In this document: positions 1 through 64,000 of the stretch, piece after piece
Position numbering within the stretch: the first letter of the stretch is position 1
Layout of the letters: each line of letters opens with the position of its first letter
Assembly (NCBI RefSeq): GCF_000186865.1
Contig: NW_008705585.1
Coordinates: 16,195 to 80,194 of the forward strand
DNA: 64,000 nt
Source: Aureococcus anophagefferens
Lineage: Eukaryota; Sar; Pelagophyceae; Pelagomonadales; Pelagomonadaceae
Reading direction: 5' to 3'
The notes under the pieces: generated by a model
Seen by the model: the letters and a program-made list of their open reading frames with translations, nothing else
Databases searched by the model: none
What the model was told of the DNA's origin: nothing
Position numbers and translations under genes: made by a program

Positions 1-1
1 G

Positions 2-1198
2 GTCCCCGTCGCGGAGCTCGTCGGCGACGCGTCGTTCTGGCGGCGCGACTGGGAGCGGAACGCGCGCGTCGTCGCCGCGGCCGGGAGCGCGGCGACCCTC
101 CCGTGCTTCGACGACGGCGCCGGCGCGCGGCGCCCGGCCGCGCCGCGCCCGCCGCCCGCGGGGGCCCTCGGCCCGACGCTCGCGGCGGCCGCCGCGCCGC
201 CGGGCCCGTCGCTCGCGACCGTGCGCGACGCGGACCCGGGCCGTGACGCCTGCGACTGCGCCTTCGACGTGCTCCGACGGCCGGCGCCGGTCGCCGAGGG
301 CGCCGACTACGTCCGCGCGTCGTGCGCGCGCGACGGCGCGGGCCTCGGCGGCGGCGCCGCCGCGAGCGTCGTCGTCCTCGGCGCCGACGCGCGCTTCCGC
401 TGCGCGGCCGAGGCGCGGCGCGCCGTGCAGCGCGTCCTGCGCGTCGGCTGCTCCGTGAACCTGTACGCGACGCCGCCGGGCGCGCAGGCGCTCGACGCGC
501 ACTACGACGACCACTGCGTCTTCGTCGTCCAGCTCCGGGGCCGCAAGCGCTGGCGCCTCTACGGCCCGGCCCTCGAGTGCCCGACGCTCCACGAGGCGAC
601 GTTGCCGCCGCCGCCGGAGCTGCTGCGGCGCGGCGCGGACCACGCGGTCACGCTCGCGCCGGGCGACGTTTTGTACGTCCCGCGGGGCGTCTACCACGCC
701 GCGACGGCCTGCGAGGACGCGGGCTCGGACTCAGCCCACGTGACCGTCGGCGTGGACCTCGACCCGGCGCTGACGTGGCGCGGCGCGTTCCACGCGGCGC
801 TGCGCGACGCGGCCGTCGCGACGCACGCGTGCCTGCGCCGCGCCGCCGAAACGTCGCCGGCGCTGCGGCGCGCGTGCCTGCCCGCGCTCATGGACGCCGC
901 GCCGGGCCCGACGGCCGCGGCCGTCAAATCCGCCGCCGCCGCGGCGCTCCGGGCCTGCGGCTCCGCGGTCGTCGACGGGTCCGCGCTCGCGGACGACGTC
1001 GCGTCCCTCGCGGGGCTCGCCGTGCCCCGGGGCGCCATCGCCGTCGGCGCCGCGGACTTTGCCGACGCCGCGCGCGCGGTGGAGGGCGCGGTCGTCGACG
1101 CCTCCGTATTCGCGTCGCGGCGCGCCGTCGCGCGCGCCGTCCTCGACGAGTCCGCGGCGCTGTCCGCGTTCTACCGCGTGCTCGGCGGCGGGGCGTAA
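2..1198 (+). CDS. JmjC/cupin-type 2-oxoglutarate oxygenase, 5' partial
   Basis: The reading frame is open from base 2 and enters from the left, so the true start is outside the window. The first GTG-type start is at 221, but the upstream codons (e.g. ASFWRRDW) look coding. The core reads VNLYATPPGAQALDAHYDDH and then LRGRKRWRLYGP, followed by LAPGDVLYVPRGVYHAAT. This matches the cupin_4 (NO66/MINA53-like) JmjC fold: an HxD metal pair (HYD), a basic residue for 2-oxoglutarate, and a distal His. Family members hydroxylate ribosomal proteins or demethylate histones. The substrate here cannot be told. It ends at TAA 1196-1198, only 9 bases before the convergent minus-strand gene ends. Confidence is good for the fold and low for the substrate. 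Confidence 0.75.
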   Translation, partial: VPVAELVGDASFWRRDWERNARVVAAAGSAATLPCFDDGAGARRPAAPRPPPAGALGPTLAAAAAPPGPSLATVRDADPGRDACDCAFDVLRRPAPVAEGADYVRASCARDGAGLGGGAAASVVVLGADARFRCAAEARRAVQRVLRVGCSVNLYATPPGAQALDAHYDDHCVFVVQLRGRKRWRLYGPALECPTLHEATLPPPPELLRRGADHAVTLAPGDVLYVPRGVYHAATACEDAGSDSAHVTVGVDLDPALTWRGAFHAALRDAAVATHACLRRAAETSPALRRACLPALMDAAPGPTAAAVKSAAAAALRACGSAVVDGSALADDVASLAGLAVPRGAIAVGAADFADAARAVEGAVVDASVFASRRAVARAVLDESAALSAFYRVLGGGA

Positions 1199-1207
1199 CT
1201 TAAAAAT

Positions 1208-2038
1208 CTACTTGGTCCTCGGCGTCAGCGTGCGCTCCGTGCTCGCCGGCCGGGGCGAGAGGACGCGGTCCCTCGTCTTCGGCGGCGCGGGCTTTTGCGG
1301 CGCCTTGGCGGCCGCGGCCGCGTCGGCCCGCGCGGCCTTGTCGCGCTTCGCCAGGTAGGCCAGGATGTCCGCGGCCTTGGCGATGTCGCCCTTCTTCGTG
1401 TAGGCCGACACGCGGTCGAGCTCGCCGTCGAGCAAAGCGACGCGCGAGTCGCGGACCTTCCCCTGCGAGTGCGTCACGACGGCCTCCCAGGGGTCCGCGG
1501 GGCCGGGAACGCAGTAGCAGCGCATCGTCGGCGCCAACGCCATGGCCGACGTGCACGCCGTCGCGAAGGCGCGGACCGCGTGGATCGGCGGCGCCGCGAT
1601 CAGCACGCTGTAAAAGGACCGCCGCCGGCAGTGCGTCGCGAGGAAGTCGCTCTCGTTCTTCGTGTGGATGAGCCGCTCGCCGACCTCGAAGGGCACCTCC
1701 TCGATGGACGCCGCGGGCGCGCCCAGGTTCACCAGGCGCTCGCGGCTCTCATCGAAGCCCGCGACGCCGGGGCACCGACTGCCGTCCTCGCCGCTCAGCA
1801 GCACCACGATGCGCGGGAACCGCTTCAGCGCGTCGAGCGCCGCGGCGTAGCAGCTGCCCATGTTCTCGGGCAGCTCCGTGAAGAGGTAGATGGCGTCGGG
1901 CCGCGGCGGGGCCGTGTCGCACAGCACGCGGATGGCCAGCTTCGTCAGGTCCTGCGCCTCCTGGGCGCGGATCGCCGCCTTGGTCACCGCGAACTCGACG
2001 TCGCTGGGCTCGAGCGTCGTGTCGCGCGCCTCGTCCAT
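1208..2038 (-). CDS. DUF218/YdcF-like protein (tentative)
   Basis: Single exon of 276 codons starting at ATG 2038 and ending at 1208. An alpha/beta-looking core carries YLFTELPENMGSCYAAALDA near residue 50, then LVNLGAPAASIEEVPFEVGE, IHTKNESDF and VLIAAPPIHAVRAF. This order resembles the DUF218/YdcF fold (gene-order motifs: gly/acid loop, 'nT.ea' helix, 'vt...H..Ra'). The C-terminal 70 residues are Lys/Ala/Pro-rich and probably disordered (KAPQKPAPPKTRDRVLS). No signal peptide or membrane segment is visible. The family role is poorly defined, so I assign no reaction. It is convergent with the oxygenase gene to its left. Confidence 0.6.
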   Translation of the reverse strand: MDEARDTTLEPSDVEFAVTKAAIRAQEAQDLTKLAIRVLCDTAPPRPDAIYLFTELPENMGSCYAAALDALKRFPRIVVLLSGEDGSRCPGVAGFDESRERLVNLGAPAASIEEVPFEVGERLIHTKNESDFLATHCRRRSFYSVLIAAPPIHAVRAFATACTSAMALAPTMRCYCVPGPADPWEAVVTHSQGKVRDSRVALLDGELDRVSAYTKKGDIAKAADILAYLAKRDKAARADAAAAAKAPQKPAPPKTRDRVLSPRPASTERTLTPRTK

Positions 2039-2279
2039 AGCTGCGCCTTACTTGCAACCCAGCCCGACCGCGTCCATCGTTTTGCGGCTTGGAGGGCTGA
2101 TGATGCACCGCAAGACATGAATTTGCCACTCGATTCGACGCCTGAATCGCGCTGGACCGGACTTCAGGCGTGAAAAGTTCGCCGTCCGGGCGTTCGTCGG
2201 CGCGTCGCAGCAGCGCTGAATCCAGACGAGCGCTCGGGCCCCGATTCTAGCGTCGAAAATCGCGCAGGACCCGACCGCA

Positions 2280-4190
2280 ATGGCCATCCTGCCGTTCGCC
2301 GCCGTCCTCGGCGCCGCGACCGCATCGCGCCACGTAACGAGCCGCTTCCAGCGCGCTCCGCCCGCGCGGGACCTGCGTGAAGAGGAGATCGACGGCTGCG
2401 AGTTCACGTTCACGACCATGCAGAAACCCGACAAAGACTACTTCCGCGGCGCGGCGTGTTCCGCGCAGGCGCACGTGTCGCTCGCCGGCCCGACGTCGGC
2501 CCTCGTGTCCTTCGTCACGCCCGAGGCGCTCGCGAGCGAGGTCGTCTTCTGGCCGCTGGACGCGCCGGAGGATCGTCGGGCCGCGACGGGCGCCGCGCGG
2601 AGCTACACGTCGATCATCTGGGTCGAGGAGGCTTTGTACGCGCCGGACATGGGCGCGCCCTTCGCGCCCCTCTCGGACGCGGAGGACGTCGCGAACACGA
2701 GCGGCTGGGCCAACTCGGACAGCGCGTCCTACCACGTCCCCGCGAAGCCGCCGAAGGACCTCCAGGACTACAAGAACCCCGGCGCGATCTACTCGTCGCC
2801 GGTCATTCACAAGGTCGCTTTGGACGATTTGACGCCGGGCGCGACCTACGCCTACGAGGTCGCGGGCGACGGCGCGACGCGGACCTTCGCGTTCCCGCGG
2901 TCCGGCTACCCCTTCGCGCTGGGCCTCACGGCGGACCTGGGGCAGACCGTCGTGTCGAACCGGAGCTTGGCGGCGCTCGACGCGCTGGACCCGGACCTCA
3001 TCCTCGTCGGCGGCGATTTATCATATGCCGACGGCTGGCCCTTCCGCTGGGACACCTTCGGCCGCCTGTCGAGCCGCGTCTTCGGCCGCGTGCCGACGCT
3101 CGCGACGGGCGGCAACCACGAGGTCGGCTCCGGCGAGCAGTGGGTCCACTTCGAGGCGCGCTGGCCGACGCCCCACGCGGCCTCGGGGAGCACGTCGCCC
3201 CTGTACTGGTCCGTCGACGCGGGGCCCGCGCACGTCGTCGCGCTCAACTCCTACGACAATTTCCTCGAGGACGGCGACCGGCTCCAGCGCGCGTGGCTCG
3301 CGGCGGACCTGGCGCGCGTGGACCGGTCGCGCACGCCCTGGGTCGTCGTCATGATGCACGCGCCCTTCTACAACAGCAACGGCGCGCACCACGACGAGGC
3401 CGAGCTCATGCGCCGGGCCTACGAGCCGCTCCTCTACGAGCACGGCGTCGACGTCGTCCTCGCGGGGCACGTCCACGCCTACGAGCGTTCCGACGCGAGA
3501 GGCGTTTATGATTATGACGTCGATCCCTGCGGCCCCGTCTACGTGAACCTCGGCGACGGCGGCAACCGCGAGAACACGTACACGCGGTGGGCCGCGCCGC
3601 ACCTCGAATGGTCCGCGTTCCGCGAGAGCTCGTTCGGCGTCGGCCACCTCGAGCTTGTGAACGACACGCACGCGAACTACCGGTGGAAGCGCGACGCCTG
3701 CGGCAAGCCCGGCGACGGCGACGGCCTGAACCTGAACGCGAGCTCGTGCGCGACGCCGGGCGACGCCGGCGGCAGCGCGCACGAGGTCGCCGACGAGTTC
3801 GTGCTTGTCCGCGACCGCGCGGCGGCGTGCGCCAAGCGCAGAAATCCGCCGGCGATCCGGCCGCCGCCGGCCGTCGCGTTCCCCCCGGACGCGGGCGCCG
3901 CGGCCGCGCCGTCGCCGCGGCACGCGGCGCGCGAGGAGGCCGACTCGGCGCTCACGGTCGAGCTGAGCCTCCTCGCCGTCGTCCTCGGCACGGTCGCGTC
4001 CTTCGCGCTGGGGTTGTTGGCGGGCTACTGCCGGAAGGAGGTCCTCCGCGACGGCGCGAAGCGCGGCGCGGTCGAGCGCGCCGCGCTCATCACGCCGCCG
4101 TCCGCGCTGTACCAGAAGCCGAGCCTGCGGCCGCCGTCGCCCGAGGCGTCCGCGCTCGGCGACCACGACCGCATGATCGCCATGACCTGA
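2280..4190 (+). CDS. purple acid phosphatase (metallophosphoesterase), membrane-anchored
   Basis: 636 codons from ATG 2280. The N-terminus (MAILPFAAVLGAATA) looks like a short signal peptide. All five metal-ligand blocks of purple acid phosphatases are present: LTADLG (~218), GDLSYAD (~244), GGNHE (~277), VVMMHAPF (~356) and LAGHVHAYER (~394), followed by GDGGNRE. The enzyme class hydrolyses phosphate monoesters at a binuclear Fe-metal centre, usually outside the cell or in vacuoles, and helps phosphate scavenging. After a Pro/Ala-rich linker there is one hydrophobic helix (~557-585, VELSLLAVVLGTVASFALG) and a short basic tail. It is therefore probably a type I surface phosphatase, as expected for an alga feeding on organic phosphorus. 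There is no introner in the gene. Confidence 0.9.
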   Translation: MAILPFAAVLGAATASRHVTSRFQRAPPARDLREEEIDGCEFTFTTMQKPDKDYFRGAACSAQAHVSLAGPTSALVSFVTPEALASEVVFWPLDAPEDRRAATGAARSYTSIIWVEEALYAPDMGAPFAPLSDAEDVANTSGWANSDSASYHVPAKPPKDLQDYKNPGAIYSSPVIHKVALDDLTPGATYAYEVAGDGATRTFAFPRSGYPFALGLTADLGQTVVSNRSLAALDALDPDLILVGGDLSYADGWPFRWDTFGRLSSRVFGRVPTLATGGNHEVGSGEQWVHFEARWPTPHAASGSTSPLYWSVDAGPAHVVALNSYDNFLEDGDRLQRAWLAADLARVDRSRTPWVVVMMHAPFYNSNGAHHDEAELMRRAYEPLLYEHGVDVVLAGHVHAYERSDARGVYDYDVDPCGPVYVNLGDGGNRENTYTRWAAPHLEWSAFRESSFGVGHLELVNDTHANYRWKRDACGKPGDGDGLNLNASSCATPGDAGGSAHEVADEFVLVRDRAAACAKRRNPPAIRPPPAVAFPPDAGAAAAPSPRHAAREEADSALTVELSLLAVVLGTVASFALGLLAGYCRKEVLRDGAKRGAVERAALITPPSALYQKPSLRPPSPEASALGDHDRMIAMT

Positions 4191-4208
4191 CTGTCCATAA
4201 CTTTTGTA

Positions 4209-5154
4209 CTACCGCCCCGCCTCGGCGACCTTGGTCACGGCGCACGCGGACGCGCGGAGGTCGCACTCGAGCTCTAGGACGAGGAGCGGGTCCGCCGCCG
4301 GGTCGAAGGCGACGTCGCCCGGCAGGGCCTTCGAGGGGAGGGGGGAGAGCGTGACGACGTCGTCGAGGCTTTCGGGCTGGCGGAGCAGGAGCATGAGGTC
4401 CGCCTCGTGGACGTACTGCGTCGCGCCGCCGCCGCGCTTGTTCGCCGCGTCCGACGCGCGGTCCGCGGCCTTGGGGTCCCAGAAGGCCTCCACGGGCGTC
4501 CCGCTGTCGCCGCGGCTGCCCCGCGCGTCGTCGCTGTAGAAGAGCCTACCAAGCATGACGGTGACGATTTCTCATTGTTTTCCCACCCCAAATCTCTCGA
4601 AAATCGTCACGGCCACAGGACGCTGAGAAGAGCGGGATCGATCGGTCGCCGAGGTCCGCCAAACCCGTCGCGCGCAGCGCCGCGGCCCGGCGGCCCGGCG
4701 CGAGCACGAGGCGGCCGCAGAAGTAGCCGGGGAAGCCCGCCCGCTTGTAGGGCGCCGCGAGCGTCGCGTCGATGGCCGTCGAGAGCGGCACGCGCGCGAC
4801 GGCGAGCGGCGGCGTCGGCGGCCGCGCGGTATTCAGCGCGCGCAGGACCGCGTCCGCCTGCTGCCGCGTCTCGTAAAAAAAAAGAGCGCTCCGCACGCGG
4901 CCGCTCCGGTCGAGGTCGACGGACACGACGCCGCCGCCGGCCGGCGACACGAGCGCGAAGACCGACGCCGCGTCGAGGCTTGCCGGTAGGGGCTTTGGTG
5001 GCGGTGCTGGCTTTGCTGGTGCTGCGGTCGCTGCGGCCGCATCGGTGCGGATCGAAGCGACAGCGATGGCTGGCGTCGCAAGCACCGCTCGACGCGGCAC
5101 GGATAGCGCCTCACAGCAGGCCTGGCACGCGAGAATCAGGCTTGCCCATCGCAT
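4209..5154 (-). CDS. Tic22-like plastid protein (tentative), two exons
   Basis: Exons are 5154-4634 and 4545-4209, separated by a family C introner. The start is ATG 5154. The first ~30 residues (LILACQACCEALSVPRRAVL) are hydrophobic and then Arg/Ala-rich, as in a bipartite plastid presequence. The body shows VFALVSPAGGGVVSVDLDRS, SALFFYETRQQADAVLRAL, VPLSTAIDA and, across the splice, RSIPLFYSDD. This pattern (short-strand/helix repeat ending in 'vPvFf') resembles Tic22, a soluble intermembrane-space protein of plastid protein import. The spliced length is 285 residues. The assignment is by eye and could be wrong, but it is clearly one protein: only the spliced form joins the two halves of the IPLF-YSDD block. 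Confidence 0.55.
4546..4633 (-). mobile_element. introner, family C, acting as an 88-nt GC-AG intron
   Basis: On the minus strand the intron begins with the 8-bp TSD GCTCTTCT followed by CAGCGTCCTGTGGCCGTGAC and ends GCTTGGTAG. The TSD copy then begins the next exon. GTGACGATTT and AAATCGTCAC form the inverted ends. It is the same length (88) as the copy at 12082 and nearly the same sequence. Splicing at the TSD boundaries restores IPLFYSDD in frame. Confidence 0.9.
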
Positions 5155-5321
5155 TTTGGCCGCCTGATTTACGTCAAGTTGAACTCAGCGAGCTGTGGCA
5201 ATAGCACCAAAGTCTGGGCCGCCGTCGTGTGAAGCTCCGTCAAACGCGACACGGCCGCCGGGTGTCCTGAAGGAGAGCGGCTCCGCGACGTCCTGCGGAA
5301 GTTCCTGCGGAGGTTTGAATC

Positions 5322-7098
5322 ATGAATCGCCTCTCGAAGATGGTCGATAATCTCCAGTCCTCGCTGGACACCAAAATCGAGCAGTACGAGGACGCGCTCA
5401 TCGCGCCGCTCGCCGACGGCGCCGAGAAGGTGAGCAGCGCGCTCCTCAAGGCCGGCGGCGGCCTCGGCGTCGCCGCGGGGAACGCCATCTTCCGCGACGA
5501 CGCCGACGACGCCGACGACGACGACGGCGCCGGCGCCGACGACGCGCTAGCGAAGGCGCTCGAGGACTTTCCCTCGCTCGAGAAGGCGGCGCCGGCGCCG
5601 GCAAAGGCGCGCGCAACCGCTCCGCCGGCGAAGGCGCGCGCGGCCGCTCCGCCGGCGAAGGCGCGCGCGGCCGCTCCGCCGGCGAAGGCGCGCGCGGCCG
5701 CGGCGCCCGCGCGGCCCCCGGCGCCCGCCCCGGCCGCGCCCGCGCCGCCTCCCGAGGCGCCGCGGGACCGGGCGGACTCGTCGGGCGCCGCCGCCTGGGA
5801 GACGGCGCGCGCGCTCGAGGCCGAGCGCGACGCGCTGCGGAAGGAGGTCGCGTCGGCCAAGGAGGCGTCGCGGCGCGCGCGGCTCGATCGCGAGCGGGCC
5901 GTCGCGCGCGCCAACGGCGAGCGCGAGGCCGCCGTCGCGGGCGTCGCGCGGGAGCGCGACGCGGCGCTGAAGCGCGTCGCGCGGCTCGAGGCCGACGCGG
6001 CCGCGCTCGCCGACGCCGCCGCGCAGCGCGTCGCGCGCGCGCGCCAGGCCGCGTCCGACGCCGAGGCCGCGCGCGACTCGGCGCTGGCGAAGTTGGAGGC
6101 CGCCGAGGCCGCCGCGGAGTCGCGCGCGGCCGCCGCGCCCGCGGCGGCGCCGCGCGCCGGACGCGGCCGCGGCCGCGGCGCGCGAGGCCGCCGAGGCCGG
6201 GGCCGCGCGCGACGCGGCGCTCGCGGCCGTCGACGGCCTCGAGAAGCGCGCGGCGCGCGCCGAGGCCGCGGCGGCGCGGGCGGCGCGGGCCGGCGAGGCC
6301 CGCGACCGCGACCGAAGCGCCGCGGCGTCCGCGCTCGCGAGGGCCGAGGACGACCTCGCCGCGGCGCGGGGCGCGCTCGCGGAGGAGCGGTCCGCGAAGA
6401 AGCAGCGCAACTTCGCCGCGCTCAAGACGCTCAACGACCAGCTCAAAGCGGCCAAGGCCGACGCGTCGGCGAGGGCCGCGGAGGCCGCCGCGGCGACGCG
6501 CGACGCCGCGGCGGCCGCGGCCGCCGCCGCGGCGGACCGCAAGGCCCTCTGCGAGCTCCGCGCGTCGGCGAAGGTGCCGTCGGCCGCCGAGGGCGGCGGC
6601 GCGGCCCTCGACGCCGCGCGCGCGGGCCTCGCGGCGTCCGAGGCGATGCGCGAGGCCGCGGAAGCCGAGCTCGCGACGCGCGCGGCCGTCGGCGACGTCG
6701 CGGCCGCGCGGCTCCGCCGCCTCGAGGCGGACCTCCAGGCGTCGCGCGCGGAGCTCGAGGCGGCCCGCGAGGAGGCCGCCGCGGCGCCGCGCGCCGCGCG
6801 CGCGCGGCCGCCGAAGCGCGCGGCGTCCGCCGCGCCGCCGCCGCCCGCGGCGGACCTCGAGGCGCCGCCGCCGCCCGTCGTCGCCGCCGTGCGGCCGGCG
6901 CCGCGGCCCGCGGCCGTCGTCCTCCGGCCGTCGGCGTCGCCGGGCATCGGCCAGCGCAAGCGCCGCGCGGGGCTCGGACTCCGGACCGCGGTCCTCGCGG
7001 CCTACGGCCTCGCCCTCCACGCGCTCGTCTACGTCGCCTTCTCCCACTGCCACGACCTCGGCTGGGACGCGCTCGAGGAGGCCGCAGGGGTGCGGTAA
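5322..7098 (+). CDS. golgin-like tail-anchored coiled-coil protein (one-base frameshift in the assembly)
   Basis: ATG 5322. The N-terminus MNRLSKMVDNLQSSLDTKIE resembles the amphipathic start of golgins. It is followed by an Ala/Pro linker with a tandem repeat, then ~350 residues of Ala/Glu/Arg-rich coiled coil. The last ~50 residues hold one hydrophobic helix (LGLRTAVLAAYGLALHALVY), giving a tail-anchored layout. The coding frame changes by one base near 6145-6160: upstream the frame starting at 5322 is good (LAKLEAAEAAAESRAA), downstream the frame of 7098 is good (AAREAAEAGAARD). One extra base in this very GC-rich stretch explains it; a tiny intron is less likely. Family members tether vesicles at the Golgi. 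Function is inferred from architecture only. Confidence 0.55.
5606..5700 (+). repeat. 27-bp in-frame tandem repeat
   Basis: About three and a half copies of a 27-bp unit encode APPAKARAA repeated in the linker of the golgin-like protein. Copies are near identical at DNA level, which implies recent slippage. Confidence 0.85.
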
Positions 7099-7175
7099 CA
7101 GCGGCGGCCGTCTCCCGGCGGTGGCCTTCGGCTTCGGTGCAAAAGAATTAGCGCTAGGAAGCCCGGGGCTGCTCG

Positions 7176-7958
7176 CTAGTAAACGACGAAGCCCCGCTCC
7201 GCGAGGTCCGGAGGGGTCTGCTGCCAGCGCCTCTCGGCGGCGCAGACGCGGTTCTGCTCGCGCGCCATGCGGTTGAGCATCCGCGTCGACTCAGAGTCGG
7301 CGCACCCGGTCGCGTTCGGGTCTCCCGCGGCGCGGCCCCGGCGATACCAGCGCATGGCCTCGGCCTCGTCCTTCTCGACGCCGACGCCGTCCTCGTAGGA
7401 CCCGCCGATCCAGTACATCGCCTGCCCGTGGCCGAGCGCGGCCGCGTCGCGAAAGTGGGCGAGCGCGATGGCGTCGCTTCGGCCCACGCCGAAGCCCATC
7501 GATCGCACGAGGCCCATCTGGAAGTGGCAGTGCTTGATGCACCGACTCTTCGGCCGCGTTTCGAGGAGTTTCCGCAGCATGAGGTACGTCGGCGCGGATC
7601 CCTCGGTGTTCGACCGGCAAAACGGGCAAGGGATCTCCGCGACCCGCGGCAGGCCCGCCGCCGCGCGCCGCTCCTCGGAAGTCACGATCATCTTCCGTCG
7701 ACAGGCGCAGCAGAACATGCGGCCGCACTCGAAGCACATGCCGTGCGGCCCCTTATCGTCCTCAAAGTCCTCAGCGTTCTCGCAGCACAGCTCGCAGAGC
7801 TCCGACGCAGGCCACGCCTCCTCCTCCTCGTCCGCGGACGCGAGCCAGATCAGGAACGCGGCCGCGGCGGCGCCGAGAGACAGCAGCAGGCCAGACCGCA
7901 TCGAGGGGACACGGAGCGCGCCGCTGCGCATCGAGGGGACAGAGCTCGATGAGACCAT
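7176..7958 (-). CDS. zinc-finger (RING/MYND-like) protein with Sel1 repeats and a membrane helix
   Basis: 260 codons from ATG 7958; the open frame also runs six codons further up from a TTG. A hydrophobic helix (LLLSLGAAAAAFLIWLA) lies near the N-terminus, preceded by a small repeat (VPSMRSG twice). Next is a Cys-rich zinc-binding block: CELCCENAEDF, CFECGRMFCCACRRKM and IPCPFCRSN. The second half has Sel1-type repeats (MGLVRSMGFGVGRSDAIALA; MYWIGGSYEDGVGVEKDEAE; MRWYRRGRAAGDP). Zinc finger plus Sel1 proteins of this kind are common in stramenopile algae, and most are uncharacterised adaptors or ubiquitin-ligase parts. It is divergent from the receptor gene beginning at 8128, with about 170 bp between. 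Confidence 0.75.
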   Translation of the reverse strand: MVSSSSVPSMRSGALRVPSMRSGLLLSLGAAAAAFLIWLASADEEEEAWPASELCELCCENAEDFEDDKGPHGMCFECGRMFCCACRRKMIVTSEERRAAAGLPRVAEIPCPFCRSNTEGSAPTYLMLRKLLETRPKSRCIKHCHFQMGLVRSMGFGVGRSDAIALAHFRDAAALGHGQAMYWIGGSYEDGVGVEKDEAEAMRWYRRGRAAGDPNATGCADSESTRMLNRMAREQNRVCAAERRWQQTPPDLAERGFVVY

Positions 7959-8127
7959 CGTGCCTGCTTCGGGCAACCAAACTCTGCTTCAGCCTCAATA
8001 TCATCCGATGGCACTGCACGCTGCACCTTGCCGAAATGGTTTCAGGATAGACCTGACCGCGCAAGCGACAGGGAGCCCAAAGAGCATCTATGGGCTGCCT
8101 CTCGGCAATCAGAAGGCGGATGCGCTG

Positions 8128-11100
8128 ATGCGGGCTTTGCTATTCGCCTTGCTGCTCGCCGCGCGCCTCCGGGCCGCGGCATGCTTCGGCTACGAGTCCA
8201 TCTACGCGCGCATCATCGAGGAGCAGGTCCTCGTCAAGTTCACGGAGCACGTGACGATGGCGGGGACGATGATGACGGCCTTCAGCACGGGCTGGCTCTA
8301 CAACGGGACCGTGGTCCTCGACGACGTGCGGGCGCTGGTCTACACGCAGGCGCTGGCGGCGAGCGACGACGTCTATTTCGTGTGGACGGGCCATCCCTCG
8401 GGCGCGTTCGTGGGCTACTACAATAAGGGGTTCCTCGCGGCCGCGAACGGGAGCCGGGCGCTCGGGTGGGTCGCAGCGTCGAGCGACGTGTTTTTTCGGG
8501 CAACGCTCGCCGGGAGGCGAGAAGAAATCCAATTGCCCTCGTAGGTGGGTCGGCGACGAGAACTTCACGTGCCCGAGCTACGGCGTCGACGGCATCTGCC
8601 GCGCCTACTACGCCATCGACGCGGCCCGGGGCACGCCCCTGGACCAGTTCGACGGCATCGGCTACGACCCGCGGCTCCGGGCCTGGTACTACGAGATGGC
8701 GGACGCGTACGACGGCTATACGAGCGCGTCGGCGTGGAGCGGCATCTACCGCGACGCGACGCTGTCGGCGACCCAGCACTTCCCGGAGGATCTGAACACA
8801 TCGGTGCCGAGCAACGACCACGCCATGGGCCTCTGCAGCTCGCTCCTGGGGCTCGACGGCGCCTTTTTAGGCGTCGGCTGCACGGCGATCCTGCTCGGCT
8901 CGCTCGACGACGCGTTCCGGCTCGCCTTCGCCGACGTGGACCCGGCGTCCGTGCTCGCGTACATCCGGGAGGCGTCGAGCGGCTACGTCGTCGTCGCGTC
9001 CGTGCCCAACGCGACGCAGCTCCACGCCCCGTCGACGACGCTGAACTCGGCGAGCGAGGTGCTCTTCTACGAGGCGCTGAGCCACCCCAACGACCTCATC
9101 CGGACGTCCGCGGCGCACCTCGAGGCGACGGGCTCCTGGAACCGGACGGGCGGGCCCTTCGACCACGCGGGGCTCTACTACGACGTCGCCGCGATCACCG
9201 ACAACGGCCTCGACTGGAACCTCGTCACGCTCCAGCGCCAGTCGTGCCCCGAGGGCTACTACACGTCGCTCGCACCGGGCGACTACGGGAGCTGCCAGGC
9301 GTGCCAGGCGCCGACGACGACGGCGGATAACAACAACGACACCTACTGCCCGCTCTGCGCCGTCGGCTACTACCGCGACGGCGGCGGCTGCCGGGGCAGG
9401 ACAAGAGAGCGACATTCCCAACTTCAAAGGCTCATATCTCGGCCATTTTCCACTCGTTTCGGCTGACTTTTGGACGAGCGATCATCTCTCGGAACGGTCT
9501 CGACGCGTGGATATGTTTTTTGTTACGCGCGCGCGCGGAACGTTGAAGCGACGTTGAATCTCTCTTGTCCTGCCCAGGCGGCTGCGCGGCCTGCCCCGCG
9601 ACGGGCTTCGTCTGCGACGCCGTGACCGTGACGCTGGAGACGCTGCCCCTCGACGCGGGCTACATGCGGCTCCACGACGAGAGCACGGAGGCGCTCGCGT
9701 GCCTCGGCGGGAAGACGGCGTGCCCCGCGGAGGCGGGCCGCGTCGGCTGCGACGGCGGCCACTTCGAGGCGTTCTCGCCCTACTGCTCCGTCTGCGAGCC
9801 GGGCTACTACCTCGACGCGACGCGGTGCGCCGCGTGCGGCCGGGGTTTAGGCGTCCGCGCGGGCGTCGGCTTCGCGCTCGCGGCGGTCGTCGTCTTGCTG
9901 GTGGCGCGGTACCTCGCGACGGCGGGGTCGTCGCGCGCGCAGTCCGCGAAGCTCGTGCGCCGCGAGCGGCTCTACAACAAGCTCAAGAGCAAGTGGCGCA
10001 TCGTCTTCGTGTCGTTCCAGATCGTCTACTCGCTGCCGAACCTGCTCAACGGCGTGCGCTTCCCGCGGCTCATGCGGGTCCAGTTCGAGGCGCTCCACGT
10101 CCTCACGCTCGACGTCAGCGCGATCTTCCCGCTCGGGTGCATGCGCGGCGGCGGCTTCTACGGGGGCCTCCTCTTCATCACGATCTGCCCCGTCGCCTTC
10201 GTGGGCCTCATCTGGGCCCTCATGTCGCTGCGGGCGCTGCGGCCGAGCGACGCGGCGACGTGGCTGGACGTCAAGGTCGCGACGGCGACGGCGACGGTCG
10301 TCGTGACCTACTTCGTGCTGCCGAGCGTCACGCTGAAGATCCTGCAGATCTTCGACTGCGAGGTGCTCGACGACGCCGGCGGCAAGCAGGCCTTCCTCTT
10401 CGCGGACTACTCCGTGCGCTGCGGCGGCTTCGACTACTTCGTGTACACGATCTACGCGATCCTCGCGGTCTTCGTCTGGCCCGTCGGCGTGCCCCTGCTC
10501 TACTTCACGCTCCTGCACCGGCACAAGCACGAGATCAACCCGTCCGTCGTCGTCGCGGCGCCCAGCGACGCGGGGAGCGCGCGCGCGCGGAGCGTCCACG
10601 CGGTCTACGGCCGCGCGTCCGCGTCCGCGGAGGCCCTCGCGTCCGAGGAGCGGCTCGCGCGGCAGCTCGAGATCCGGTCGGCCAACGGCAACATCCGCCA
10701 CCTGGGCCTCCTCTACACGCCCTACGAGCCCCACATGTGGTGGTGGGAGATCGCGGAGATCGCGCGGCGGCTGCTCTCCACGTCCTTTCTCCTCGTCGTG
10801 AGCCGCGGCGCCGTGGGGCGCCTCTTCTTCGGGATCATGATCTCGCTCGCGTCGACGAAGCTCCTCGCGGTCTTCGAGCCGTACATCAGCGACAGCGACG
10901 ACAATTTGGCGGAGATGCTCCAGTGGCTCGTGACGGTGAACCTGCTGGCGTCGCTCGGCATCGTCGTCGGCCACGGCTCGGCCGCGCTCGCGGTCGCGAG
11001 CATGAGCCTGCAGGTCGTCGCGCTCGGAGCGGCCTTCGCGCTCATCAAGAACGACATCACGCGCGAGCGCAAGGTCTTCGAGGAGGCCATGGAGGAGCTC

Positions 11101-11415
11101 AGGAAGGACATCGACGAATACAAATCCGCGCTCGAGGCGACGGCGGGAGACTACACGTCGACGCTGGCCTCGAGCCTCCGCGGGGCCGCGCTCCTCCGCG
11201 AGGCGCCGCGCGCGCCGCCGACGGACGAGGCGGACGCGGCGGCGGTCGAGGCGCCGGCGCCCCCGGCGACGCGCGAGCCCTACCTCCACGTCGACATGGA
11301 CGAGTGCGCCGCGGACACGGAGTGGACGGGCGGCGACCCCGCCGACGTCATCGGCGCGACGCCGGCGGACGGCGGCCACGTCGACGGGGGCGGCTGCGGC
11401 TGCGCCGAGATCTAA
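8128..11415 (+). CDS. Cache-domain, Cys-rich, multi-pass membrane receptor-like protein, three exons
   Basis: Exons 8128-8465, 8545-9383 and 9578-11415 give 1004 residues. A signal peptide (MRALLFALLLAARLRAAACF) starts the protein. The extracellular part contains a Cache-like signature, YDPRLRAWYYEMADAYDGYT then WSGIYRDAT, typical of small-ligand sensor domains. A Cys-rich stretch follows (CPEGYYTSLAPGDYGSCQAC, CPLCAVGYYRDGG, CAACPATGF, CSVCEPGYYLDATRCAACG), like ephrin-receptor/GCC2-GCC3 repeats. From ~residue 480 there are about seven hydrophobic segments, then a charged cytoplasmic tail. I infer a surface sensor; the ligand and output are unknown. Both introns show TSDs: a 79-nt solo element and a family A introner that interrupts the Cys repeat. 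The ATG at 8128 is the only one near the signal peptide. Confidence 0.75.
8466..8544 (+). mobile_element. 79-nt intron with 8-bp TSD; solo introner-like element
   Basis: The donor-side TSD GTGGGTCG (8466-8473) is repeated exactly at 8545-8552 after the acceptor CCCTCGTAG. The element starts CAGCGTCGAGCG, resembling the first bases of family C (CAGCGTCC), but the interior is different. It was found only once in this window. GT-AG splicing restores ALGWVGDEN in frame. Confidence 0.75.
9384..9577 (+). mobile_element. introner, family A, 194-nt intron
   Basis: The TSD GCGGCTGC occurs at 9384-9391 and again at 9578-9585. Inverted ends are GGGCAGGACAAG and CTTGTCCTGCCC. The core GGACGAGCGATCATCTCTCG is in sense orientation. 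GC-AG splicing at the TSD restores RDGGCAACPATG. Slightly diverged from the 200-nt consensus. Confidence 0.9.
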
Positions 11416-11563
11416 GTTCCTTTATCTGGACAAGTATCTTGACAGGTGTCGTCACGCAGGCCTTCACGCAGCCTTCACGCGCGCTCGAAGGCTGCTTCGA
11501 GGTCGGCGGCGCAGCACTGTGCGCGCGTTGAAGATCACGCTTCGCCGAGCTGCTCAGCTCTTG

Positions 11564-12884
11564 ATGATGATGCGCTCCGCAATCATGCGCTCGGCGCTGT
11601 GCCTAGCGGTCGCGTCGGCGCTCGTGCAGCCGCGCGGCCCCGGCGTGCGGCCCCTGAAGAACGCCGGGGCCGCGCGGCCCCTGAAGACGCGCCGCGTCGA
11701 CGCGCCGCCGACGATCGTGAGCGCCAAGGGCGACCTCGAGGGCGACGCCAAGGTCGGCTCGAGCGGCTTCCGCCAGCTCGTGGGCTTCCGCGGCGCCGCG
11801 GACACGGAGGACGAGCCGCTCTGGAAGATCCGGGTCCAGCTCACGAAGCCCGGGACCTGGGTGCCCCTCATCTGGGGCGTCGCCTGCGGCGCGGCGGCGT
11901 CGGGCAACTACCGGTGGCCGCTGCTCGGCGGCGCGAGCCTCGCGGAGGGCGGCGAGGACCTGGCCAAGGCCCTGACGTGCATGGTCCTCAGCGGACCCTG
12001 CCTCACGGGCTTCTGCCAGACCATCAACGACTGGTACGACCGCGACCTCGACGCGATCAACGAGCCCTACCGGCCGATCCCGTCGGGCCCAGCGTCCTGT
12101 GGCCGTGACGATTTTCGAGAGCTTTTGACCGGGGAAACGATGAGAAATCGTCACCGTCATGCTTGGTAGGTCGGGCCGCATTACCGAGGAGGAGGTCTTC
12201 CAGCAGGTCTACGCCCTCTTGTTTGGCGGCCTGGCCCTCGCCTTTGGCTGCGACGCCTGGGCGGGCCACGACGTCCTGGGCAACCCGCTCAACTCCATCG
12301 GCCTCATCGCGTGCTTCGGCGCCGTCGTGTCCTACCTCTACTCGGCGCCGCCCTTCAAGCTCAAGGCCGAGGGCTGGCGCGGGTCCTTCGCGCTGGGCGC
12401 GTCCTACATCGCGCTGCCCTGGTGGTGCGGCCAGGCCATGTTCGGCGAGGTCGGCGCGGGCGCCGCGGGCGGCGAATTGACGCCCGACGTCGTCGTGCTG
12501 ACGGTGCTCTACTCCTTCGCGGGGCTGGGCATCGCCATCGTCAACGACTTCAAGTCCATCGAGGGCGACCGCGAGCTCGGCCTCAAGTCCCTGCCCGTGG
12601 CCTTCGGCATCGACGGCGCCAAGTACATCTGCGCGGGCATGATCGACGTCACGCAGATCTCGGTGGCGGCGTACCTCGCGTACATCGGCGAGACGACCTA
12701 CGCCTTGATCCTCGGCGGGCTCATCGCGCCCCAGATCTGGGCCCAGACCCAGTACCTCCTCAAGGACCCCGTCAAGTACGACGTCAAGTACCAGGGCACG
12801 GCCCAGCCGTTCCTCGTCTTCGGCATCCTCACGACCGCGCTCGCCGTTTCTCATCATGGAGGCGCGCTCGCGGGCCTCGCCTAG
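11564..12884 (+). CDS. CHLG: chlorophyll synthase (UbiA prenyltransferase), two exons
   Basis: Exons 11564-12081 and 12170-12884 give 410 residues. It attaches the phytyl or geranylgeranyl tail to chlorophyllide in the plastid, the last step of chlorophyll a synthesis. The leader MMMRSAIMRSALCLAVASAL is a stramenopile-type signal peptide with an ASA-like cleavage region before a transit peptide. Active-site motifs are NDWYDRDLDAINEPYRPIPS and, later, NDFKSIEGDRELGLKSLPVA. The C-terminal YDVKYQGTAQPFLVFGI is also characteristic of ChlG rather than other UbiA enzymes. A family C introner splits the most conserved motif; splicing restores IPSGRITEEEV exactly. Three ATGs in a row precede the leader (11564, 11567, 11570), and I took the first. 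Confidence 0.95.
12082..12169 (+). mobile_element. introner, family C, 88-nt GT-AG intron
   Basis: The TSD GTCGGGCC occurs at 12082-12089 and 12170-12177. The body begins CAGCGTCCTGTGGCCGTGAC and ends CACCGTCATGCTTGGTAG, with GTGACGATTTT and AAATCGTCAC as inverted ends. Splicing rebuilds the conserved ChlG motif IPSGR. The same TSD occurs in the GH3 gene at 56315-56400. Confidence 0.95.
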
Positions 12885-13034
12885 GGGCCGGGGCTGCTAA
12901 GGAGCCGGGCATGTTTCAAGCTACCTCTGGAACTCACTAGAGTCGATGCTTAGTCGGTTTTTGTTTTTTTCCGGGGGCGCGCGCGGCTCGCGCGGGGATG
13001 GGGGATCATAAAGGGGAGGTCGCGGCGGCGGATC

Positions 13035-15078
13035 CTAGTCCCGGACGACGATGGTGGACAGGTTGCCGTGCCAGATGGTCTGGTTGTGACAGCTCGGCCA
13101 GAACGTGAGGCGGTCGTAGACGTAGGGCACGTGCTTGTTGAGCGGGCTCGTGTAGTTGTAGAACTCGGAGTTGGAGAACTTGTGGGGCTGCGACTCCCAG
13201 AGGTCGAAGGGCAGCAGGTCGTCCTCGTGGTGGCCCGGGCACGTCGCGCCCAGATCGCAGGACGGCATGCCCATGCCCTCGACGCCCGTCCAGTTGCAGA
13301 CCGCGTGCGTGTCCGAGTCGAGCCCCGTGGTCACGTGCATGTAGCCCCAGGTCTCGTCGAGATGCTTGTCGCCCTGGGCGTTGAGCAGCCGCACGAGGTG
13401 CATGAAGCGCTCCGCGTTGCCGTGGAGCGGCCAGAACGTCGGGTCCTGCGGCGCCGCGGACGTGAACATCTCGCCCGGGTGGCCCACGTGGCAGAGGAAG
13501 TCCAGCACGTCGCGCCAGGTCATGCCGAACAGGTTCGGGTTCTTCCAGTTCGTGTTGATGTCGATGAGGCCGCTCTTGTTGAGCACGTCGTACGCGTCCG
13601 CGTCCGACGTCCCGACGATCTCCGCGGGGCACGAGCACGCGCAGTCCTCCCAGGCCGCGTCGCTGCTGCACGTCTCCGGGCAGCGCACGTAGCCCTGGCG
13701 CCACAGGAACTTGGACGCCAGGAGCATGCGGCTCCTCGAGCCCTGGCCGACGCCCATCCACGCGGACGCGTCCTTGGAAAACGGAGCGCCGCCGAGGCCC
13801 ATGTCGTGGGCCGTCTTCGTCGCCAGCGTCTTGTTGTCCGTCGAGTTCTTGAACCACCAGTGGCCCCCGATCATGATATGGATGGGCCCGTGGAGCTGGC
13901 CGTTGAGCTTCGACGTGAACGCGGCGATGGAGTCGAAGTTCTGGAGCGTGTCCGTGAAGACGGAGCAGCCCGCCAACGAATAGTCGTCGTACTTGACGCC
14001 CATGACCTGCTGGAAGCGCATGAGGTAGGGCGCGCTGTTCGTGTTCCAGGGGCTGCGGAGCAGCCCGTAGGGGTTCGTGATCGCCGAGAACTCGCGCGCC
14101 GCGGACTTCACCTTCGTGAACGCGAAGCGGCCCGCGTCGACGACGTGGCGGCCGTTGACGGGGCTCGGCGTGCCGAACCAGTCCTCGGAGAACAGTAAAC
14201 TCGAACTGAACTGGTCCGTCTCGTTGAGGGACGCGTCGATCGTGTAGTCCCAGTAGTGCGCGGCGACGCGCGCGTCGACGGCCTGCATGGCCGTCTCGAA
14301 CTGCCACGTGATGCCCACGTGGTGGTTCAGGAAGCCCGCGTCGTCGTGCCAGTGGTCGCACATCTTCGACGCCGCGCCGTAGAGGTGCTCCCGCACGAGC
14401 CACTCGGAGCCGCGGTACGCGGACCCGTAGAGCGTGCTGCCCCGTGGCCGTGTCCGTGTTGTAGATGACCTGGACGGCGCCGAGGTAGCGCTCGCGGTCC
14501 TCGGCCGTGAGCTCGCGGATCTCGCGGCGCACGTACTTGACGTGCACGGCGAAGCTGTAGGACAGCGACTCGCCCGTCGTCGACAAGAACGCGTTGAACG
14601 TGACGTACTCCTCGCCGACGGCGTCGAAGATGTGGCTCACGGACGCGCAGCCCGACGTCGCGTCGACGTAGGTGCCCAGGGTCCAGGTGCACGCCGGCGA
14701 CGCCGGCAGGTGGCTCAGGTCCGTGACCTCGAAGGTCGTGGGCTGGTGCACCTCGACGAGGTACTTGTACGGGTACAAGCCGTCGCCCGTCTGGCGGCCG
14801 GCCTTGCGCTCGTAGGCGTTGGACACGCTGATGTTCACGCGCGCGGGCAGGCTCGTCGCCGTCGACGTCGTCGACGTCGCGTCGAGGGCCGCCGCGGCGG
14901 GCCGGCCCAGCAGCCGGGGGCCGCCGGCGACGGCCGCGGCCGCGGCGAAGACCAGGGCCGCGGCGCACGCCGCGCGGGTCCGGCCCGGCGACCGCGCGGG
15001 GGCGTCGGCCTCGGCGACGGCGGGCCGCACGGCGTCGTCGTCGGCGAAGGCGATCGGGGCGCCGGCGCCGTAGGACAT
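13035..15078 (-). CDS. tyrosinase-like type-3 copper protein, membrane-anchored (one-base frameshift)
   Basis: Start ATG 15078, stop at 13035, about 680 residues once one base is removed. A hydrophobic helix (ACAAALVFAAAAAVAGG) after a short cytoplasmic N-terminus suggests a type II membrane or secreted protein. Copper-site motifs: CuA region MCDHWHDDAGFLNHHVGITW, and CuB region LHGPIHIMIGG with DPTFWPLHGNAERF. Family enzymes oxidise phenols to quinones. Paired cysteines (CPETCSSDAAWEDCACSC) suggest an oxidising compartment. The frame shifts at the CCCC run 14440-14443 (GGGG on the coding strand): dropping one G joins NTDTATG to STLYGSAYRGSEW. I regard this as an assembly error, but a recent pseudogene is possible. 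Confidence 0.8.
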
Positions 15079-15428
15079 GGCGGGGCGGCGCGCGCCTCCG
15101 CGCGGCTCCACCCGGTGCGAGTCCGGCGAGCGCGTCGCTCCCGGCGTGGCGGCGCGGCCTCTCCCGGACGAGGCGGCGGCGGCGGCGGACGGCGCACCGA
15201 GCCCCACGCGGCCCGTGCGACGAGGGCTGCCGGGCGTCGCGATTCGAGTACGACGTCGATGTATGCGAATGATGGGGCAGCCGCAGATGAGATATGTATG
15301 GTGTGGATACCGATCGTGCAGCTCCGCAAACCTTGCACTCGTGTCGACTGGCGCGCCGCCCGTCAACTCCGCGTCGCACACCAGTCACCAGACACCGCAA
15401 AACTTAGCTTCTTGCGGCGCCCGCGCAC
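15079..15428. other. 350-bp intergenic region with lower GC
   Basis: Lies between the tyrosinase start and the end of the next minus-strand gene. Bases 15240-15415 are visibly richer in A/T than their surroundings and probably hold the tyrosinase promoter and 5' leader. No gene or repeat was recognised. Confidence 0.4.
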
Positions 15429-15576
15429 CTAGCGCTTCGACGCCCGGCCGAGGGCGAAGGCGACGCCGAGCGCGACCGCGGCCGCCGCCGCGACGGCGCC
15501 CCGCGCGGCGCGCGGCCCGCCGCCGAGCCCGAGGACCGCGGCCTCGGCGTCCGCGAGCTCCGCGAGCTTGGCCTCG
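15429..15576 (-). CDS. C-terminal end of a tail-anchored protein, truncated by the gap
   Basis: Only the last 48 codons are visible before the run of N. They read AKLAELADAEAAVLGLGG, then a single hydrophobic helix (AVAAAAAVALGVAFALG) and a short basic end RASKR followed by TAG. This is a tail-anchored layout, as in many ER, mitochondrial or peroxisomal membrane proteins. The remainder lies in or beyond the gap, so the family cannot be named. Confidence 0.5.
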
Positions 15577-15960
15577 NNNNNNNNNNNNNNNNNNNNNNNN
15601 NNNNNNNNNNNNNNNNNNNNNNNNNNNNNNNNNNNNNNNNNNNNNNNNNNNNNNNNNNNNNNNNNNNNNNNNNNNNNNNNNNNNNNNNNNNNNNNNNNNN
15701 NNNNNNNNNNNNNNNNNNNNNNNNNNNNNNNNNNNNNNNNNNNNNNNNNNNNNNNNNNNNNNNNNNNNNNNNNNNNNNNNNNNNNNNNNNNNNNNNNNNN
15801 NNNNNNNNNNNNNNNNNNNNNNNNNNNNNNNNNNNNNNNNNNNNNNNNNNNNNNNNNNNNNNNNNNNNNNNNNNNNNNNNNNNNNNNNNNNNNNNNNNNN
15901 NNNNNNNNNNNNNNNNNNNNNNNNNNNNNNNNNNNNNNNNNNNNNNNNNNNNNNNNNNGN
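15577..15960. other. assembly gap (run of N with one G)
   Basis: Unresolved bases, broken only by a G at 15959. The flanks are GC-rich. On the right, GTGGGTGGGTGGGCGC recurs near 16347-16361, so a repeat may have caused the gap. Confidence 0.95.
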
Positions 15961-17681
15961 ACAAAAGATCCGACGGCATCCCCCAGTGGGTGGGTGGGCG
16001 CGGAAGGTCGGGTTTTAAAAAAGCGACGTGTACTTAAAGGGTACTTGTAACGCGCGCGCGCGCGCGCGCGGAGGCCGCGCGCGTCCAGCGTCCCGCGCCG
16101 CGCCAGGAGCCGGGAGGAGGTGCCATGGGCCACGGCGGTGTCCTCGTCGAGTCGGGCCGCGCCCGGCTTTCGTCGGCTGACCCGCGGCTGCACGGTGGCG
16201 GCTCCTGCAGCGGCACCGGCGACTCCCGGTCGAACTGCGGCGCCGCGCGGTCCCGCGCGCGCGGTGTGGCAATTCAGCGATAACCAGCGGCGCGCGACGC
16301 GGCAACTTGAAGGCAACCAACGAAAAAGGAGCTCGCTGATTGGCCGGGAGGTGGGTGGGTGGGCGCCGGTCGCCGGCACCAAAAATCCGGCATGCCGTCG
16401 GGTATTGTTTTTTAGGTAGCCTCCTGGCGCAGGGCAAACGAAGCGACCTTGAAGGCTTCGTCACCTCGCCGTAGCGCCCGGCAGCGCGGACGCACGCGTC
16501 GGGGGCCGACGCGACGACCGCGCTGTCGCCGCGGGGCCGCGCCTGCGTCGCCCGGCAGTTTGCGCGCGACTACGCCGCCGTCGAGCGCCTCGCCGCCGGC
16601 GTCGGCGACCTCGCGGACGTCACGGCGGCGAGGTTGAGGCGGCGCGGTCGGGGGGGCATCGCCGCCGTCGATCGGTCGGCGAGCCGGGGCCTCTTGGGGG
16701 GATATGGGCGGCGCGTGTGAGGCCCGAGCGCGCGCCAAAGGAGGTCAAAGGCCTCGCCAAGCCGGCGCGATCGCACCTCGATTGGTTTTGCCTCAAAATT
16801 CCTCACTTGAGCCTACCTAGGTAGTTGAGGCCTCGCTAAGAGGCGGCCCCGATGGAGAGTTTGAGTAAATTTGCCGTGCGCCTCGAAGACGCGAGCCGCC
16901 CCGCCCGCTTCATCCTTGTAGTGCCGCCCCGCGTCCCGACATGGTGACCAACACCTTCTCCCTCTTCATACCTCGCCCAAAAACTCGAGCGCTCGCGACG
17001 GTTCGGCCACTTTTGACCTACGACATGGACACTCTATGGTCCAAGCAATCAAAGCACGACGCATATTGAACCTTGTGAAGCCTAACCCCCCCCGAGTAAA
17101 CGAGCGCCGCTCCCTTACGAGTCCCGGACGGAGCGGCCCTTGACGAGCGGGGACCGCGTCGGGCTCGCCCGGTCGTCGTCGGTCGGGTCGCCGTCGTCGG
17201 CCGGCGGGAGGTCGGGTGGCACCGAGAGGTCCGCACCGCCGGCTGGAGGAAATTTCACTTGAGAAGATCTTGAGAAGGCGGAGTAAATTTGCCTTGACGC
17301 GTCTCTAAACGTAGGGGGCCCGGGTTCGCGGGCGCATCCGCGGACGCGATCGTCGACGGTCTGCCGCCGCGCGCTCGCGTCCATGCTCCGGGACCGCCCG
17401 CCCAACGTAAGACGGTACTGGGGACGGGCCTGGGATCAGAGGCGAGTCAGTTTCGAGGTTTCTGGTGGTCTCGAGGGGCGTCTGGAGGCCTCGGTTCAGC
17501 GATCGGACACATTTCGCGATCGGACACATTTCGCCACAAGGATTTCGAGGGTGGTCGAAACTCAACGCGGCGCGCCCCCGGTGCCTCGCCACGTCCGCCC
17601 CTGAACGCGTTGCCGCCCCGTGCCGCGTCAGGGACTGCGAACACCCCGCCCTGAACGCCCGGGAGCGCCCCCTCTTTAATC
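15961..17681. other. 1.7-kb gene-poor region with simple repeats and lower-GC patches
   Basis: Contains a CG dinucleotide tract (16050-16071), G-rich GGTGGGTGGGTGGGCGC near 16350, and A/T-richer DNA at 16780-17090 and 17240-17560. An open stretch on the plus strand at 16501-16640 encodes SPRGRACVARQFARDYAAVE and continues plausibly, but has no start or gene context and may be an exon relic. The region ends at the promoter of the anoctamin gene. No convincing complete gene was seen. Confidence 0.5.
17505..17536 (+). repeat. short direct repeat
   Basis: GATCGGACACATTTCGC occurs twice in tandem upstream of the anoctamin gene. It may be a promoter element or simple duplication. Confidence 0.6.
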
Positions 17682-20600
17682 ATGGGCGCCTCCTCGTCCA
17701 AGGACCTCGACGAGCCCCTCATCGGCTACAAGATGCCGTCGGACCGGTCCCGCGTGCGGTCCATGCGGTCCTACCTCCCCCCCGGCTCCACGGGCCCGTC
17801 CTTCGACCCGGGCTTCGACGGCTACGACTTCCTCATCATCTTCGCGCGGCCCGGCCACGTCGTCGACGGGTCCTCCGACGCCGCGCGCGCGAGTTGGAAG
17901 TTCGCCGAGGACGTCTGGTTCCGCGCGACGCCCGGCGACGAGGAGGACAAGGAGGCCGGCGTCGCGAAACTGCGGTCCGCCTGGCGGGAGCGCTTCCGCG
18001 TCGACGACGTGCGGCCCGACGACACGATCCCGCTCGACGCGTTCCGCGACCTCGCGCGCGAGCTCGCCGTCGAGATCCTGTCCGGGGGCGCGCAGGGCCT
18101 GCAGGTCCGCGCGGAGATCTCGGCCTGCGGCACGCGCGTCTACTGCCTCGCGCGCGCGCGCGCCAAGGCGCTCGAGCGCGCCGCGTCCAAGTACAAGTAC
18201 AAGCTGCGCTTCAAGAAGGAGGTCGACCCGGGCCGCGCGTTCTGGCTCAAGTTCGGGAGCCACGACGAGGGCCTGGGCAAGTTCCCGGAGCTCGACGAGG
18301 ACGGGCGGCTCTACGACAAGCCCGCGGCGAACGAGCTCCTCGAGGACCTGTACCACGCCGGGCAGGAAACGAGTGATTCAATATCGCTTCAACATGAGTG
18401 TTCCGCGCGCGCGCGTTCCGGCAAAAGCATCCACGCGTCGAAAGCGCTCCCAGAGATGATCGCTCGTCCAAAAATTAGCCGAAGCGAGCGGAAAACGATC
18501 GAGATAGGAGCCTCCAAAGTTGGGGTTTCGCACTCTTTTCCTGCCCAGGTACCACGCGGGGAAGATCGGCCCGGGCGACATGGCCGTCTTCGACGGCGAC
18601 GAGCCCGGGCCGCGCCACTGGAGCCGCCGCGTCCACGTGCTGGAGCGCGTCGCCGACGGCGTGCCCGTGACCAACGCGTACCCGGCGTTCGCGTCCTGGG
18701 AGAACAAACCCGCGCACCGCCACCTCTTCGAGACGTACGCGACCGCGCGGGGCCCGTCGCTCTTCCTGCCCAAGGACCGGCTGCTGCTGACGAAGCGGCT
18801 CCTCGACGAGCGGCTGCTGTTGGACGTCCTCGTGGAGCAGGGCCTCGTGCCCGCGTGCTTCCCGCTCCACGCGGCGTCCGAGGGCGACGGCGTCCGGCTC
18901 CGCGACTTCCAGGACGCCTGGGTCTACTGGTGGGCCTGCGACCGGGACCTCGCGGGGTCGCCCAAGGTCTCGGGCGTCGGCTACGAGTCGGGCACCGCCT
19001 GCGCGTACCTGTCGCGGCCCTGGGCGCAGCCGCTGCGCCTCGCGCGCGCCTACTTTGGCGAGAAGGTCGCGCTCTACTTCGCCTGGGCGGGCTACTACGG
19101 GTTGTGCCTGCGCACGCCCTGCGTCGTCTGCGCCGCCGGCGCGGCGATCGGCTACACCTACGGCGACGTGGGCGAGCTCGGCGAGCGATTGGGCCTCGCG
19201 GTCTTCATGGTCGCCTGGTCCGCGTCCTACGTCGAGGGCTGGGCCCTGGAGCAGACGCTCGTCTCGCTCAAGTGGGGCACCTACGGCCACGGCGAGCGGG
19301 AGATCTTCCGCCCGGAGTTCGAGGGCGACCCGGCGGAGCCCCGGAAGCTGTCACCGATCACGAACCACCGCGAGACCTGGTACCCGGAGTCGAAGCGGGA
19401 GGCGACGAAGCTCGGCAACGCCGTCGTCCTCTTCGGCGCCGTCGTGCTGCTGCTGTGCTGCGTCGCGGGCGTCTTCGCGGCCGAGTTCGAGCTCGTCGAG
19501 CGGGGGCTTGACGTACGTCGCGTACCTCGCGAACCCGGCGCTCGCGTTCCTCATCCAGGTCGCGTCGCGCTCCTACGCGGGCCTCGCGACGCGGCTCAAC
19601 GACGCGGAGAACTACGCGACGGAGTCGGACTACGTCGACCACCTCATCGCGAAGAAATTCGCGTTCGAGGTCATGAACAACTACGCGGCGCTCGCGTTCA
19701 CGCTCTTCGGCAAGTTCGGCTACCTCGACTGCGTCGGCCCGTCCGCGCCGGGCTGCGTGCGCGACGCGCGGGCGCTCATGCTCACGATCTTCTTCGCGCG
19801 CTACGTCGCGTGCCTCTACGAGACGTTCTTCGGCGACGTCGAGGACGAGGACGCGGCGGGCGCGCCGCCCGTCGCGGCCGAGGTCCTGGCGCGCCAGCCC
19901 GACGAGGGCAACTTCGACGACTACGAGGCCATCGTGCTGCAGATGGGCCTCGTCGTCAACTTCTCCATCGTGCTCTTCATCGTGCCGCCGCTGGCGGCCG
20001 TCGAGGTGCTCTTCCAGCTGCGGGCGGACGCGTTCCGGCTGTGCCGGCGCGCGCGGCGGCCCGTGCCGAGGCGCGCGGAGACGGTGGGCGCCTGGAGCGA
20101 CCTGATGCGGGCCTCGGGCTTCTTCGCCATCTTCGTCAACGCGGGCGTCGTCGTCTTCGCGACGGAGGAGGCGCAGCGCGCGCTCTCGTCCAACCAGCGC
20201 ATCCTCGCGTTCCTGGCCCTCGTCCAGGCGCTGGGCATGGTGCGCGTCGTCGTGCCGCTCGTGGCGTCGTCGGAGGACGTCGCGTCGGACATCCTCCGGC
20301 GCAACGCGCACGTCGTCCGCCGCCACACGCGGCCCGTCTTCGCGGACGACGACGACGACGACGGCTCCGGCGGCGGCGCCGAGGACCGCAAGGACGACGA
20401 CCGCAAGGTCGGCAACGTCGACCGCGCCGCGGCGCTGCGGGGGGACGCGGCGCTGACGGCGGAGGGCGCGCGGCGCCTCGCGTACCTCGAGGCGCGGAAG
20501 GCGAATCTGCAGATGGACCTGCGCATGGAGCGGCAGAAGTACAAGCGCTACCTCGAGGCCGAGGACTTCCGCGAGGACTGCGGCGTGTCCTACTCGAAGC

Positions 20601-21247
20601 GCACGCCGGACCTCGCGCTGGGCATGGTCACGCTCGTCATCCTCGAGGCGCACGACGTCGGCACGCGCGAGAAGCCCGTCGCCGCCAGGGACGTCAAGGC
20701 CGTCGTCGCCGTGCGCGACCTGCGGCGCATGCGGACCGCGGAATACGAGGGCTCCGTCGGGCCGGGGGCGCTCTTCTCGCGCGCGGCGCGCGCGCGCCCG
20801 GCGGCCGGCGGCCGCGCGGCGGGCCGCGACCTCGTCTTCAACCAGACCTTCTCGCTCGCGCCCATCAAGTCCATCCACGCGTCGCTCGTCGTGGAACTCA
20901 CGGACACGCGGCGCAAGGTCAAGCTCGCGACCACGGCCATCGCGCTCTCGGACCTCGACCACCAGCGGAACGAGTCGCTCACGCTCGCGATGGCGCGGAC
21001 CGGCGACGCGCGCGACGCGCCGCCGGGCGAGGCCAAGCCCATCCTCTACGTCAAGGTCAAGTTCATGTACTCCCGGCTGCTGCCCATCCGCCACGCGATC
21101 TACGGCATGCTCGAGCACGAGCGCCGCCTCGACACCGACATCTCGAACCTGCGCTACAACAAGCCCGCGGAGCACGCCTGGGACTGGCCCGAGGACGAAG
21201 CCGCGAAGCGGCGGCCCAACGTCGACCCGAACATCGACCTCGTCTAA
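17682..21247 (+). CDS. anoctamin/TMEM16-like protein with C-terminal C2 domain, two exons (one-base frameshift)
   Basis: Exons 17682-18349 and 18549-21247 give about 1121 residues after removing one base. Anoctamins are calcium-activated chloride channels or lipid scramblases. Diagnostic blocks: YFGEKVALYFAWAGYYGLCL, EGWALEQTLVSLKWGTYG, ENYATESDYVDHLIAKKFAF and EVMNNYAALAFTLFGKFG. Later transmembrane segments follow (VNFSIVLFIVPPLAAVEVLF; ALVQALGMVRVVVPLVASS). After the membrane part, residues ~960-1080 look like a C2 domain (LVILEAHDVGTREKPVAARD; LVFNQTFSLAPIKSIHASLV). The N-terminus MGASSSK is a good N-myristoylation signal. The frame breaks at the G5 run 19502-19506; four Gs give VERGLTYVAYLANP. 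A family A introner lies in the N-terminal domain; splicing restores EDLYHAGKIGPGD. Confidence 0.8.
18350..18548 (-). mobile_element. introner, family A, reverse orientation, 199-nt GT-AG intron
   Basis: The TSD GTACCACG occurs at 18350-18357 and 18549-18556. Inverted ends are CGGGCAGGAAA and TTTTCCTGCCCAG. The core is antisense to the gene (CGATCGCTC... pattern GATCGCTCGTCCAAAAATTA). It shows that a family A element is accepted as an intron in either orientation. Confidence 0.92.
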
Positions 21248-21296
21248 GCGTATGAGACGCAGGCTTGCTTGAAGGGGGGGAAGGGAAGGGGAGTTT

Positions 21297-24200
21297 CTAG
21301 AGCGCGATGCTCTCCGGCGGCGGTTCGTCCTCGTCGTCGGTCGCGTCGGCGTCGCGGGGCCGCTTGCGGTTCGAGGGCGCGACGGCCTGCTTCTTCCGCC
21401 GCGCGGCCGCGGCGACGCCGGACGCGGGCCGTTTGGCGGACCGCGGCGATTTTGTGGATTGGCGCTGGCGGTCGAGCTCCTTCGCGAGTTCCTTGACCTC
21501 CTTCTTCGCCGCGTCGAGCCGCGCCTTGGCGGCCTCGACGTCCGCCTCGGACACGTCGTCCTCGACGGCGTCGTCGTCGTCGTCGCCGTCGTCGCCGTCG
21601 TCGGCCGCGGCGTCGCGGCGCGCGGACTCGAGCTCCGCGGCGATGGCCGCGCGCCGCTGCTCGACGCCGCCGCGCGCGGAGGAGAACTCGAACTTGGGCG
21701 GCTCGTCCTTGGCGCCGCCGACGCGCGCGCGGCCGTGCGCCCGGAGCGCGACGCCCGGCGCGTCGCGCGCGATGCGCGAAAAGTCGCAGGCGCCGGCGCG
21801 CGCCTGGTCGCGCGCGTCCTCGGCCCGCTCCAGGGACGGCGTGTCCGGGAAGATGAGGGCCTTGTAGTTGTTGAGGAGCTGCGCGAAGACGCGGCTCATG
21901 TCGTCGCACGCGCGCGGCACGAGGGCCTCCGCCGCGAGCGCCGCGGCGCCGTCGGCGGCGGCCAAGGCCTTGCGGATCGTACGCGGCGTGCGCTCCGCGT
22001 CCCAGCTCGCCCCCCGGCGCGCGAGGGACACGTTGACGACGTCGATGACGAGGCCGCCGACGCGCTCGGCGACGGCCTGCGCGGCGCGGCGCGCCGCGTC
22101 GGACGTGACGTAGAGCATGTTGTTGCCGCAGAGCGCGGCGACGCATTTCGCGTCGCCGTCGTCGTCGATCGTCGCGAGCTCGCTGAGGAAGCCGACGCAG
22201 TGGTCCTCGATGCCGTCGCGGCGGAGGCGGCGCTGGAAGCGCGCGCGGAAGTCGTCGAGCTTCGCCTCGCGCGCGGCGTTCGTCGAGAGCCGCGCGGGCC
22301 GCCGCGGCGCGTCCGTGCGGCCCTCGAGCGCCTGCTCCTCGGCCTCGAGCCGGGCGACCGCGGCGGCGGCCTCGCGCCGCGCGTCCGCGCGCGCCGCGCG
22401 GTCGTCGGCCGCGCGCGCCTTGGCCGCCGCGGCCTTGGCCGCCTTGGACCGGCGGTCCTTGAGGCCGCGGTACGCGTTTTCGAGCTCGACGATGTCGCGC
22501 CGCTTCGCGTCGAGCGCCTCGCGCTTCGCGCGGAGGTCGCCGTCGCGCGACGCGCGCGCCTTGTCGTTCGTCAGGCCCAGCGGGAAGACGGTGTTGACGT
22601 TCATGACGCCGTCGACGTCGTCCTCGTGGCCGTGGCGGAACAGCTTGAGCGTGACGCCGAGGTAGACGCCGTCGATGGCCCGGCGGTTGTCCGTCCTGTC
22701 GACCAAGCGCACCTCGACGACGGTCCGCGCGTCGGGCGCGAGCGCGAGCGCGACGCCGTCGGCCGGGTACGCGCGGAGCTTGAAGCGGTCCGGGTCGTCG
22801 CCCTCGGGCCAGGAGCGGATCTCGACGCCGATGGGCGCGTCGGCCTGCGTGAGCGTCGTGATCTGCTCCGATTCGCCGAAGGTGTCGTCGAGGTCCACCG
22901 TCGCGCGCGCGGCGCACGCGCAGCGCGCGGCGCCGGCGTCGTCGCCGTCGAACGCGGAGACGTAGTAGCGCGCGGACGCGGCCGGCGCGGGCGTGTCGTC
23001 GTCCTGGCTCACGCTCAGCAGGCTGTGGCTCGCGGCGGTGGGCGCCCGCTCGAGCACGATGCGCCGCGCTTCGCCGGGCACGCGCGCGACGTGGATCGTC
23101 GCGTGCGTCGCCGCGTGCTTGCCGCCGCCGTCGAGCGTGAACTCGAGCGCCGCGGGCGCGTCGGGCGACGAGCGCTGGAACCAGGTCGTCTTCGACGTCT
23201 CGCGGAGCTTCTGGACGTGCTGCCACGACCCCTTGCCTCCGGCCTTGAAGCGGAGCGGCGCCTCGACGGCGTCGGGCCGCGCGCGCTGGCCCGCCTCGTC
23301 GACGGCGACGAACGCGACGTGGTCCCAGACGTCCTCGCCCGCGGGCACCTCGACGACCGCGCCGTCGGCGAGCTCCGTCACCGTCGTGTCGCCCCAGCCC
23401 CCGACCTCCCCCTCGAGGAAGGCCTCGCCGACGCCGGCCTCGGAGCGCCGGTAGACCGTGAGCGCGACGGGCCGGTCGATCGGGTCGACGTAGACGGCGA
23501 CGGGGTCGACCTGCACGCTGTCCGAGAAGTCCGGCGACTGGGGCGTCAGGATCGCCTTCGCGCGCTTCGGTAGCGGCGCGCCGCCGGCCGTGTCGATGAC
23601 GAGCTCCCCGAAGGAGACGACGCCGGCCTCGTCGACGACGCCCGCGGGGGGCGCCACGTCCGCGCCGGCCTTCTTCTTCTTCTTCCGGTACGCGGCGAGC
23701 TCGCACGGCACGCCCGAGTGGTTGTCCGAGTTGTCGAGCGCGAGCGTGCAGCTGATCTCCGCCATGCCATTGACGCAGCGGTTGCCGCAGGCGTCGAAGC
23801 ACGTCCACTTGGGGCTCTGGAAGCGCGCGCCGCGGCTCAGGCTCGGCGCGGAGCCGTCCGCGCGGACCTCCGTGATCGCGCCCGGGATGAGGTTCAGCGC
23901 GCAGACGGCGTCCAACGACACGCCGCCGCGCGCGAGCGTCAGCGCCACGTCGACGCGTGCGGACGTGCCGGAGCCGGCGTCCTCGCCGACGAAGCGGCCC
24001 CTGACGCGCCAGCCGCCCGGGAGCGTCCAGGCGCCCGTCGCGGCGTCGCGGACGAGCGCCGTCGGCGTCGCCTCGAGCGTCGCCCGCGCGTCGTCGCAGG
24101 ACAGCGTCGCGACGAAGGGGTCGCCGCCGGACGCGTCCGCGCCGCACTCGTCGCGGATCGCGACGGCCCAGGGCCGCGCGGCGTCGCCGACGGCGAGCGC

Positions 24201-27200
24201 CTCCTGGGGCGCGACCTCGAGGCTCGCCGGCGCGCCGGCCTTGAGCGTCAACGCCATGGCGTCCGTCTCCAGCAGCGTCGCCTTGTCGCCGTCGGCCTCC
24301 TTGACGACGGCGACGAGCGCGAACGCGCCGCGCTCGCGCTCCGCGACGACGGGGCCCGCGGGCCGCGTCACGAGCGCGCTCAGGTTGAAGACGGCGGCGC
24401 CGTCCTCGAGCGCGGCGGGCGTGAAGAACTTGCAGGTCTCGCCGCCGGCGAGCCGCAGGTAGAGCGCGACCGTCGCGACGGGGAAGTTCGCGTCGACGGC
24501 GCCGTCGCCGTCGACGACCTCCGCGCGGAGCCACGTGTGGTGGAGCTCGGAGGCGTCGAAGGCGCCCAAACCGCCGTCCGCCGCCGCCGTCCAGCGCGCG
24601 TCGCCGCCGTCCGGCGCGTCGGCGAGGCCCTCGGCCGTCAGCGTCTTCACGGCGAGCGCCCGGTCGATGGTCGACGCGTCGGCGAAGCACTCGCAGCCCT
24701 GCACGGCGAAGCGGAGCGTGCCCGACCAGCCGAAGGGCGCCTCGAGGCGCACCTTCTGGCGCAGGACGCCGTCGTCGGATTTGTCGTGGCCCATCTGCGC
24801 GTGGACGCGCGCGCCGCCGCCGCGCTTATCGACGACGCCGACCTCGAAGTCGTAGCCCTCGAAGTCCTCGAGGCGGTGGCCCGACGCCGCCGTGAGCTCG
24901 AGGCCCACGGTCACGAAGGCCCGCGGCGCGAGGCCGTCGAGGCTCTCGGGCTCGACGAGCGCGACGCGCGCGGGCGCCGCGGAGACCGCCGTCTCGAGGC
25001 CGTCGACGGTCCGCGGCACGATCCAGTGCGCCGGCCGCGCGTTGACGGCGGCCTCGAGCGCCGCGAGGTCCGGGAAGGTCTCGCCGAAGCCCGCGCCGCG
25101 GCCGCCGGACGCCGCGGCGTAGCCGCCCGGCACGGGCCGGTACGTCACCCAGGTCCACGACCCCTCGACGACGGGCTCGAGCGACGCGTGGAGGCGCACG
25201 TCCCGGGGCAGGGACCCGCCCGGCGGCACGGCGCCCTCGGGCACGGCGACGCCCTTGAGCACGAGCTCGCCGGCCTTGCCGCTCTCGAGCTTCGCGCGGC
25301 TCGCGTCGAGGTCGACCTCGTTCCCGTCGACCTCCAACCAGACGCGCGTCGCGCCGCCGCGCACGTCGAAGTCGCCGGGCTTCACGCGCATGCTGTCCTC
25401 GTCCACCTCGGCGCCGCGCGCGTCGTGGAACGTGATGACGAGGGGCTCGAGGTCGCCGCCGAGCTCGACGTGCTGGTCGCGCCGGCGCTTGCCCTTGAGC
25501 TCGACGCGGAGCTCGAGGGGCTCCGACGGCTGGAGCTTCACCGCTAGACTCCGGGAGAAGGCGGGCTCGCCGCGGCGCATGCAGTCCGGGTCGTCGCGCT
25601 TGCAGAGCTGGTCGAGGCTCAGGGGCGCCTTCGCGGCCTTGCGGCCCTCGCGCTCGACGTCGCACAGACGCGTCCAGATCTTGCCCGGCGCGCAGCGGAC
25701 GCGCGCGAAGAGCTCCCAGACGCCGACGGCGTCGAGGGGCTCGGGCTTCTCGAGGGCGAAGGCGCCGTCGACGCAGGGCGCCGTCGCGACGACGACCTCG
25801 TCGCCCGACGGCGGCTGCGCGACGAGCTCGAGCTCGACGCCGGCGGCCTGGAGCCCCTTCTTCGTCGTCTTCGTCGTCAGGGAAAAGACGAGGGGCGGCA
25901 CGGTCGTGTGCGAGTACATGGTGTTCGTGAAGTCGTCGAAGGCCGAGGCCTTCCAGCCCTGCTCGGCCTTGGGCACGTCGTGCTCGCCGCAGCGGAGCGC
26001 GTGGACCTTCGCGGGGAACTTCTTCGCCGCCTCCTTGACGGCGTCGTCGCCGCCGACGACGTCGACGATGGCCGCCGACGGGCAGGCGACGAAGCTCTCG
26101 TGCCACCAGGCGCCCGGCCCCGCGTCCTCGAGGCGCTCGAGGTCCGCCGCGTCGCAGGGGAAGTCGACGTCGCCGGACGGCAGCAGCGGGCTCGCGGCGA
26201 CGAAGAAGCCCGGCGCCGTCGCGTCCTGGGCGTCGCAGAAGAAGGCGACGACGCGGCCGAAGCCGAGCTCCGGCGCCTTCTTGCCCGGGCCCTTGATCTC
26301 GTAGGACACGTGGAGCCCCGATTCCAGATCCTTGCCGCGGTAGAGCAGCTTCCCGCAGCGCCGCAGGATGCCGTCGCCCCGGAAGTCCATGACGTAGGAC
26401 GAGTCCTCCGTGTGGGGGTAGTTCTCGTCCTCGTCGAAGGCCTTGGTCCACTCGAGGCGCTGCTCGACCTCGAACTTCCGGAGCTTCTTCAAATGCGCGT
26501 CGGCCTCGCGGGGTTCGTGTAAGGCGCGGTAGCCCTCGTCCTTGTCCCGGAGGTGGCGCTTGTGGATCTCCGGCGCGAAGAGGCGCGTCGACTCGAGGAA
26601 GAGCAGGTTCGTCACGCGCGAGTCGATCTTCTCGTCGAGCCGCGCGTCGTTGCGCCGGCCCTTGGCCTCGCGCGGCCGCGCGAACCAGGGATACAAGGTC
26701 TCGTCGCGGAGGTAGAGCCCGTTCCAGAAGACGAGGCACCGCGCGCCCGCGAGGCACTCGGGCATCGTCGACGCGCCGCCCATCGTCGGCCAGTAGAGGC
26801 TCAGGTGCTTCACCGTCGCCACCTCCGCGCCGTCCGCGTCGTCGAGGCCCAGCGCCGTGACGCGCGCGAGGCGCTCCGCGTCGTCGCGGCTCCGCGCGAA
26901 CAGGGCCGCGTCGGCGACCTTGTTGGCCACGGCGCCGCCGACCGTCGCGCCGGACACGCCCAGGTCCGCGCCGTCGACGACGAGCCCGCAGAGCCGCCGC
27001 GTCGCCGCGGCCTCGGGCAGCACGCCCAGCGCCTCGAGCCAGGACCGCGCGGCGTCGCCGGCCGCGCCCGCCGTGTGGAGCACGTACTTTTCCGCGAGGT
27101 GCGCGAGGTGCGTGTCGCGGTTCGCGTCCCAGTCCTCGAAGAACGCGGACCCGACGTTCGTGATCTCGACGCAGGTGAAGTGGGCGTCGTTGAGCTTCTT

Positions 27201-28106
27201 CCCGAAGACCGTGTTGACGCGCTTGATCTCGAGCGCCGCCTCGCGCGACCCGTGGCGGTAGGCCGCGTAGTCGTACTCGATCTGCTTCTTGTGGATCATC
27301 TTCGCCATGTCCTGCGCGAAGACGACGACCTTGGCCACGCCCTTGGCGACGGACGTGAAGCGGACCTGCGTGGTCGTGCCGTGGAGCTGGCTGAAGCGGC
27401 CGACGCCGTAGCGGCCCCAGGGCGCGTCGAGCGCGCCGAAGGGCCGCGACCCCCGGCCCGCGGCGACGGACCTGCGCGCGGCGACGGGTTCGCGCGAAAT
27501 ATAAGACAATGGGACGCCGGCGGCGGACTTGAGGGGCCCCTTGACGGGCTCCTGGATGGAGTCGTCGCGCACGGTCGACGCGCCGGGCTTGGCGATGGCC
27601 TCGACGAGCTCCGGCGGGATGCCGTCGCCGTCGTCGAAGATGAGGATCTTCCCCTCGTCCCGCACGACGGCGATCTCGACGACGGTGGCGTTGTGCTGCA
27701 CGGAGTTCTCGATGGACTCGCTGAGCATGGTCGTCGTGTCGACGCCGGAGTTGATCGTGTTGGACACGAGGCCGACGTGCGCGGACGCGACGACGTCGGA
27801 TCGCTCGAAGGTCTCGTCGTCGTCGCAGCCGTGGCGCTTCAGGACGACCGTGCGGAAGGGCCGGCGCTGCTGGTCCTGCTTGATCCACGCGAGCGGCGAC
27901 ACGCGGATGGCCGCCGCGGGCGCGCCGTTCTCGTCCTCGAGCGCGAACGCGCGCGCCGCGTACGTGCTCGTCGCCGCGGCCCACGCGCCCACGTCGTCCC
28001 ACGTCGTCTGCCGGTCGACGTCGCGCCGGGCGTGCAGGACCACCTTCTTCCCGTCGACCCGCGCCGGGGCGTGGTACTGGAGCTGGATCTCGAAGGAGAG
28101 CTCCAT
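21297..28106 (-). CDS. SMCHD1-like protein: GHKL ATPase plus SMC hinge
   Basis: Start ATG 28106. The protein is 2269 residues unspliced, or 2250 if the 57-nt candidate intron at 27472-27528 is removed. The N-terminus has GHKL ATPase boxes: SESIENSVQHNAT (N box, ~130), IFDDGDGIPPELVE (~155) and WGRYGVGRFSQLHGTT (~230). A very long beta-rich middle (repeated 'V..A..' segments) follows. Near ~1850-1900 is a short coiled coil, then an SMC-hinge-like domain (~1975-2100: VAALCGNNMLYVTSDAARRA, GGLVIDVVNVS, LLNNYKALIFPDTPSLE) and a second coiled coil with basic nuclear-localisation-like tail (NRKRPRDADATDDEDE). This order matches animal SMCHD1 and plant GMI1-type proteins, which act in chromatin silencing or DNA repair. 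I infer a nuclear chromatin role. Confidence 0.8.
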   Translation of the reverse strand: MELSFEIQLQYHAPARVDGKKVVLHARRDVDRQTTWDDVGAWAAATSTYAARAFALEDENGAPAAAIRVSPLAWIKQDQQRRPFRTVVLKRHGCDDDETFERSDVVASAHVGLVSNTINSGVDTTTMLSESIENSVQHNATVVEIAVVRDEGKILIFDDGDGIPPELVEAIAKPGASTVRDDSIQEPVKGPLKSAAGVPLSYISREPVAARRSVAAGRGSRPFGALDAPWGRYGVGRFSQLHGTTTQVRFTSVAKGVAKVVVFAQDMAKMIHKKQIEYDYAAYRHGSREAALEIKRVNTVFGKKLNDAHFTCVEITNVGSAFFEDWDANRDTHLAHLAEKYVLHTAGAAGDAARSWLEALGVLPEAAATRRLCGLVVDGADLGVSGATVGGAVANKVADAALFARSRDDAERLARVTALGLDDADGAEVATVKHLSLYWPTMGGASTMPECLAGARCLVFWNGLYLRDETLYPWFARPREAKGRRNDARLDEKIDSRVTNLLFLESTRLFAPEIHKRHLRDKDEGYRALHEPREADAHLKKLRKFEVEQRLEWTKAFDEDENYPHTEDSSYVMDFRGDGILRRCGKLLYRGKDLESGLHVSYEIKGPGKKAPELGFGRVVAFFCDAQDATAPGFFVAASPLLPSGDVDFPCDAADLERLEDAGPGAWWHESFVACPSAAIVDVVGGDDAVKEAAKKFPAKVHALRCGEHDVPKAEQGWKASAFDDFTNTMYSHTTVPPLVFSLTTKTTKKGLQAAGVELELVAQPPSGDEVVVATAPCVDGAFALEKPEPLDAVGVWELFARVRCAPGKIWTRLCDVEREGRKAAKAPLSLDQLCKRDDPDCMRRGEPAFSRSLAVKLQPSEPLELRVELKGKRRRDQHVELGGDLEPLVITFHDARGAEVDEDSMRVKPGDFDVRGGATRVWLEVDGNEVDLDASRAKLESGKAGELVLKGVAVPEGAVPPGGSLPRDVRLHASLEPVVEGSWTWVTYRPVPGGYAAASGGRGAGFGETFPDLAALEAAVNARPAHWIVPRTVDGLETAVSAAPARVALVEPESLDGLAPRAFVTVGLELTAASGHRLEDFEGYDFEVGVVDKRGGGARVHAQMGHDKSDDGVLRQKVRLEAPFGWSGTLRFAVQGCECFADASTIDRALAVKTLTAEGLADAPDGGDARWTAAADGGLGAFDASELHHTWLRAEVVDGDGAVDANFPVATVALYLRLAGGETCKFFTPAALEDGAAVFNLSALVTRPAGPVVAERERGAFALVAVVKEADGDKATLLETDAMALTLKAGAPASLEVAPQEALAVGDAARPWAVAIRDECGADASGGDPFVATLSCDDARATLEATPTALVRDAATGAWTLPGGWRVRGRFVGEDAGSGTSARVDVALTLARGGVSLDAVCALNLIPGAITEVRADGSAPSLSRGARFQSPKWTCFDACGNRCVNGMAEISCTLALDNSDNHSGVPCELAAYRKKKKKAGADVAPPAGVVDEAGVVSFGELVIDTAGGAPLPKRAKAILTPQSPDFSDSVQVDPVAVYVDPIDRPVALTVYRRSEAGVGEAFLEGEVGGWGDTTVTELADGAVVEVPAGEDVWDHVAFVAVDEAGQRARPDAVEAPLRFKAGGKGSWQHVQKLRETSKTTWFQRSSPDAPAALEFTLDGGGKHAATHATIHVARVPGEARRIVLERAPTAASHSLLSVSQDDDTPAPAASARYYVSAFDGDDAGAARCACAARATVDLDDTFGESEQITTLTQADAPIGVEIRSWPEGDDPDRFKLRAYPADGVALALAPDARTVVEVRLVDRTDNRRAIDGVYLGVTLKLFRHGHEDDVDGVMNVNTVFPLGLTNDKARASRDGDLRAKREALDAKRRDIVELENAYRGLKDRRSKAAKAAAAKARAADDRAARADARREAAAAVARLEAEEQALEGRTDAPRRPARLSTNAAREAKLDDFRARFQRRLRRDGIEDHCVGFLSELATIDDDGDAKCVAALCGNNMLYVTSDAARRAAQAVAERVGGLVIDVVNVSLARRGASWDAERTPRTIRKALAAADGAAALAAEALVPRACDDMSRVFAQLLNNYKALIFPDTPSLERAEDARDQARAGACDFSRIARDAPGVALRAHGRARVGGAKDEPPKFEFSSARGGVEQRRAAIAAELESARRDAAADDGDDGDDDDDAVEDDVSEADVEAAKARLDAAKKEVKELAKELDRQRQSTKSPRSAKRPASGVAAAARRKKQAVAPSNRKRPRDADATDDEDEPPPESIAL
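27472..27528 (-). other. candidate 57-nt in-frame intron with imperfect 8-bp TSD
   Basis: On the minus strand the segment begins GTCCGCCG and ends GCGCAG, and the next exon begins GTCCGTCG (7 of 8 match). It is 19 codons long, so the frame stays open either way. It is A/T-richer than its flanks (CCATTGTCTTATATTTC) and sits in a loop just before the GHKL G2 box. Splicing gives GPLKSVAAGRG. Confidence 0.5.
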
Positions 28107-28391
28107 CGCGTCGCGGTTCGCTGTCGCGGGCGCGGCGCGAACGATCTCGCGCCGTGCGCACGCGAATGCGTCGAGGGCTCTTTAGACCGCGTACCTCGAG
28201 AGCTATGAGGCCGAACCCGCGTGCCTTCACGTACCTCGCGCGCGCGCGCGGCGGGTAGGTCGAGCTGAGCGGGACGATTCCGCAGGGGCGCGGCGGCGCG
28301 CGCGCGAGCCGATCGAGATCCGCTCGGGCATGGCTCAGCTGCTCTCGCCGGCCCTGAGATAAACTGACGCCATCCTAGTCGACACGTTGAT

Positions 28392-29363
28392 ATGGAGTCG
28401 CCCGCGAACATCCAGGTTGGCGCTGAAAAGCAGTTGTCAGCGAAACAGCTGAAAGACCTACGAGAAAAGAGTCGACGCTTTTACGATCGGCTCATCCAAG
28501 TTCTTCACTTGAGACACTGCCGGGCCTGGCTCACTGAAGACGTTAGACGAATGTATGACGATGAAGAACCTGATGCCGACGACTTCGACGTTCAACTCGC
28601 CTGCATCTGCCAGCGCGTGGTAGAACGCGTGGGGTACAGCCTCGAACGTCTGCTCTATTATTTCGACAACGGAGACGAGCTCATCGAGTACCTCGGTCTC
28701 GATGAACCGATCGAATTTCAAATTGGTAACGTACAACATGGTGATGATGTCTACTTCGAGACAGTGCGTGTCGGGGAAGAGGCTCGACGCCGTTTCGTGG
28801 CCGCCTGGCTGCGTCTGAAGGCGCGCGGCTTGCCGCCGCCCGGTCTGACCTTGTGCGCATGTCATTGCTGTGACGTGCTTGATTCTGTGACGGGGATCGC
28901 TGGTTTCGGGTTGTTCCAAGCCGACGACCGCGCCTACGCCGTGGCCTGCGTCAACATCCACGGCGAGACGCTGTCCTACTTTTCCCACCGCCTGCGCGAC
29001 GACGTTGACCTCGTCAAACAGGCGGTGCGACGTTCGCCAGCAGCTCTTGGCTTCGCTTCGAAGCGACTCCGCGACGATGAGAGCGTGGCGCTGGCCGCGG
29101 TGCGGTCAGACCCGCGGGCGGCCCTGCGCTTCGTGTCCAAACGACTCTGCGCGTGCGCGGACTTCAGGCGCAAATTGCTCTTGACCGCGCGCGTGATCCT
29201 GCTCAGCGCGCGTGTCCCGGGCTCCGTCGCGGCGCACATCGAGTCCTATCGCACGGGCGATCTCAATCTCGACTTCACGCGGTCCGGCAAATACCGGACA
29301 GCTCTGGCGGTACGCGCTTCCCCTGGAGAGCCGAGGCCGCGCGATCACTATAATCCTTTTTAG
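28392..29363 (+). CDS. DUF4116-repeat protein, lower GC than neighbours
   Basis: 323 codons from ATG 28392. The C-terminal half carries DUF4116-type helical repeats: LRDDVDLVKQAVRRSPAALG, FASKRLRDDESVALAAVRSD and PRAALRFVSKRL. The N-terminal half (QVLHLRHCRAWLTEDVRRMY; ERLLYYFDNGDELIEYLGLD) has no family I recognise. DUF4116 repeats are abundant in giant viruses and some protists and are of unknown function, probably protein binding. The DNA is clearly less GC-rich, and uses A/T-ending codons more, than genes on both sides. That may mean recent transfer or a different expansion history. No introner, signal peptide or membrane helix. Confidence 0.7.
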   Translation: MESPANIQVGAEKQLSAKQLKDLREKSRRFYDRLIQVLHLRHCRAWLTEDVRRMYDDEEPDADDFDVQLACICQRVVERVGYSLERLLYYFDNGDELIEYLGLDEPIEFQIGNVQHGDDVYFETVRVGEEARRRFVAAWLRLKARGLPPPGLTLCACHCCDVLDSVTGIAGFGLFQADDRAYAVACVNIHGETLSYFSHRLRDDVDLVKQAVRRSPAALGFASKRLRDDESVALAAVRSDPRAALRFVSKRLCACADFRRKLLLTARVILLSARVPGSVAAHIESYRTGDLNLDFTRSGKYRTALAVRASPGEPRPRDHYNPF

Positions 29364-29525
29364 CTGTAGCGCGTGTCACTCGAGGGTGTGGACGCGCGCA
29401 CCATCAAAATGTTCAAAAACGAGGAAACTGTGCTTCAACAACTACCGATTTGTAAATCGCATGCGATAGGCATTGCGATAGCTGCCCCAAATCCGCGTGC
29501 CCGAGCCGCCCGAGTACTCGCACCC

Positions 29526-31282
29526 ATGCCGTCCGGCGGCCATCGCAGCGAGCGGCGGCGGTCGCACCGCAAGTCGAAGAAGACGCCGCCCGCCGCCCAG
29601 GCGCCGCCGCCGCCGCCGCCGGCCGTGGTTCACTACACGTGCTTCCAGTGCGACCCCTTCCACTCCTCCGCGCCGGCGCCGGAGGAGACGGCGGTGGCCG
29701 CCGTCGTCGCGGAGCAGTACGTCTTCGACGAGGAGAAGGTCGACGGCAAGGACGAGGCCGGCGACGAGGAGGCAGACGCCGGCGCCGCGGCCGCGGCCGA
29801 CGGCGAATCCGCCGGCGACGCCGAGCCCCCGGCGCCCCCGGCGGCCGTCGAGGAGGTGGACGTCGCGGAGCCCGACGACAAGGCCGCGCACGACGTCGAC
29901 CTCTTCCTCGTCGACGAGGACGGCGAACGGCGGAAGGAGATGGTGACGGACTTCGTCGAACGCGCGTCGACGATGTACTACGCGAGAATTCAGAGCGAGC
30001 TCCTCGCGGGCCCCGACGACAAGCCGCTGCCCTGGGACATGGTCCTCATGGTCGCGACGGTGAGTTTGACGATGATCGCGTCCATGCTCTGCATGACGAC
30101 GGTGCGGAGCGTCGTCGACGAGTACATGGAGTGGGAGGACGACGCGGTCTTCGGGTTCGGCAACCGGCCCTACTACACGGTCTGGACCCACATCTGGCAC
30201 CTAACCGCCGGCATCCCCATCCCGACGGCCGTGTCGCTCATGATGGTCGTGGTCATGGCGACGCTGTCGACGGTGGAGCGGCTCAAGGACGACCACGTGA
30301 TCTGCTGCCTGATCGCGCGCGAGCTGCTGAACAAGCGGCGCTACGCGACGCGCGTGTTTCTTGTGCGCCTGGATCCACGTGCTGCGCATCTGCCTGACGA
30401 TCTCCTACCTCAACGCGACGACGTTCCTCATCGGGTCCGCGGACGGGCCGCTGAACATCATGCTCAACGCGTTGGCCGTCGGCTTCCTGCTGTGCCGAAA
30501 CCAACCACTGGTTTGGGTGGTCCTGACCAAACTTGAGAATTCTCTAGCTCGGTCAAATCAAAGTCGATTCGGCTGATTTTTGGACGGATCGATCGCTCTC
30601 GTCGAGTTCTCGAAGCCCAGCCGAAGAGCTTGTGTCAAAACATTCGAATACGCTCACATTGAAGTCGGGTTGAAGATTTGGTTTCGGCACAGGCTTCCTG
30701 CTCGAGTTCGAGGCGACGCTCGCGGACTGCTCCTGGCGCGGGCTCGTGCCCCACCGCAAGTCCGTGGAGCGGCGCTTCGAGGTGCCGCGCGAGCTCTTCG
30801 AGGGCGTCGTCGACGACATCCTCAAGCTCAAGAACGCCGCGTCCGTCTCCCGGCGCGCGTCGCGCGTCCTCGTCGCGGCGATCGGGTCCTGCGTCGCGAC
30901 GACGGCCTGGCTCATGCAGGAGCGCGTCGCCGACGGCCGCGCCTTCCACACGGGCCACACCTCCCTGATCATCCACGGCTTCGACGCCTTCGTCGACTAC
31001 GACGTCGCATCGCACGCGCTCGTCGGCGGCGATCTCGCGATGACGTTCGCGTGCTCCCTCGCCGTCATCCTCGCCACGGCGCCCGTCCTCAAGGCGGGCA
31101 CGCACCACAAGGCCCTCTTCCTCCGCGTCCTCCTCCTGCACTACGCCGTGTGCTTCGGCACCTACACGATCCTCGTCCACGTCCTCTTCGACAGGACCGT
31201 CCTCGTCCTCAAGGACAACTCGCTCTCGGAGAGGCACGCGGGCACGCGCTTCGACACCTACGGCAAGAGCGGCAGGCGCTGA
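29526..31282 (+). CDS. multi-pass membrane protein of unknown family, two exons (one-base frameshift)
   Basis: Exons 29526-30481 and 30693-31282 give about 514 residues once one base is removed. The N-terminal 150 residues are Pro/Ala/acid-rich and probably cytosolic. Hydrophobic segments include DMVLMVATVSLTMIASMLCM, IPIPTAVSLMMVVVMATLS, VLRICLTISYLNATTFLIG, VLVAAIGSCVATTAWLM, LAMTFACSLAVILATAPVL and VLLLHYAVCFGTYTILVHVL. I do not recognise the family; a channel or transporter is possible. The frame changes at about 30357-30362: removing one T from the TTT gives RVFLCAWIHVL. At the family B introner only a GC donor at the start of the TSD keeps the downstream frame (VGFLLEFEATLAD). Confidence 0.65.
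30482..30692 (+). mobile_element. introner, family B, 211-nt GC-AG intron
   Basis: The TSD GCTTCCTG occurs at 30482-30489 and 30693-30700. Inverted ends are CTGTGCCGAAACCAA and TTGGTTTCGGCACAG. The core CGGCTGATTTTTGGACGGAT is in sense orientation. The GT inside the left inverted end would shift the frame, so the GC at the TSD is the supported donor. Confidence 0.9.
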
Positions 31283-31485
31283 GAAAGCCGGAGGCGCTCG
31301 ACGTCACCTGCCGACCGACGCTTGCCGCCCGTAAGCACCCTGCTCAAAGAGCACCGGCAGCCCGAGCGGAAGCCGGGACTTGAGCCGGGTTGGACTTCAG
31401 CTTCCACTGTTCCAGCCAATGGTGCCGGGCGAAACTGCAGGCTTCAGAGAAGCAAGCTATGTCATAACGTCGAAGTGCCGCTGCG

Positions 31486-34400
31486 ATGGACGACGACGAC
31501 GACGCCCGCGCGCAGCGCCAGTCCTTCGCGGCGCCGGCGTGGCAGCGGCGGGCGAACGTGCCCTACATCACGACGAGCGCCCAGGACGGCGGCGCCTACG
31601 ACGACCTGAGCGGCTACGACAGCTCGAGCCAATTGAACGTGGGCAGCTCGCCCGGCTCGAGCACGGTGTCGAGCCGCAACCCGTCGCGGCCGCCGTCGGC
31701 GTCGCGGCCCGCGGGCCGGCCCGAGAGCGGCCGCGGCCGGCCGCGGACCTTCTCGGGCCTCGACGCGGCGGGCGAGCCGCGACTCCGGCGGTCGTTCTCC
31801 GAGGGCGACGACGTCCGGGACAAGACGCCCCTGCGCGGTGCGCGCGACTGGGCGGGCCACGACCCGGCGCGGGGCACGGCGAGCAGCGACGACGTCGGCA
31901 TGGTGCTCGGCTCCGACGACGGCGCGGAGCCGTCGCCCGACAGGGCCGAGTCGTCGCGGTCGCTCGCGACGGTGATCCGGGGCGCGCGCGCGGAGCGGCC
32001 CGAGCGGCCCGAGCGGGCGCCGCGCGTGAGCCGCACGGCGGAGCTCCAGGAGGAGGCCATCGAGGCCGCCGCGGCGGCCTTCGCGAGCACGCGGGACTTC
32101 GCGGAGGGGTCGCGCGGCACGGCGCCGGAGGAGACGTACCACGACGACTACGCGACGATCCACCGCGCGCGGCGGCGGAGCTCGCTGCACGCCACGCGCC
32201 AGCGGCGCGTCAGCGACGCCATGATGCGCGAGGACATCCTGCGGGAGATGCGGCTCCGCGGGCAAAACATCGTCAACGACCTCACGGACCAGACGAAGCG
32301 CCGCGACGCGCGCGTCCGCGCCGCGGTGGCGCTCCAGACGGCGTCGCGTGTGGTCGCCGCGCGACGCGAGACGGCGCCCCTCTTCCGGGCGCTGAAACGG
32401 GTGAAGGCCGCGACGCGGCTCCAGGCGGCCGCGCGGCGCCGCGACGCGGCGTCCGAGGCCGCGCGGCGCCGCGAGTACGAGGCCTACGTCGCGACGCTCG
32501 CGCTCCGCTTCCGGGAGACGCGGGCGCTGGAGAAGGTCCAGTCCTGGGCGCGCCGCGAGGCCGCGTTGCGGGCCACGCGGCGGTCCCTGCTCGTCTACGG
32601 GGACCTGATCGGGAAACTGATCCGCGAGCTCGCGGCGTCCGAGGCGCGCGACTGGGCGTCGGAGCGGCGGTCGACCTACATTTTGGACACGGCGGCGACG
32701 CGGAGCCGCGCGTCCGCGAGCCGCGGCGGCCGCCTGCCGTCGCGCGACGAGACGCGGACCCGCGCGCCGCGGTCGCCGGAGCGGACGCCGGGCCGGCGCC
32801 TGTCCGTGAGCGCCGGCGACGACGGCGGGAGCCTGTCGTCGGCCTCCGCCAAGACGCCCGCGTCGCCGCCGGCGCGGAAGCGGCCCCTCGGCTCGTCGCT
32901 CGCGAAGTCGCAGGCGTTCCGGCCCTTCGCGTCCCATTTTCTGAAATTGAAGGCATTCGCGGGCCAGGGCGCGGCGTCGGCGCCCCTCGCGCCGACGGTG
33001 ACGCGCCTGAGCCGCGCGGCCGCGCCGGCACCGGCGCCCGCGCCGTCGCCGCGGCGGCCCAGAGCCGCGGAGCCCAGGGCAGGACAAGAGAGCGAAATTC
33101 CCAACCTCAAAGGCTCATATCTCGGCCGTTTTCCACTCGTTTTGGCTAATTCTTGGACGAGCGATCATCTCTCGGAACGGTCTCGAAGCGTAGATGCTTT
33201 TTTTGGAACGCGCGCGCGCGAAACACTCACGTTGAAGCGACGTTGAATCACCCTTGTCCTGCCCAGGCGGAGCCCGAGACCGTGGACCTCCGCGACAAAG
33301 ATTTAGAGACCTGGGTCTCGGCGCTGTCCTGGGACGGCGAGGTGGCCCCGGAGCTCCTCGAGGCGGAGCGCGAGGGCAGGAACGCGTTCCGGGGCCCGCG
33401 GAGCGCGCCGCTCCCCGGCGCGCCGCGCCTCGAGGCGCCGAGTTTATGGGACGCGACGTGCGCGCGCGCGACGACCGCGCCCTACGGCAAGTCCCTCGCG
33501 GAGCGGTCCCTGGGCACGACGGTGTCCGGCTACCTCAGCGACGCGGGCAACCGGCGCCTCGTCGAGGCCCACGACCGGCCCCTCTGCACCGTCACGTGGC
33601 TGCCGCCCGCGGCGCCCGAGCCCGTCGCGACGCGGTCCGCGCGCAACTCCTTCTCCGGCCTCGAGTCCATCCAGGAGTCGACGCTCTTCGGCGGGCCGTC
33701 GCTCGCGACGCGGCTCACCGTCGAGACGGCCAAGGCCCCGAAGCGCACGGGCGCGAAACGGCCCGCGACGTCCTACTCGCGCGCTTTGGAGAAGTTCGTG
33801 CCGCCGGCGGTCGCGGCGCCGGCGCCGCCGGCGCTCCACGTGCGGCGCTTCCGGCCCACGGAGGTCTTCACCTACGGCGACGGCGGCGCGCCGCGGCGCT
33901 CCGAGGTCCAGAACTACCGGCCGAACGTCTTCCGGGGGAAGGCGACGGCGCCGCTCGACGTCGCCAAGGTCTGTGTGGAAATCAAATCTTCAACCCGACT
34001 TCAATGTGCGCGTATTCGAATGTTTTGACACGAGCACTTCCGCCGTGCTTCGAGAACTCGCTGAGAGCAATCGATCCGTCCAAAAATCAGCCGAATCGAC
34101 TTCGATTTGACCGAGCTAGAGAATTCTGAAGTTTGGCCCCGACGTCCCAGCTCACTGGTTGATTTGCACACAGGCCAAGGTCCGCGCCGCGCGGCCCTCG
34201 AAGCACCGCTCCGTGAGCCACCACGCGAAGCGCATCCACGACGTCATGCACCGCTTCCGCACGGCGAACCACGTCGACTCGCGCCGCGCGCCCCTGCCCG
34301 AGCTGGGGAACCTCGCGGGCTTCGGCGGCGACGGCGCCGCCGCGGCGCCGCGCGCCGCGGCCGCCGCGCGGCCGCCGCCGCGGCGGCCCCGCGGGACCAG

Positions 34401-34554
34401 CGCCGGCGACGACGACGGGCCGCGCTACCTCCGGCCGCCGACGTTCCGCGACGAGAAGCGGCTCCACGCGCGCATCACGGCCCACGAGAACGTCGCCGGC
34501 TCGACGGGCTCCCTCGCCATGAGCGAAATCACGAACGGCGTCCGGGGGGGCTAA
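31486..34554 (+). CDS. IQ-motif-containing, largely disordered protein, three exons
   Basis: Exons 31486-33066, 33267-33962 and 34174-34554 give 885 residues. A Ser/Pro/Arg-rich N-terminus is followed at ~280-360 by helical IQ-like segments: AAVALQTASRVVAARRET, VKAATRLQAAARRRDAASEA and ALEKVQSWARREAALRATRR. Such motifs usually bind calmodulin or myosin light chains. Later parts are Arg/Pro/Ala-rich without a recognised fold. The last exon has KHRSVSHHAKRIHDVMHRFR. Introners of family A and family B separate the exons, and all phases are 0. The second donor is ambiguous: GC at the TSD start (33963), or GT six bases later, which would add Ala-Lys. Function unknown. Confidence 0.6.
33067..33266 (+). 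mobile_element. introner, family A, 200-nt GC-AG intron
   Basis: The TSD GCGGAGCC occurs at 33067-33074 and 33267-33274. Inverted ends are GGGCAGGACAAG and CTTGTCCTGCCC; core in sense orientation. Exactly the modal family A intron length. Splicing restores RAAEPETVDL. Confidence 0.93.
33963..34173 (-). mobile_element. introner, family B, reverse orientation, 211-nt intron
   Basis: The TSD GCCAAGGT occurs at 33963-33970 and 34174-34181. Inverted ends are CTGTGTGGAAATCAA and TTGATTTGCACACAG. The core is antisense. This TSD also contains a strong-looking donor, AAG|GTCTGT, so transcripts could start the intron at 33963 (GC) or 33969 (GT); both are in frame. Confidence 0.9.
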
Positions 34555-34654
34555 GGGTCTTGCGTCTCGGGTGGTCTTCTTCCGTCTTACGGGTCTTCGG
34601 TCGGGGGTCTTCGGATTTTGGGGGGATAGCGCCCTTCGGCCGGTGCGGGCGTCC

Positions 34655-37482
34655 TCAGGACGCCTGGCGGCGCTCGGAGCGGCCCTCGCGCGTCGTCCGC
34701 GGGACGAGCGGCGGCAGGTCCTCGTAGCGGTCCTTGGAGAAGTTGTACTTGTCGACGAACCAGGGCTTGGAGTAGGTCATGTAGAGCAGGGGCCGGTTCG
34801 CCGCGCCCTTGTTCGCGAGGCCGCGGTGCTTCAGCCGCCAGTCGAAGATGACCGCGTCGCCCGCGTGGGCCTCGAGGACGACGGGCCGCTCGTCGGCGGA
34901 CCAGTCGTAGTGGGTCTTGGGCACGAACTCCGTCGCGCCCTGGCGGAGGCCCGAGTCGATCAAGGGCACGAAGACGTTGACCGCGTGCGCGGGGAGCTGC
35001 ATCTCGTCGTGGACCTGTGTGGAAATCAAATCTTCAACCCGACTTCAATGTGCGACCGTTTCGACGCGAGGTTTTCTGCTGTGCTTCGAGAACTCGACGA
35101 AAGCAATCGATGCGTCCAAAAATCAGCCGAATCGACGTCGATTTGATCGAGATAGAGAGTTCTGAAGTTTGGTCAGGACCCCCCAAACCAGTGGTTGATT
35201 TCCACACTGTCGTGGACGTGGTCGCCGTCGGAGTGCCACTTCTGGCCCGCGCAGTCCGGCAGCGCCGTGATGCAGCCCGCGTGGCAGAGCCGCGCGTCGT
35301 CGCCGAGGAGGGCCTTGACCAGGGGCATCCACGCGGCGCCGGCCGCCTCGAGGAGCTGGGCCAGGCCCGGCACGACCATGTCGAAGCGGCCCCGGTCCCG
35401 CGTCTTGAAGGTCGAAAACCCGCCGTTGACGAGGTCCTCGCTCAGGTTGAGCTGGGACACGGTGTGGACGACGTCCTCGTAGTAGTCCTCGACCATGGCC
35501 TTGGCCCGGGCGACGTCCTCCGAGCGTAGCGCGCCGGGCACCGCGGCGAGGCCGTCGGCCGCGAGCCGCGCGAGCGCGGGCGCCGCGCGCGCCCAGGCGT
35601 CCGCGGCGACGCACGCGCGGCTCCTGGACCCGCCCGCGGAGTCGCCGCGGACCGTGACGTCGAAGTGGAGCCGCGACGCCACCGCCGCGACGTCGTGCGC
35701 GCCGTCGAGCGCCGCCGCGGTCCGCGCGTCCGCGCCCGCGGCCGACGCCTCCGCCGCGAGCGCGCGGACGCGGCCGAGGCGCGTGCCGAAGACGGACGCG
35801 AAGTGGTCCCGCGGCAGCCGCGCGCAGAGCCGCTCGATCTCCGCGAGCGCGCCGAGGCGGAGCGCCGCGTCGAGCGACGCGTCGACCCCGTCGTCCGCCG
35901 CCGGCGCCGCCGCGCAGCCGACGCAGCGCCAGGCCGTGCCCGCGGCGACGAAGAGCGCGCCGGGCTCGCCGACCCGGGCGCAGCGCGCGTGGTACGCGCG
36001 CGGGCACGCGCCGCAGGGCAGGAGCCGCGTCTCGCCGTCGCCGCCCTCGCCGCAGTGCACGCACGTCTCCGCGTGGCTCGCGAGGCACGCGGGGCAGTGC
36101 CACTCGTCGTCGTCGGTCGCCGCCGCGGCGGCGACGACGGCCGCGGCCGCCGGCGCGTGGTCGCCGGCCCTCGGGCGGCCCGGGCCCTTCTTCTTCCCGC
36201 CGAGGTCCTTGCCCCGCTTGGCCGCGCCGGGCGCGAACTCCGCGCCGACGTGCGTCTCGAGGCACTTGACGTGGAAGACCCGCGGGCAGCTCACGCAGCA
36301 CGCGAGGTCGCCGCCCTCGTAGCAGACGGCGCACTTGTCGTCGAAGCACGCGTCGTCGTCGCGGACGCGCCGCGCGCCCCTGAGCGCGTGCGCGCGGTAG
36401 GCCCACTCGCGCTCGTCGACGCCCGCCGCCGGCGCCTCGACCCAGAACTTGACCTTCTTGCCGCCCGCGGGCGGGGGGAGCGGCGCGGGCGCGGGCGCGG
36501 GCGCGGGCGGCGCGGGCTCCTCGCGGGCCCGCTTCTTCTTGACCTCGACCTCGGGCGCGTCCGCGGCCCACTTGGCCTTGGCGCCGTCGTCGAGCGCCTT
36601 CCAGCCCGCGCCGAGCGCCTTCTGGATGAGCGCCTGCTTCTCCTTGCCGCCCGCGTCCGCGTGGTCGCGCTCGACGGCCGCCTTGGCCTCCGCGCGCGTC
36701 TCCTTGTTGTAGAACTCCTTGCCCGAGAGCTTCTTCATCACCACCTCCATGGGCGCGGCGGACGCCGGCGCGGCGGGCTTGATGGCCGCGGGCGCCGCGG
36801 GGCCGTCGAAGGCGCCCTCGAGCGAGTCTCGCTCCCTGAGCTGCTCGGCGACGATGCCCATCAACATCTCGCGCGCCGTGTCCCGCTCCGCGGCCGTGAG
36901 CGCGGGCGGGGGCGGCTTCGCCTTCTTCGGCTTCTTGGGCTTGACCTCGTACTCGGGCGCGGCCGCGGCCCACGTCGCCTTGGCGCCGTCGTCGAGGCCC
37001 TTCCACCGCGCGCCGAGGACCTGCATGACCTTCTGGTTCTTCTCCTGGGACGTGAGCGCCGCGTTCGCCTCGTCGGCGTCGATCTCCGCCTTGACGCCTG
37101 CGGGGACGCGGTTCCCGCGGCGCGCGTAGCGTAGGTCGATGCTTGGAGTTAGGCGCGCGCGTTCTGACGATTCGTCCGCTCGACGCGATCGCTCGAAGCC
37201 GCGTCGCGCGCGCGCGGTCGACGGACGGACGACGGAGAGGCGGCGCGACTTCGCGGATGCTTCGTCGCGGACGATTCGCGGACGCGGCGTCGCGCCGGCG
37301 CGCGTCGAGTTCGAGTAGTGCACGTAGCCGGAGAGTTTTCGCATCTTGGGAGCGTTCTCCTTGTTCTCCTCCGGTCCGTCGGTCATCGGCTCGGGTGCAT
37401 TCGCGGCGTCGGACACGTCGGGCGGCGACAAGCTCACGGGCCGCGGCCCTGCGGCCGGCTCGATGAGCTCGACGAGCTCCAT
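34655..37482 (-). CDS. HMG-box/PHD-finger/PhyH dioxygenase fusion, three exons
   Basis: Exons 37482-37296, 37097-35218 and 35014-34655 give 808 residues from ATG 37482. Two HMG-box-like units come first (LSGYVHYSNSTR, then GVKAEIDADEANAALTS, VMQVLGARWKGLDDGAKATW; second unit KKLSGKEFYNKETRAEAKAA, ALGAGWKALDDGAKAKWAAD). Zinc-binding PHD-like modules follow (CAVCYEGGDLACCVSCPRVF; CVHCGEGGDGETRLLPCGAC). The C-terminus is a phytanoyl-CoA-dioxygenase-like 2-oxoglutarate oxygenase with the iron ligands WHSDGDH and KHRGLANKG and a downstream Arg (NRPLLYMTYSKPWF). The architecture suggests a chromatin-bound Fe(II) oxygenase acting on DNA, RNA or histone. That is inference. The first donor is uncertain (37295 GC, or a GT 12 bases on). 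Confidence 0.75.
35015..35217 (-). mobile_element. introner, family B, 203-nt GT-AG intron
   Basis: On the coding (minus) strand the TSD GTCCACGA starts the intron and is repeated after CACACAG. Inverted ends are CAGTGTGGAAATCAA and GGAAATC..CACAG type. Sense relative to the gene. It falls between the two iron ligands of the dioxygenase; splicing restores SDGDHVHDEMQLP. Confidence 0.92.
37098..37295 (-). other. 198-nt spliceosomal intron, not recognised as an introner
   Basis: Stays open in frame but interrupts the first HMG box; removing it joins YSNSTRAG to VKAEIDADE. The acceptor is CCCCGCAG and a branch-point-like CCTAACTCC lies about 50 bases upstream. The donor is probably GC (37295). 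No clear TSD and no similarity to families A-C; it may be an old, diverged introner. Confidence 0.6.
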
Positions 37483-37810
37483 TTGCCAGTGGCGGTTTAG
37501 GGGGATGCAAATCTGTGCTCGAGCCGGCGAGGCCTCCGCCGAGGCTCCGGCGCTCAGCGCGCGCCGGCCACAGCAGGCCTGCCGGCCTGCGAGGCGTCCT
37601 GCGGACGGACCTCGACGGGCTCGGCGTTGCACCTCTTGCTTGAGCGACCTCTCTCTGCCTCGCTTTGGTGGTCTCGGGGTCGTCCCAGCCCAGCCTAACC
37701 GAAGCCTAACCTCCCGCTCGAGAGTTGGAGTCGGTCGCGACCTCCCGCGATAGTTCCCGCGAGACGACTCGGGAAAACCGCCGACGAACCTCCTTACGAG
37801 GTCCCGGACC
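37483..37810. other. 328-bp intergenic region
   Basis: Between two minus-strand genes. It contains imperfect short repeats of GCCGGCGAGGCC type near 37525-37600 and probably the promoter of the HMG/PHD/PhyH gene. No gene seen. Confidence 0.4.
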
Positions 37811-38457
37811 CTAGATCGGCAGCGCGACGCCCTCCTTGTTGCCCGTGCTGATGAAGTACTCCTTGGAGAACGTCGTCGCGGTGAAGCACGGGTTCGGGTG
37901 CGGCACGGTGCCGACGGCGGACATGGTCGCGAGCGACTCGACGGGCTCGCCGACGACGACGGGGACGATGTTGTCGCTCTCCTTCGCGCCGTCGATCAGG
38001 GCGATGTCGACCATGGGCAGGACGTCGAAGGCGTACATGACGAAGGCGGCCTGGAACGACTTGGCGAGCTTGACGTACTGGCACCAGCCCGAGTAGTAGC
38101 GCTTGATGCGCTCGCCCGTGCCGCCCGACATCTCGCGGATGAGCTCGCTGCGCCCGCCGTTCTGCTTGAACTGCGACGCGCGGGAGAGGGCTGTTGTTGT
38201 GTGTGTGGTCGCGTCGCGCGGCCCGACGGCGTGCGCGCGGCGGCGCGCGCGTCTCGCGCGGCCCGACGGCGCGCGCGCGCGCGATGGACGCGGGCCGCGA
38301 CCTTGAAGCCTGGAACGTTCTTGCGCGGCGCGAAGAACGCGATGGCGCCCTCGATGGGCGTCTCGCTCCAGTGCACGAACAGCGTGCCTTGCGACGCGGC
38401 GTCAAAGGTGAGGTAGCAGCCCTTCGTGCCCAGCGTGGACATGTCGAAGGACGCCAT
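37811..38457 (-). CDS. small protein of unknown family, two exons
   Basis: Exons 38457-38302 and 38170-37811 give 171 residues from ATG 38457. The sequence begins MASFDMSTLGTKGCYLTFDA and is well mixed in composition, unlike the low-complexity shadows around it. Segments such as LFVHWSETPIEGAIAFFAP, RIKRYYSGWCQYVKLAKSFQ and AAFVMYAFDVLPMVDIAL suggest a compact folded protein. I do not recognise it. The 131-nt intron is GT-AG (donor AAG|GTCGCG, acceptor GCGTCGCAG), and both flanking exons touch a TTCAAG hexamer, giving FKFK at the junction. The intron holds a short tandem duplication (GCCGTCGGGCCGCGCGA). It is divergent from the gene at 38677. Confidence 0.65.
38171..38301 (-). other. 131-nt GT-AG intron with internal tandem duplication
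   Basis: The donor is AAG|GTCGCGG and the acceptor GCGTCGCAG. GCCGTCGGGCCGCGCGA appears twice with a slightly different spacer. TTCAAG occurs just before the donor and just after the acceptor. That could be a 6-bp duplication from an insertion, but ends like those of introner families are absent. Confidence 0.6.
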
Positions 38458-38676
38458 TACGCTCGGAGAGCGGTGCTGGCTGGAGTTGGTGGTCTTGTCC
38501 GAGGCGGCGCTTGGCTGCGGAGACTTGCGGAGGAGCGGGACGGTGCAAGGTCGACAGTGCCGTTGTTGCCTCGGGCTCTCGGCGTCGTTGGGCAAGCCCG
38601 CGCCAGTTGCCTCGCGCCGCGCGCGCGCCGTCGCCACCGGAAGCACGCACCCGTGCTCGCGAGGCCGCCCCCGACC

Positions 38677-41633
38677 ATGGCCGCGCTCATGAACATGCTG
38701 CGCCGGTCCACGTCCCCCGACGCGGACCTCGCGGGCTTCGAGGAGGAGGAAGCCGACGCGTCGACGTTCCTGCAGCGCGCGCCGCCGCCGCCGGCGTCGC
38801 GGCCCGCGCCGCCGCCGCCGCCGGCGCCCGCGCGCGGCACGCCGACGAGCCGCGCCAAGGCCTGGGGCGCGCCGACGCCGTCGCCGCGCGCGCCGAAGAC
38901 GCCCAAGTCCGTGCACTGGTCGCCGACGATGGCCAAGGGCAAGCGCGTGCCCCTGTCGCCCGTGCAGAACCTGCAGAAGCGCGCCTCGCCCGCCAAGGCG
39001 GCGGCGCCGCAGGAGCTGCCCGCGTTCACGGACGCGCAGCGCGCCGCGGCCAAGGAGAAGCGGCGGCGGCGGCGGACGACGGGCTTCACGGCGGCGGACG
39101 TCGAGTCGGCGCCGGCGCGCGTCGGCGACCTCCACATCCCCGCCTTCGACCCGTCGACGCCCAAGGGCAAGAAGAAGACCAAAAAACGGACGCCGCCGCG
39201 GGACCCGAACGCGACGCCGCCCGAGGTGCGGTCGCTGCGGAAGCGCGTCGCCGCGCTCGAGAGCCAGCTGAGCGCGAACGCCGCCGAGGCGACGGCGGGC
39301 GCGCCCGTGGAGTTTTCGCGGAGCCTCGACGACGTCAACGACGCCCTCGTCGCGGCCGTGAGCGCGATGATGGCCGCGTTCGCGCTCGACTACGGCAACG
39401 CGCACGAGTTCGAGGCCGTCGTCGAGGGCCTGAGCGCCGAGGCGGGCGCGCACCCGGAGCGCGTCGCGCGCGACGTCGCGGAGAAGGAGCAGTGGATCCT
39501 CGACGAGACGGCGGACCGGGGCCCCGCGGCCGTCGCGCTCCGCGCGCTCCGGCGCCTCGTGCCCGCGGACATCTGGGACGAGGGCGCGTCCGCCGAGGAC
39601 CTCGAGGCGCGGGGCCTGCCGCGGGCCCTCGCGCGGCGCGTCGCGGGCACGCGCGCGCTCTGGCTCTGCCGGCGCCACCCGGACGACGTCGCGAAGCTGC
39701 ACGCGGCGACGCTCGTCCAGGCGTGCGCGACGATCACGCTCGACTTGTTCGAGGCGCGCGCGGTCCGGGGCAGGAAAAGAGAGCGACATGCCCAACTTCA
39801 AAGGCTCCTATCTCGGCCGTTTTCCACTCGTTTTGGCTGATTTTTGGACGAGCGATCATCTCTCGGAACGGTCTCGAAGCATGGACGCTTTTCCCGGAAC
39901 GCGCGCGCGGGGAACACTCACGTTGAAGCGAACTTGAATCACTCTGTTCCTGCCCAGGCGCCGTCTGGCACGTCGCGCGCCGCGCGCCGTTCTCGCGCCA
40001 CGACGCGGACGGCAAGAAGCGCGCGTGGTTCGACGAGCTCGAGCGCCGGTGCCGCGCGCTCGCGGACAAGGAGGCCGCGGGCACGCTGTCCGCGCGCGAC
40101 GCCAAGCACCCGGCCTACGGCGCCTACGACCGCCACGGCCCGCCGCTGCCGGGCTGCGCGGACGTCGACTCGCCGGAGCGCTGCGCGCGCGCGACGAAGT
40201 GCGGCGCCTACGATCCGACGCCGCAGCACCCGAAGTACGCCAAGCCCGCGCCCGCGGACGCCCAGGCGCAGCTCGTCGAGGCCATCCGCGCGTCCAAGGA
40301 CGCGGAGCGCCGCGCGCCGCCGCGCCGCGCGTCCGTCGGCGCCGCGCCCGCCGCCGCGCCCGCCGCGGCGCCGGCCCCCGCGGCGCCGCGCCCGCCCAAG
40401 GGCCTGAGCCTCGCGGGCATCTTCGGCGTGCCCCAGTCGCCCGAGGAGATGCAGCTCAAGCCCAAGGAGAGCGCGGAGATCGGCGAGCCCACGCCGTCGA
40501 AGGACGACGACGCCGCGGCCGCGCCCGTCGTCTCCGAGTCCTCGGACATCGCGGAGCCCACGCCCCGCAAGGAGCCCGCCGCCGAGCCCGCGCGCGCCGC
40601 GGCGCCGGCCGTCGCCGAGCCCGCCGCGCCGGAGGCCGCCGTGCCGCCGTCGCCGCTCGACCGCGCCGCGCTCGCGCTCGACCGCGCCGCGCTCGCGCTC
40701 GACGCCGCGGCCGGCGGGCCGACGCCGGCCAAGGCGCCGAGCCCCGCGGCCGTGTCCTTCACGCCGGGCTTCGCGGAGGTCGTCGACACGGAGGAGCCGG
40801 AGCCCGTCGCCGAGGCGCCGGAGGTCGCCGAGGCGCCCGCGGCGCCGGAGCCGGAGGTCGCCGCGGCGCCCGCCGCGCCGGAGCCCGTCGTCGAGGCGCC
40901 CGCCGCGCCGGCGCCGGAGGTCGCCGCGGCGCCCGCCGCGGCGCTCGCGCTCGACGTCGAGGCAGTCGGTCCGACGCCCGCCAAGGCGCCGAGCCCCGCG
41001 GCCGTGTCGTTCACGCCGGGCTTCGGCGACCTCGGCGGCGCCGAGCCCGCCGAGGAGCTGCCGCCGGCGGGCGTCGGCGCGCCGACGCCGCGGCGCTACC
41101 GCGCGGCGGCCAAGGCCGCGCTCTCGGCGGACGTCGCGCCGCCGACGCCCTTTGTCGCGACCGTCAAGGCCGTCGCGCTCCCCGCGCCGGCCGCGCCCGC
41201 GCCCGCGCGGAAGCGCGCGAGCGACGCCTGGTGGCAGAAGAAGGTCGAGGCCGCGGCCAAGTCGCGCGGCGACGCTGGCCGCGCGGCGCCCGCGGCGTCG
41301 GGCCTCGCCGCGAGCCTCGCGGAGGCGCTCAAGACGCCGCACCCGGCGGAGAAGCGGCCCGCGCCCCGCGCCGCCGCGGCGCCCGCGCCCGTCGCCTGCG
41401 ACGACCCGGCGCTCGCGGAGTTCCTCGCGGCCGCGACGCTGACCGCGTACGCCGCGGGCGTGCTCACCGTCGCTGAGTCGATCCACGACCTCGAGGAGAT
41501 GACCGACGCCGACGTCGACGACCTCGCCGCGGACATCAAGCTCCCCAAGCTCAAGGTCCGCAAGTTCAAGGCCGCGCTCGCCGCGCTCCGCGCGGCCAAG
41601 GCGCCGGCGAGCCCCGCCCCCGAGTACATCTAG
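38677..41633 (+). CDS. large low-complexity protein with C-terminal SAM-like domain, two exons
   Basis: Exons 38677-39757 and 39958-41633 give 918 residues from ATG 38677. The N-terminal 150 residues are Pro/Ala/basic and hold KSVHWSPTMAKGKRVPLSP. A short coiled coil (VRSLRKRVAALESQLSAN) and a helical domain follow (~215-375, SRSLDDVNDALVAAVSAMMA; KLHAATLVQACATITLDLFE). The middle is Ala/Pro/Glu-rich with a duplicated block TPAKAPSPAAVSFTPGF. The last ~70 residues (LAEFLAAATLTAYAAGVLTV ... DADVDDLAADIKLPKLKVRK) look like a SAM protein-interaction domain. The paired SPT/TP motifs suggest phosphorylation or microtubule association, which is inference. The function is unknown. A family A introner with one TSD mismatch separates the exons. 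Confidence 0.6.
39758..39957 (+). mobile_element. introner, family A, 200-nt GC-AG intron
   Basis: The TSDs are GCGCGGTC (39758-39765) and GCGCCGTC (39958-39965), 7 of 8 matching. Inverted ends are GGGGCAGGAAAAG and CTGTTCCTGCCCAG; core in sense orientation. Splicing gives LFEARAVWHVARR. Confidence 0.9.
40720..41030 (+). repeat. internal duplication plus Pro/Glu/Ala repeat in coding DNA
   Basis: The block encoding TPAKAPSPAAVSFTPGF occurs twice (about 40722-40772 and 40972-41022) around an EAPEVAEAPAAPEPEVAAAP-type repeat array. Confidence 0.8.
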
Positions 41634-41836
41634 GGGGCGCGCCACCCCGCTCCCCCGATTTCCCCGCACCCCACTTACAGAACGCCTGCTTCTCCTTTAC
41701 GTCCAGCCCCCGCGCGATCACTTGGCTTTCAGGGCCTTGGAGTCACCCTTGCATTCTTCTTGCCTGAGTTTCTTGAAGAAGGCGGCTTACGGGGGCCGCG
41801 CCCCGTCGGCACCCCGCTCCCCCCTTCCTTACGACC

Positions 41837-42469
41837 TCAGTCGACCGCCTCGACGAGGCACTTGGTCGAGACCCAGCCCCCCGCGAGCAGCCTCGCGCGG
41901 TCCGCGGCCCGCTCGACGACGGCGACGTCCGCGCGGCCGGGGACCACGCGGAGCTTCGCCGAGTCGAGCGCGGCGCCCTCGCGGACGATGGCGCCCTTGG
42001 CCCGCGTGCGGACGACCTCGAGCGCCGCGAGCGGCGGCCGCGGCGGCGGCTCCGCGGCCGTCAGCGGCAGCCCCGCGGCGCGCCACGCGTCTAGGCCGCC
42101 TTCGAGCCGCGCGAGACGAGCCGGGTGGACGCCGGCGACCTCGACGAGCGCCGACATGGCCATGAGGTCGCGCGACGTCGACTGGCCCTCGGAGCCGCCC
42201 GTGTTCGCGTACGTCAAAATGCCCCGGCCGCTCGCGGCGAGCCGCTCGAGCGCCGGCCGCTGGGATTCGAGCGCGACGACGAGGCTCGCGTAGCAGAGGC
42301 TCGCGGCGCCGGGCAGGTGCGCGCGCCCATAGTCCTGCGCCGAGCGCACGTCGACGACGACCCACTCGTCGCCGTGCGCCGCGAGGAGCTCCTGCGCGTA
42401 CGCCGGCGCGAACTGTGGGATTGCTGTGGGATCCACCGACGAGTAGAGGCCGTAGGTCGACGAGAGCAT
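41837..42469 (-). CDS. rhodanese-like protein lacking the catalytic cysteine
   Basis: 211 codons from ATG 42469; the open frame continues upstream to a TTG at 42658 without an ATG, so an unseen 5' exon or a longer N-terminus (Arg-rich, perhaps a transit peptide) is possible. The rhodanese core is clear: WVVVDVRSAQDYGRAHLPGA, SLCYASLVVALE, then ILTYANTGGSEGQSTSRDLM and GVHPARLARLEGGLDAWRAA. In active sulfurtransferases the loop after the central strand holds Cys (TYC..G). Here it reads TYANTGG, so sulfur transfer is unlikely and a regulatory or binding role is more plausible. The C-terminal ~70 residues look like an SH3b-type beta domain (AIVREGAALDSAKLRVVPGR; LLAGGWVSTKCLVE). Moderate confidence in the boundaries. 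Confidence 0.7.
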   Translation of the reverse strand: MLSSTYGLYSSVDPTAIPQFAPAYAQELLAAHGDEWVVVDVRSAQDYGRAHLPGAASLCYASLVVALESQRPALERLAASGRGILTYANTGGSEGQSTSRDLMAMSALVEVAGVHPARLARLEGGLDAWRAAGLPLTAAEPPPRPPLAALEVVRTRAKGAIVREGAALDSAKLRVVPGRADVAVVERAADRARLLAGGWVSTKCLVEAVD

Positions 42470-42749
42470 TTGGGCTACGACGGCGCGCGGGCGCCTCGTC
42501 TCCTTGTGGGAGCACGCGACCGCGGCAGCGTTGGGTCCGACGGCGCGGGCTACGATGCGCCGGCGCCCATGCTGCTTCGGGGCTGCATCGACGCCAATGT
42601 TGATGCCGAGTTTGATGCTCGCGCTGCCGTCATCGACTGCCACAGTCGACGACGCCAAGCTCCTCGTCGGGACGCACTGGTCGTGTGCGCCGCGCCGCGA
42701 ACGCCGTCGCGCGCGGACGCCGGGCCGCTAAAGCCGTCGCGCGCCGCCG

Positions 42750-43214
42750 ATGACGAACGAGGGCAACGCCTGCTTCGGCGGGACGCTCGTCGTGCTCCTC
42801 ATCACGGGCCTCGTGCTCCACGGCAAGACCGCGGCGCCCGCGTCGTCGTCGTCGTCGAAATCCGGCGGCGGCGTGCTGCCCCACGTCGTGCACTACCCGG
42901 ACCCGACGCCGCGGCCGACGGCGCGGCCCGCGCCCGCGCCGACGCCGCGGCCGACGCCCGCGCCCGCGCCCGCGCCGTCGCCCGAGCCGACGCCCGCGCC
43001 CGTCGCCGCGCCGCGGAAGAAGGGCGGTTCGTCGTCCATGACGCGCCGCAGCGCCGGGCTCCGATGGTGGCGCATCATGTTCGGCATCGTCGGCCTCGGC
43101 GCGTTGATCTTCGCGCTCGCGCGGAGCCGCGTGTCGCCCGAGGAGCTCGGCGGCATCCTCATGTCGCCCCTGCGCATGGCGAACGACCGCATGGGCGACT
43201 ACGTCCAGGTCTAA
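42750..43214 (+). CDS. small two-helix membrane protein with Pro-rich linker
   Basis: 154 codons from ATG 42750. An N-terminal hydrophobic helix (GGTLVVLLITGLVLHG) is followed by a low-complexity TPRPTPAPAP linker (~50-95), then a second helix (MFGIVGLGALIFALA) and a short polar tail. It could be an ER or plasma-membrane hairpin protein with a Pro-rich loop outside. No family is recognised. It lies 92 bp to the right of the minus-strand rhodanese TTG and runs toward the end of the carbamoyl-phosphate synthase gene. Confidence 0.55.
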   Translation: MTNEGNACFGGTLVVLLITGLVLHGKTAAPASSSSSKSGGGVLPHVVHYPDPTPRPTARPAPAPTPRPTPAPAPAPSPEPTPAPVAAPRKKGGSSSMTRRSAGLRWWRIMFGIVGLGALIFALARSRVSPEELGGILMSPLRMANDRMGDYVQV

Positions 43215-43312
43215 AAGCCCGGCGCGCTTGGACGCTTCAGCGGGGGCCGCGGCGCTCCTTGGGCGGCGCGCGCGGGGGCTCTTTGGGATTTTCGCTTGGG
43301 CCGGGGGGGGTC

Positions 43313-46300
43313 CTAGAACTCGCCGGCGTAGAACTCGTCGAGGTGGCGCACCGGGAGGGGCGCGTCGCGGTTCAGGTGGCGGTAGAGGGACTCGACGAAG
43401 AGGTTCGCGCACTTCTCGTTCGTGAGGAGGCCGACGCCGAAGGAGATCGCGCCCGTGCGGAGCTTGTAGCCGTTCGTCTCCGCGGAGCCGTCCTCCGTGA
43501 CGTCGTTGAGCTTGTTCGACGACGGCACGTTGATGCAGAAGACGACGTCGCCGTCCTTGAGGGCCTCGCAGGCCGCCTCGGCCCACTCGGCGCCCCCGGC
43601 GACGGTCTCGCAGGGCACCTTCATCGCGTTGAAGGCCTTGGCCGTGCCCGGCGACGCCAGCAACTTGAAGCCGAGCTCGGCGAGCATGGCCGCGTGGGGC
43701 GCGAAGTCCGACGCGTTGGAGATGGAGAGGAAGACCTGCTTGCCCGCCGCGGCGTGCGCCTTCGTCGGGATCTTCGTGCCCGCGCCCTCGAGCGCGAGGA
43801 GGTAGGCCTCGTAGACGTCGGCGCCGAGGCAGGCGACCTCGCCCGTGGACGCCATCTCGACGCCCATGATGGGGTCCGCGCCGCGGAGCCGCGTGAACGA
43901 GAACATGGCCGCCTTCACGGCGACGTAGTCGATGTCCATGAGCGAGATCTGGTAGGGCCGCGCGGGCACGCCGAGCATGACGCGCGTCGCGAGGGAGATG
44001 AAGTTGGCGTTGAGCGTCTTCGAGAGGAAGGGGAAGGACCGCGACGCGCGGAGGTTGCACTCGATGACCTTGACGTCGTTCTCTCGCGCCATGAGCTGTA
44101 TGTTCACGGGGCCCGAGATGTTCAGGGCCTTGGCGATGCGCGCGGCGATGCGCTTCACCTGCTTCTGGGTCTGGACGTAGAGCTTCTGCGCGGGGAGCAC
44201 CAAGGTCGCGTCGCCCGAGTGGACGCCCGCGTTCTCGACGTGCTCCGAGATCGCGTAGTTCAAGACGTGGCCCTCCTTGCAGACGGCGTCGAACTCGATC
44301 TCCTTGGCGTTGCGGATGAACTTGGACACGACGACGGGCCGGTCCGGCGACACGGCCGACGCGTCGCCGAGGAACTGCGCGAGCTCCGCGTCCGACGTCG
44401 CGACCTTCATCGCGGCGCCCGAGAGCACGAACGACGGCCGCACGAGCACGGGGTAGCCCACCTCCTCGGCGAAGGCCTTGGCGTCCGCGACGGACTGGAG
44501 CTCGCGCCACGCCGGCTGGTCCACGCCCAAATCGTCGAGCATCGCCGAGAACTTGTGGCGGTCCTCCGCGCGGTCGATGTCCGTCGGCGACGTGCCCAAG
44601 ACGCGGACGCCGTTGTCGTGGAGCGGCATCGCCAGGTTCTGGGGGATCTGGCCGCCCACGGAGACCACCAACCCCCAGGCGGCCTCCTGCTCGTAGATGT
44701 CGAGCACGCGCTCGAGCGACAGCTCCTCGAAGTAGAGGCGGTCGCTGACGTCGTAGTCCGTCGACACGGTCTCCGGGTTGTAGTTGACGACGACGGCGCG
44801 GTAGCCCGACGCGCGCACCTGGCGCACGCAGGACACGGCGGACCAGTCGAACTCGACGGACGAGCCGATGCAGTACGCGCCGCAGCCGAGGACCATGACG
44901 CCGCGGTCCTTGGGGACGACGTCGTTCTCCTCGCCGTGGTAGGTCATGTAGAGGTAGTTGGTCACGGCCGGGAACTCGGCGCCGAGCGTGTCGATCTGCT
45001 TGACCACCGGTTTTAAACCGAGGCTCAGGCGGTGGCGGCGCACGCGCGACTCGACGCACTTCGTGTAGTGGCCGATTTGGCCGTCGGAGAAGCCCGCCTG
45101 CTTGATCTTGCGCAGGCTCGGGAGGTTCAGCGCCTGGACGTCGCCCAGGCCCTCCATGGCGGAGCGGAGGCGCGCGATGCGGCGCATCTTCGTGAGGAAC
45201 CAGCGGTCGATGCGCGTGAGCTCGTGGACCTTGTCCAAACCGATGCCCTGCTCGAAGGCCGCCTGCACGGCGAAGAGGCGCTGGTCCGTGGGGACCTTGA
45301 GGCGCTTCGACAGGCGCTCGTCGGGCGTGAGGTTCTCGGAGACGAGGGACGCGTCGTACTCGGCCTCGTGCTCGCCCTCGAGGCCGCGCGAGCCGGGCCG
45401 GACCATGCGCACGGCCTTTTGGAGCGCCTCCTCGAAGGACCGGCCGATGGCCATGACCTCGCCGACGGACTTCATGGCGCTGCCGAGCTTCGTCGACACG
45501 CGGCTAAACTTGCGCATGTCCCAGCGCGGCATCTTGACGACGCAGTAGTCGAGCGACGGCTCGAAGCACGCGGTCGTCGTGCCGGTCACGGAATTGCGGA
45601 TGGACACGAGGTCCTGGCCCAGCGAGAGCTTCGTCGCCACGTAGGCGAGCGGGTAGCCCGTGGCCTTGGACGCGAGGGCCGACGACCGCGAGAGGCGCGC
45701 GTTGACCTCGATGATGCAGTACTTCTCCGTGTGGGGGTCGAGCGCGTACTGGATGTTGCACTCGCCGACGATGCCGATGTGGCGGATGACCTTGATGGCC
45801 GTGGACCGGAGCTTGAAGTACTCGCGGTTCGAGAGCGTCTGCGACGGGGCCACCACAATAGAGTCGCCCGTGTGCACGCCGAGCGGGTCGAAGTTCTCCA
45901 TGTTGCAGACCGTGATGCAGTTGTCGCGGACGTCGCGGACGACCTCGTACTCGACCTCCTTCCAGCCGCGCAGGTCCTGGTCGATGAGGATCTGTTTGGT
46001 GGTGGACGTGGCGCCCTCGAGGGCGTTCTTCGCCAGGTCGATCAATTCGGCGTCGTTCTCCGCGAAGCCCGAGCCCAAACCCCCCAGCGTGAACGCCGCG
46101 CGGACGAGCACGGGGTAGCCGATCTTGTGCGCGGCCTCGAGGGCCTCGTCGACGGTGCAGGCCGGGTAGGACAGCGCCAGCGTCTCGTTGATCTCGCGGA
46201 GCTTGCCCGAGAAGATCTCGCGGTCCTCGGTCGAGATGATCGCGTCGATGTTCGTGCCTAAAACGCGGATGTCGCGCTTCTGGAGGTCCTCGTTGGCCCA

Positions 46301-47788
46301 GAGCTCGATGCCGACGTTTAACGCCGTCTGGCCGCCCATGGAGACGATGATGCCGTCGATGTCGCTCTCCTTGTCGAGGATCATGCGCACGTTCGCCGCG
46401 GTGACCGGTAACAAGTAGACGCGGTCCGCGCAGGCGACGTTCGCGACCTTGGACTGGGCGGCCTGGTTGACGTTGGCGAGCTGGCCGTTCGAGTCGTCCT
46501 CGCGCGACGTCTGCACCGTGGCGATGTTCGGGTTGATGAGCACGACCTCGATGCCCTCCTCGCGGAGCGCCTTGATCGCCTGCGACCCGGAGTAGTCGAA
46601 CTCGCCGGCCTGGCCGATGGACAACCCGCCGGAGCCCACGAGCAGGACGCGCTTGAGCGACGCGCGGTCGTGGCGGTAGATGTTCGGGTCGAGGAGCGTG
46701 AGCTGCGGCGCGTTGCCGCGGACGAGGCGCACGAAGGACTCGAAGAGGAACGCCGTGTCGAAGGGCCCGCCCGCGGCCTCGGGGTGGAACTGGACGGAGA
46801 AGAAGGGCTTGGACGTGTGCGTGATGCCCTCGTTGGACCGGTCGTTCGCGTTGATGAAGAGCGCGCGCCAGCCGTCGGGCAGCGTCGAGTCGTCGACGGC
46901 GAAGCCGTGGTTCTGCGACGTGATGTAGCAGCGCGTCGTCCGCAGGTCGACGCAGGGCTGGTTCATGCCCCGGTTGCCGTACTTCATCTTGTACGTCGTG
47001 CCGCCGGCCGCGAGCGCGAGGATCTGGTTGCCGAGGCAGATGCCGAAGACGGGCTTCTCCTGGGAGATGGCCCACTTGAGCGACTTGATCGTCGCCGCGC
47101 ATTTCGACGGGTCGCCGGGCCCGTTGGAGCAGAAGACGCCGTCCCACTCGAGCTTCGACGGGTTCGTCTCGAGGTCGTAGTCGTGGGGGACCACCGTGAG
47201 CTCGACGCCGTGGGCTTCCACGAGGTAGCGGATGATGTTGAACTTCATGCCGCAGTCGATGGCGACGATCTTCGGGCCGCCGGCGACGCCGTAGGTGACG
47301 ATGGTCTTGGTGGAGACCTCGGCGACGAGGTTCCGGAGGTTCGGGTCGACGAAGTCGCCCGTGGGCTTGTCCGAGCCGACCTCGAGGCGGCCGAGCATCG
47401 CGCCGCGCTCGCGGAGCGATTTCGTGAGCATGCGCGTGTCGACGCCGAAGATGGCGGGCACGCCCGCCTCCTCGAGCCACGAGCCCAGCGACCGCGTGGA
47501 CGCCCAGTGGCTCGGGTCCTCGGAGTAGCTGCTGACGACGAGGCCCGCGATCTGCACGTCCTTGGACTCGAAGTACGTCGGGAGGCCGAACGCGTCGATC
47601 TTGTCGAACGACGGCACGCCGTAGTTGCCCACGAGGGGGTACGTGAGCACGAGGATCTGGCCCCGGTAGGACGGGTCCGTGAGCGCCTCCGGGTAGCCGA
47701 CCATGCCCGTGTTGAAGACGACCTCGCCGGGCATGGACTTGGCCGCGCCGAAGGACGTGCCCTTGAACGTCGTGCCGTCGGAGAGCAC
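43313..47788 (-). CDS. glutamine-dependent carbamoyl-phosphate synthase (fused small and large subunits); 5' end incomplete
   Basis: About 1491 codons. The N-terminal glutaminase part has SNGPGDPSKC, VFGICLGNQILALAAGG (nucleophile Cys ~250) and FSVQFHPEAAGG. The large-subunit part has two ATP-grasp halves (VLLVGSGGLSIGQAGEFDYS; VMVLGCGAYCIGSSVEFDWS) and a C-terminal MGS-type regulatory domain (LAELGFKLLASPGTAKAF). It makes carbamoyl phosphate from glutamine, bicarbonate and ATP for pyrimidines or arginine/urea metabolism. No ATCase or DHOase is fused. The frame begins at GTG 47788 immediately after CTCTCAG, which looks like a splice acceptor. A short first exon with the true ATG, and perhaps an organelle targeting peptide, therefore probably lies upstream; an ATG at about 47853 is one candidate. 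Confidence 0.92.
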   Translation of the reverse strand: MLSDGTTFKGTSFGAAKSMPGEVVFNTGMVGYPEALTDPSYRGQILVLTYPLVGNYGVPSFDKIDAFGLPTYFESKDVQIAGLVVSSYSEDPSHWASTRSLGSWLEEAGVPAIFGVDTRMLTKSLRERGAMLGRLEVGSDKPTGDFVDPNLRNLVAEVSTKTIVTYGVAGGPKIVAIDCGMKFNIIRYLVEAHGVELTVVPHDYDLETNPSKLEWDGVFCSNGPGDPSKCAATIKSLKWAISQEKPVFGICLGNQILALAAGGTTYKMKYGNRGMNQPCVDLRTTRCYITSQNHGFAVDDSTLPDGWRALFINANDRSNEGITHTSKPFFSVQFHPEAAGGPFDTAFLFESFVRLVRGNAPQLTLLDPNIYRHDRASLKRVLLVGSGGLSIGQAGEFDYSGSQAIKALREEGIEVVLINPNIATVQTSREDDSNGQLANVNQAAQSKVANVACADRVYLLPVTAANVRMILDKESDIDGIIVSMGGQTALNVGIELWANEDLQKRDIRVLGTNIDAIISTEDREIFSGKLREINETLALSYPACTVDEALEAAHKIGYPVLVRAAFTLGGLGSGFAENDAELIDLAKNALEGATSTTKQILIDQDLRGWKEVEYEVVRDVRDNCITVCNMENFDPLGVHTGDSIVVAPSQTLSNREYFKLRSTAIKVIRHIGIVGECNIQYALDPHTEKYCIIEVNARLSRSSALASKATGYPLAYVATKLSLGQDLVSIRNSVTGTTTACFEPSLDYCVVKMPRWDMRKFSRVSTKLGSAMKSVGEVMAIGRSFEEALQKAVRMVRPGSRGLEGEHEAEYDASLVSENLTPDERLSKRLKVPTDQRLFAVQAAFEQGIGLDKVHELTRIDRWFLTKMRRIARLRSAMEGLGDVQALNLPSLRKIKQAGFSDGQIGHYTKCVESRVRRHRLSLGLKPVVKQIDTLGAEFPAVTNYLYMTYHGEENDVVPKDRGVMVLGCGAYCIGSSVEFDWSAVSCVRQVRASGYRAVVVNYNPETVSTDYDVSDRLYFEELSLERVLDIYEQEAAWGLVVSVGGQIPQNLAMPLHDNGVRVLGTSPTDIDRAEDRHKFSAMLDDLGVDQPAWRELQSVADAKAFAEEVGYPVLVRPSFVLSGAAMKVATSDAELAQFLGDASAVSPDRPVVVSKFIRNAKEIEFDAVCKEGHVLNYAISEHVENAGVHSGDATLVLPAQKLYVQTQKQVKRIAARIAKALNISGPVNIQLMARENDVKVIECNLRASRSFPFLSKTLNANFISLATRVMLGVPARPYQISLMDIDYVAVKAAMFSFTRLRGADPIMGVEMASTGEVACLGADVYEAYLLALEGAGTKIPTKAHAAAGKQVFLSISNASDFAPHAAMLAELGFKLLASPGTAKAFNAMKVPCETVAGGAEWAEAACEALKDGDVVFCINVPSSNKLNDVTEDGSAETNGYKLRTGAISFGVGLLTNEKCANLFVESLYRHLNRDAPLPVRHLDEFYAGEF

Positions 47789-48804
47789 CTGAGAGGCGGC
47801 GAGGGTGACTGGACGTGGGTTGTTGTGTGCGCGCGCGCGAAGCGGTGCATCGCAACGGACGCCTCAGCACCAGAGGTGGTGACTGGAGGTGGCCTGCTGT
47901 CCGCGCGCGCTCCCTCGTAACGGACGCCGCGCTCGCGCCAGAGTAGCATCTACGGGTGCGGACGTCGACCGCGCGTTGCCGCCCTCGGCGCCGTCCAGAA
48001 GACACCTAGGGGATGATGTGAGCGAAAAGGAGGCCACCCCGGGCGCCGGAGGCCACGTCGCCGACGTCGACTTGGTGCTGCCGAATGGACCGGGGCTCTG
48101 GCGCCCACCGCCGGACGCCATTTGAAATGCGGCCGCGCGCTGCGGAGAGATTGCCGAGAGCGCCGCAGCAGCTCCGGCCCCGAGCGACGGGCCGCCGATG
48201 TTTATGTTCGCCCTCTGCGAGAGAGGCCTTTCTAGTTCACCACCGCGCGCAGTCGCTCTGCCAATCAGCCCTTTGAATCGCTCTCCCGCAAACTGGAGCC
48301 GCTTGGGGGATGAATGTTCAACATTGGCTTATTGAAGTCGGTTGACGCAAGCTCCAAGCCTGCGAAAGCAATCCCTGATTGGCCACCGCCAGACCGCGGA
48401 CCCGCCCCCCCGTACAGCGCCTCCTCCGATGGCCAGAGCAGACGCACGCATCGCATGAGCCCGCGGCGCGGTCTCGTCGCGACCAAAGCGCGCACGCGAT
48501 CAGGCCGCGCGCTGCCAGGTATGTCCCTGACGGAAATGCGCCCGCGCTTGGGTTCGGCGGGCGCGCCCGACCATGTGGCCTCCGAGGCCTCCTCGGTAAG
48601 AGATGTCCGAGGCCGAGCCGATGGCGAGCCGCGCGGGGCGGAGGCGGGCGAGGCGCGGCTCCACCGAGGTGATCCGGGAAAACCAACGAGCTTCGACGTC
48701 GCCGCGGCAACTCTCTCCTCGCCTCCAACACATATCGCGACCCCCCGACGACGCGACTCCCGAATCGCCGTCGACTCGAGGCCCGTCGACGAGCTCGCCG
48801 CGAT
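47789..48804. other. 1-kb divergent intergenic region
   Basis: Separates the minus-strand carbamoyl-phosphate synthase from the plus-strand hydrolase gene and must hold both promoters plus the missing first exon of the synthase. Open frames here (for example 48314 onward) are Arg/Ala-rich with no fold, and I do not call them. No TATA box or repeat stands out. Confidence 0.45.
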
Positions 48805-51800
48805 ATGCGGTCCCTCGTCGCCCTCGCCGCCCTCGCCGTCGCCGACGCCGGCAAGAAGGCCAAGGGCGAGTACTCCTGGGACCAGGCCAAGTGCCTCTTC
48901 AAGAAGCGGAAGATCGTCTTCCTCGGAGACTCGAACACGCGCTTCTTCAGCTTCCAGTTCGCGACGTTCCTCGAGAAGGGCGAGTACCGGAGCGACGACT
49001 ACGACAAGTGGGGCGAGCCCGGCGACGACTACGACAAGGAGTACGAGGACGAGACGTGGACGGACTGGAGCCGCAAGTCGAAGAAGAGCGCGACGCACGC
49101 CCAGCACCTCGTCAAGACGTATGATGATCTCGACTCGCGGCACACGTTCTTCTTCCTCCAGAAGACGTGGTTCGGCGACGAGACGACCAAGGAGGAGAAC
49201 ATGGACGACATCGCGGCCAAGGTGAAGAAGGACAAGGTCGACATCGTCGTCATGAACAGCGGCTGGTGGGATTTGAAGGGCTGGGGCGAGAAGGACTACG
49301 ACGACTGCGGCGAGGACTGGGAGGACGACTGCGGCGACGCGTACGAGCGCGACGCCGCGCGCTTCGACCCGACTTCAATCTGCGCGTATTCGAATGTTTC
49401 GACACAAGCTCTTCGGCCGTGCTTCGAGAACTCGACGAGAGCAATCGATGCGTCCAAAAATCAGCCGAATCGACTTCGATTTGCCCGAGCTAGAGGATTT
49501 CAAAGTGGTCGATTTCCACAGGCGCGACGTGAAAAAGGCCGCGGACGAGATCTTCTCGGGAGCGAAGGCCGCCGTCTGGCGCGACTGCTCCTGCTGCGGC
49601 GACGAGACGTCCCACGAGAAGTCCGTCAAGCGGCTCAACGCCATCGCCAAGGACGTCATGGACGACCGCGGCTACCCCGTCGCCGAAATCTTCGATTTGT
49701 ACGGCAAGAAGGATTTGGACGACGCGACGGTCGACGGCACGCACGCGACGCCCGAGTACTACCACGCGTGGACCATGAAGATCATGACCGGCGTCGAGGC
49801 GCAGCTCAAGACGGGGTGCCTCGGGGACTCCTACGAGGACGACGAGCCCGCGAGCTGCCCGGGTCTCGAGGCCGTGGCCTCCGACGGCTGCCCCGCGGAC
49901 GCGGACCTCGTGACCTGCGACGACGCGTCGTTGCAGCCCGGCGACCTCTGCGAGGGCGACGGCGAGTGCGGCACGGACAAGAAGCTCAACAACTGCCCCG
50001 ACGGCACCGGCGGCGCGGAGGCCGACGTCTACGAGGTCCTCGGGGCCGACGGCGCGCCGACGACGACGCCGCGGCCCTTCGCGTTCTCGACGCCGCGGCC
50101 GTCGCGCCGCCCCACGCCGAGGCCGTCGCGAAAGCCCACGCCGCGGCCGACGCCGCGGCCGACGCCGCGGCCGACGCCGCGGCCGAGCGCGGCCGTCGCC
50201 TGCGACAACCGCGCGTCGCCGTACATGGACGCGAAGGGCTATGGTTGCACGACGTGGAACGGCCTGCTCGCGCGCTGCCGCGACGACGCGGACTGGCGCG
50301 CGGCGCAGTACTGCCGCTTCAGCTGCGATGAGCTCGGCGTCGGCTACGACGGTTTTACGTGCGCGGCGCCGTCCCCGACGCCCGCCCCTTCTACGCCCGC
50401 CCCCACCGCGCGGAACTGCCCCGTGCTCGAGGCCATCTCGTCGAACGCGTGCCCCGACGACGCGCCGCGAAGCGCCTGCGACGCCGCGGGGCTCCTGCCC
50501 GGCGACTTCTGCTCCGGCGACGGCGAGTGCGCCACGGACGAGGCGCTCGACAACTGCGGCGCCGCGGACGTCAGGGCAGCACAAGGGTGCGAAATTCCCA
50601 ACTTCAAAGGCTCATATCTCGGCCGTTTTCCGCTCGTTTCGGCTGATTTTTGGACGAGTGATCATCTCTCGGAACGGTCTCGAAGCGTGGATGCTTTTTC
50701 CGGAACGCGCGCGCGCGGAACGCTCACGTTGAAGCGACGTTGAATCACTCTTGTGCTGCCCAGGCGGACGTCTACGTCGTGCTCCGCGCGTCGGCCGCGA
50801 CGGCGGCGGGCTCGTCGAAGAAGTCGTCGGGCGGCCTCTCGTCGTCCTTGCTCATCGTGCTCTTCGTCGTCGCGGTCGCGTTCCTCGGCGGCGCCGTCGG
50901 CCTCGCCGTCTGCGTCTGCTGCCGGCCCGGCCGGCCGTCGAACCCTGTGCGGAAATCAAATCTTCAACCCGACTTCAATGTGCGCGTATGCGACCGTTCT
51001 GACGCGAGGTTTTCTGCTGTGCTTCGAGAGCTCGATGAGAGCAATCGATCCGTCCAAAAATCAGCCGAATCGACGTCGATTTGACCGAGATAGAGAGTTC
51101 TGAAGTTTGGTGGGGACCCCCCAAACGAGTGGTTGATTTCCACACAGGTCGAACCCGATGAAGCGGACCGCGGCGCCCGCGCGCGCGAACCCCGTGAAGG
51201 CCGGGGCGCTCGCCGAGGAGGCGCCGCCGGAGGAGGACGACGACGTGCGGCGGCTGCGCGAGCTGCGGTCCCGGCGCGACGAGCCCTGGGTCGCGTCGCG
51301 CGCGACGCCGCCGGGGCGGACGCCGGGGCGGACGCCGAGGCTCTCCGTGAGCGGCGCGGACAACGGCTACCGCGAGGACCTCGCGCGCCTCGCGCAGCTC
51401 CAGCGGTCCGCGAACCGCGGGCGCCGGGCGCCGCCGCGCGTCGAGGAGACGGAGGAAGACGACGACGCGTCGCGGCTCCGGAATCTCACGGAGCGCCGCG
51501 CGCCGCGGGCCCGCGCGCCGCCGCCCCGCTCCGCGCCGCGGGCCCGCGCGCCGCCGCCGGCGCACGACGACGCGAGCCTCTTCCGCCGCGAGGGCGCGTG
51601 GGCGTCGCTCCGCCGGTCGAGCTCGCGGCGCCGCGCGGACCGCATCCAGACCTACGCGACGGCCGTCGACGCGTTCCCCGCGGGCTTCGCCGGGGAGCTC
51701 GACCTCGTGCCCGGCGACCGCATCACGATCCTCGACTCCAACGACGACGAGTGGTGGCGCGGCGAGACGCCCGACGGCGCCGTGGGCGTCTTCCCCTGCT

Positions 51801-51838
51801 CCCACATCGACAACGTGTCGGCGGACCCGCGGGGCTAG
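48805..51838 (+). CDS. SGNH/PC-esterase-like ectodomain with Cys-rich repeats, TM helix and cytoplasmic SH3 domain, four exons
   Basis: Exons 48805-49346, 49522-50563, 50764-50936 and 51148-51838 give 815 residues. A signal peptide (MRSLVALAALAVADA) precedes an SGNH hydrolase-like domain: block I KIVFLGDSNTRFFSFQF, and the Asp/His end VDGTHATPEYYHAW. Next come a Cys repeat (CPGLEAVASDGCPADADLVT), a TPRPTPRP linker, a ShK-like Cys module (CDNRASPYMDAKGYGCTTWN), a second Cys repeat (CPVLEAISSNACPDDAPRSA), a TM helix (LLIVLFVVAVAFLGGAVGLA) and a basic cytoplasmic tail ending in an SH3 domain (AVDAFPAGFAGELDLVPGDR ... DEWWRGETPDGAVGVFPCSH). Each intron is an introner. Probable role: cell-surface glycan esterase or sensor linked to signalling (inference). 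Confidence 0.75.
49347..49521 (-). mobile_element. introner, family B, 5'-eroded copy, 175-nt GC-AG intron
   Basis: The TSD GCGCGACG occurs at 49347-49354 and 49522-49529. The left inverted end has been lost or replaced (CCGCGCGCTTCGACCCGACT), while the right end GTCGATTTCCACAG is intact. The core is antisense. Splicing restores DAYERDVKKAADE. Confidence 0.88.
50070..50195 (+). repeat. 12-bp coding tandem repeat
   Basis: Repeats of CCGACGCCGCGG-type encode the TPRPTPRP linker of the SGNH/SH3 protein; the last four units are identical. Confidence 0.85.
50564..50763 (+). mobile_element. introner, family A, 200-nt GC-AG intron
   Basis: The TSD GCGGACGT occurs at 50564-50571 and 50764-50771. 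Inverted ends are GGGCAGCACAAG and CTTGTGCTGCCC, with the same substitution on both ends, so the ends changed together. Core in sense orientation. Confidence 0.93.
50937..51147 (-). mobile_element. introner, family B, reverse orientation, 211-nt GT-AG intron
   Basis: The TSD GTCGAACC occurs at 50937-50944 and 51148-51155. Inverted ends are CTGTGCGGAAATCAA and TTGATTTCCACACAG. The core is antisense. It separates the TM-helix exon from the SH3-domain exon. Confidence 0.93.
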
Positions 51839-51887
51839 GCGATGTACAGTACTCTCGTGTTCGCGGGGCGGGGGCCGTTCACGCGTG

Positions 51888-52490
51888 CTAGCTCGTATTA
51901 GCGAGCGCGTCCCTCAGCGCGGCCTCGGCCCGCTCGCGGTCCGTCGCCGCGACGGGGTGGAAGAGCGGCCGCGGCGGCCGCCCGGCGCCCGGCGGCGGCA
52001 GGGGCCTCTGGGCGCCCTCGAAGGCCGCGCGGCCGTCCGCGTCGACGGCGCAGACGCCGAGCTCGACGAGCATCGCGTCGACGAGCGCGGCGAAGCGCGG
52101 GTCGTTGGACCGCGCGGCCGAGAGCGCGGCCGCCGGGTCGCGCGCGGCCTCGATGCGCCGCAGGAGCGCGCGCAGGCTCGGCTCGCTCCGGAGCTCGTCG
52201 CGCAGCCACGCGCACTCGGAGAGCCGCCGGCGGTGCGAGTCCGACAGCGCGTTGCGGTCGTCGTCGCAGGCGCCGGGCCCGACGTGGCGCGCCGCGCCGC
52301 GCGCCGCGGGCCGCGCGGGCTGCGCGGGCTTCGCGGCGGCGGGCGCCGGCGCCGCGCGGGCCGCGCCGCCGCAGTCGGCCTTGTGGCGCTTGCAGCAGGC
52401 GACGCTGCAGTAGGCGACGCGGCACTTCGGGCAGGCGTAGCTCGCCCCCGCCGTCGCGCAGACGGCGCAGGGTTTGGGAATGCGCGGCAT
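51888..52490 (-). CDS. HIT-type zinc-finger protein, ZNHIT3-like
   Basis: 200 codons from ATG 52490. The N-terminus has the HIT zinc finger with eight Cys/His ligands: CAVCATAGASYACPKCRVAY, then CSVACCKRHKADC. The C-terminal half (LRDELRSEPSLRALLRRIEA, then LVDAMLVELGV) matches the ZNHIT3 helical domain. ZNHIT3/Hit1 proteins help assemble box C/D snoRNPs in the nucleus. A Pro/Ala-rich linker joins the two. It is convergent with the SGNH/SH3 gene, 49 bp apart, and has no intron. Confidence 0.8.
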   Translation of the reverse strand: MPRIPKPCAVCATAGASYACPKCRVAYCSVACCKRHKADCGGAARAAPAPAAAKPAQPARPAARGAARHVGPGACDDDRNALSDSHRRRLSECAWLRDELRSEPSLRALLRRIEAARDPAAALSAARSNDPRFAALVDAMLVELGVCAVDADGRAAFEGAQRPLPPPGAGRPPRPLFHPVAATDRERAEAALRDALANTS

Positions 52491-52517
52491 GGGTCGATGC
52501 GTGCGCTAGCCTGGCTT

Positions 52518-52559
52518 AGGGCGCTCTCATCTCGTCGCCTTGGGCGCTCTCATCTCGTC
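52518..52559 (+). repeat. short direct repeat
   Basis: GGGCGCTCTCATCTCGTC occurs twice with a seven-base spacer (CGCCTTG-like) just upstream of the ZNHIT3-like gene start. It could be a regulatory duplication. Confidence 0.7.
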
Positions 52560-53732
52560 AAGCCACGCCCCGAGACTTTTTGGTTGCCTGCGGAGGGCTG
52601 GAAAATCGATTTTTTTTATCGACCTCGCGCGGTGGCCCCGTGTCGCCACCCGTCCAAAGCGTCCTTCAGGGATGTTGGAGCTTGTCTGCGATCATGGTAG
52701 CTCGTCGCTAGTGAAAAGTTATGCCCGAAAAACCGAGAACATACGTAGGAAGTACGCCGCGGTCCGCGGACGCCGAAAACGTACTGAAATTTTTTTCTCC
52801 GGCTTGGCTCTTCGTTGTTGCCGTCGCTGGACGCGCCGTTTGGGGCGTCCCGAACGACCCTCCAAACCCCCAGGGCCACCGCTATGGACACGCTATGCGC
52901 CGCGCAGTTCTCCGGATCTATAGAGGAACTCGGTGGATCCCGCTGCAGACCGCGGACGTGCGGATCACGGTCGTAGGACGTGGATCCAACGCTGAGGCGA
53001 TGGTGCTGGTGGTAGTAGGAGTCCGTCCAGGCCGTATGGCCAGCGCACGCGCGTATTTCATGGCGCCACAGTGGCCTCGAAAGTGCCTCTTTGGAGAGGA
53101 CCGGTTTGAGCGCGTTGGCGCGGATCATCCAGCCCAGCGGTCGCGTGAGGCTGCGGAGGCCTCGTCCATGTACCACTCCGCCCGGCCATATCGTTCGAAG
53201 TGGTCGGATCGACGCCAGTGGGTCCAAACGCCGCGCTCTAGCGGTTTGGCGCCTGCGAGAACGCCTTGGAGCGAGGGTGTGCCACACAGTCCTGAGTACG
53301 CTCGAACCTGACCCAAACTTGATTTTCGGTTCCCCGTGACGTTTCCGGAGGTCGCTGTCGCGAATGGGTCAGGACTCACCGTGGAGATCTCGCGCACCTC
53401 GACGACCGACCCACCAAATCGGACGTTCCGGCGCACGTTAGAACGCCGCGGCAGCGAGTCGCGCGACGAAAACTTCACGCGCGCCTTCGAGCAAGGTCTT
53501 TGGCCGAGCCCCGGACGGCGCGGCGCGGCCAACGAGCACGCGGAACCGCGCCGACGCGGCTGCCTTCGCGCAGCTCTGCGAGGCGCTGTCGTCGTCTCGA
53601 GCGTATTTTTTGTCCGACCCTCCGCAGGCAACCAAAGACTTCATGTTGACCTCGTGCACAATGTTTGCACAGATGTTGCATCCGACCGAAGGAGCATTGG
53701 CCGCGCCAGGAAGAGGCTTGACACCGTCCCCG

Positions 53733-53835
53733 CTAGCGCGTCCTTGCCCCCGTCGCCGTCGACGTCGATCGCGAAGACGGTATAGGCCGTGTCCGCCAGC
53801 GTCGTGACGACGCGCTCCGCGAAGGACTGGGACAA
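53733..53835 (-). pseudogene. fragment of a VCBS/FG-GAP repeat gene
   Basis: On the minus strand the DNA reads SQSFAERVVTTLADTAYTVF and then AIDVDGDGGKDALAG. This is a single copy of the calcium-binding VCBS/FG-GAP repeat (pattern 'sF.erviT..ad.a..vfa.DvDGDgd.Dvl'). Only one repeat is recognisable and no larger gene surrounds it. I read it as a relic of a duplicated repeat-protein gene, ending two bases before the start codon of the next gene. Confidence 0.6.
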
Positions 53836-53837
53836 CG

Positions 53838-54803
53838 ATGAACGTGTCGCGGATGCCCCTCGGGGCCGAGCTCCCCGAGGCCCAGGCGAGCTTCCGGGAG
53901 TACGCGAGCGACCGGCGCGTCCACAAGGCCGAGATCGGCTGCGTCTGTTGTCCCGACGACGGCTGCTGCCGCTGTTGCTACAAGCGCACGACCTTCCTCG
54001 GCGCGTCCATGGGCGGCTGCGCCTGCTGCTGCCTCGGCCTCATCCTCTTCATCGTCGCCTTGGCGTGCAACTCCAGTGGTCTCGGCATCTGGAGCCTGTT
54101 CGTCCACATGCCCGCGGCGTTGATCGTCGCGATCGTCGGCTGCGTTTGCATCGGGTTCTGCCGGCCGGCGGACGACGTCCCGCGCGGCGTCGAGCTCGGC
54201 GGGCCCCGCCCCCACGCGCACCCCGTGCAAGAGCACGACGTGCCCCTGGCCTCGGCCGTCGTCGAGGTCGAACCCGCGCCGGCGAAAGACGTCCAGGGCG
54301 CCGTCGTCGGCGTCGTGGGCGGCGGCGCGCCGCTCCGGGGGACCGTCGTGCCGCCGCCCGCGCCGCTCCAGGGTACCGTAGTGCCGCCGCCCGCGCCGCT
54401 CCAGGGGACCGTCGTGCCGCCGCCCACGCCGCTCCTGGGCGCCGTCGTCGGGGAGACGCCGCCGCCCGCGCCGAGCGGCTTCGAGGTCGCGGACCTCGTC
54501 GCCAAGCTCGGGCGCTTCGGCGACAAGGCCCAGATCGCCGCCGCGCACTGCCGGGCGCACAAGGGCTCGCCGCCGACGCCGGCGGACATGGCCGCGCTCT
54601 TTTCGACGCTCACGTTGTCCTTCGACGCCAAGGACGTGGCCCGCGGCCTCTCGGAGAACGCCCAGCTCAGCCTCGACGCGGCCATCGCCGGCGTCAACGC
54701 GACGACGTTCAGCGCCAAGGAAGGGGTCGCGAGCCTCCTCGCGCGGACGATGAGCGGCGCCGACAAGCGCGCGCTCTGCGACGCCGCGAACGTCGACGTC
54801 TAG
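53838..54803 (+). CDS. Cys-rich two-helix membrane protein with GTVVPPP repeats
   Basis: 321 codons from ATG 53838. A cytosolic N-terminus leads to a Cys-rich stretch (CVCCPDDGCCRCCYKRTTF), possibly palmitoylated, then two hydrophobic helices (ACCCLGLILFIVALAC and AALIVAIVGCVCIGFC). A Pro-rich linker holds three tandem GTVVPPPAPLQ units. The C-terminal ~110 residues are helical (FEVADLVAKLGRFGDKAQIA; ALFSTLTLSFDAKDVARGL; LLARTMSGADKRALCDAAN), similar in feel to DUF4476-type domains, but I cannot confirm that. No catalytic motif. It converges on the GH3 gene, 25 bp away. Role unknown. Confidence 0.6.
   Translation: MNVSRMPLGAELPEAQASFREYASDRRVHKAEIGCVCCPDDGCCRCCYKRTTFLGASMGGCACCCLGLILFIVALACNSSGLGIWSLFVHMPAALIVAIVGCVCIGFCRPADDVPRGVELGGPRPHAHPVQEHDVPLASAVVEVEPAPAKDVQGAVVGVVGGGAPLRGTVVPPPAPLQGTVVPPPAPLQGTVVPPPTPLLGAVVGETPPPAPSGFEVADLVAKLGRFGDKAQIAAAHCRAHKGSPPTPADMAALFSTLTLSFDAKDVARGLSENAQLSLDAAIAGVNATTFSAKEGVASLLARTMSGADKRALCDAANVDV
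54341..54446 (+). repeat. 36-bp coding tandem repeat
   Basis: Three near-identical 36-bp units encode GTVVPPPAPLQ (last unit GTVVPPPTPLL) in the linker of the Cys-rich membrane protein. Confidence 0.85.
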
Positions 54804-54828
54804 GCCGCAAAAGCACCTACGCGTCCAA

Positions 54829-56831
54829 TTAAAAGAACTTACGCGTCCAGTTGGCGACGCCGCCGAGCGTCCCCGGGAGCGGCTCCTCCGCGGGCGGCGG
54901 CGGCGGGAGGTCGTGGTCGAGGAGCAGCTGGACGTGCGCGTCGTTGCGGAGCACGCGGGAGCCCTTGAGCTGTTGCGGGCTCGCGCCCTCGTCGAGTTGC
55001 TTCCGTCGAAGCGCCTCGAAGGCCGCCGCGCTCACGTCGACGACGACGGGCGGCGAGATCGCGCCCTTGTCGCGCCAGGTCGCGTAGACGGGATTTTCCT
55101 CGCGGAGCGCGGCGTCGAGGCGGTCCGCGGCGGCGCCCGGGTCGCCGCCGCCCAGCGGCGCGAGGAGGTCGTAGCCCGGCGCCTCGACGTCGTCCGCGCG
55201 CTCCACCGCCGCGAAGACGGCGACGTCCGGCAGCGCGCGATCGACGGCCGCCTGGAGCTGCGCCTCCGACGTCTTCTCGCCCCGCGCGTTCAGGACCTGC
55301 CCCGCCCGGTAGCGGAACTCGACGAGGGGCGCGCCGCCGTGGCGGCCGACGGCGCGGACGACGTCGCCGAGCCGATAGCGGCAGAGCCCGCCGAGCGTCG
55401 TGACCACGAGCTCGTAGTCGGCGCCCGCCTCCAATTCGCCCGCGAGCACCGTCGCGTCGCCGGCCTCGCCGTCGACGACGGGCAGGAACTCGAAGACCAT
55501 GGCCCGCGGCACGAGGCAGTAGGCCGCCTCGCCGTCGTCGCGGGGCTCGAGCGACACGCCCATGAGGCCCTCGGACGCGGCCAAGATCGTCGACCGGATC
55601 GGCACGCCCGCGCCCGCGCCCGCGCGCAGGCGCCGCGCGTGGGGCTCGAACGCGCCCGTCGCGTTCGCCAAAATCAGCTTCAGCTTCGGCCAGAGCCGCA
55701 GCGCGAAGCCCGCGGCGCCGTCGCCGAGCGCCGCGCGGATCTCGCCGGCGCGCGCGGCGTCGCCGGGCCCGAGCGCGGCCTCGAGCTCCGCCGCGAGCGC
55801 CGGCCCGACGACCGCCGCGACGGCCGCGTCGAGGGTCCCGGACTCGACGTCCGCGGCGACGCGCGCGTTGAACGCCGGGTCGCCGAGGAGCCCGACGAGC
55901 CGCGCGGGCATGGACACGAAGTTCGCCTGCCGAGGACGCGCGTCGCGTTTCGCGCGAACGGGGACGCCGGGCGGCGCCTCCAGCACCCCGAGGTCGCGGT
56001 CGCGCGCCGCGAAGAGGCAGTGCACGTACAGCGCGGACGCCTCGTCCTCCACGGCGTAGCCCGCCTTGGGCGTCGAGTAGAGCAACGGCCGGAGCCGCTC
56101 GAAGGACGGGTCCTTGGGCCCCGACGAGTTCGGGCCCACCCTCAGGCCCGACGGCGCCTCGCGGTGCCGCGGCTGGAACGCGAGCTTCGTCGTCCGCTGG
56201 AGGTGGTCGAGGTGGCCCAAACGATTCAGCACGTCGAAGACCACTAAAATCCCGCGAGCGAAGAACGTCGACGACATCTCCGGCGTCGTCGGCAAGAGCG
56301 CGACGCGGCCCGACCTACAAGTATGACGGTGACGATGTCTCATTGTTTCCCCACCCAAAATCTCTCGAAATCGTCACGGCCACAGGACGCTGGGCCCGAC
56401 GTGCCGGACGTCGCCGCGAGCATGCGCTCCGGCGACGCGTTGAGCACGGGCCCGCCGTGCTCGTAGATGCGGTCCACGTAGGGCGCGACGTCCGCGTAGG
56501 TCGTCAGCGGGTGCGCCGCGCGGAACGCCGCCACGACGTCGTCCGCGGCCGCGAGCGCGGCGAAGCCGCGGTCGACGCCGTAGGCCGTGTCCTTGTTGCG
56601 CTCGAGCAGCGATTTCAGGAGCGCCGCCTGCGTGTCTTCGAAGCCCGCGCAGTCCTGGTCGTGGCGCCAGCGCGCGTAGGCGCCGGCCACGCGCAGCGCG
56701 TCGAACATGAAGAACTGCTGCACGGCCGTGGACAGCGTGTGCGTCTCCTCGGCGCGATCGCGCGACGCGAAGCGGCCGACCTGCACGGCCGCGGCCGCGG
56801 CGCCGACGGCGGCGGCGCGGCGCGCGGACAT
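54829..56831 (-). CDS. GH3-family acyl-adenylate amidosynthetase-like protein, two exons
   Basis: Exons 56831-56401 and 56314-54829 give 638 residues from ATG 56831. GH3 enzymes are acyl-adenylating enzymes; plant members conjugate auxin or jasmonate to amino acids. Motif 1 (ATP/AMP binding), AATSGTSGRVALLPTTPE, is created only after splicing. Later family blocks include RSTILAASEGLMGVSLEPRD, YELVVTTLGGLCRYRLGDVV and EFRYRAGQVLNARGEKTSEA. The N-terminus (SARRAAAVGAAAAAVQVGRF) is Ala-rich and weakly hydrophobic. The algal substrate is unknown; do not assume auxin. The family C introner lies inside the nucleotide-binding motif and has the same TSD as the chlorophyll synthase copy. Confidence 0.85.
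56315..56400 (-). mobile_element. introner, family C, 86-nt GT-AG intron
   Basis: On the minus strand the TSD GTCGGGCC begins the intron and is repeated after CATACTTGTAG. The body starts CAGCGTCCTGTGGCCGTGAC. Two bases shorter than the other family C copies. Splicing rebuilds the GH3 motif SGTSGR. Confidence 0.94.
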
Positions 56832-56974
56832 AGCCAGCGCAATCTCCACTAAAAATCAACCAAAAGTTCATATAAACGATGTTGAACAAGCTGCCCGAGT
56901 AAACTCGAATAATTTCGTCGATGGTGATGCGCTCTCGCACGCGCTGCACCATGCGTTGACGATACGCGCTAACC

Positions 56975-59828
56975 ATGCTGAAGGTCGCGCTGCTCTGCGC
57001 CGGCGTCGCGGCCCAGCAATGCGCGCGCGTGGCGACGGACAAGAGCGGCCTGAAGAAGCGGCACATCCTCTCCGCCGTCGGCGGCTTCTACGCGGCCCAC
57101 GTCGTCGTGAGCCAGCTCGGGCGGCGCAAGAGCGGCGCGCTGGCGGCGCTCGAGTTCGACATCTTCGAGCGCTTCGCGTACCCGTCGATGGCCGCGCAGT
57201 CGGACGACGCGTTCGAGTGGCTCGTCTACGCCTCCAGCTCCGCGCCGCGGCGCGTGCTCGAGGGCGCGCGGCGGCTCCTGGACGGGCACGCGGGCTTCCA
57301 CCTCATCGTCGTCGACCGCAAGGCCTGCGCGGCGGAGCGGCGGCGGACGCCCGAGTTCTGGCCGCTGGGGGACCAGCTGGAGCTGCTGGGCTCGTGGACG
57401 GGCCTCGCGACGCGAGAGCGCGACAACCTCGTGCTCCTGACGACGCGCCTCGAGGCGACGGACGCGCTGCCCGTCAACGCCGTCGCGTCCATCAAGGACG
57501 GCGCCGTGCGGGTCCCCGCGAGCTTCCCCAAGGAGGCCGCGGCCGTGCGGCTCCTCTGCTGGGCGTCGTCGCGGACGCTCGACCTCGCGGGCGTTTTCGA
57601 CGTCGCCGAGGCGGCCATGGCGCCCGAGGCCTGCGCGCGCACGGGGCTCACGCAGGTCCTCACGTCCCAGGCCATCGCCAAGGCCAAGGGCTCCGTCTTC
57701 CGCTTCTTCCCCGCGCGCGCGCGGCGGAAGACGTGGACCGTCGTCCTCGAGGGCCGCCGCAACTCGGCGCCCCTCGCCGTCGTCTCGAGCGCCAACGGCG
57801 CGCCGGCGCCCGCGGCGCCGCCGAAGCCCACCGCCCTGGCGCTGCCCCGCCTCGCCGCCGCGTACAACGTGTCGACGTCAGGGCAGGAAAAGGGTGCGAC
57901 ATTCCCAACTTCAAAGGCTCCTATCTCGGCCGTTTTCTACTCGTTTCGGCTGATTTTTGGACGAGCGATCATCGCTCGGAACGGTCTCGAAGCGTGGATG
58001 CTTTATCCGGAACGCGCGCGCGTGGAACACTCACGTTGAAGCGAACTTGAATCTCTCTTTTGCTGCCCAGGTCGACGTCCGCGCGCGACCTCGCGAATCT
58101 CGCGGCGCGCGAGAAGACCCTGAGGCCGGCGCCCTGCGACCTCGCGGGCGACTGCCTCGCGGCCATCGTGCTGTTGAGCGACGCCGACGCCCGGGGCCCG
58201 ACGCTGGCGGCGCTGCGCGCGAGCTTCCTCGACCACGTGGCCCGCGAGCGCGGGAAACGAGCGCGACGTGCCCGACTTCAAAGGCTCCGACCTCGGCCGT
58301 GTTCCGCTCGTTTCGGCCGATTTCTGGACGAGCGATCATCTCTCGGAACGGTCTCGGAGCGTGGATGCTTTTTACGGGACGCGCGCGCGCGGCACACTCA
58401 CGTTGCAGCGACGTCGAATCACCCAGGTGGCCCACAAGGCGATCTTCGCGGACTCGGAGCTCCCCGCGCTGGGCGTCGAGGCCTGCTGCGGCGGGCGCGA
58501 CCTGGGCAGTAACCTCGCGTCGGCCCAGCTCAAGCTCGAGCACGTCTACGCCCGCGCCTACGCGCGCTTCCGGCCCAAGGGCGTGCGCTACTACGTCTTC
58601 AGCGAGCACGACGTCTACTGGAACCGCCACGCGCTGCCGCGGTTCCTCGACGCCGTGGCGGCCCAGGTGCCGCTCAACCCGGACCAGCTCGACGCGGCGG
58701 CGCCCGTGATCAGCGGCGGCGGCGGCAATTTAGGCGTGCGCACGTCCGTCTACGGGTGCTTCGCGATCCTGAACGCCGAGGCGCTCCGGCCGCTCGCGGA
58801 CGACGCCGTGCTCAAGGTCTGCAAGGCGGGCCTCTTCGTGCGCAACCCCTGGAAGGAGTGGGTCAAGCCCGGCGCCCTCTACAACAACGACCACCTCCTG
58901 ACCTACTGCGCGGACCCCGCGGAGCAGGACGTGCCCGACAGGGCAGGAAAAGAGAGCGAAATTCCCAACTTCAAAGGCTCCTATCTCGGCCGCTTTCCAC
59001 TCGTTTCGGCTGATTCTTGGACGAGCGATCATCTCTTGGAACGGCCTCGAAGCGTAAATGCTTTTTCCGGAACGCGCGCGCGCGGAACACTCATGTTGAA
59101 GCGAACTTGAATCACTCTTGTCCTGCCCAGGTGCCCGAGCGGCGGACGCCGGAGGTCGGCGGCCCCGCGCGCGTCGCGTCCCGCGACGACTACAAGTACG
59201 AGGACACGTTCTGGTGCAACGCGCCGTCGGCCGTCGCGTCGGGCAACTGGCGCTTCCACTACAACGACAAGCGCTACACCCTCGACAGCGTGCTCGACGC
59301 GTGGTCGACCGCGGACGTCGTCCTGGACGGGGCAGAAGATCAGCCGAAACGAGCGGGAAACGGCCGAGAAAGGAGCCTTTGAAGGTGAGAATTTCGCACC
59401 CTTTTCTTGCTCAGGTCCTGGACATGCGGACGAAGACCAAGGGGTCGGACTTCGACGTCGCCGGCGACCGCGGCGCCTTCGAGGCCTGCGCCCGGCGCAT
59501 GGAGGCGGCCTGCGGCCCGCGGGCCGCGGCGCTCCTCCACGTCGTCGCCATCCACCACCTGAGCGCGGACGACATCTCGCGCGTCGACGGCGACTCCGCG
59601 AAGGCGCGCGCGTGCGCGCTCGAGCACGACGACCTCGCCGCCTGCCTCGCGGGGCCCCTCGCGGGCACGGCGCTCCACCCGAACTGCGCCGGCGACGTCG
59701 CCGCGAACCCGGCCAAGCTCCGCGCGGTCGCGCGGCGCTCCGCGAAGGCGTCGCCGTCGTCGGGCAAGAAGCGGCCGCGGCCGCAGAAGCGCCGCCGCGG
59801 CGGCTTCGGGCGGCGAACGGACCTGTAG
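56975..59828 (+). CDS. glycosyltransferase-like protein with four introners, five exons
   Basis: Exons 56975-57870, 58071-58236, 58427-58930, 59131-59319 and 59415-59828 give 722 residues. The first exon resembles the putative rhamnosyltransferase family (PF11316-like): FDIFERFAYPSMAAQSDDAF, EWLVYASSSAPRRVLEGA, LLTTRLEATDALP. Later exons hold a second glycosyltransferase-like half: YYVFSEHDVYWNRHALPRFL with an acidic-His motif, ISGGGGNLGVRTSVYGCFAI, and EDTFWCNAPSAVASGNWRFH. The N-terminus (MLKVALLCAGVAAQQCARV) looks like a signal peptide. Probably a Golgi or secreted enzyme building surface polysaccharide; donor and acceptor are unknown. The C-terminus is basic (GKKRPRPQKRRRGG). Four of the window's introners sit within 1.55 kb here and all keep the frame. 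Confidence 0.7.
57871..58070 (+). mobile_element. introner, family A, 200-nt GT-AG intron
   Basis: The TSD GTCGACGT occurs at 57871-57878 and 58071-58078. Inverted ends are GGGCAGGAAAAG and CTTTTGCTGCCC; core in sense orientation. Splicing gives AAYNVSTSARDLA. Confidence 0.93.
58237..58426 (+). mobile_element. introner, family A, diverged 190-nt GT-AG intron
   Basis: The TSDs are GTGGCCCG (58237-58244) and GTGGCCCA (58427-58434). Both inverted ends have decayed (CGCGGGAAACGAG; GAATCACCCAG lacks CTTGTCCTG), but the core is clear. It is an older insertion that still keeps AG and the donor. Confidence 0.88.
58931..59130 (+). mobile_element. introner, family A, 200-nt GT-AG intron
   Basis: The TSD GTGCCCGA occurs at 58931-58938 and 59131-59138. 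Inverted ends are GGGCAGGAAAAG and CTTGTCCTGCCC; core in sense orientation. Splicing gives EQDVPERRTPEVG. Confidence 0.93.
59320..59414 (-). mobile_element. introner, family A, internally deleted, reverse orientation, 95-nt GT-AG intron
   Basis: The TSD GTCCTGGA occurs at 59320-59327 and 59415-59422. The left end CGGGGCAGAAGATCAGCCGA joins straight to the core, and the right end is TTTTCTTGCTCAG. About half the element is missing. Splicing gives ADVVLDMRTKTK. Confidence 0.9.
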
Positions 59829-59857
59829 GGTTGGGCCGCTTGAATCTACATGGATTC

Positions 59858-60912
59858 TTACGGGTCGTCGGCGAGCGCGCGGGAGTGGTCGAGGAACTCG
59901 GCGATCATCGATTTCATGGCGTGGTTCGGGACCAGGTTCGTGGCGATGGGCTCGTTCGTCGTCGGCGACGTCTGGGCGCGCTCGAACCACTGCGCGATGG
60001 CGCACCGCTCGTACGTGTGGCCGTCCGCCGCGAAGACGGGGTCCTTCATGAGCTCCGTCGTGATGGGGCACGCGAAGGACTCCGGCACCTCGTCGCGGCG
60101 GATCCGCAGGCGCTCGAGCTCCGCGCGGTGGTCCGCGAGCTCCGCCTCGACGACGGCCTGGTGCCGCGCGATGTCGTCGAAGACCTCCTGCACCGCGAGC
60201 TTCTTCGCCGACGCCTCGGACACCGCGCGCATGGCCTCGACGATGGACACGGCCACGGTGACGGGGATGTCCATCTCCTCGACGAAGTCCTCGACCGTCA
60301 TCAGCGGCAGCGCGGCCGCGTCGACGAGGTGCTCCGCGAACGTCGACTCGTACGCCGAGAGGCCGAGCGAGACGAGCAGCGCGCGGACCGTGGGGTCGAC
60401 CTCCTCCGCGCCCTTGGACTCCTCGGCGCCGGCGGCCTCGTAGTCGCGCGGCGGCGACGGCGGAGCGGGCGCGGGCTCCGGCTCCGCGGCGGGCTCCGGC
60501 TCGGGCTCGGCCTCCGGCTCCGCGGCCGCCGGCTCGGGCTCGGGCTCGGCCGCCGGCTCGGGCTCGGGCTCCGGCTCCGGCGCGGGCTCAGGCTCGGGCT
60601 CCGCCTCCGGCTCAGGCTCCGCCTCCGGCTCGGGCTCCGCCTCCGGCTCGGGNNNNNNNNNNNNNNNNNNNNNNNNNNNNNNNNNNNNNNNNNNNNNNNN
60701 NNGACGCCCGTGTGCTTCGTCCGGTCCTTCTTCCAGGGCACCTCGAGGCCCTTCGTGCGCTCCGCCTCGAGGAAGTCGTCCTCCTCGCCAAAGTCGACGT
60801 CCGTGACCTTGGCGAAGTCGTCCTTCAACAGGCGCTTGAGCAGCGCCTTGAGCGTCTTCGTCGTCCACTGGCCCGTCAGCGGGCCCAGCCAGACGAGGCT
60901 CTCCTCCGCCAT
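59858..60912 (-). CDS. U-box E3 ubiquitin ligase with SAM-like domain; split by an assembly gap
   Basis: Start ATG 60912 ([20 protein letters not shown]), stop at 59858. A 50-N gap (60653-60702) interrupts it, and the frames on the two sides only agree if the real gap is not a multiple of 50. Right of the gap (coding direction) is a [13 protein letters not shown] low-complexity array. Next come a SAM-like helical domain ([39 protein letters not shown]), a short coiled coil and a U-box: [40 protein letters not shown] and [21 protein letters not shown]-box proteins recruit E2-ubiquitin to substrates. The gene converges with the glycosyltransferase gene, 29 bp apart. Confidence 0.8.
60465..60652 (-). 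repeat. Pro-Glu codon repeat array
   Basis: Imperfect 12- to 18-bp units (GGCTCGGGCTCC and variants on the plus strand) encode PEPEAEPEP runs in the U-box protein up to the gap. Confidence 0.85.
60653..60702. other. 50-base assembly gap inside a coding repeat
   Basis: Fifty Ns, a conventional placeholder length, within the PE-repeat of the U-box gene. True size unknown; the repeat probably caused the gap. Confidence 0.95.
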
Positions 60913-61088
60913 TTCGTCAAAAGTGGCCCGGAAAGACGGCTTAGGCCGAGTCAAAGTCCATGCTGTCGCCTAGTAGACTGCAATGCAACAGTCCTGCACC
61001 AACTTTCGATGCCGCACGGGTGCTGTTCTTCTTTTGGTTTCAGAGCGGTCGATAGGCTGCCCAGCCGGTGGTATTCCAGAGCCACACC

Positions 61089-63078
61089 ATGGCGGAACCG
61101 CAGCCCGAGGCGCCGCCGTCGCCGCGGCCGAACATCAAGGGCGAGTACAAAACGCCCGCCGCGCCCAAGCCGGCGACCTGCGACCTCCACGACGTCGCCA
61201 AAGACGCCACCCCGCCGCCGCAGAAGAGCGCGCTCCTGCTCATGGTCGTCGTGCCCGCCGTCGTCGCCCTCTACGCCTGCCTCGTCGCCGCGGGCCGGGC
61301 GTCGACGGCCGTGCTCGCCGTGCCGGCCGCGCTGGCGCTCCGCGCGCTCGTCGACAAGCGCGATCGCGCGGCGTGGGACGACGCGGCCGTCGCGTTCTGG
61401 GCCGGCCGGGCGGCGGCGGCGTCCGGCGTGTCCATGGCCGGCGCCGGCGCCGCGCCCCTCGCCGTGTCCGTCGCCGCGGCGCCGCTCCTGGGCGCCGTCG
61501 CGGCGTTCCTCGCGCGGTCGGCCTTCGACCACGCGGCCGCGGCCGAGACGACGACGACCTACCGGTCGACGCGCGTGGACCGCGTCGCCCCGCGCGCGCT
61601 GGCGACCATGGCCGCGAAGCGCGAGCTGCTGGCGGCCCTGGCCTTCGGCGGCCTCTTCCGCGACGGCTTGTACGCCGCGGTCGCGATGGTCGCGCTGCCC
61701 GCGGCCGCGGAGGCCTTCGCGTGGCTCAGCCGCTTCGTCGCCGTGCGGCGCGCCGTCGCCGAGCAGCGGTGGGCCGCGGCGCACCACACGAAGAAGAGCG
61801 AGGCGCTGCGCCTGAAGACCTACCCGCCGGCCTACCCGAACGGCTGGGTCCCGCGTGGAAATCAACCGCCGGTTCGGGACGTCCCGACCAAACTTTGAAA
61901 TTCTCCGGCTCGGCCACATCGAAGTCGATGCGGCTGATTTTTGGACGGATCGATCGCTCTCGTCGAGTCCTCGAAGCGACGCCGAAGCGTCTGGTCCAAA
62001 CCGTTCGATGACGCGCACGTTGAAGTCGGGTGGAAGATTCGAGTTCCTCGCAGGCTGGTTCGTGCTGGCGTCGTCCGACGAGCTCGTCGCGGGCGCGCCG
62101 CCCGTCGCCGTCGAGGCTTTGGGGCGCGAGTACGTGCTCTGGCGCGGCGCGACGACGGGGCTCGTGGGCTGCCTCGACGCCTACTGCCCCCACATGGGCG
62201 CGCACCTCGGCGTCGGGGGGAAAGTCGTCGGCGACTGCGCGCAGTGCCCCATGCACCTCTGGACCTTCGCGGGCGACGGCACGTGCACGGACGTGCCCTA
62301 CACGTCGAAGAAGATCCCCGCGGCGGCCCACGGCGCGCCCCACGCCGTCCACGAGTGGTACGGCAACGTCTTCGTCTGGTTCCACGCGGACGGCGCGCCG
62401 CCGAGCTACGAGCTCCCGAAGCTGCGCATGCTCAGCGCGGACGAGCGGCGGCCCGTGCGCTACTGCGGCTCCATGGCCGTCGACGTCGACATGCACATCG
62501 CCGAGTTCGCGGAGAATTCCGCGGACTTCGCGCACTTCCAGCCCCTCCACGGCGACATGGTCGTGCCGTGGTTCGGCGGCTCGATCCCGCTCGTGACGGT
62601 GAAGCACGTGCCCGGCTGGAGCTGCGGCAGCGGCGACGGCGACGACGATGGGAAGCAGTGCGCCTGGTTCCTGGACCACGCGTCGCTGAAGTTCAACGGC
62701 GCGGACGTCAAGGGGTCGGACGCGGACGCGACGATCACGTTCGTCGGGCCCGCGTCGGCGGTCTTCTTCACCTTCGAGACGCCCATCGGCGGCATCACGC
62801 TCTTCCACTGCCACACGCCCCTGAGCCCGCTCAAGCAGAAGATCCACTTCTCCTGGTACGCGGACCTGACGATGCCGTCGGCCTTGGTCTGGTACGTCGT
62901 CGGCAACTGGATCGCCCAGTGGCAGGCCGACGTCTTCGTCTGGTCCAACAAGCGCTTCCGCGACAAGGCCGTCCTCGTCCAGGGCGACGGGCCGCTGCCG
63001 AAGCTGCGCAAGTGGTTCCGCCAGTTCTACTCCGAGGGGTCCGAGGCCGCCGCGAACAAGGACAGCCTCGACTGGTAG
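61089..63078 (+). CDS. Rieske-type sterol 7-desaturase (DAF-36/Neverland-like), two exons
   Basis: Exons 61089-61842 and 62054-63078 give 592 residues from ATG 61089. The family introduces the C7-C8 double bond of cholesterol-type sterols, using a Rieske [2Fe-2S] cluster and a mononuclear iron. The Rieske ligands are CPHMGAHLG and CAQCPMHLW (CxH...CxxH). The iron site is ENSADFAHFQPLH (N..D..H....H). The conserved entry YPNGWF is rebuilt by splicing. The N-terminal 240 residues hold several hydrophobic segments (LLLMVVVPAVVALYACLVAA; TAVLAVPAALALRALV; APLAVSVAAAPLLGAVAAFL), so the enzyme is a membrane protein, probably in the ER. The N-terminal membrane region is longer than I expect for the family. 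It may also act on other Rieske oxygenase substrates. Confidence 0.85.
61843..62053 (+). mobile_element. introner, family B, 211-nt GC-AG intron
   Basis: The TSDs are GCTGGGTC (61843-61850) and GCTGGTTC (62054-62061), 7 of 8 matching. The left end is CCGCGTGGAAATCAACC; the right end TTCGAGTTCCTCGCAG has diverged. The core CGGCTGATTTTTGGACGGAT is in sense orientation. The TSD donor restores the conserved YPNGWF. Confidence 0.9.
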
Positions 63079-63326
63079 GAAGCGAGCGCGCGAAGCACCC
63101 ACGCGCCCGTCGCTTTGTAACCTCCACCCCGCAGCAAACTGGGCGCGCGGCTCGACGCTCGGCGCTCGCTGTTTTGAGTTCAACGACACGACGAGCACTG
63201 CACTTGACGAGATCTTGACGCGCGGCTCTGTCTCGAGGTGGGGCCACTGTGGGGCCTGGCCTTCGCGCGCGCGACCCCGCAGCGCGGCGCGCGCGGATCT
63301 TCGCGCGCTACACGCGTGTCTGAACG

Positions 63327-64000
63327 ATGAATGAAATCCCGAGCGACTTCCGCAGTGTGGGCGAGCGCACGGTCTCTCGCTTGGAAGAACTAAATCGGCA
63401 AATCATCGATGCTTATGACGATCAGCTTACGCGCGGCTATTCCGGGCCCGCTAACGAGCTGCGATGCTTGTGGACTGGCGAGATTGAGACCGGCTTCGGC
63501 GAAGCGGAACCATTCGAAACGGAGTTCTGGGCGGCGCACGACCAGATGAACCGATCGTATCTAGACGACGACCTCGACGATGGCGCGCTGAAGGAAATGG
63601 CGGAGCGCCTCACGGAATTGATCGATGGCTATGTGAAAGCGCTCCGGCCGCGGGGTAGCCAAATCTACATGCTGTATTTGGGGACCGGCTTCTACCTGCT
63701 TGGGAAAATCCGCACGAATCTGCGGGAGTACGACGCCGTGATCGAAGACGCGACCGCATCGTACCTTCTGCTCAGTGGGCTTCTCGGAGGCGGCGTACCT
63801 TTGGATGCGATGCTGTTTCTCAAGGGCTTCGCCGAGTTCGCGCGGGGAAATCTGGAGGCTGCTAAAGAGGATCTCCGAGCGTGCTGCGCCCACAAGCGGG
63901 AGCGCGGCGTGGACCTCTTCGAATCGGACGCGGTGCGCTACCTCCTCGGCGTGATGGCGCGGCTCAAGGACGGGACGCCGCGGCCGCATTACACGGACCG
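63327..64000 (+). CDS. unrecognised protein, lower GC, 3' partial at the window edge
   Basis: The ATG at 63327 opens a frame that runs uninterrupted to the last base (224 codons). It begins MNEIPSDFRSVGERTVSRLE. The composition is well balanced and helical (LEELNRQIIDAYDDQLTRGY; FLKGFAEFARGNLEAAKEDL; CCAHKRERGVDLF). The second part has a tetratricopeptide-like rhythm, but I cannot name a family. The DNA is visibly less GC-rich than the Rieske gene next to it, like the DUF4116 gene at 28.4 kb. The minus-strand frames here are shadows. Confidence 0.6.
   Translation, partial: MNEIPSDFRSVGERTVSRLEELNRQIIDAYDDQLTRGYSGPANELRCLWTGEIETGFGEAEPFETEFWAAHDQMNRSYLDDDLDDGALKEMAERLTELIDGYVKALRPRGSQIYMLYLGTGFYLLGKIRTNLREYDAVIEDATASYLLLSGLLGGGVPLDAMLFLKGFAEFARGNLEAAKEDLRACCAHKRERGVDLFESDAVRYLLGVMARLKDGTPRPHYTD

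What the first reader, a model, noticed from the sequence alone, without database searches (positions are those of the whole stretch)
4546..62053. Dense introner system: 18 copies in three families act as introns, each flanked by an 8-bp TSD
The sequence shows 9 family A (about 192 bp), 6 family B (about 203 bp) and 3 family C (about 80 bp) elements inside coding regions. All have 8-bp TSDs and end in AG, and splicing from the first TSD base to the acceptor rebuilds the pre-insertion frame every time. Modal intron lengths are exactly 200, 211 and 88 nt, which implies recent spread. Introners that move as DNA transposons are established in Aureococcus and Micromonas; three families co-occurring at this density is worth genome-wide counting.
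Basis: partly seen in the sequence, partly recalled or inferred. Interest (0 to 1): 0.9.

Follow-up and report, generated by a model that had tools for sequence, protein, structure and literature searches.

The report
Jumping DNA that becomes introns
This alga carries thousands of short mobile DNA pieces that land in genes and are predicted to be cut cleanly out of the message as new introns; the phenomenon is already known in the brown-tide alga it very probably is, but the copies show how little of a landing site is needed to make an intron start.

Summary
The genome is very probably Aureococcus anophagefferens, for which transposon-made introns are already published (Huff 2016, recalled; later papers seen in part). 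Core patterns match 2078 (A), 1529 (B) and 188 (C) times genome-wide; the window is about three times denser than average. In 182 sampled copies: strand called from flanking codons alone, the frame continues in 159 of 164; the co-opted donor is G-C or G-T with no further consensus, GC in 87 of 139; A and B are relatives with interiors inverted to each other; relative to the gene B lies both ways (22:25), A mostly one way (56:18), C one way (26:0). In A the interior seems to flip between fixed ends. The donor result could explain this alga's GC-AG intron excess, called an enigma in 2011. Splicing was not observed directly.

The parts
4546..4625 (-). introner C, 80 bp, intron 88 nt, TSD GCTCTTCT (GC donor), TAG acceptor
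   Evidence: TSD 8/8, frame continuous
9392..9577 (+). introner A, 186 bp, TSD GCGGCTGC (GC donor)
   Evidence: TSD 8/8, frame continuous
12090..12169 (+). introner C in a chlorophyll synthase gene, intron 88 nt, TSD GTCGGGCC (GT donor)
   Evidence: splicing at the TSD start restores the motif NEPYRPIPSG
18358..18548 (+). introner A used in the opposite orientation (interior inverted relative to the gene), TSD GTACCACG (GT donor)
   Evidence: TSD 8/8, frame continuous
30490..30692 (+). introner B, opposite orientation, TSD GCTTCCTG (GC donor)
   Evidence: TSD 8/8, frame continuous
33075..33266 (+). introner A, TSD GCGGAGCC (GC donor)
   Evidence: TSD 8/8; left flank too weak to call the frame
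33971..34173 (+). introner B, TSD GCCAAGGT (GC donor)
   Evidence: TSD 8/8, frame continuous
35015..35209 (-). introner B, opposite orientation, 195 bp, TSD GTCCACGA (GT donor)
   Evidence: TSD 8/8, frame continuous
39766..39957 (+). introner A, TSD GCGCGGTC/GCGCCGTC (GC donor)
   Evidence: TSD 7/8, frame continuous
49355..49521 (+). introner B, shortened to 167 bp, TSD GCGCGACG (GC donor)
   Evidence: TSD 8/8, frame continuous
50572..50763 (+). introner A, intron 200 nt, TSD GCGGACGT (GC donor)
   Evidence: TSD 8/8, frame continuous
50945..51147 (+). introner B, intron 211 nt, TSD GTCGAACC (GT donor)
   Evidence: TSD 8/8, frame continuous
56315..56392 (-). introner C in a GH3-family gene, 78 bp, TSD GTCGGGCC (GT donor)
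   Evidence: frame continuous; the A. anophagefferens protein P0123 runs through the junction without extra residues
57879..58070 (+). introner A, intron 200 nt, TSD GTCGACGT (GT donor)
   Evidence: TSD 8/8, frame continuous
58245..58426 (+). introner A, diverged, 182 bp, TSD GTGGCCCG/GTGGCCCA (GT donor)
   Evidence: TSD 7/8, frame continuous
58939..59130 (+). introner A, intron 200 nt, TSD GTGCCCGA (GT donor)
   Evidence: TSD 8/8, frame continuous
59328..59414 (+). 87-bp derivative of A (A's left part, inverted), TSD GTCCTGGA (GT donor)
   Evidence: TSD 8/8, frame continuous
61851..62053 (+). introner B, opposite orientation, diverged, TSD GCTGGGTC/GCTGGTTC (GC donor)
   Evidence: TSD 7/8, frame continuous

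Best explanation
These are introners: short non-autonomous DNA transposons (MITE-like), very probably of A. anophagefferens, that insert into exons, duplicate 8 bp of target, and are removed as spliceosomal introns. The 3' splice site (CAG in A and B, TAG in C) is the element's own end; the 5' splice site is the first two bases (GC or GT) of the upstream TSD copy. Removing TSD copy 1 plus the element restores the old coding sequence exactly. A landing site needs only G-Y on the coding strand at the first duplicated base, plus AG at the downstream element end; copies in genes that break this are rare. B's mostly matching terminal repeats give it CAG at whichever end is downstream, so it works in both orientations. 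A and B descend from one element whose two strands are both used as introns. Shown here: anatomy, TSDs, codon-based strand and frame, orientation counts, homology. Inferred: transposition by an unseen transposase, splicing itself, purging of wrong insertions.
For: TSDs. Strand called from flanking codons only: both flanks coding on one strand in 164 of 176 tested elements (11 weak, 1 discordant; 6 more not tested for short flanks); frame continuous in 159 of 164 against 1/3 by chance (the codon model was trained on part of the same DNA, without using TSDs or splice polarity). With 7-8/8 TSD (n=147) donors as called are GC 88, GT 52, other 7; by eye five of those 7 are one-base register slips and two (L024, L068) look real; ends as called are AG in 140 of 147 (CAG 116, TAG 24). 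Donor surroundings -6 to +8 match the coding background except +2. Conserved motifs restored: kinesin SL|GGN (GC donor), CLC M|PLAG (GC), chlorophyll synthase PI|PSG (GT, family C), GH3 SG|TSG (GT, family C). A against reversed B: alignment score 72, best of 500 shuffles 40. Species: the spliced GH3 differs from the A. anophagefferens protein P0123 at 2 of the first ~265 residues (counted by eye); 49.05 Mb and about 70% GC fit a published 49.9 Mb, 70.5%.
Against: No RNA evidence was available. No autonomous partner was found: four of five transposase-family searches gave no match, in three of those four with silent controls (one search had ringing controls); the fifth (PF13359) gave matches without A or B ends nearby in the two loci fetched. 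5 of 164 copies are not frame-continuous. Four protein checks were uninformative: the first kinesin junction, the ABC transporter and the hydroxyacyl-CoA dehydrogenase fall beside alignment gaps, and one query had no match. A passage in PMC7789003 says A. anophagefferens introners have canonical splicing motifs, at odds with a GC majority. Against the species name: the best named match of a purple acid phosphatase was Chrysophaeum taylorii (58%), and no A. anophagefferens protein was seen among the 120 listed of 719; over the whole gapped model P0123 is 69.6% identical.
Confidence: 0.95

Rival explanations
1. The elements spread as RNA, by reverse splicing of intron copies into genes, rather than as DNA transposons.
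For: Most sampled copies lie in exons (164 of 176 tested), as expected for reverse splicing; Micromonas introners, reported in sense orientation only, were read as intron transposition tied to transcription and splicing in PMC3879977 (passages read).
Against: 8-bp TSDs and terminal inverted repeats. B occurs in both orientations relative to the gene, 22:25: a reverse-spliced intron should keep one strand.
Confidence: 0.03
2. Transposon insertions that are translated or break the gene, not introns.
For: No RNA data here; P0121, a metagenomic gene model, starts inside the family C element of the GH3 gene (read by eye).
Against: The rule G-Y at the TSD start plus AG at the downstream end holds on the coding strand in nearly all of 147 copies, at all three codon phases. 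The A. anophagefferens GH3 protein model runs through the site.
Confidence: 0.02
3. G-Y at the TSD start is the transposase's target preference and has nothing to do with splicing.
For: G at TSD base 1 is nearly invariant. One copy with both flanks non-coding (L113) also starts with GT.
Against: For B, whose ends mostly match, a target preference would put G-Y on either gene strand; it is on the coding strand in 47 of 47. TSD positions 3-8 show no clear preference.
Confidence: 0.07
4. Family C carries both splice sites (donor GTCC at element base 5) and adds 12 nt to the message, as reported for family 4 of an Aureococcus sp. in PMC9860276 Fig. 2F.
For: C begins CAGC|GTCC, so that donor would add 8 + 4 nt; the published example (positions 3289-3365) is about as long as C minus 4 bp; 12 nt keeps the frame, so the frame test cannot separate the two.
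Against: If the internal donor were used the TSD need not start with G-Y, yet it does in 23 of 26 C copies as called. In chlorophyll synthase 4 extra residues would fall inside PIPSG, which matches the solved structure without a gap when splicing starts at the TSD. I did not see the published element's sequence, so its identity with C is a guess.
Confidence: 0.1

Closest known systems
Introner elements of Aureococcus anophagefferens (Huff, Zilberman and Roy 2016, Nature; not held, recalled only; mentioned in passages of PMC9860276, PMC9481584, PMC7789003 that I read)
   Same: Very probably the same species; length near 200-210 bp, TIRs, direct repeats (passages); one splice site carried and the other co-opted, hundreds to thousands of introns (recalled).
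   Different: Nothing shown to differ, except that a passage in PMC7789003 speaks of canonical splicing motifs while GC donors prevail here. Whether the 2016 paper reports two-way use, the inverted A/B kinship or the G-Y-only donor I could not check.
Introners of Symbiodinium microadriaticum (PMC9860276, Fig. 2B legend read)
   Same: Element carries the 3' splice site, the 5' splice site comes from the TSD, TIRs present.
   Different: 4-bp TSD instead of 8; no sequence comparison made.
Family 4 introners of Aureococcus sp. TARA_AOS_82_MAG_00129 (PMC9860276, Fig. 2F legend and methods passage read)
   Same: Same genus if the species call holds, 8-bp TSD, length close to family C.
   Different: Reported to carry both splice sites and to add 12 nt; family C here fits exact removal from the TSD.
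Introner elements of Micromonas (PMC3879977, passages read)
   Same: Repeat introns in genes, several classes.
   Different: There reported in sense orientation only; here B lies both ways.

Membership tests
Introners (intron-generating transposable elements) | Groups of introns alike up to near both splice boundaries, in many genes | tested here: met
Introners (intron-generating transposable elements) | Insertion creates a splice-competent intron without changing the coding sequence | tested here: met
   Frame continuity 159 of 164; four motifs restored. By sequence only.
Introners (intron-generating transposable elements) | Removed from RNA by the spliceosome | not testable with these tools
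   No transcript data for this genome
A. anophagefferens introners of Huff 2016 | Same species | tested here: met
   GH3 protein 2 differences in ~265 residues from P0123 (by eye); size and GC. Against: I saw no A. anophagefferens match listed for another gene.
A. anophagefferens introners of Huff 2016 | Sequence identity to the published families | not testable with these tools
   Paper not held
hAT superfamily MITEs | 8-bp TSD and short TIR (definition recalled) | tested here: met
hAT superfamily MITEs | Mobilised by a hAT transposase present in the genome | tested here: inconclusive
   No PF05699 or PF14291 match, but the controls were silent too
PIF/Harbinger MITEs | 3-bp TSD (definition recalled) | tested here: not met
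   TSD is 8 bp
PIF/Harbinger MITEs | Ends shared with a transposase gene of this type | tested here: inconclusive
   Four PF13359 matches; the two loci fetched, about 3.3 kb each, hold no A or B repeat with up to 2 changes

The most novel reading that the evidence does not exclude
A is an intron with fixed ends and a reversible interior. In 69 A copies chosen for a G-Y donor and an AG end, the base next to the 5' terminus is A, G or C and never T, whichever way the interior lies, so the second terminal base never matches between the two ends (0 of 69) although the repeat is otherwise nearly perfect. One copy outside that set (L024) has T there, and it lacks AG at its other end. Orientation changes 8 times on the interior's tree (tree poorly resolved), with no copy in the only splice-competent intermediate state: inversion of the interior between its terminal repeats is the simplest account. 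The two ends also tend to carry the same repeat variant, and that variant switches often on the tree, though less than at random. If true, splicing selects the ends while recombination reshuffles and flips the insides, which makes one transposon usable as an intron on both strands.
Probability: 0.35. Interest if true: 0.6.

Novelty: already known. Interest (0 to 1): 0.42.

Why it matters
Introners are a main documented source of ongoing intron creation (PMC9860276). The copies here measure what an exon must offer to become a 5' splice site in this alga: G followed by C or T, with no other clear preference from -6 to +8, and T favoured about 2.3-fold over C relative to what codons offer (derived). 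That could account for the 39.6% GC-AG introns of A. anophagefferens, which PMC3033335 (2011, passages read) called an enigma because its U1 RNA starts with the ordinary consensus: in a 70% GC genome most G-Y dinucleotides are GC. It also suggests that gene finders preferring GT-AG will misplace many of these introns.

Tried and rejected
Viral vector: a 19-mer shared by A and B matched one IMG/VR contig; the match does not extend beyond about 22-25 bases and lies in an open frame, so I take it as chance. One A element gave no match in the phage collection.

Autonomous partner: PF05699, PF14291, PF18758 and PF10551 gave nothing; PF13359 gave four matches, without A or B ends in the two loci fetched.

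Buried-acceptor idea (A avoids T at the 5' end because pairing would hide the AG): the predicted unpaired probability of the acceptor A is 0.86 in real A copies and 0.02-0.05 if paired, but B lives with 0.15-0.22, so it is not a general rule. Left open.

The first codon model trained itself onto the antisense frame; it was reversed and retrained, and only the second was used. An early TSD caller was replaced by projecting family-model ends. The GH3 search alone suggested another species (A. anophagefferens at 59%); the alignment showed a gapped gene model. No Rfam match in the window.
Full report
WHAT IS THERE. The window's donors are 9 GC and 9 GT.

WHERE. The window lies in a 49.05 Mb assembly of 86 contigs; window GC is 62-76% per 4 kb. 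The spliced GH3-family gene of the window differs at 2 of the first ~265 residues from a protein named Aureococcus anophagefferens (P0123; counted by eye); over the whole gapped gene model BLASTP gives 69.6% of 555. For another gene, a purple acid phosphatase, I saw no A. anophagefferens protein among the 120 listed of 719 matches, its best named match being Chrysophaeum taylorii at 58%. A published A. anophagefferens assembly has 49.9 Mb and 70.5% GC (PMC11237714, first of two parts read). I take the genome to be that species or a near relative.

HOW MANY. Core patterns with up to 3 mismatches match 2078 (A, 30 bases), 1529 (B, 30 bases) and 188 (C, 26 bases) times; the same patterns read backwards match 0 times. 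Diverged copies are missed, so these are lower bounds. The same patterns match 8, 6 and 2 times in the window: about three times the average density.

SAMPLE AND TESTS. I fetched 68 loci of about 3 kb and dropped 6 that overlapped the window or each other, then 79 loci of about 0.5 kb. A loci came mainly from the ordered exact-match list, B and C loci from the best DNA matches, so the sample leans to young copies. 188 elements were found, 6 partial ones dropped, 182 kept; at the ends set by the family model 133 have 8/8 and 152 have 7 or more. A codon model trained on part of the fetched DNA, elements masked, called strand and frame from 150 nt on each side, leaving both TSD copies out. 164 elements had both flanks coding on one strand, 11 were weak, 1 discordant, 6 had short flanks and were not tested; 159 of 164 were frame-continuous: A 80 of 82, B 51 of 51, C 28 of 31. 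Of the 176 tested one (L113) has no coding signal on either side; several others lack it on one side. Of 67 A copies from the ordered list, 61 lie in coding flanks (one of the other six, L095, is not among those listed as weak and seems to have had too short a flank), while about 81% of the window outside elements is coding by the same kind of model. Since random insertion would leave neutral intergenic copies, this points to an exon preference, to removal elsewhere, or both.

THE DONOR. In 139 clean copies the first TSD base is G and the second C (87) or T (52). This set was selected for G-Y, AG and frame; before that selection 140 of 147 copies with 7-8/8 TSD read GC or GT. Phases fit the supply of G-Y in codons (p = 0.22). 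Compared with phase-matched coding background no position from -6 to +8 departs clearly (chi-square at most 5.7) except +2, where T is 0.37 against 0.20. GC shares are 46 of 69 in A, 29 of 47 in B, 12 of 23 in C, against a reported family maximum of 50.0% (PMC9860276). GC-AG introns were reported as 39.6% of all introns of A. anophagefferens and their origin as an enigma, with a standard U1 5' end (PMC3033335, passages read); a passage in PMC7789003 instead calls the motifs of its introners canonical. Co-option of any G-Y by introners in a GC-rich genome would explain the excess. Huff 2016 may already say so; I could not read it.

CONSERVED PROTEINS. Joining at the TSD start restores known motifs: kinesin SLGGN and CLC PLAG across GC donors, chlorophyll synthase PIPSG and the GH3 stretch SGTSG across family C with GT donors (the CLC match is weak, E = 5e-7, but gap-free at the junction). 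Four other checks were uninformative: first kinesin junction, ABC transporter and hydroxyacyl-CoA dehydrogenase beside alignment gaps, and a query (L014, proline dehydrogenase-like by recall) without a match.

ORIENTATION AND KINSHIP. A aligns with the reverse complement of B over most of its length (score 72, 500 shuffles at most 40); C shows no kinship to either. Relative to the gene, interiors lie 56 same to 18 opposite in A, 22 to 25 in B, 26 to 0 in C. B's ends match each other at the second base in 40 of 47, so that CAG stands at either downstream end; A's match in 0 of 69 (both sets chosen for an AG end). Of all 74 A copies with 7-8/8 TSD one, L024, has CTG at its 5' end, and it lacks AG at the other. 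Among the 100 listed places of CTGGGCAG ends (1475 genome-wide, control 1) I saw, by eye, no pair facing each other about 190 bp apart, so symmetric A copies are rare. A's repeat variants at positions 9 and 11 agree between the two ends in 58 and 56 of 68 copies (permutation mean 33, 0 of 5000 as high). On the interior tree these variants change 16-17 times each, against shuffled means of 20-24: they follow the tree in part but switch often. Orientation changes 8 times against 14.6 in shuffles. The tree is poorly resolved (7 of 65 inner branches strongly supported), so change counts are rough. Interior inversion plus exchanged or copied ends is my reading; a need of the transposase for like ends, or RNA pairing of the ends, could cause the end-to-end agreement too.

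LITERATURE. In the listings of nine full-text searches and the passages I read I saw nothing on flipping introner interiors or a G-Y-only donor in this alga; but the key 2016 paper is not held, no preprints are held, and most listed papers were not opened, so absence cannot be claimed. PMC9860276 (Results section and some methods passages read) allows for opposite-orientation copies in its search, so use in either orientation is not a new idea.

VERDICT. Real, correctly interpreted, and already known as a system in the species it very probably is; the donor measurement and the fixed-end, flipping-interior pattern are the parts worth following.

Noticed in passing
window 12090-12169 and 56315-56392: Two unrelated family C insertions have the same 8-bp TSD, GTCGGGCC; probably coincidence in a GC-rich genome.
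   Followed up: no
G000:C1:1844908-1845419, C6:2536846-2537241, C34:12456-12965: PIF/Harbinger-type transposase domain matches (PF13359), without introner-like ends in the two loci fetched (L148, L149).
   Followed up: partly
L024:1436-1628: An A copy with 8/8 TSD that breaks the rule: no G-Y donor and no AG end in the gene sense, frame not continuous; perhaps a damaging or differently spliced insertion.
   Followed up: no
L113, element starting at 139: The one tested copy with no coding signal on either side, yet with a GT-starting TSD and a CAG end; a test case for target preference versus selection.
   Followed up: no
L095 (G000:C1:2490389-2491119): Two A copies in the same direction about 245 bp apart, leaving an exon of only a few dozen bases.
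   Followed up: no
P0121 (metagenomic protein): A database gene model appears to begin inside the family C introner of the GH3 gene (read by eye), so the insertion seems to exist in natural populations and to mislead gene prediction.
   Followed up: partly
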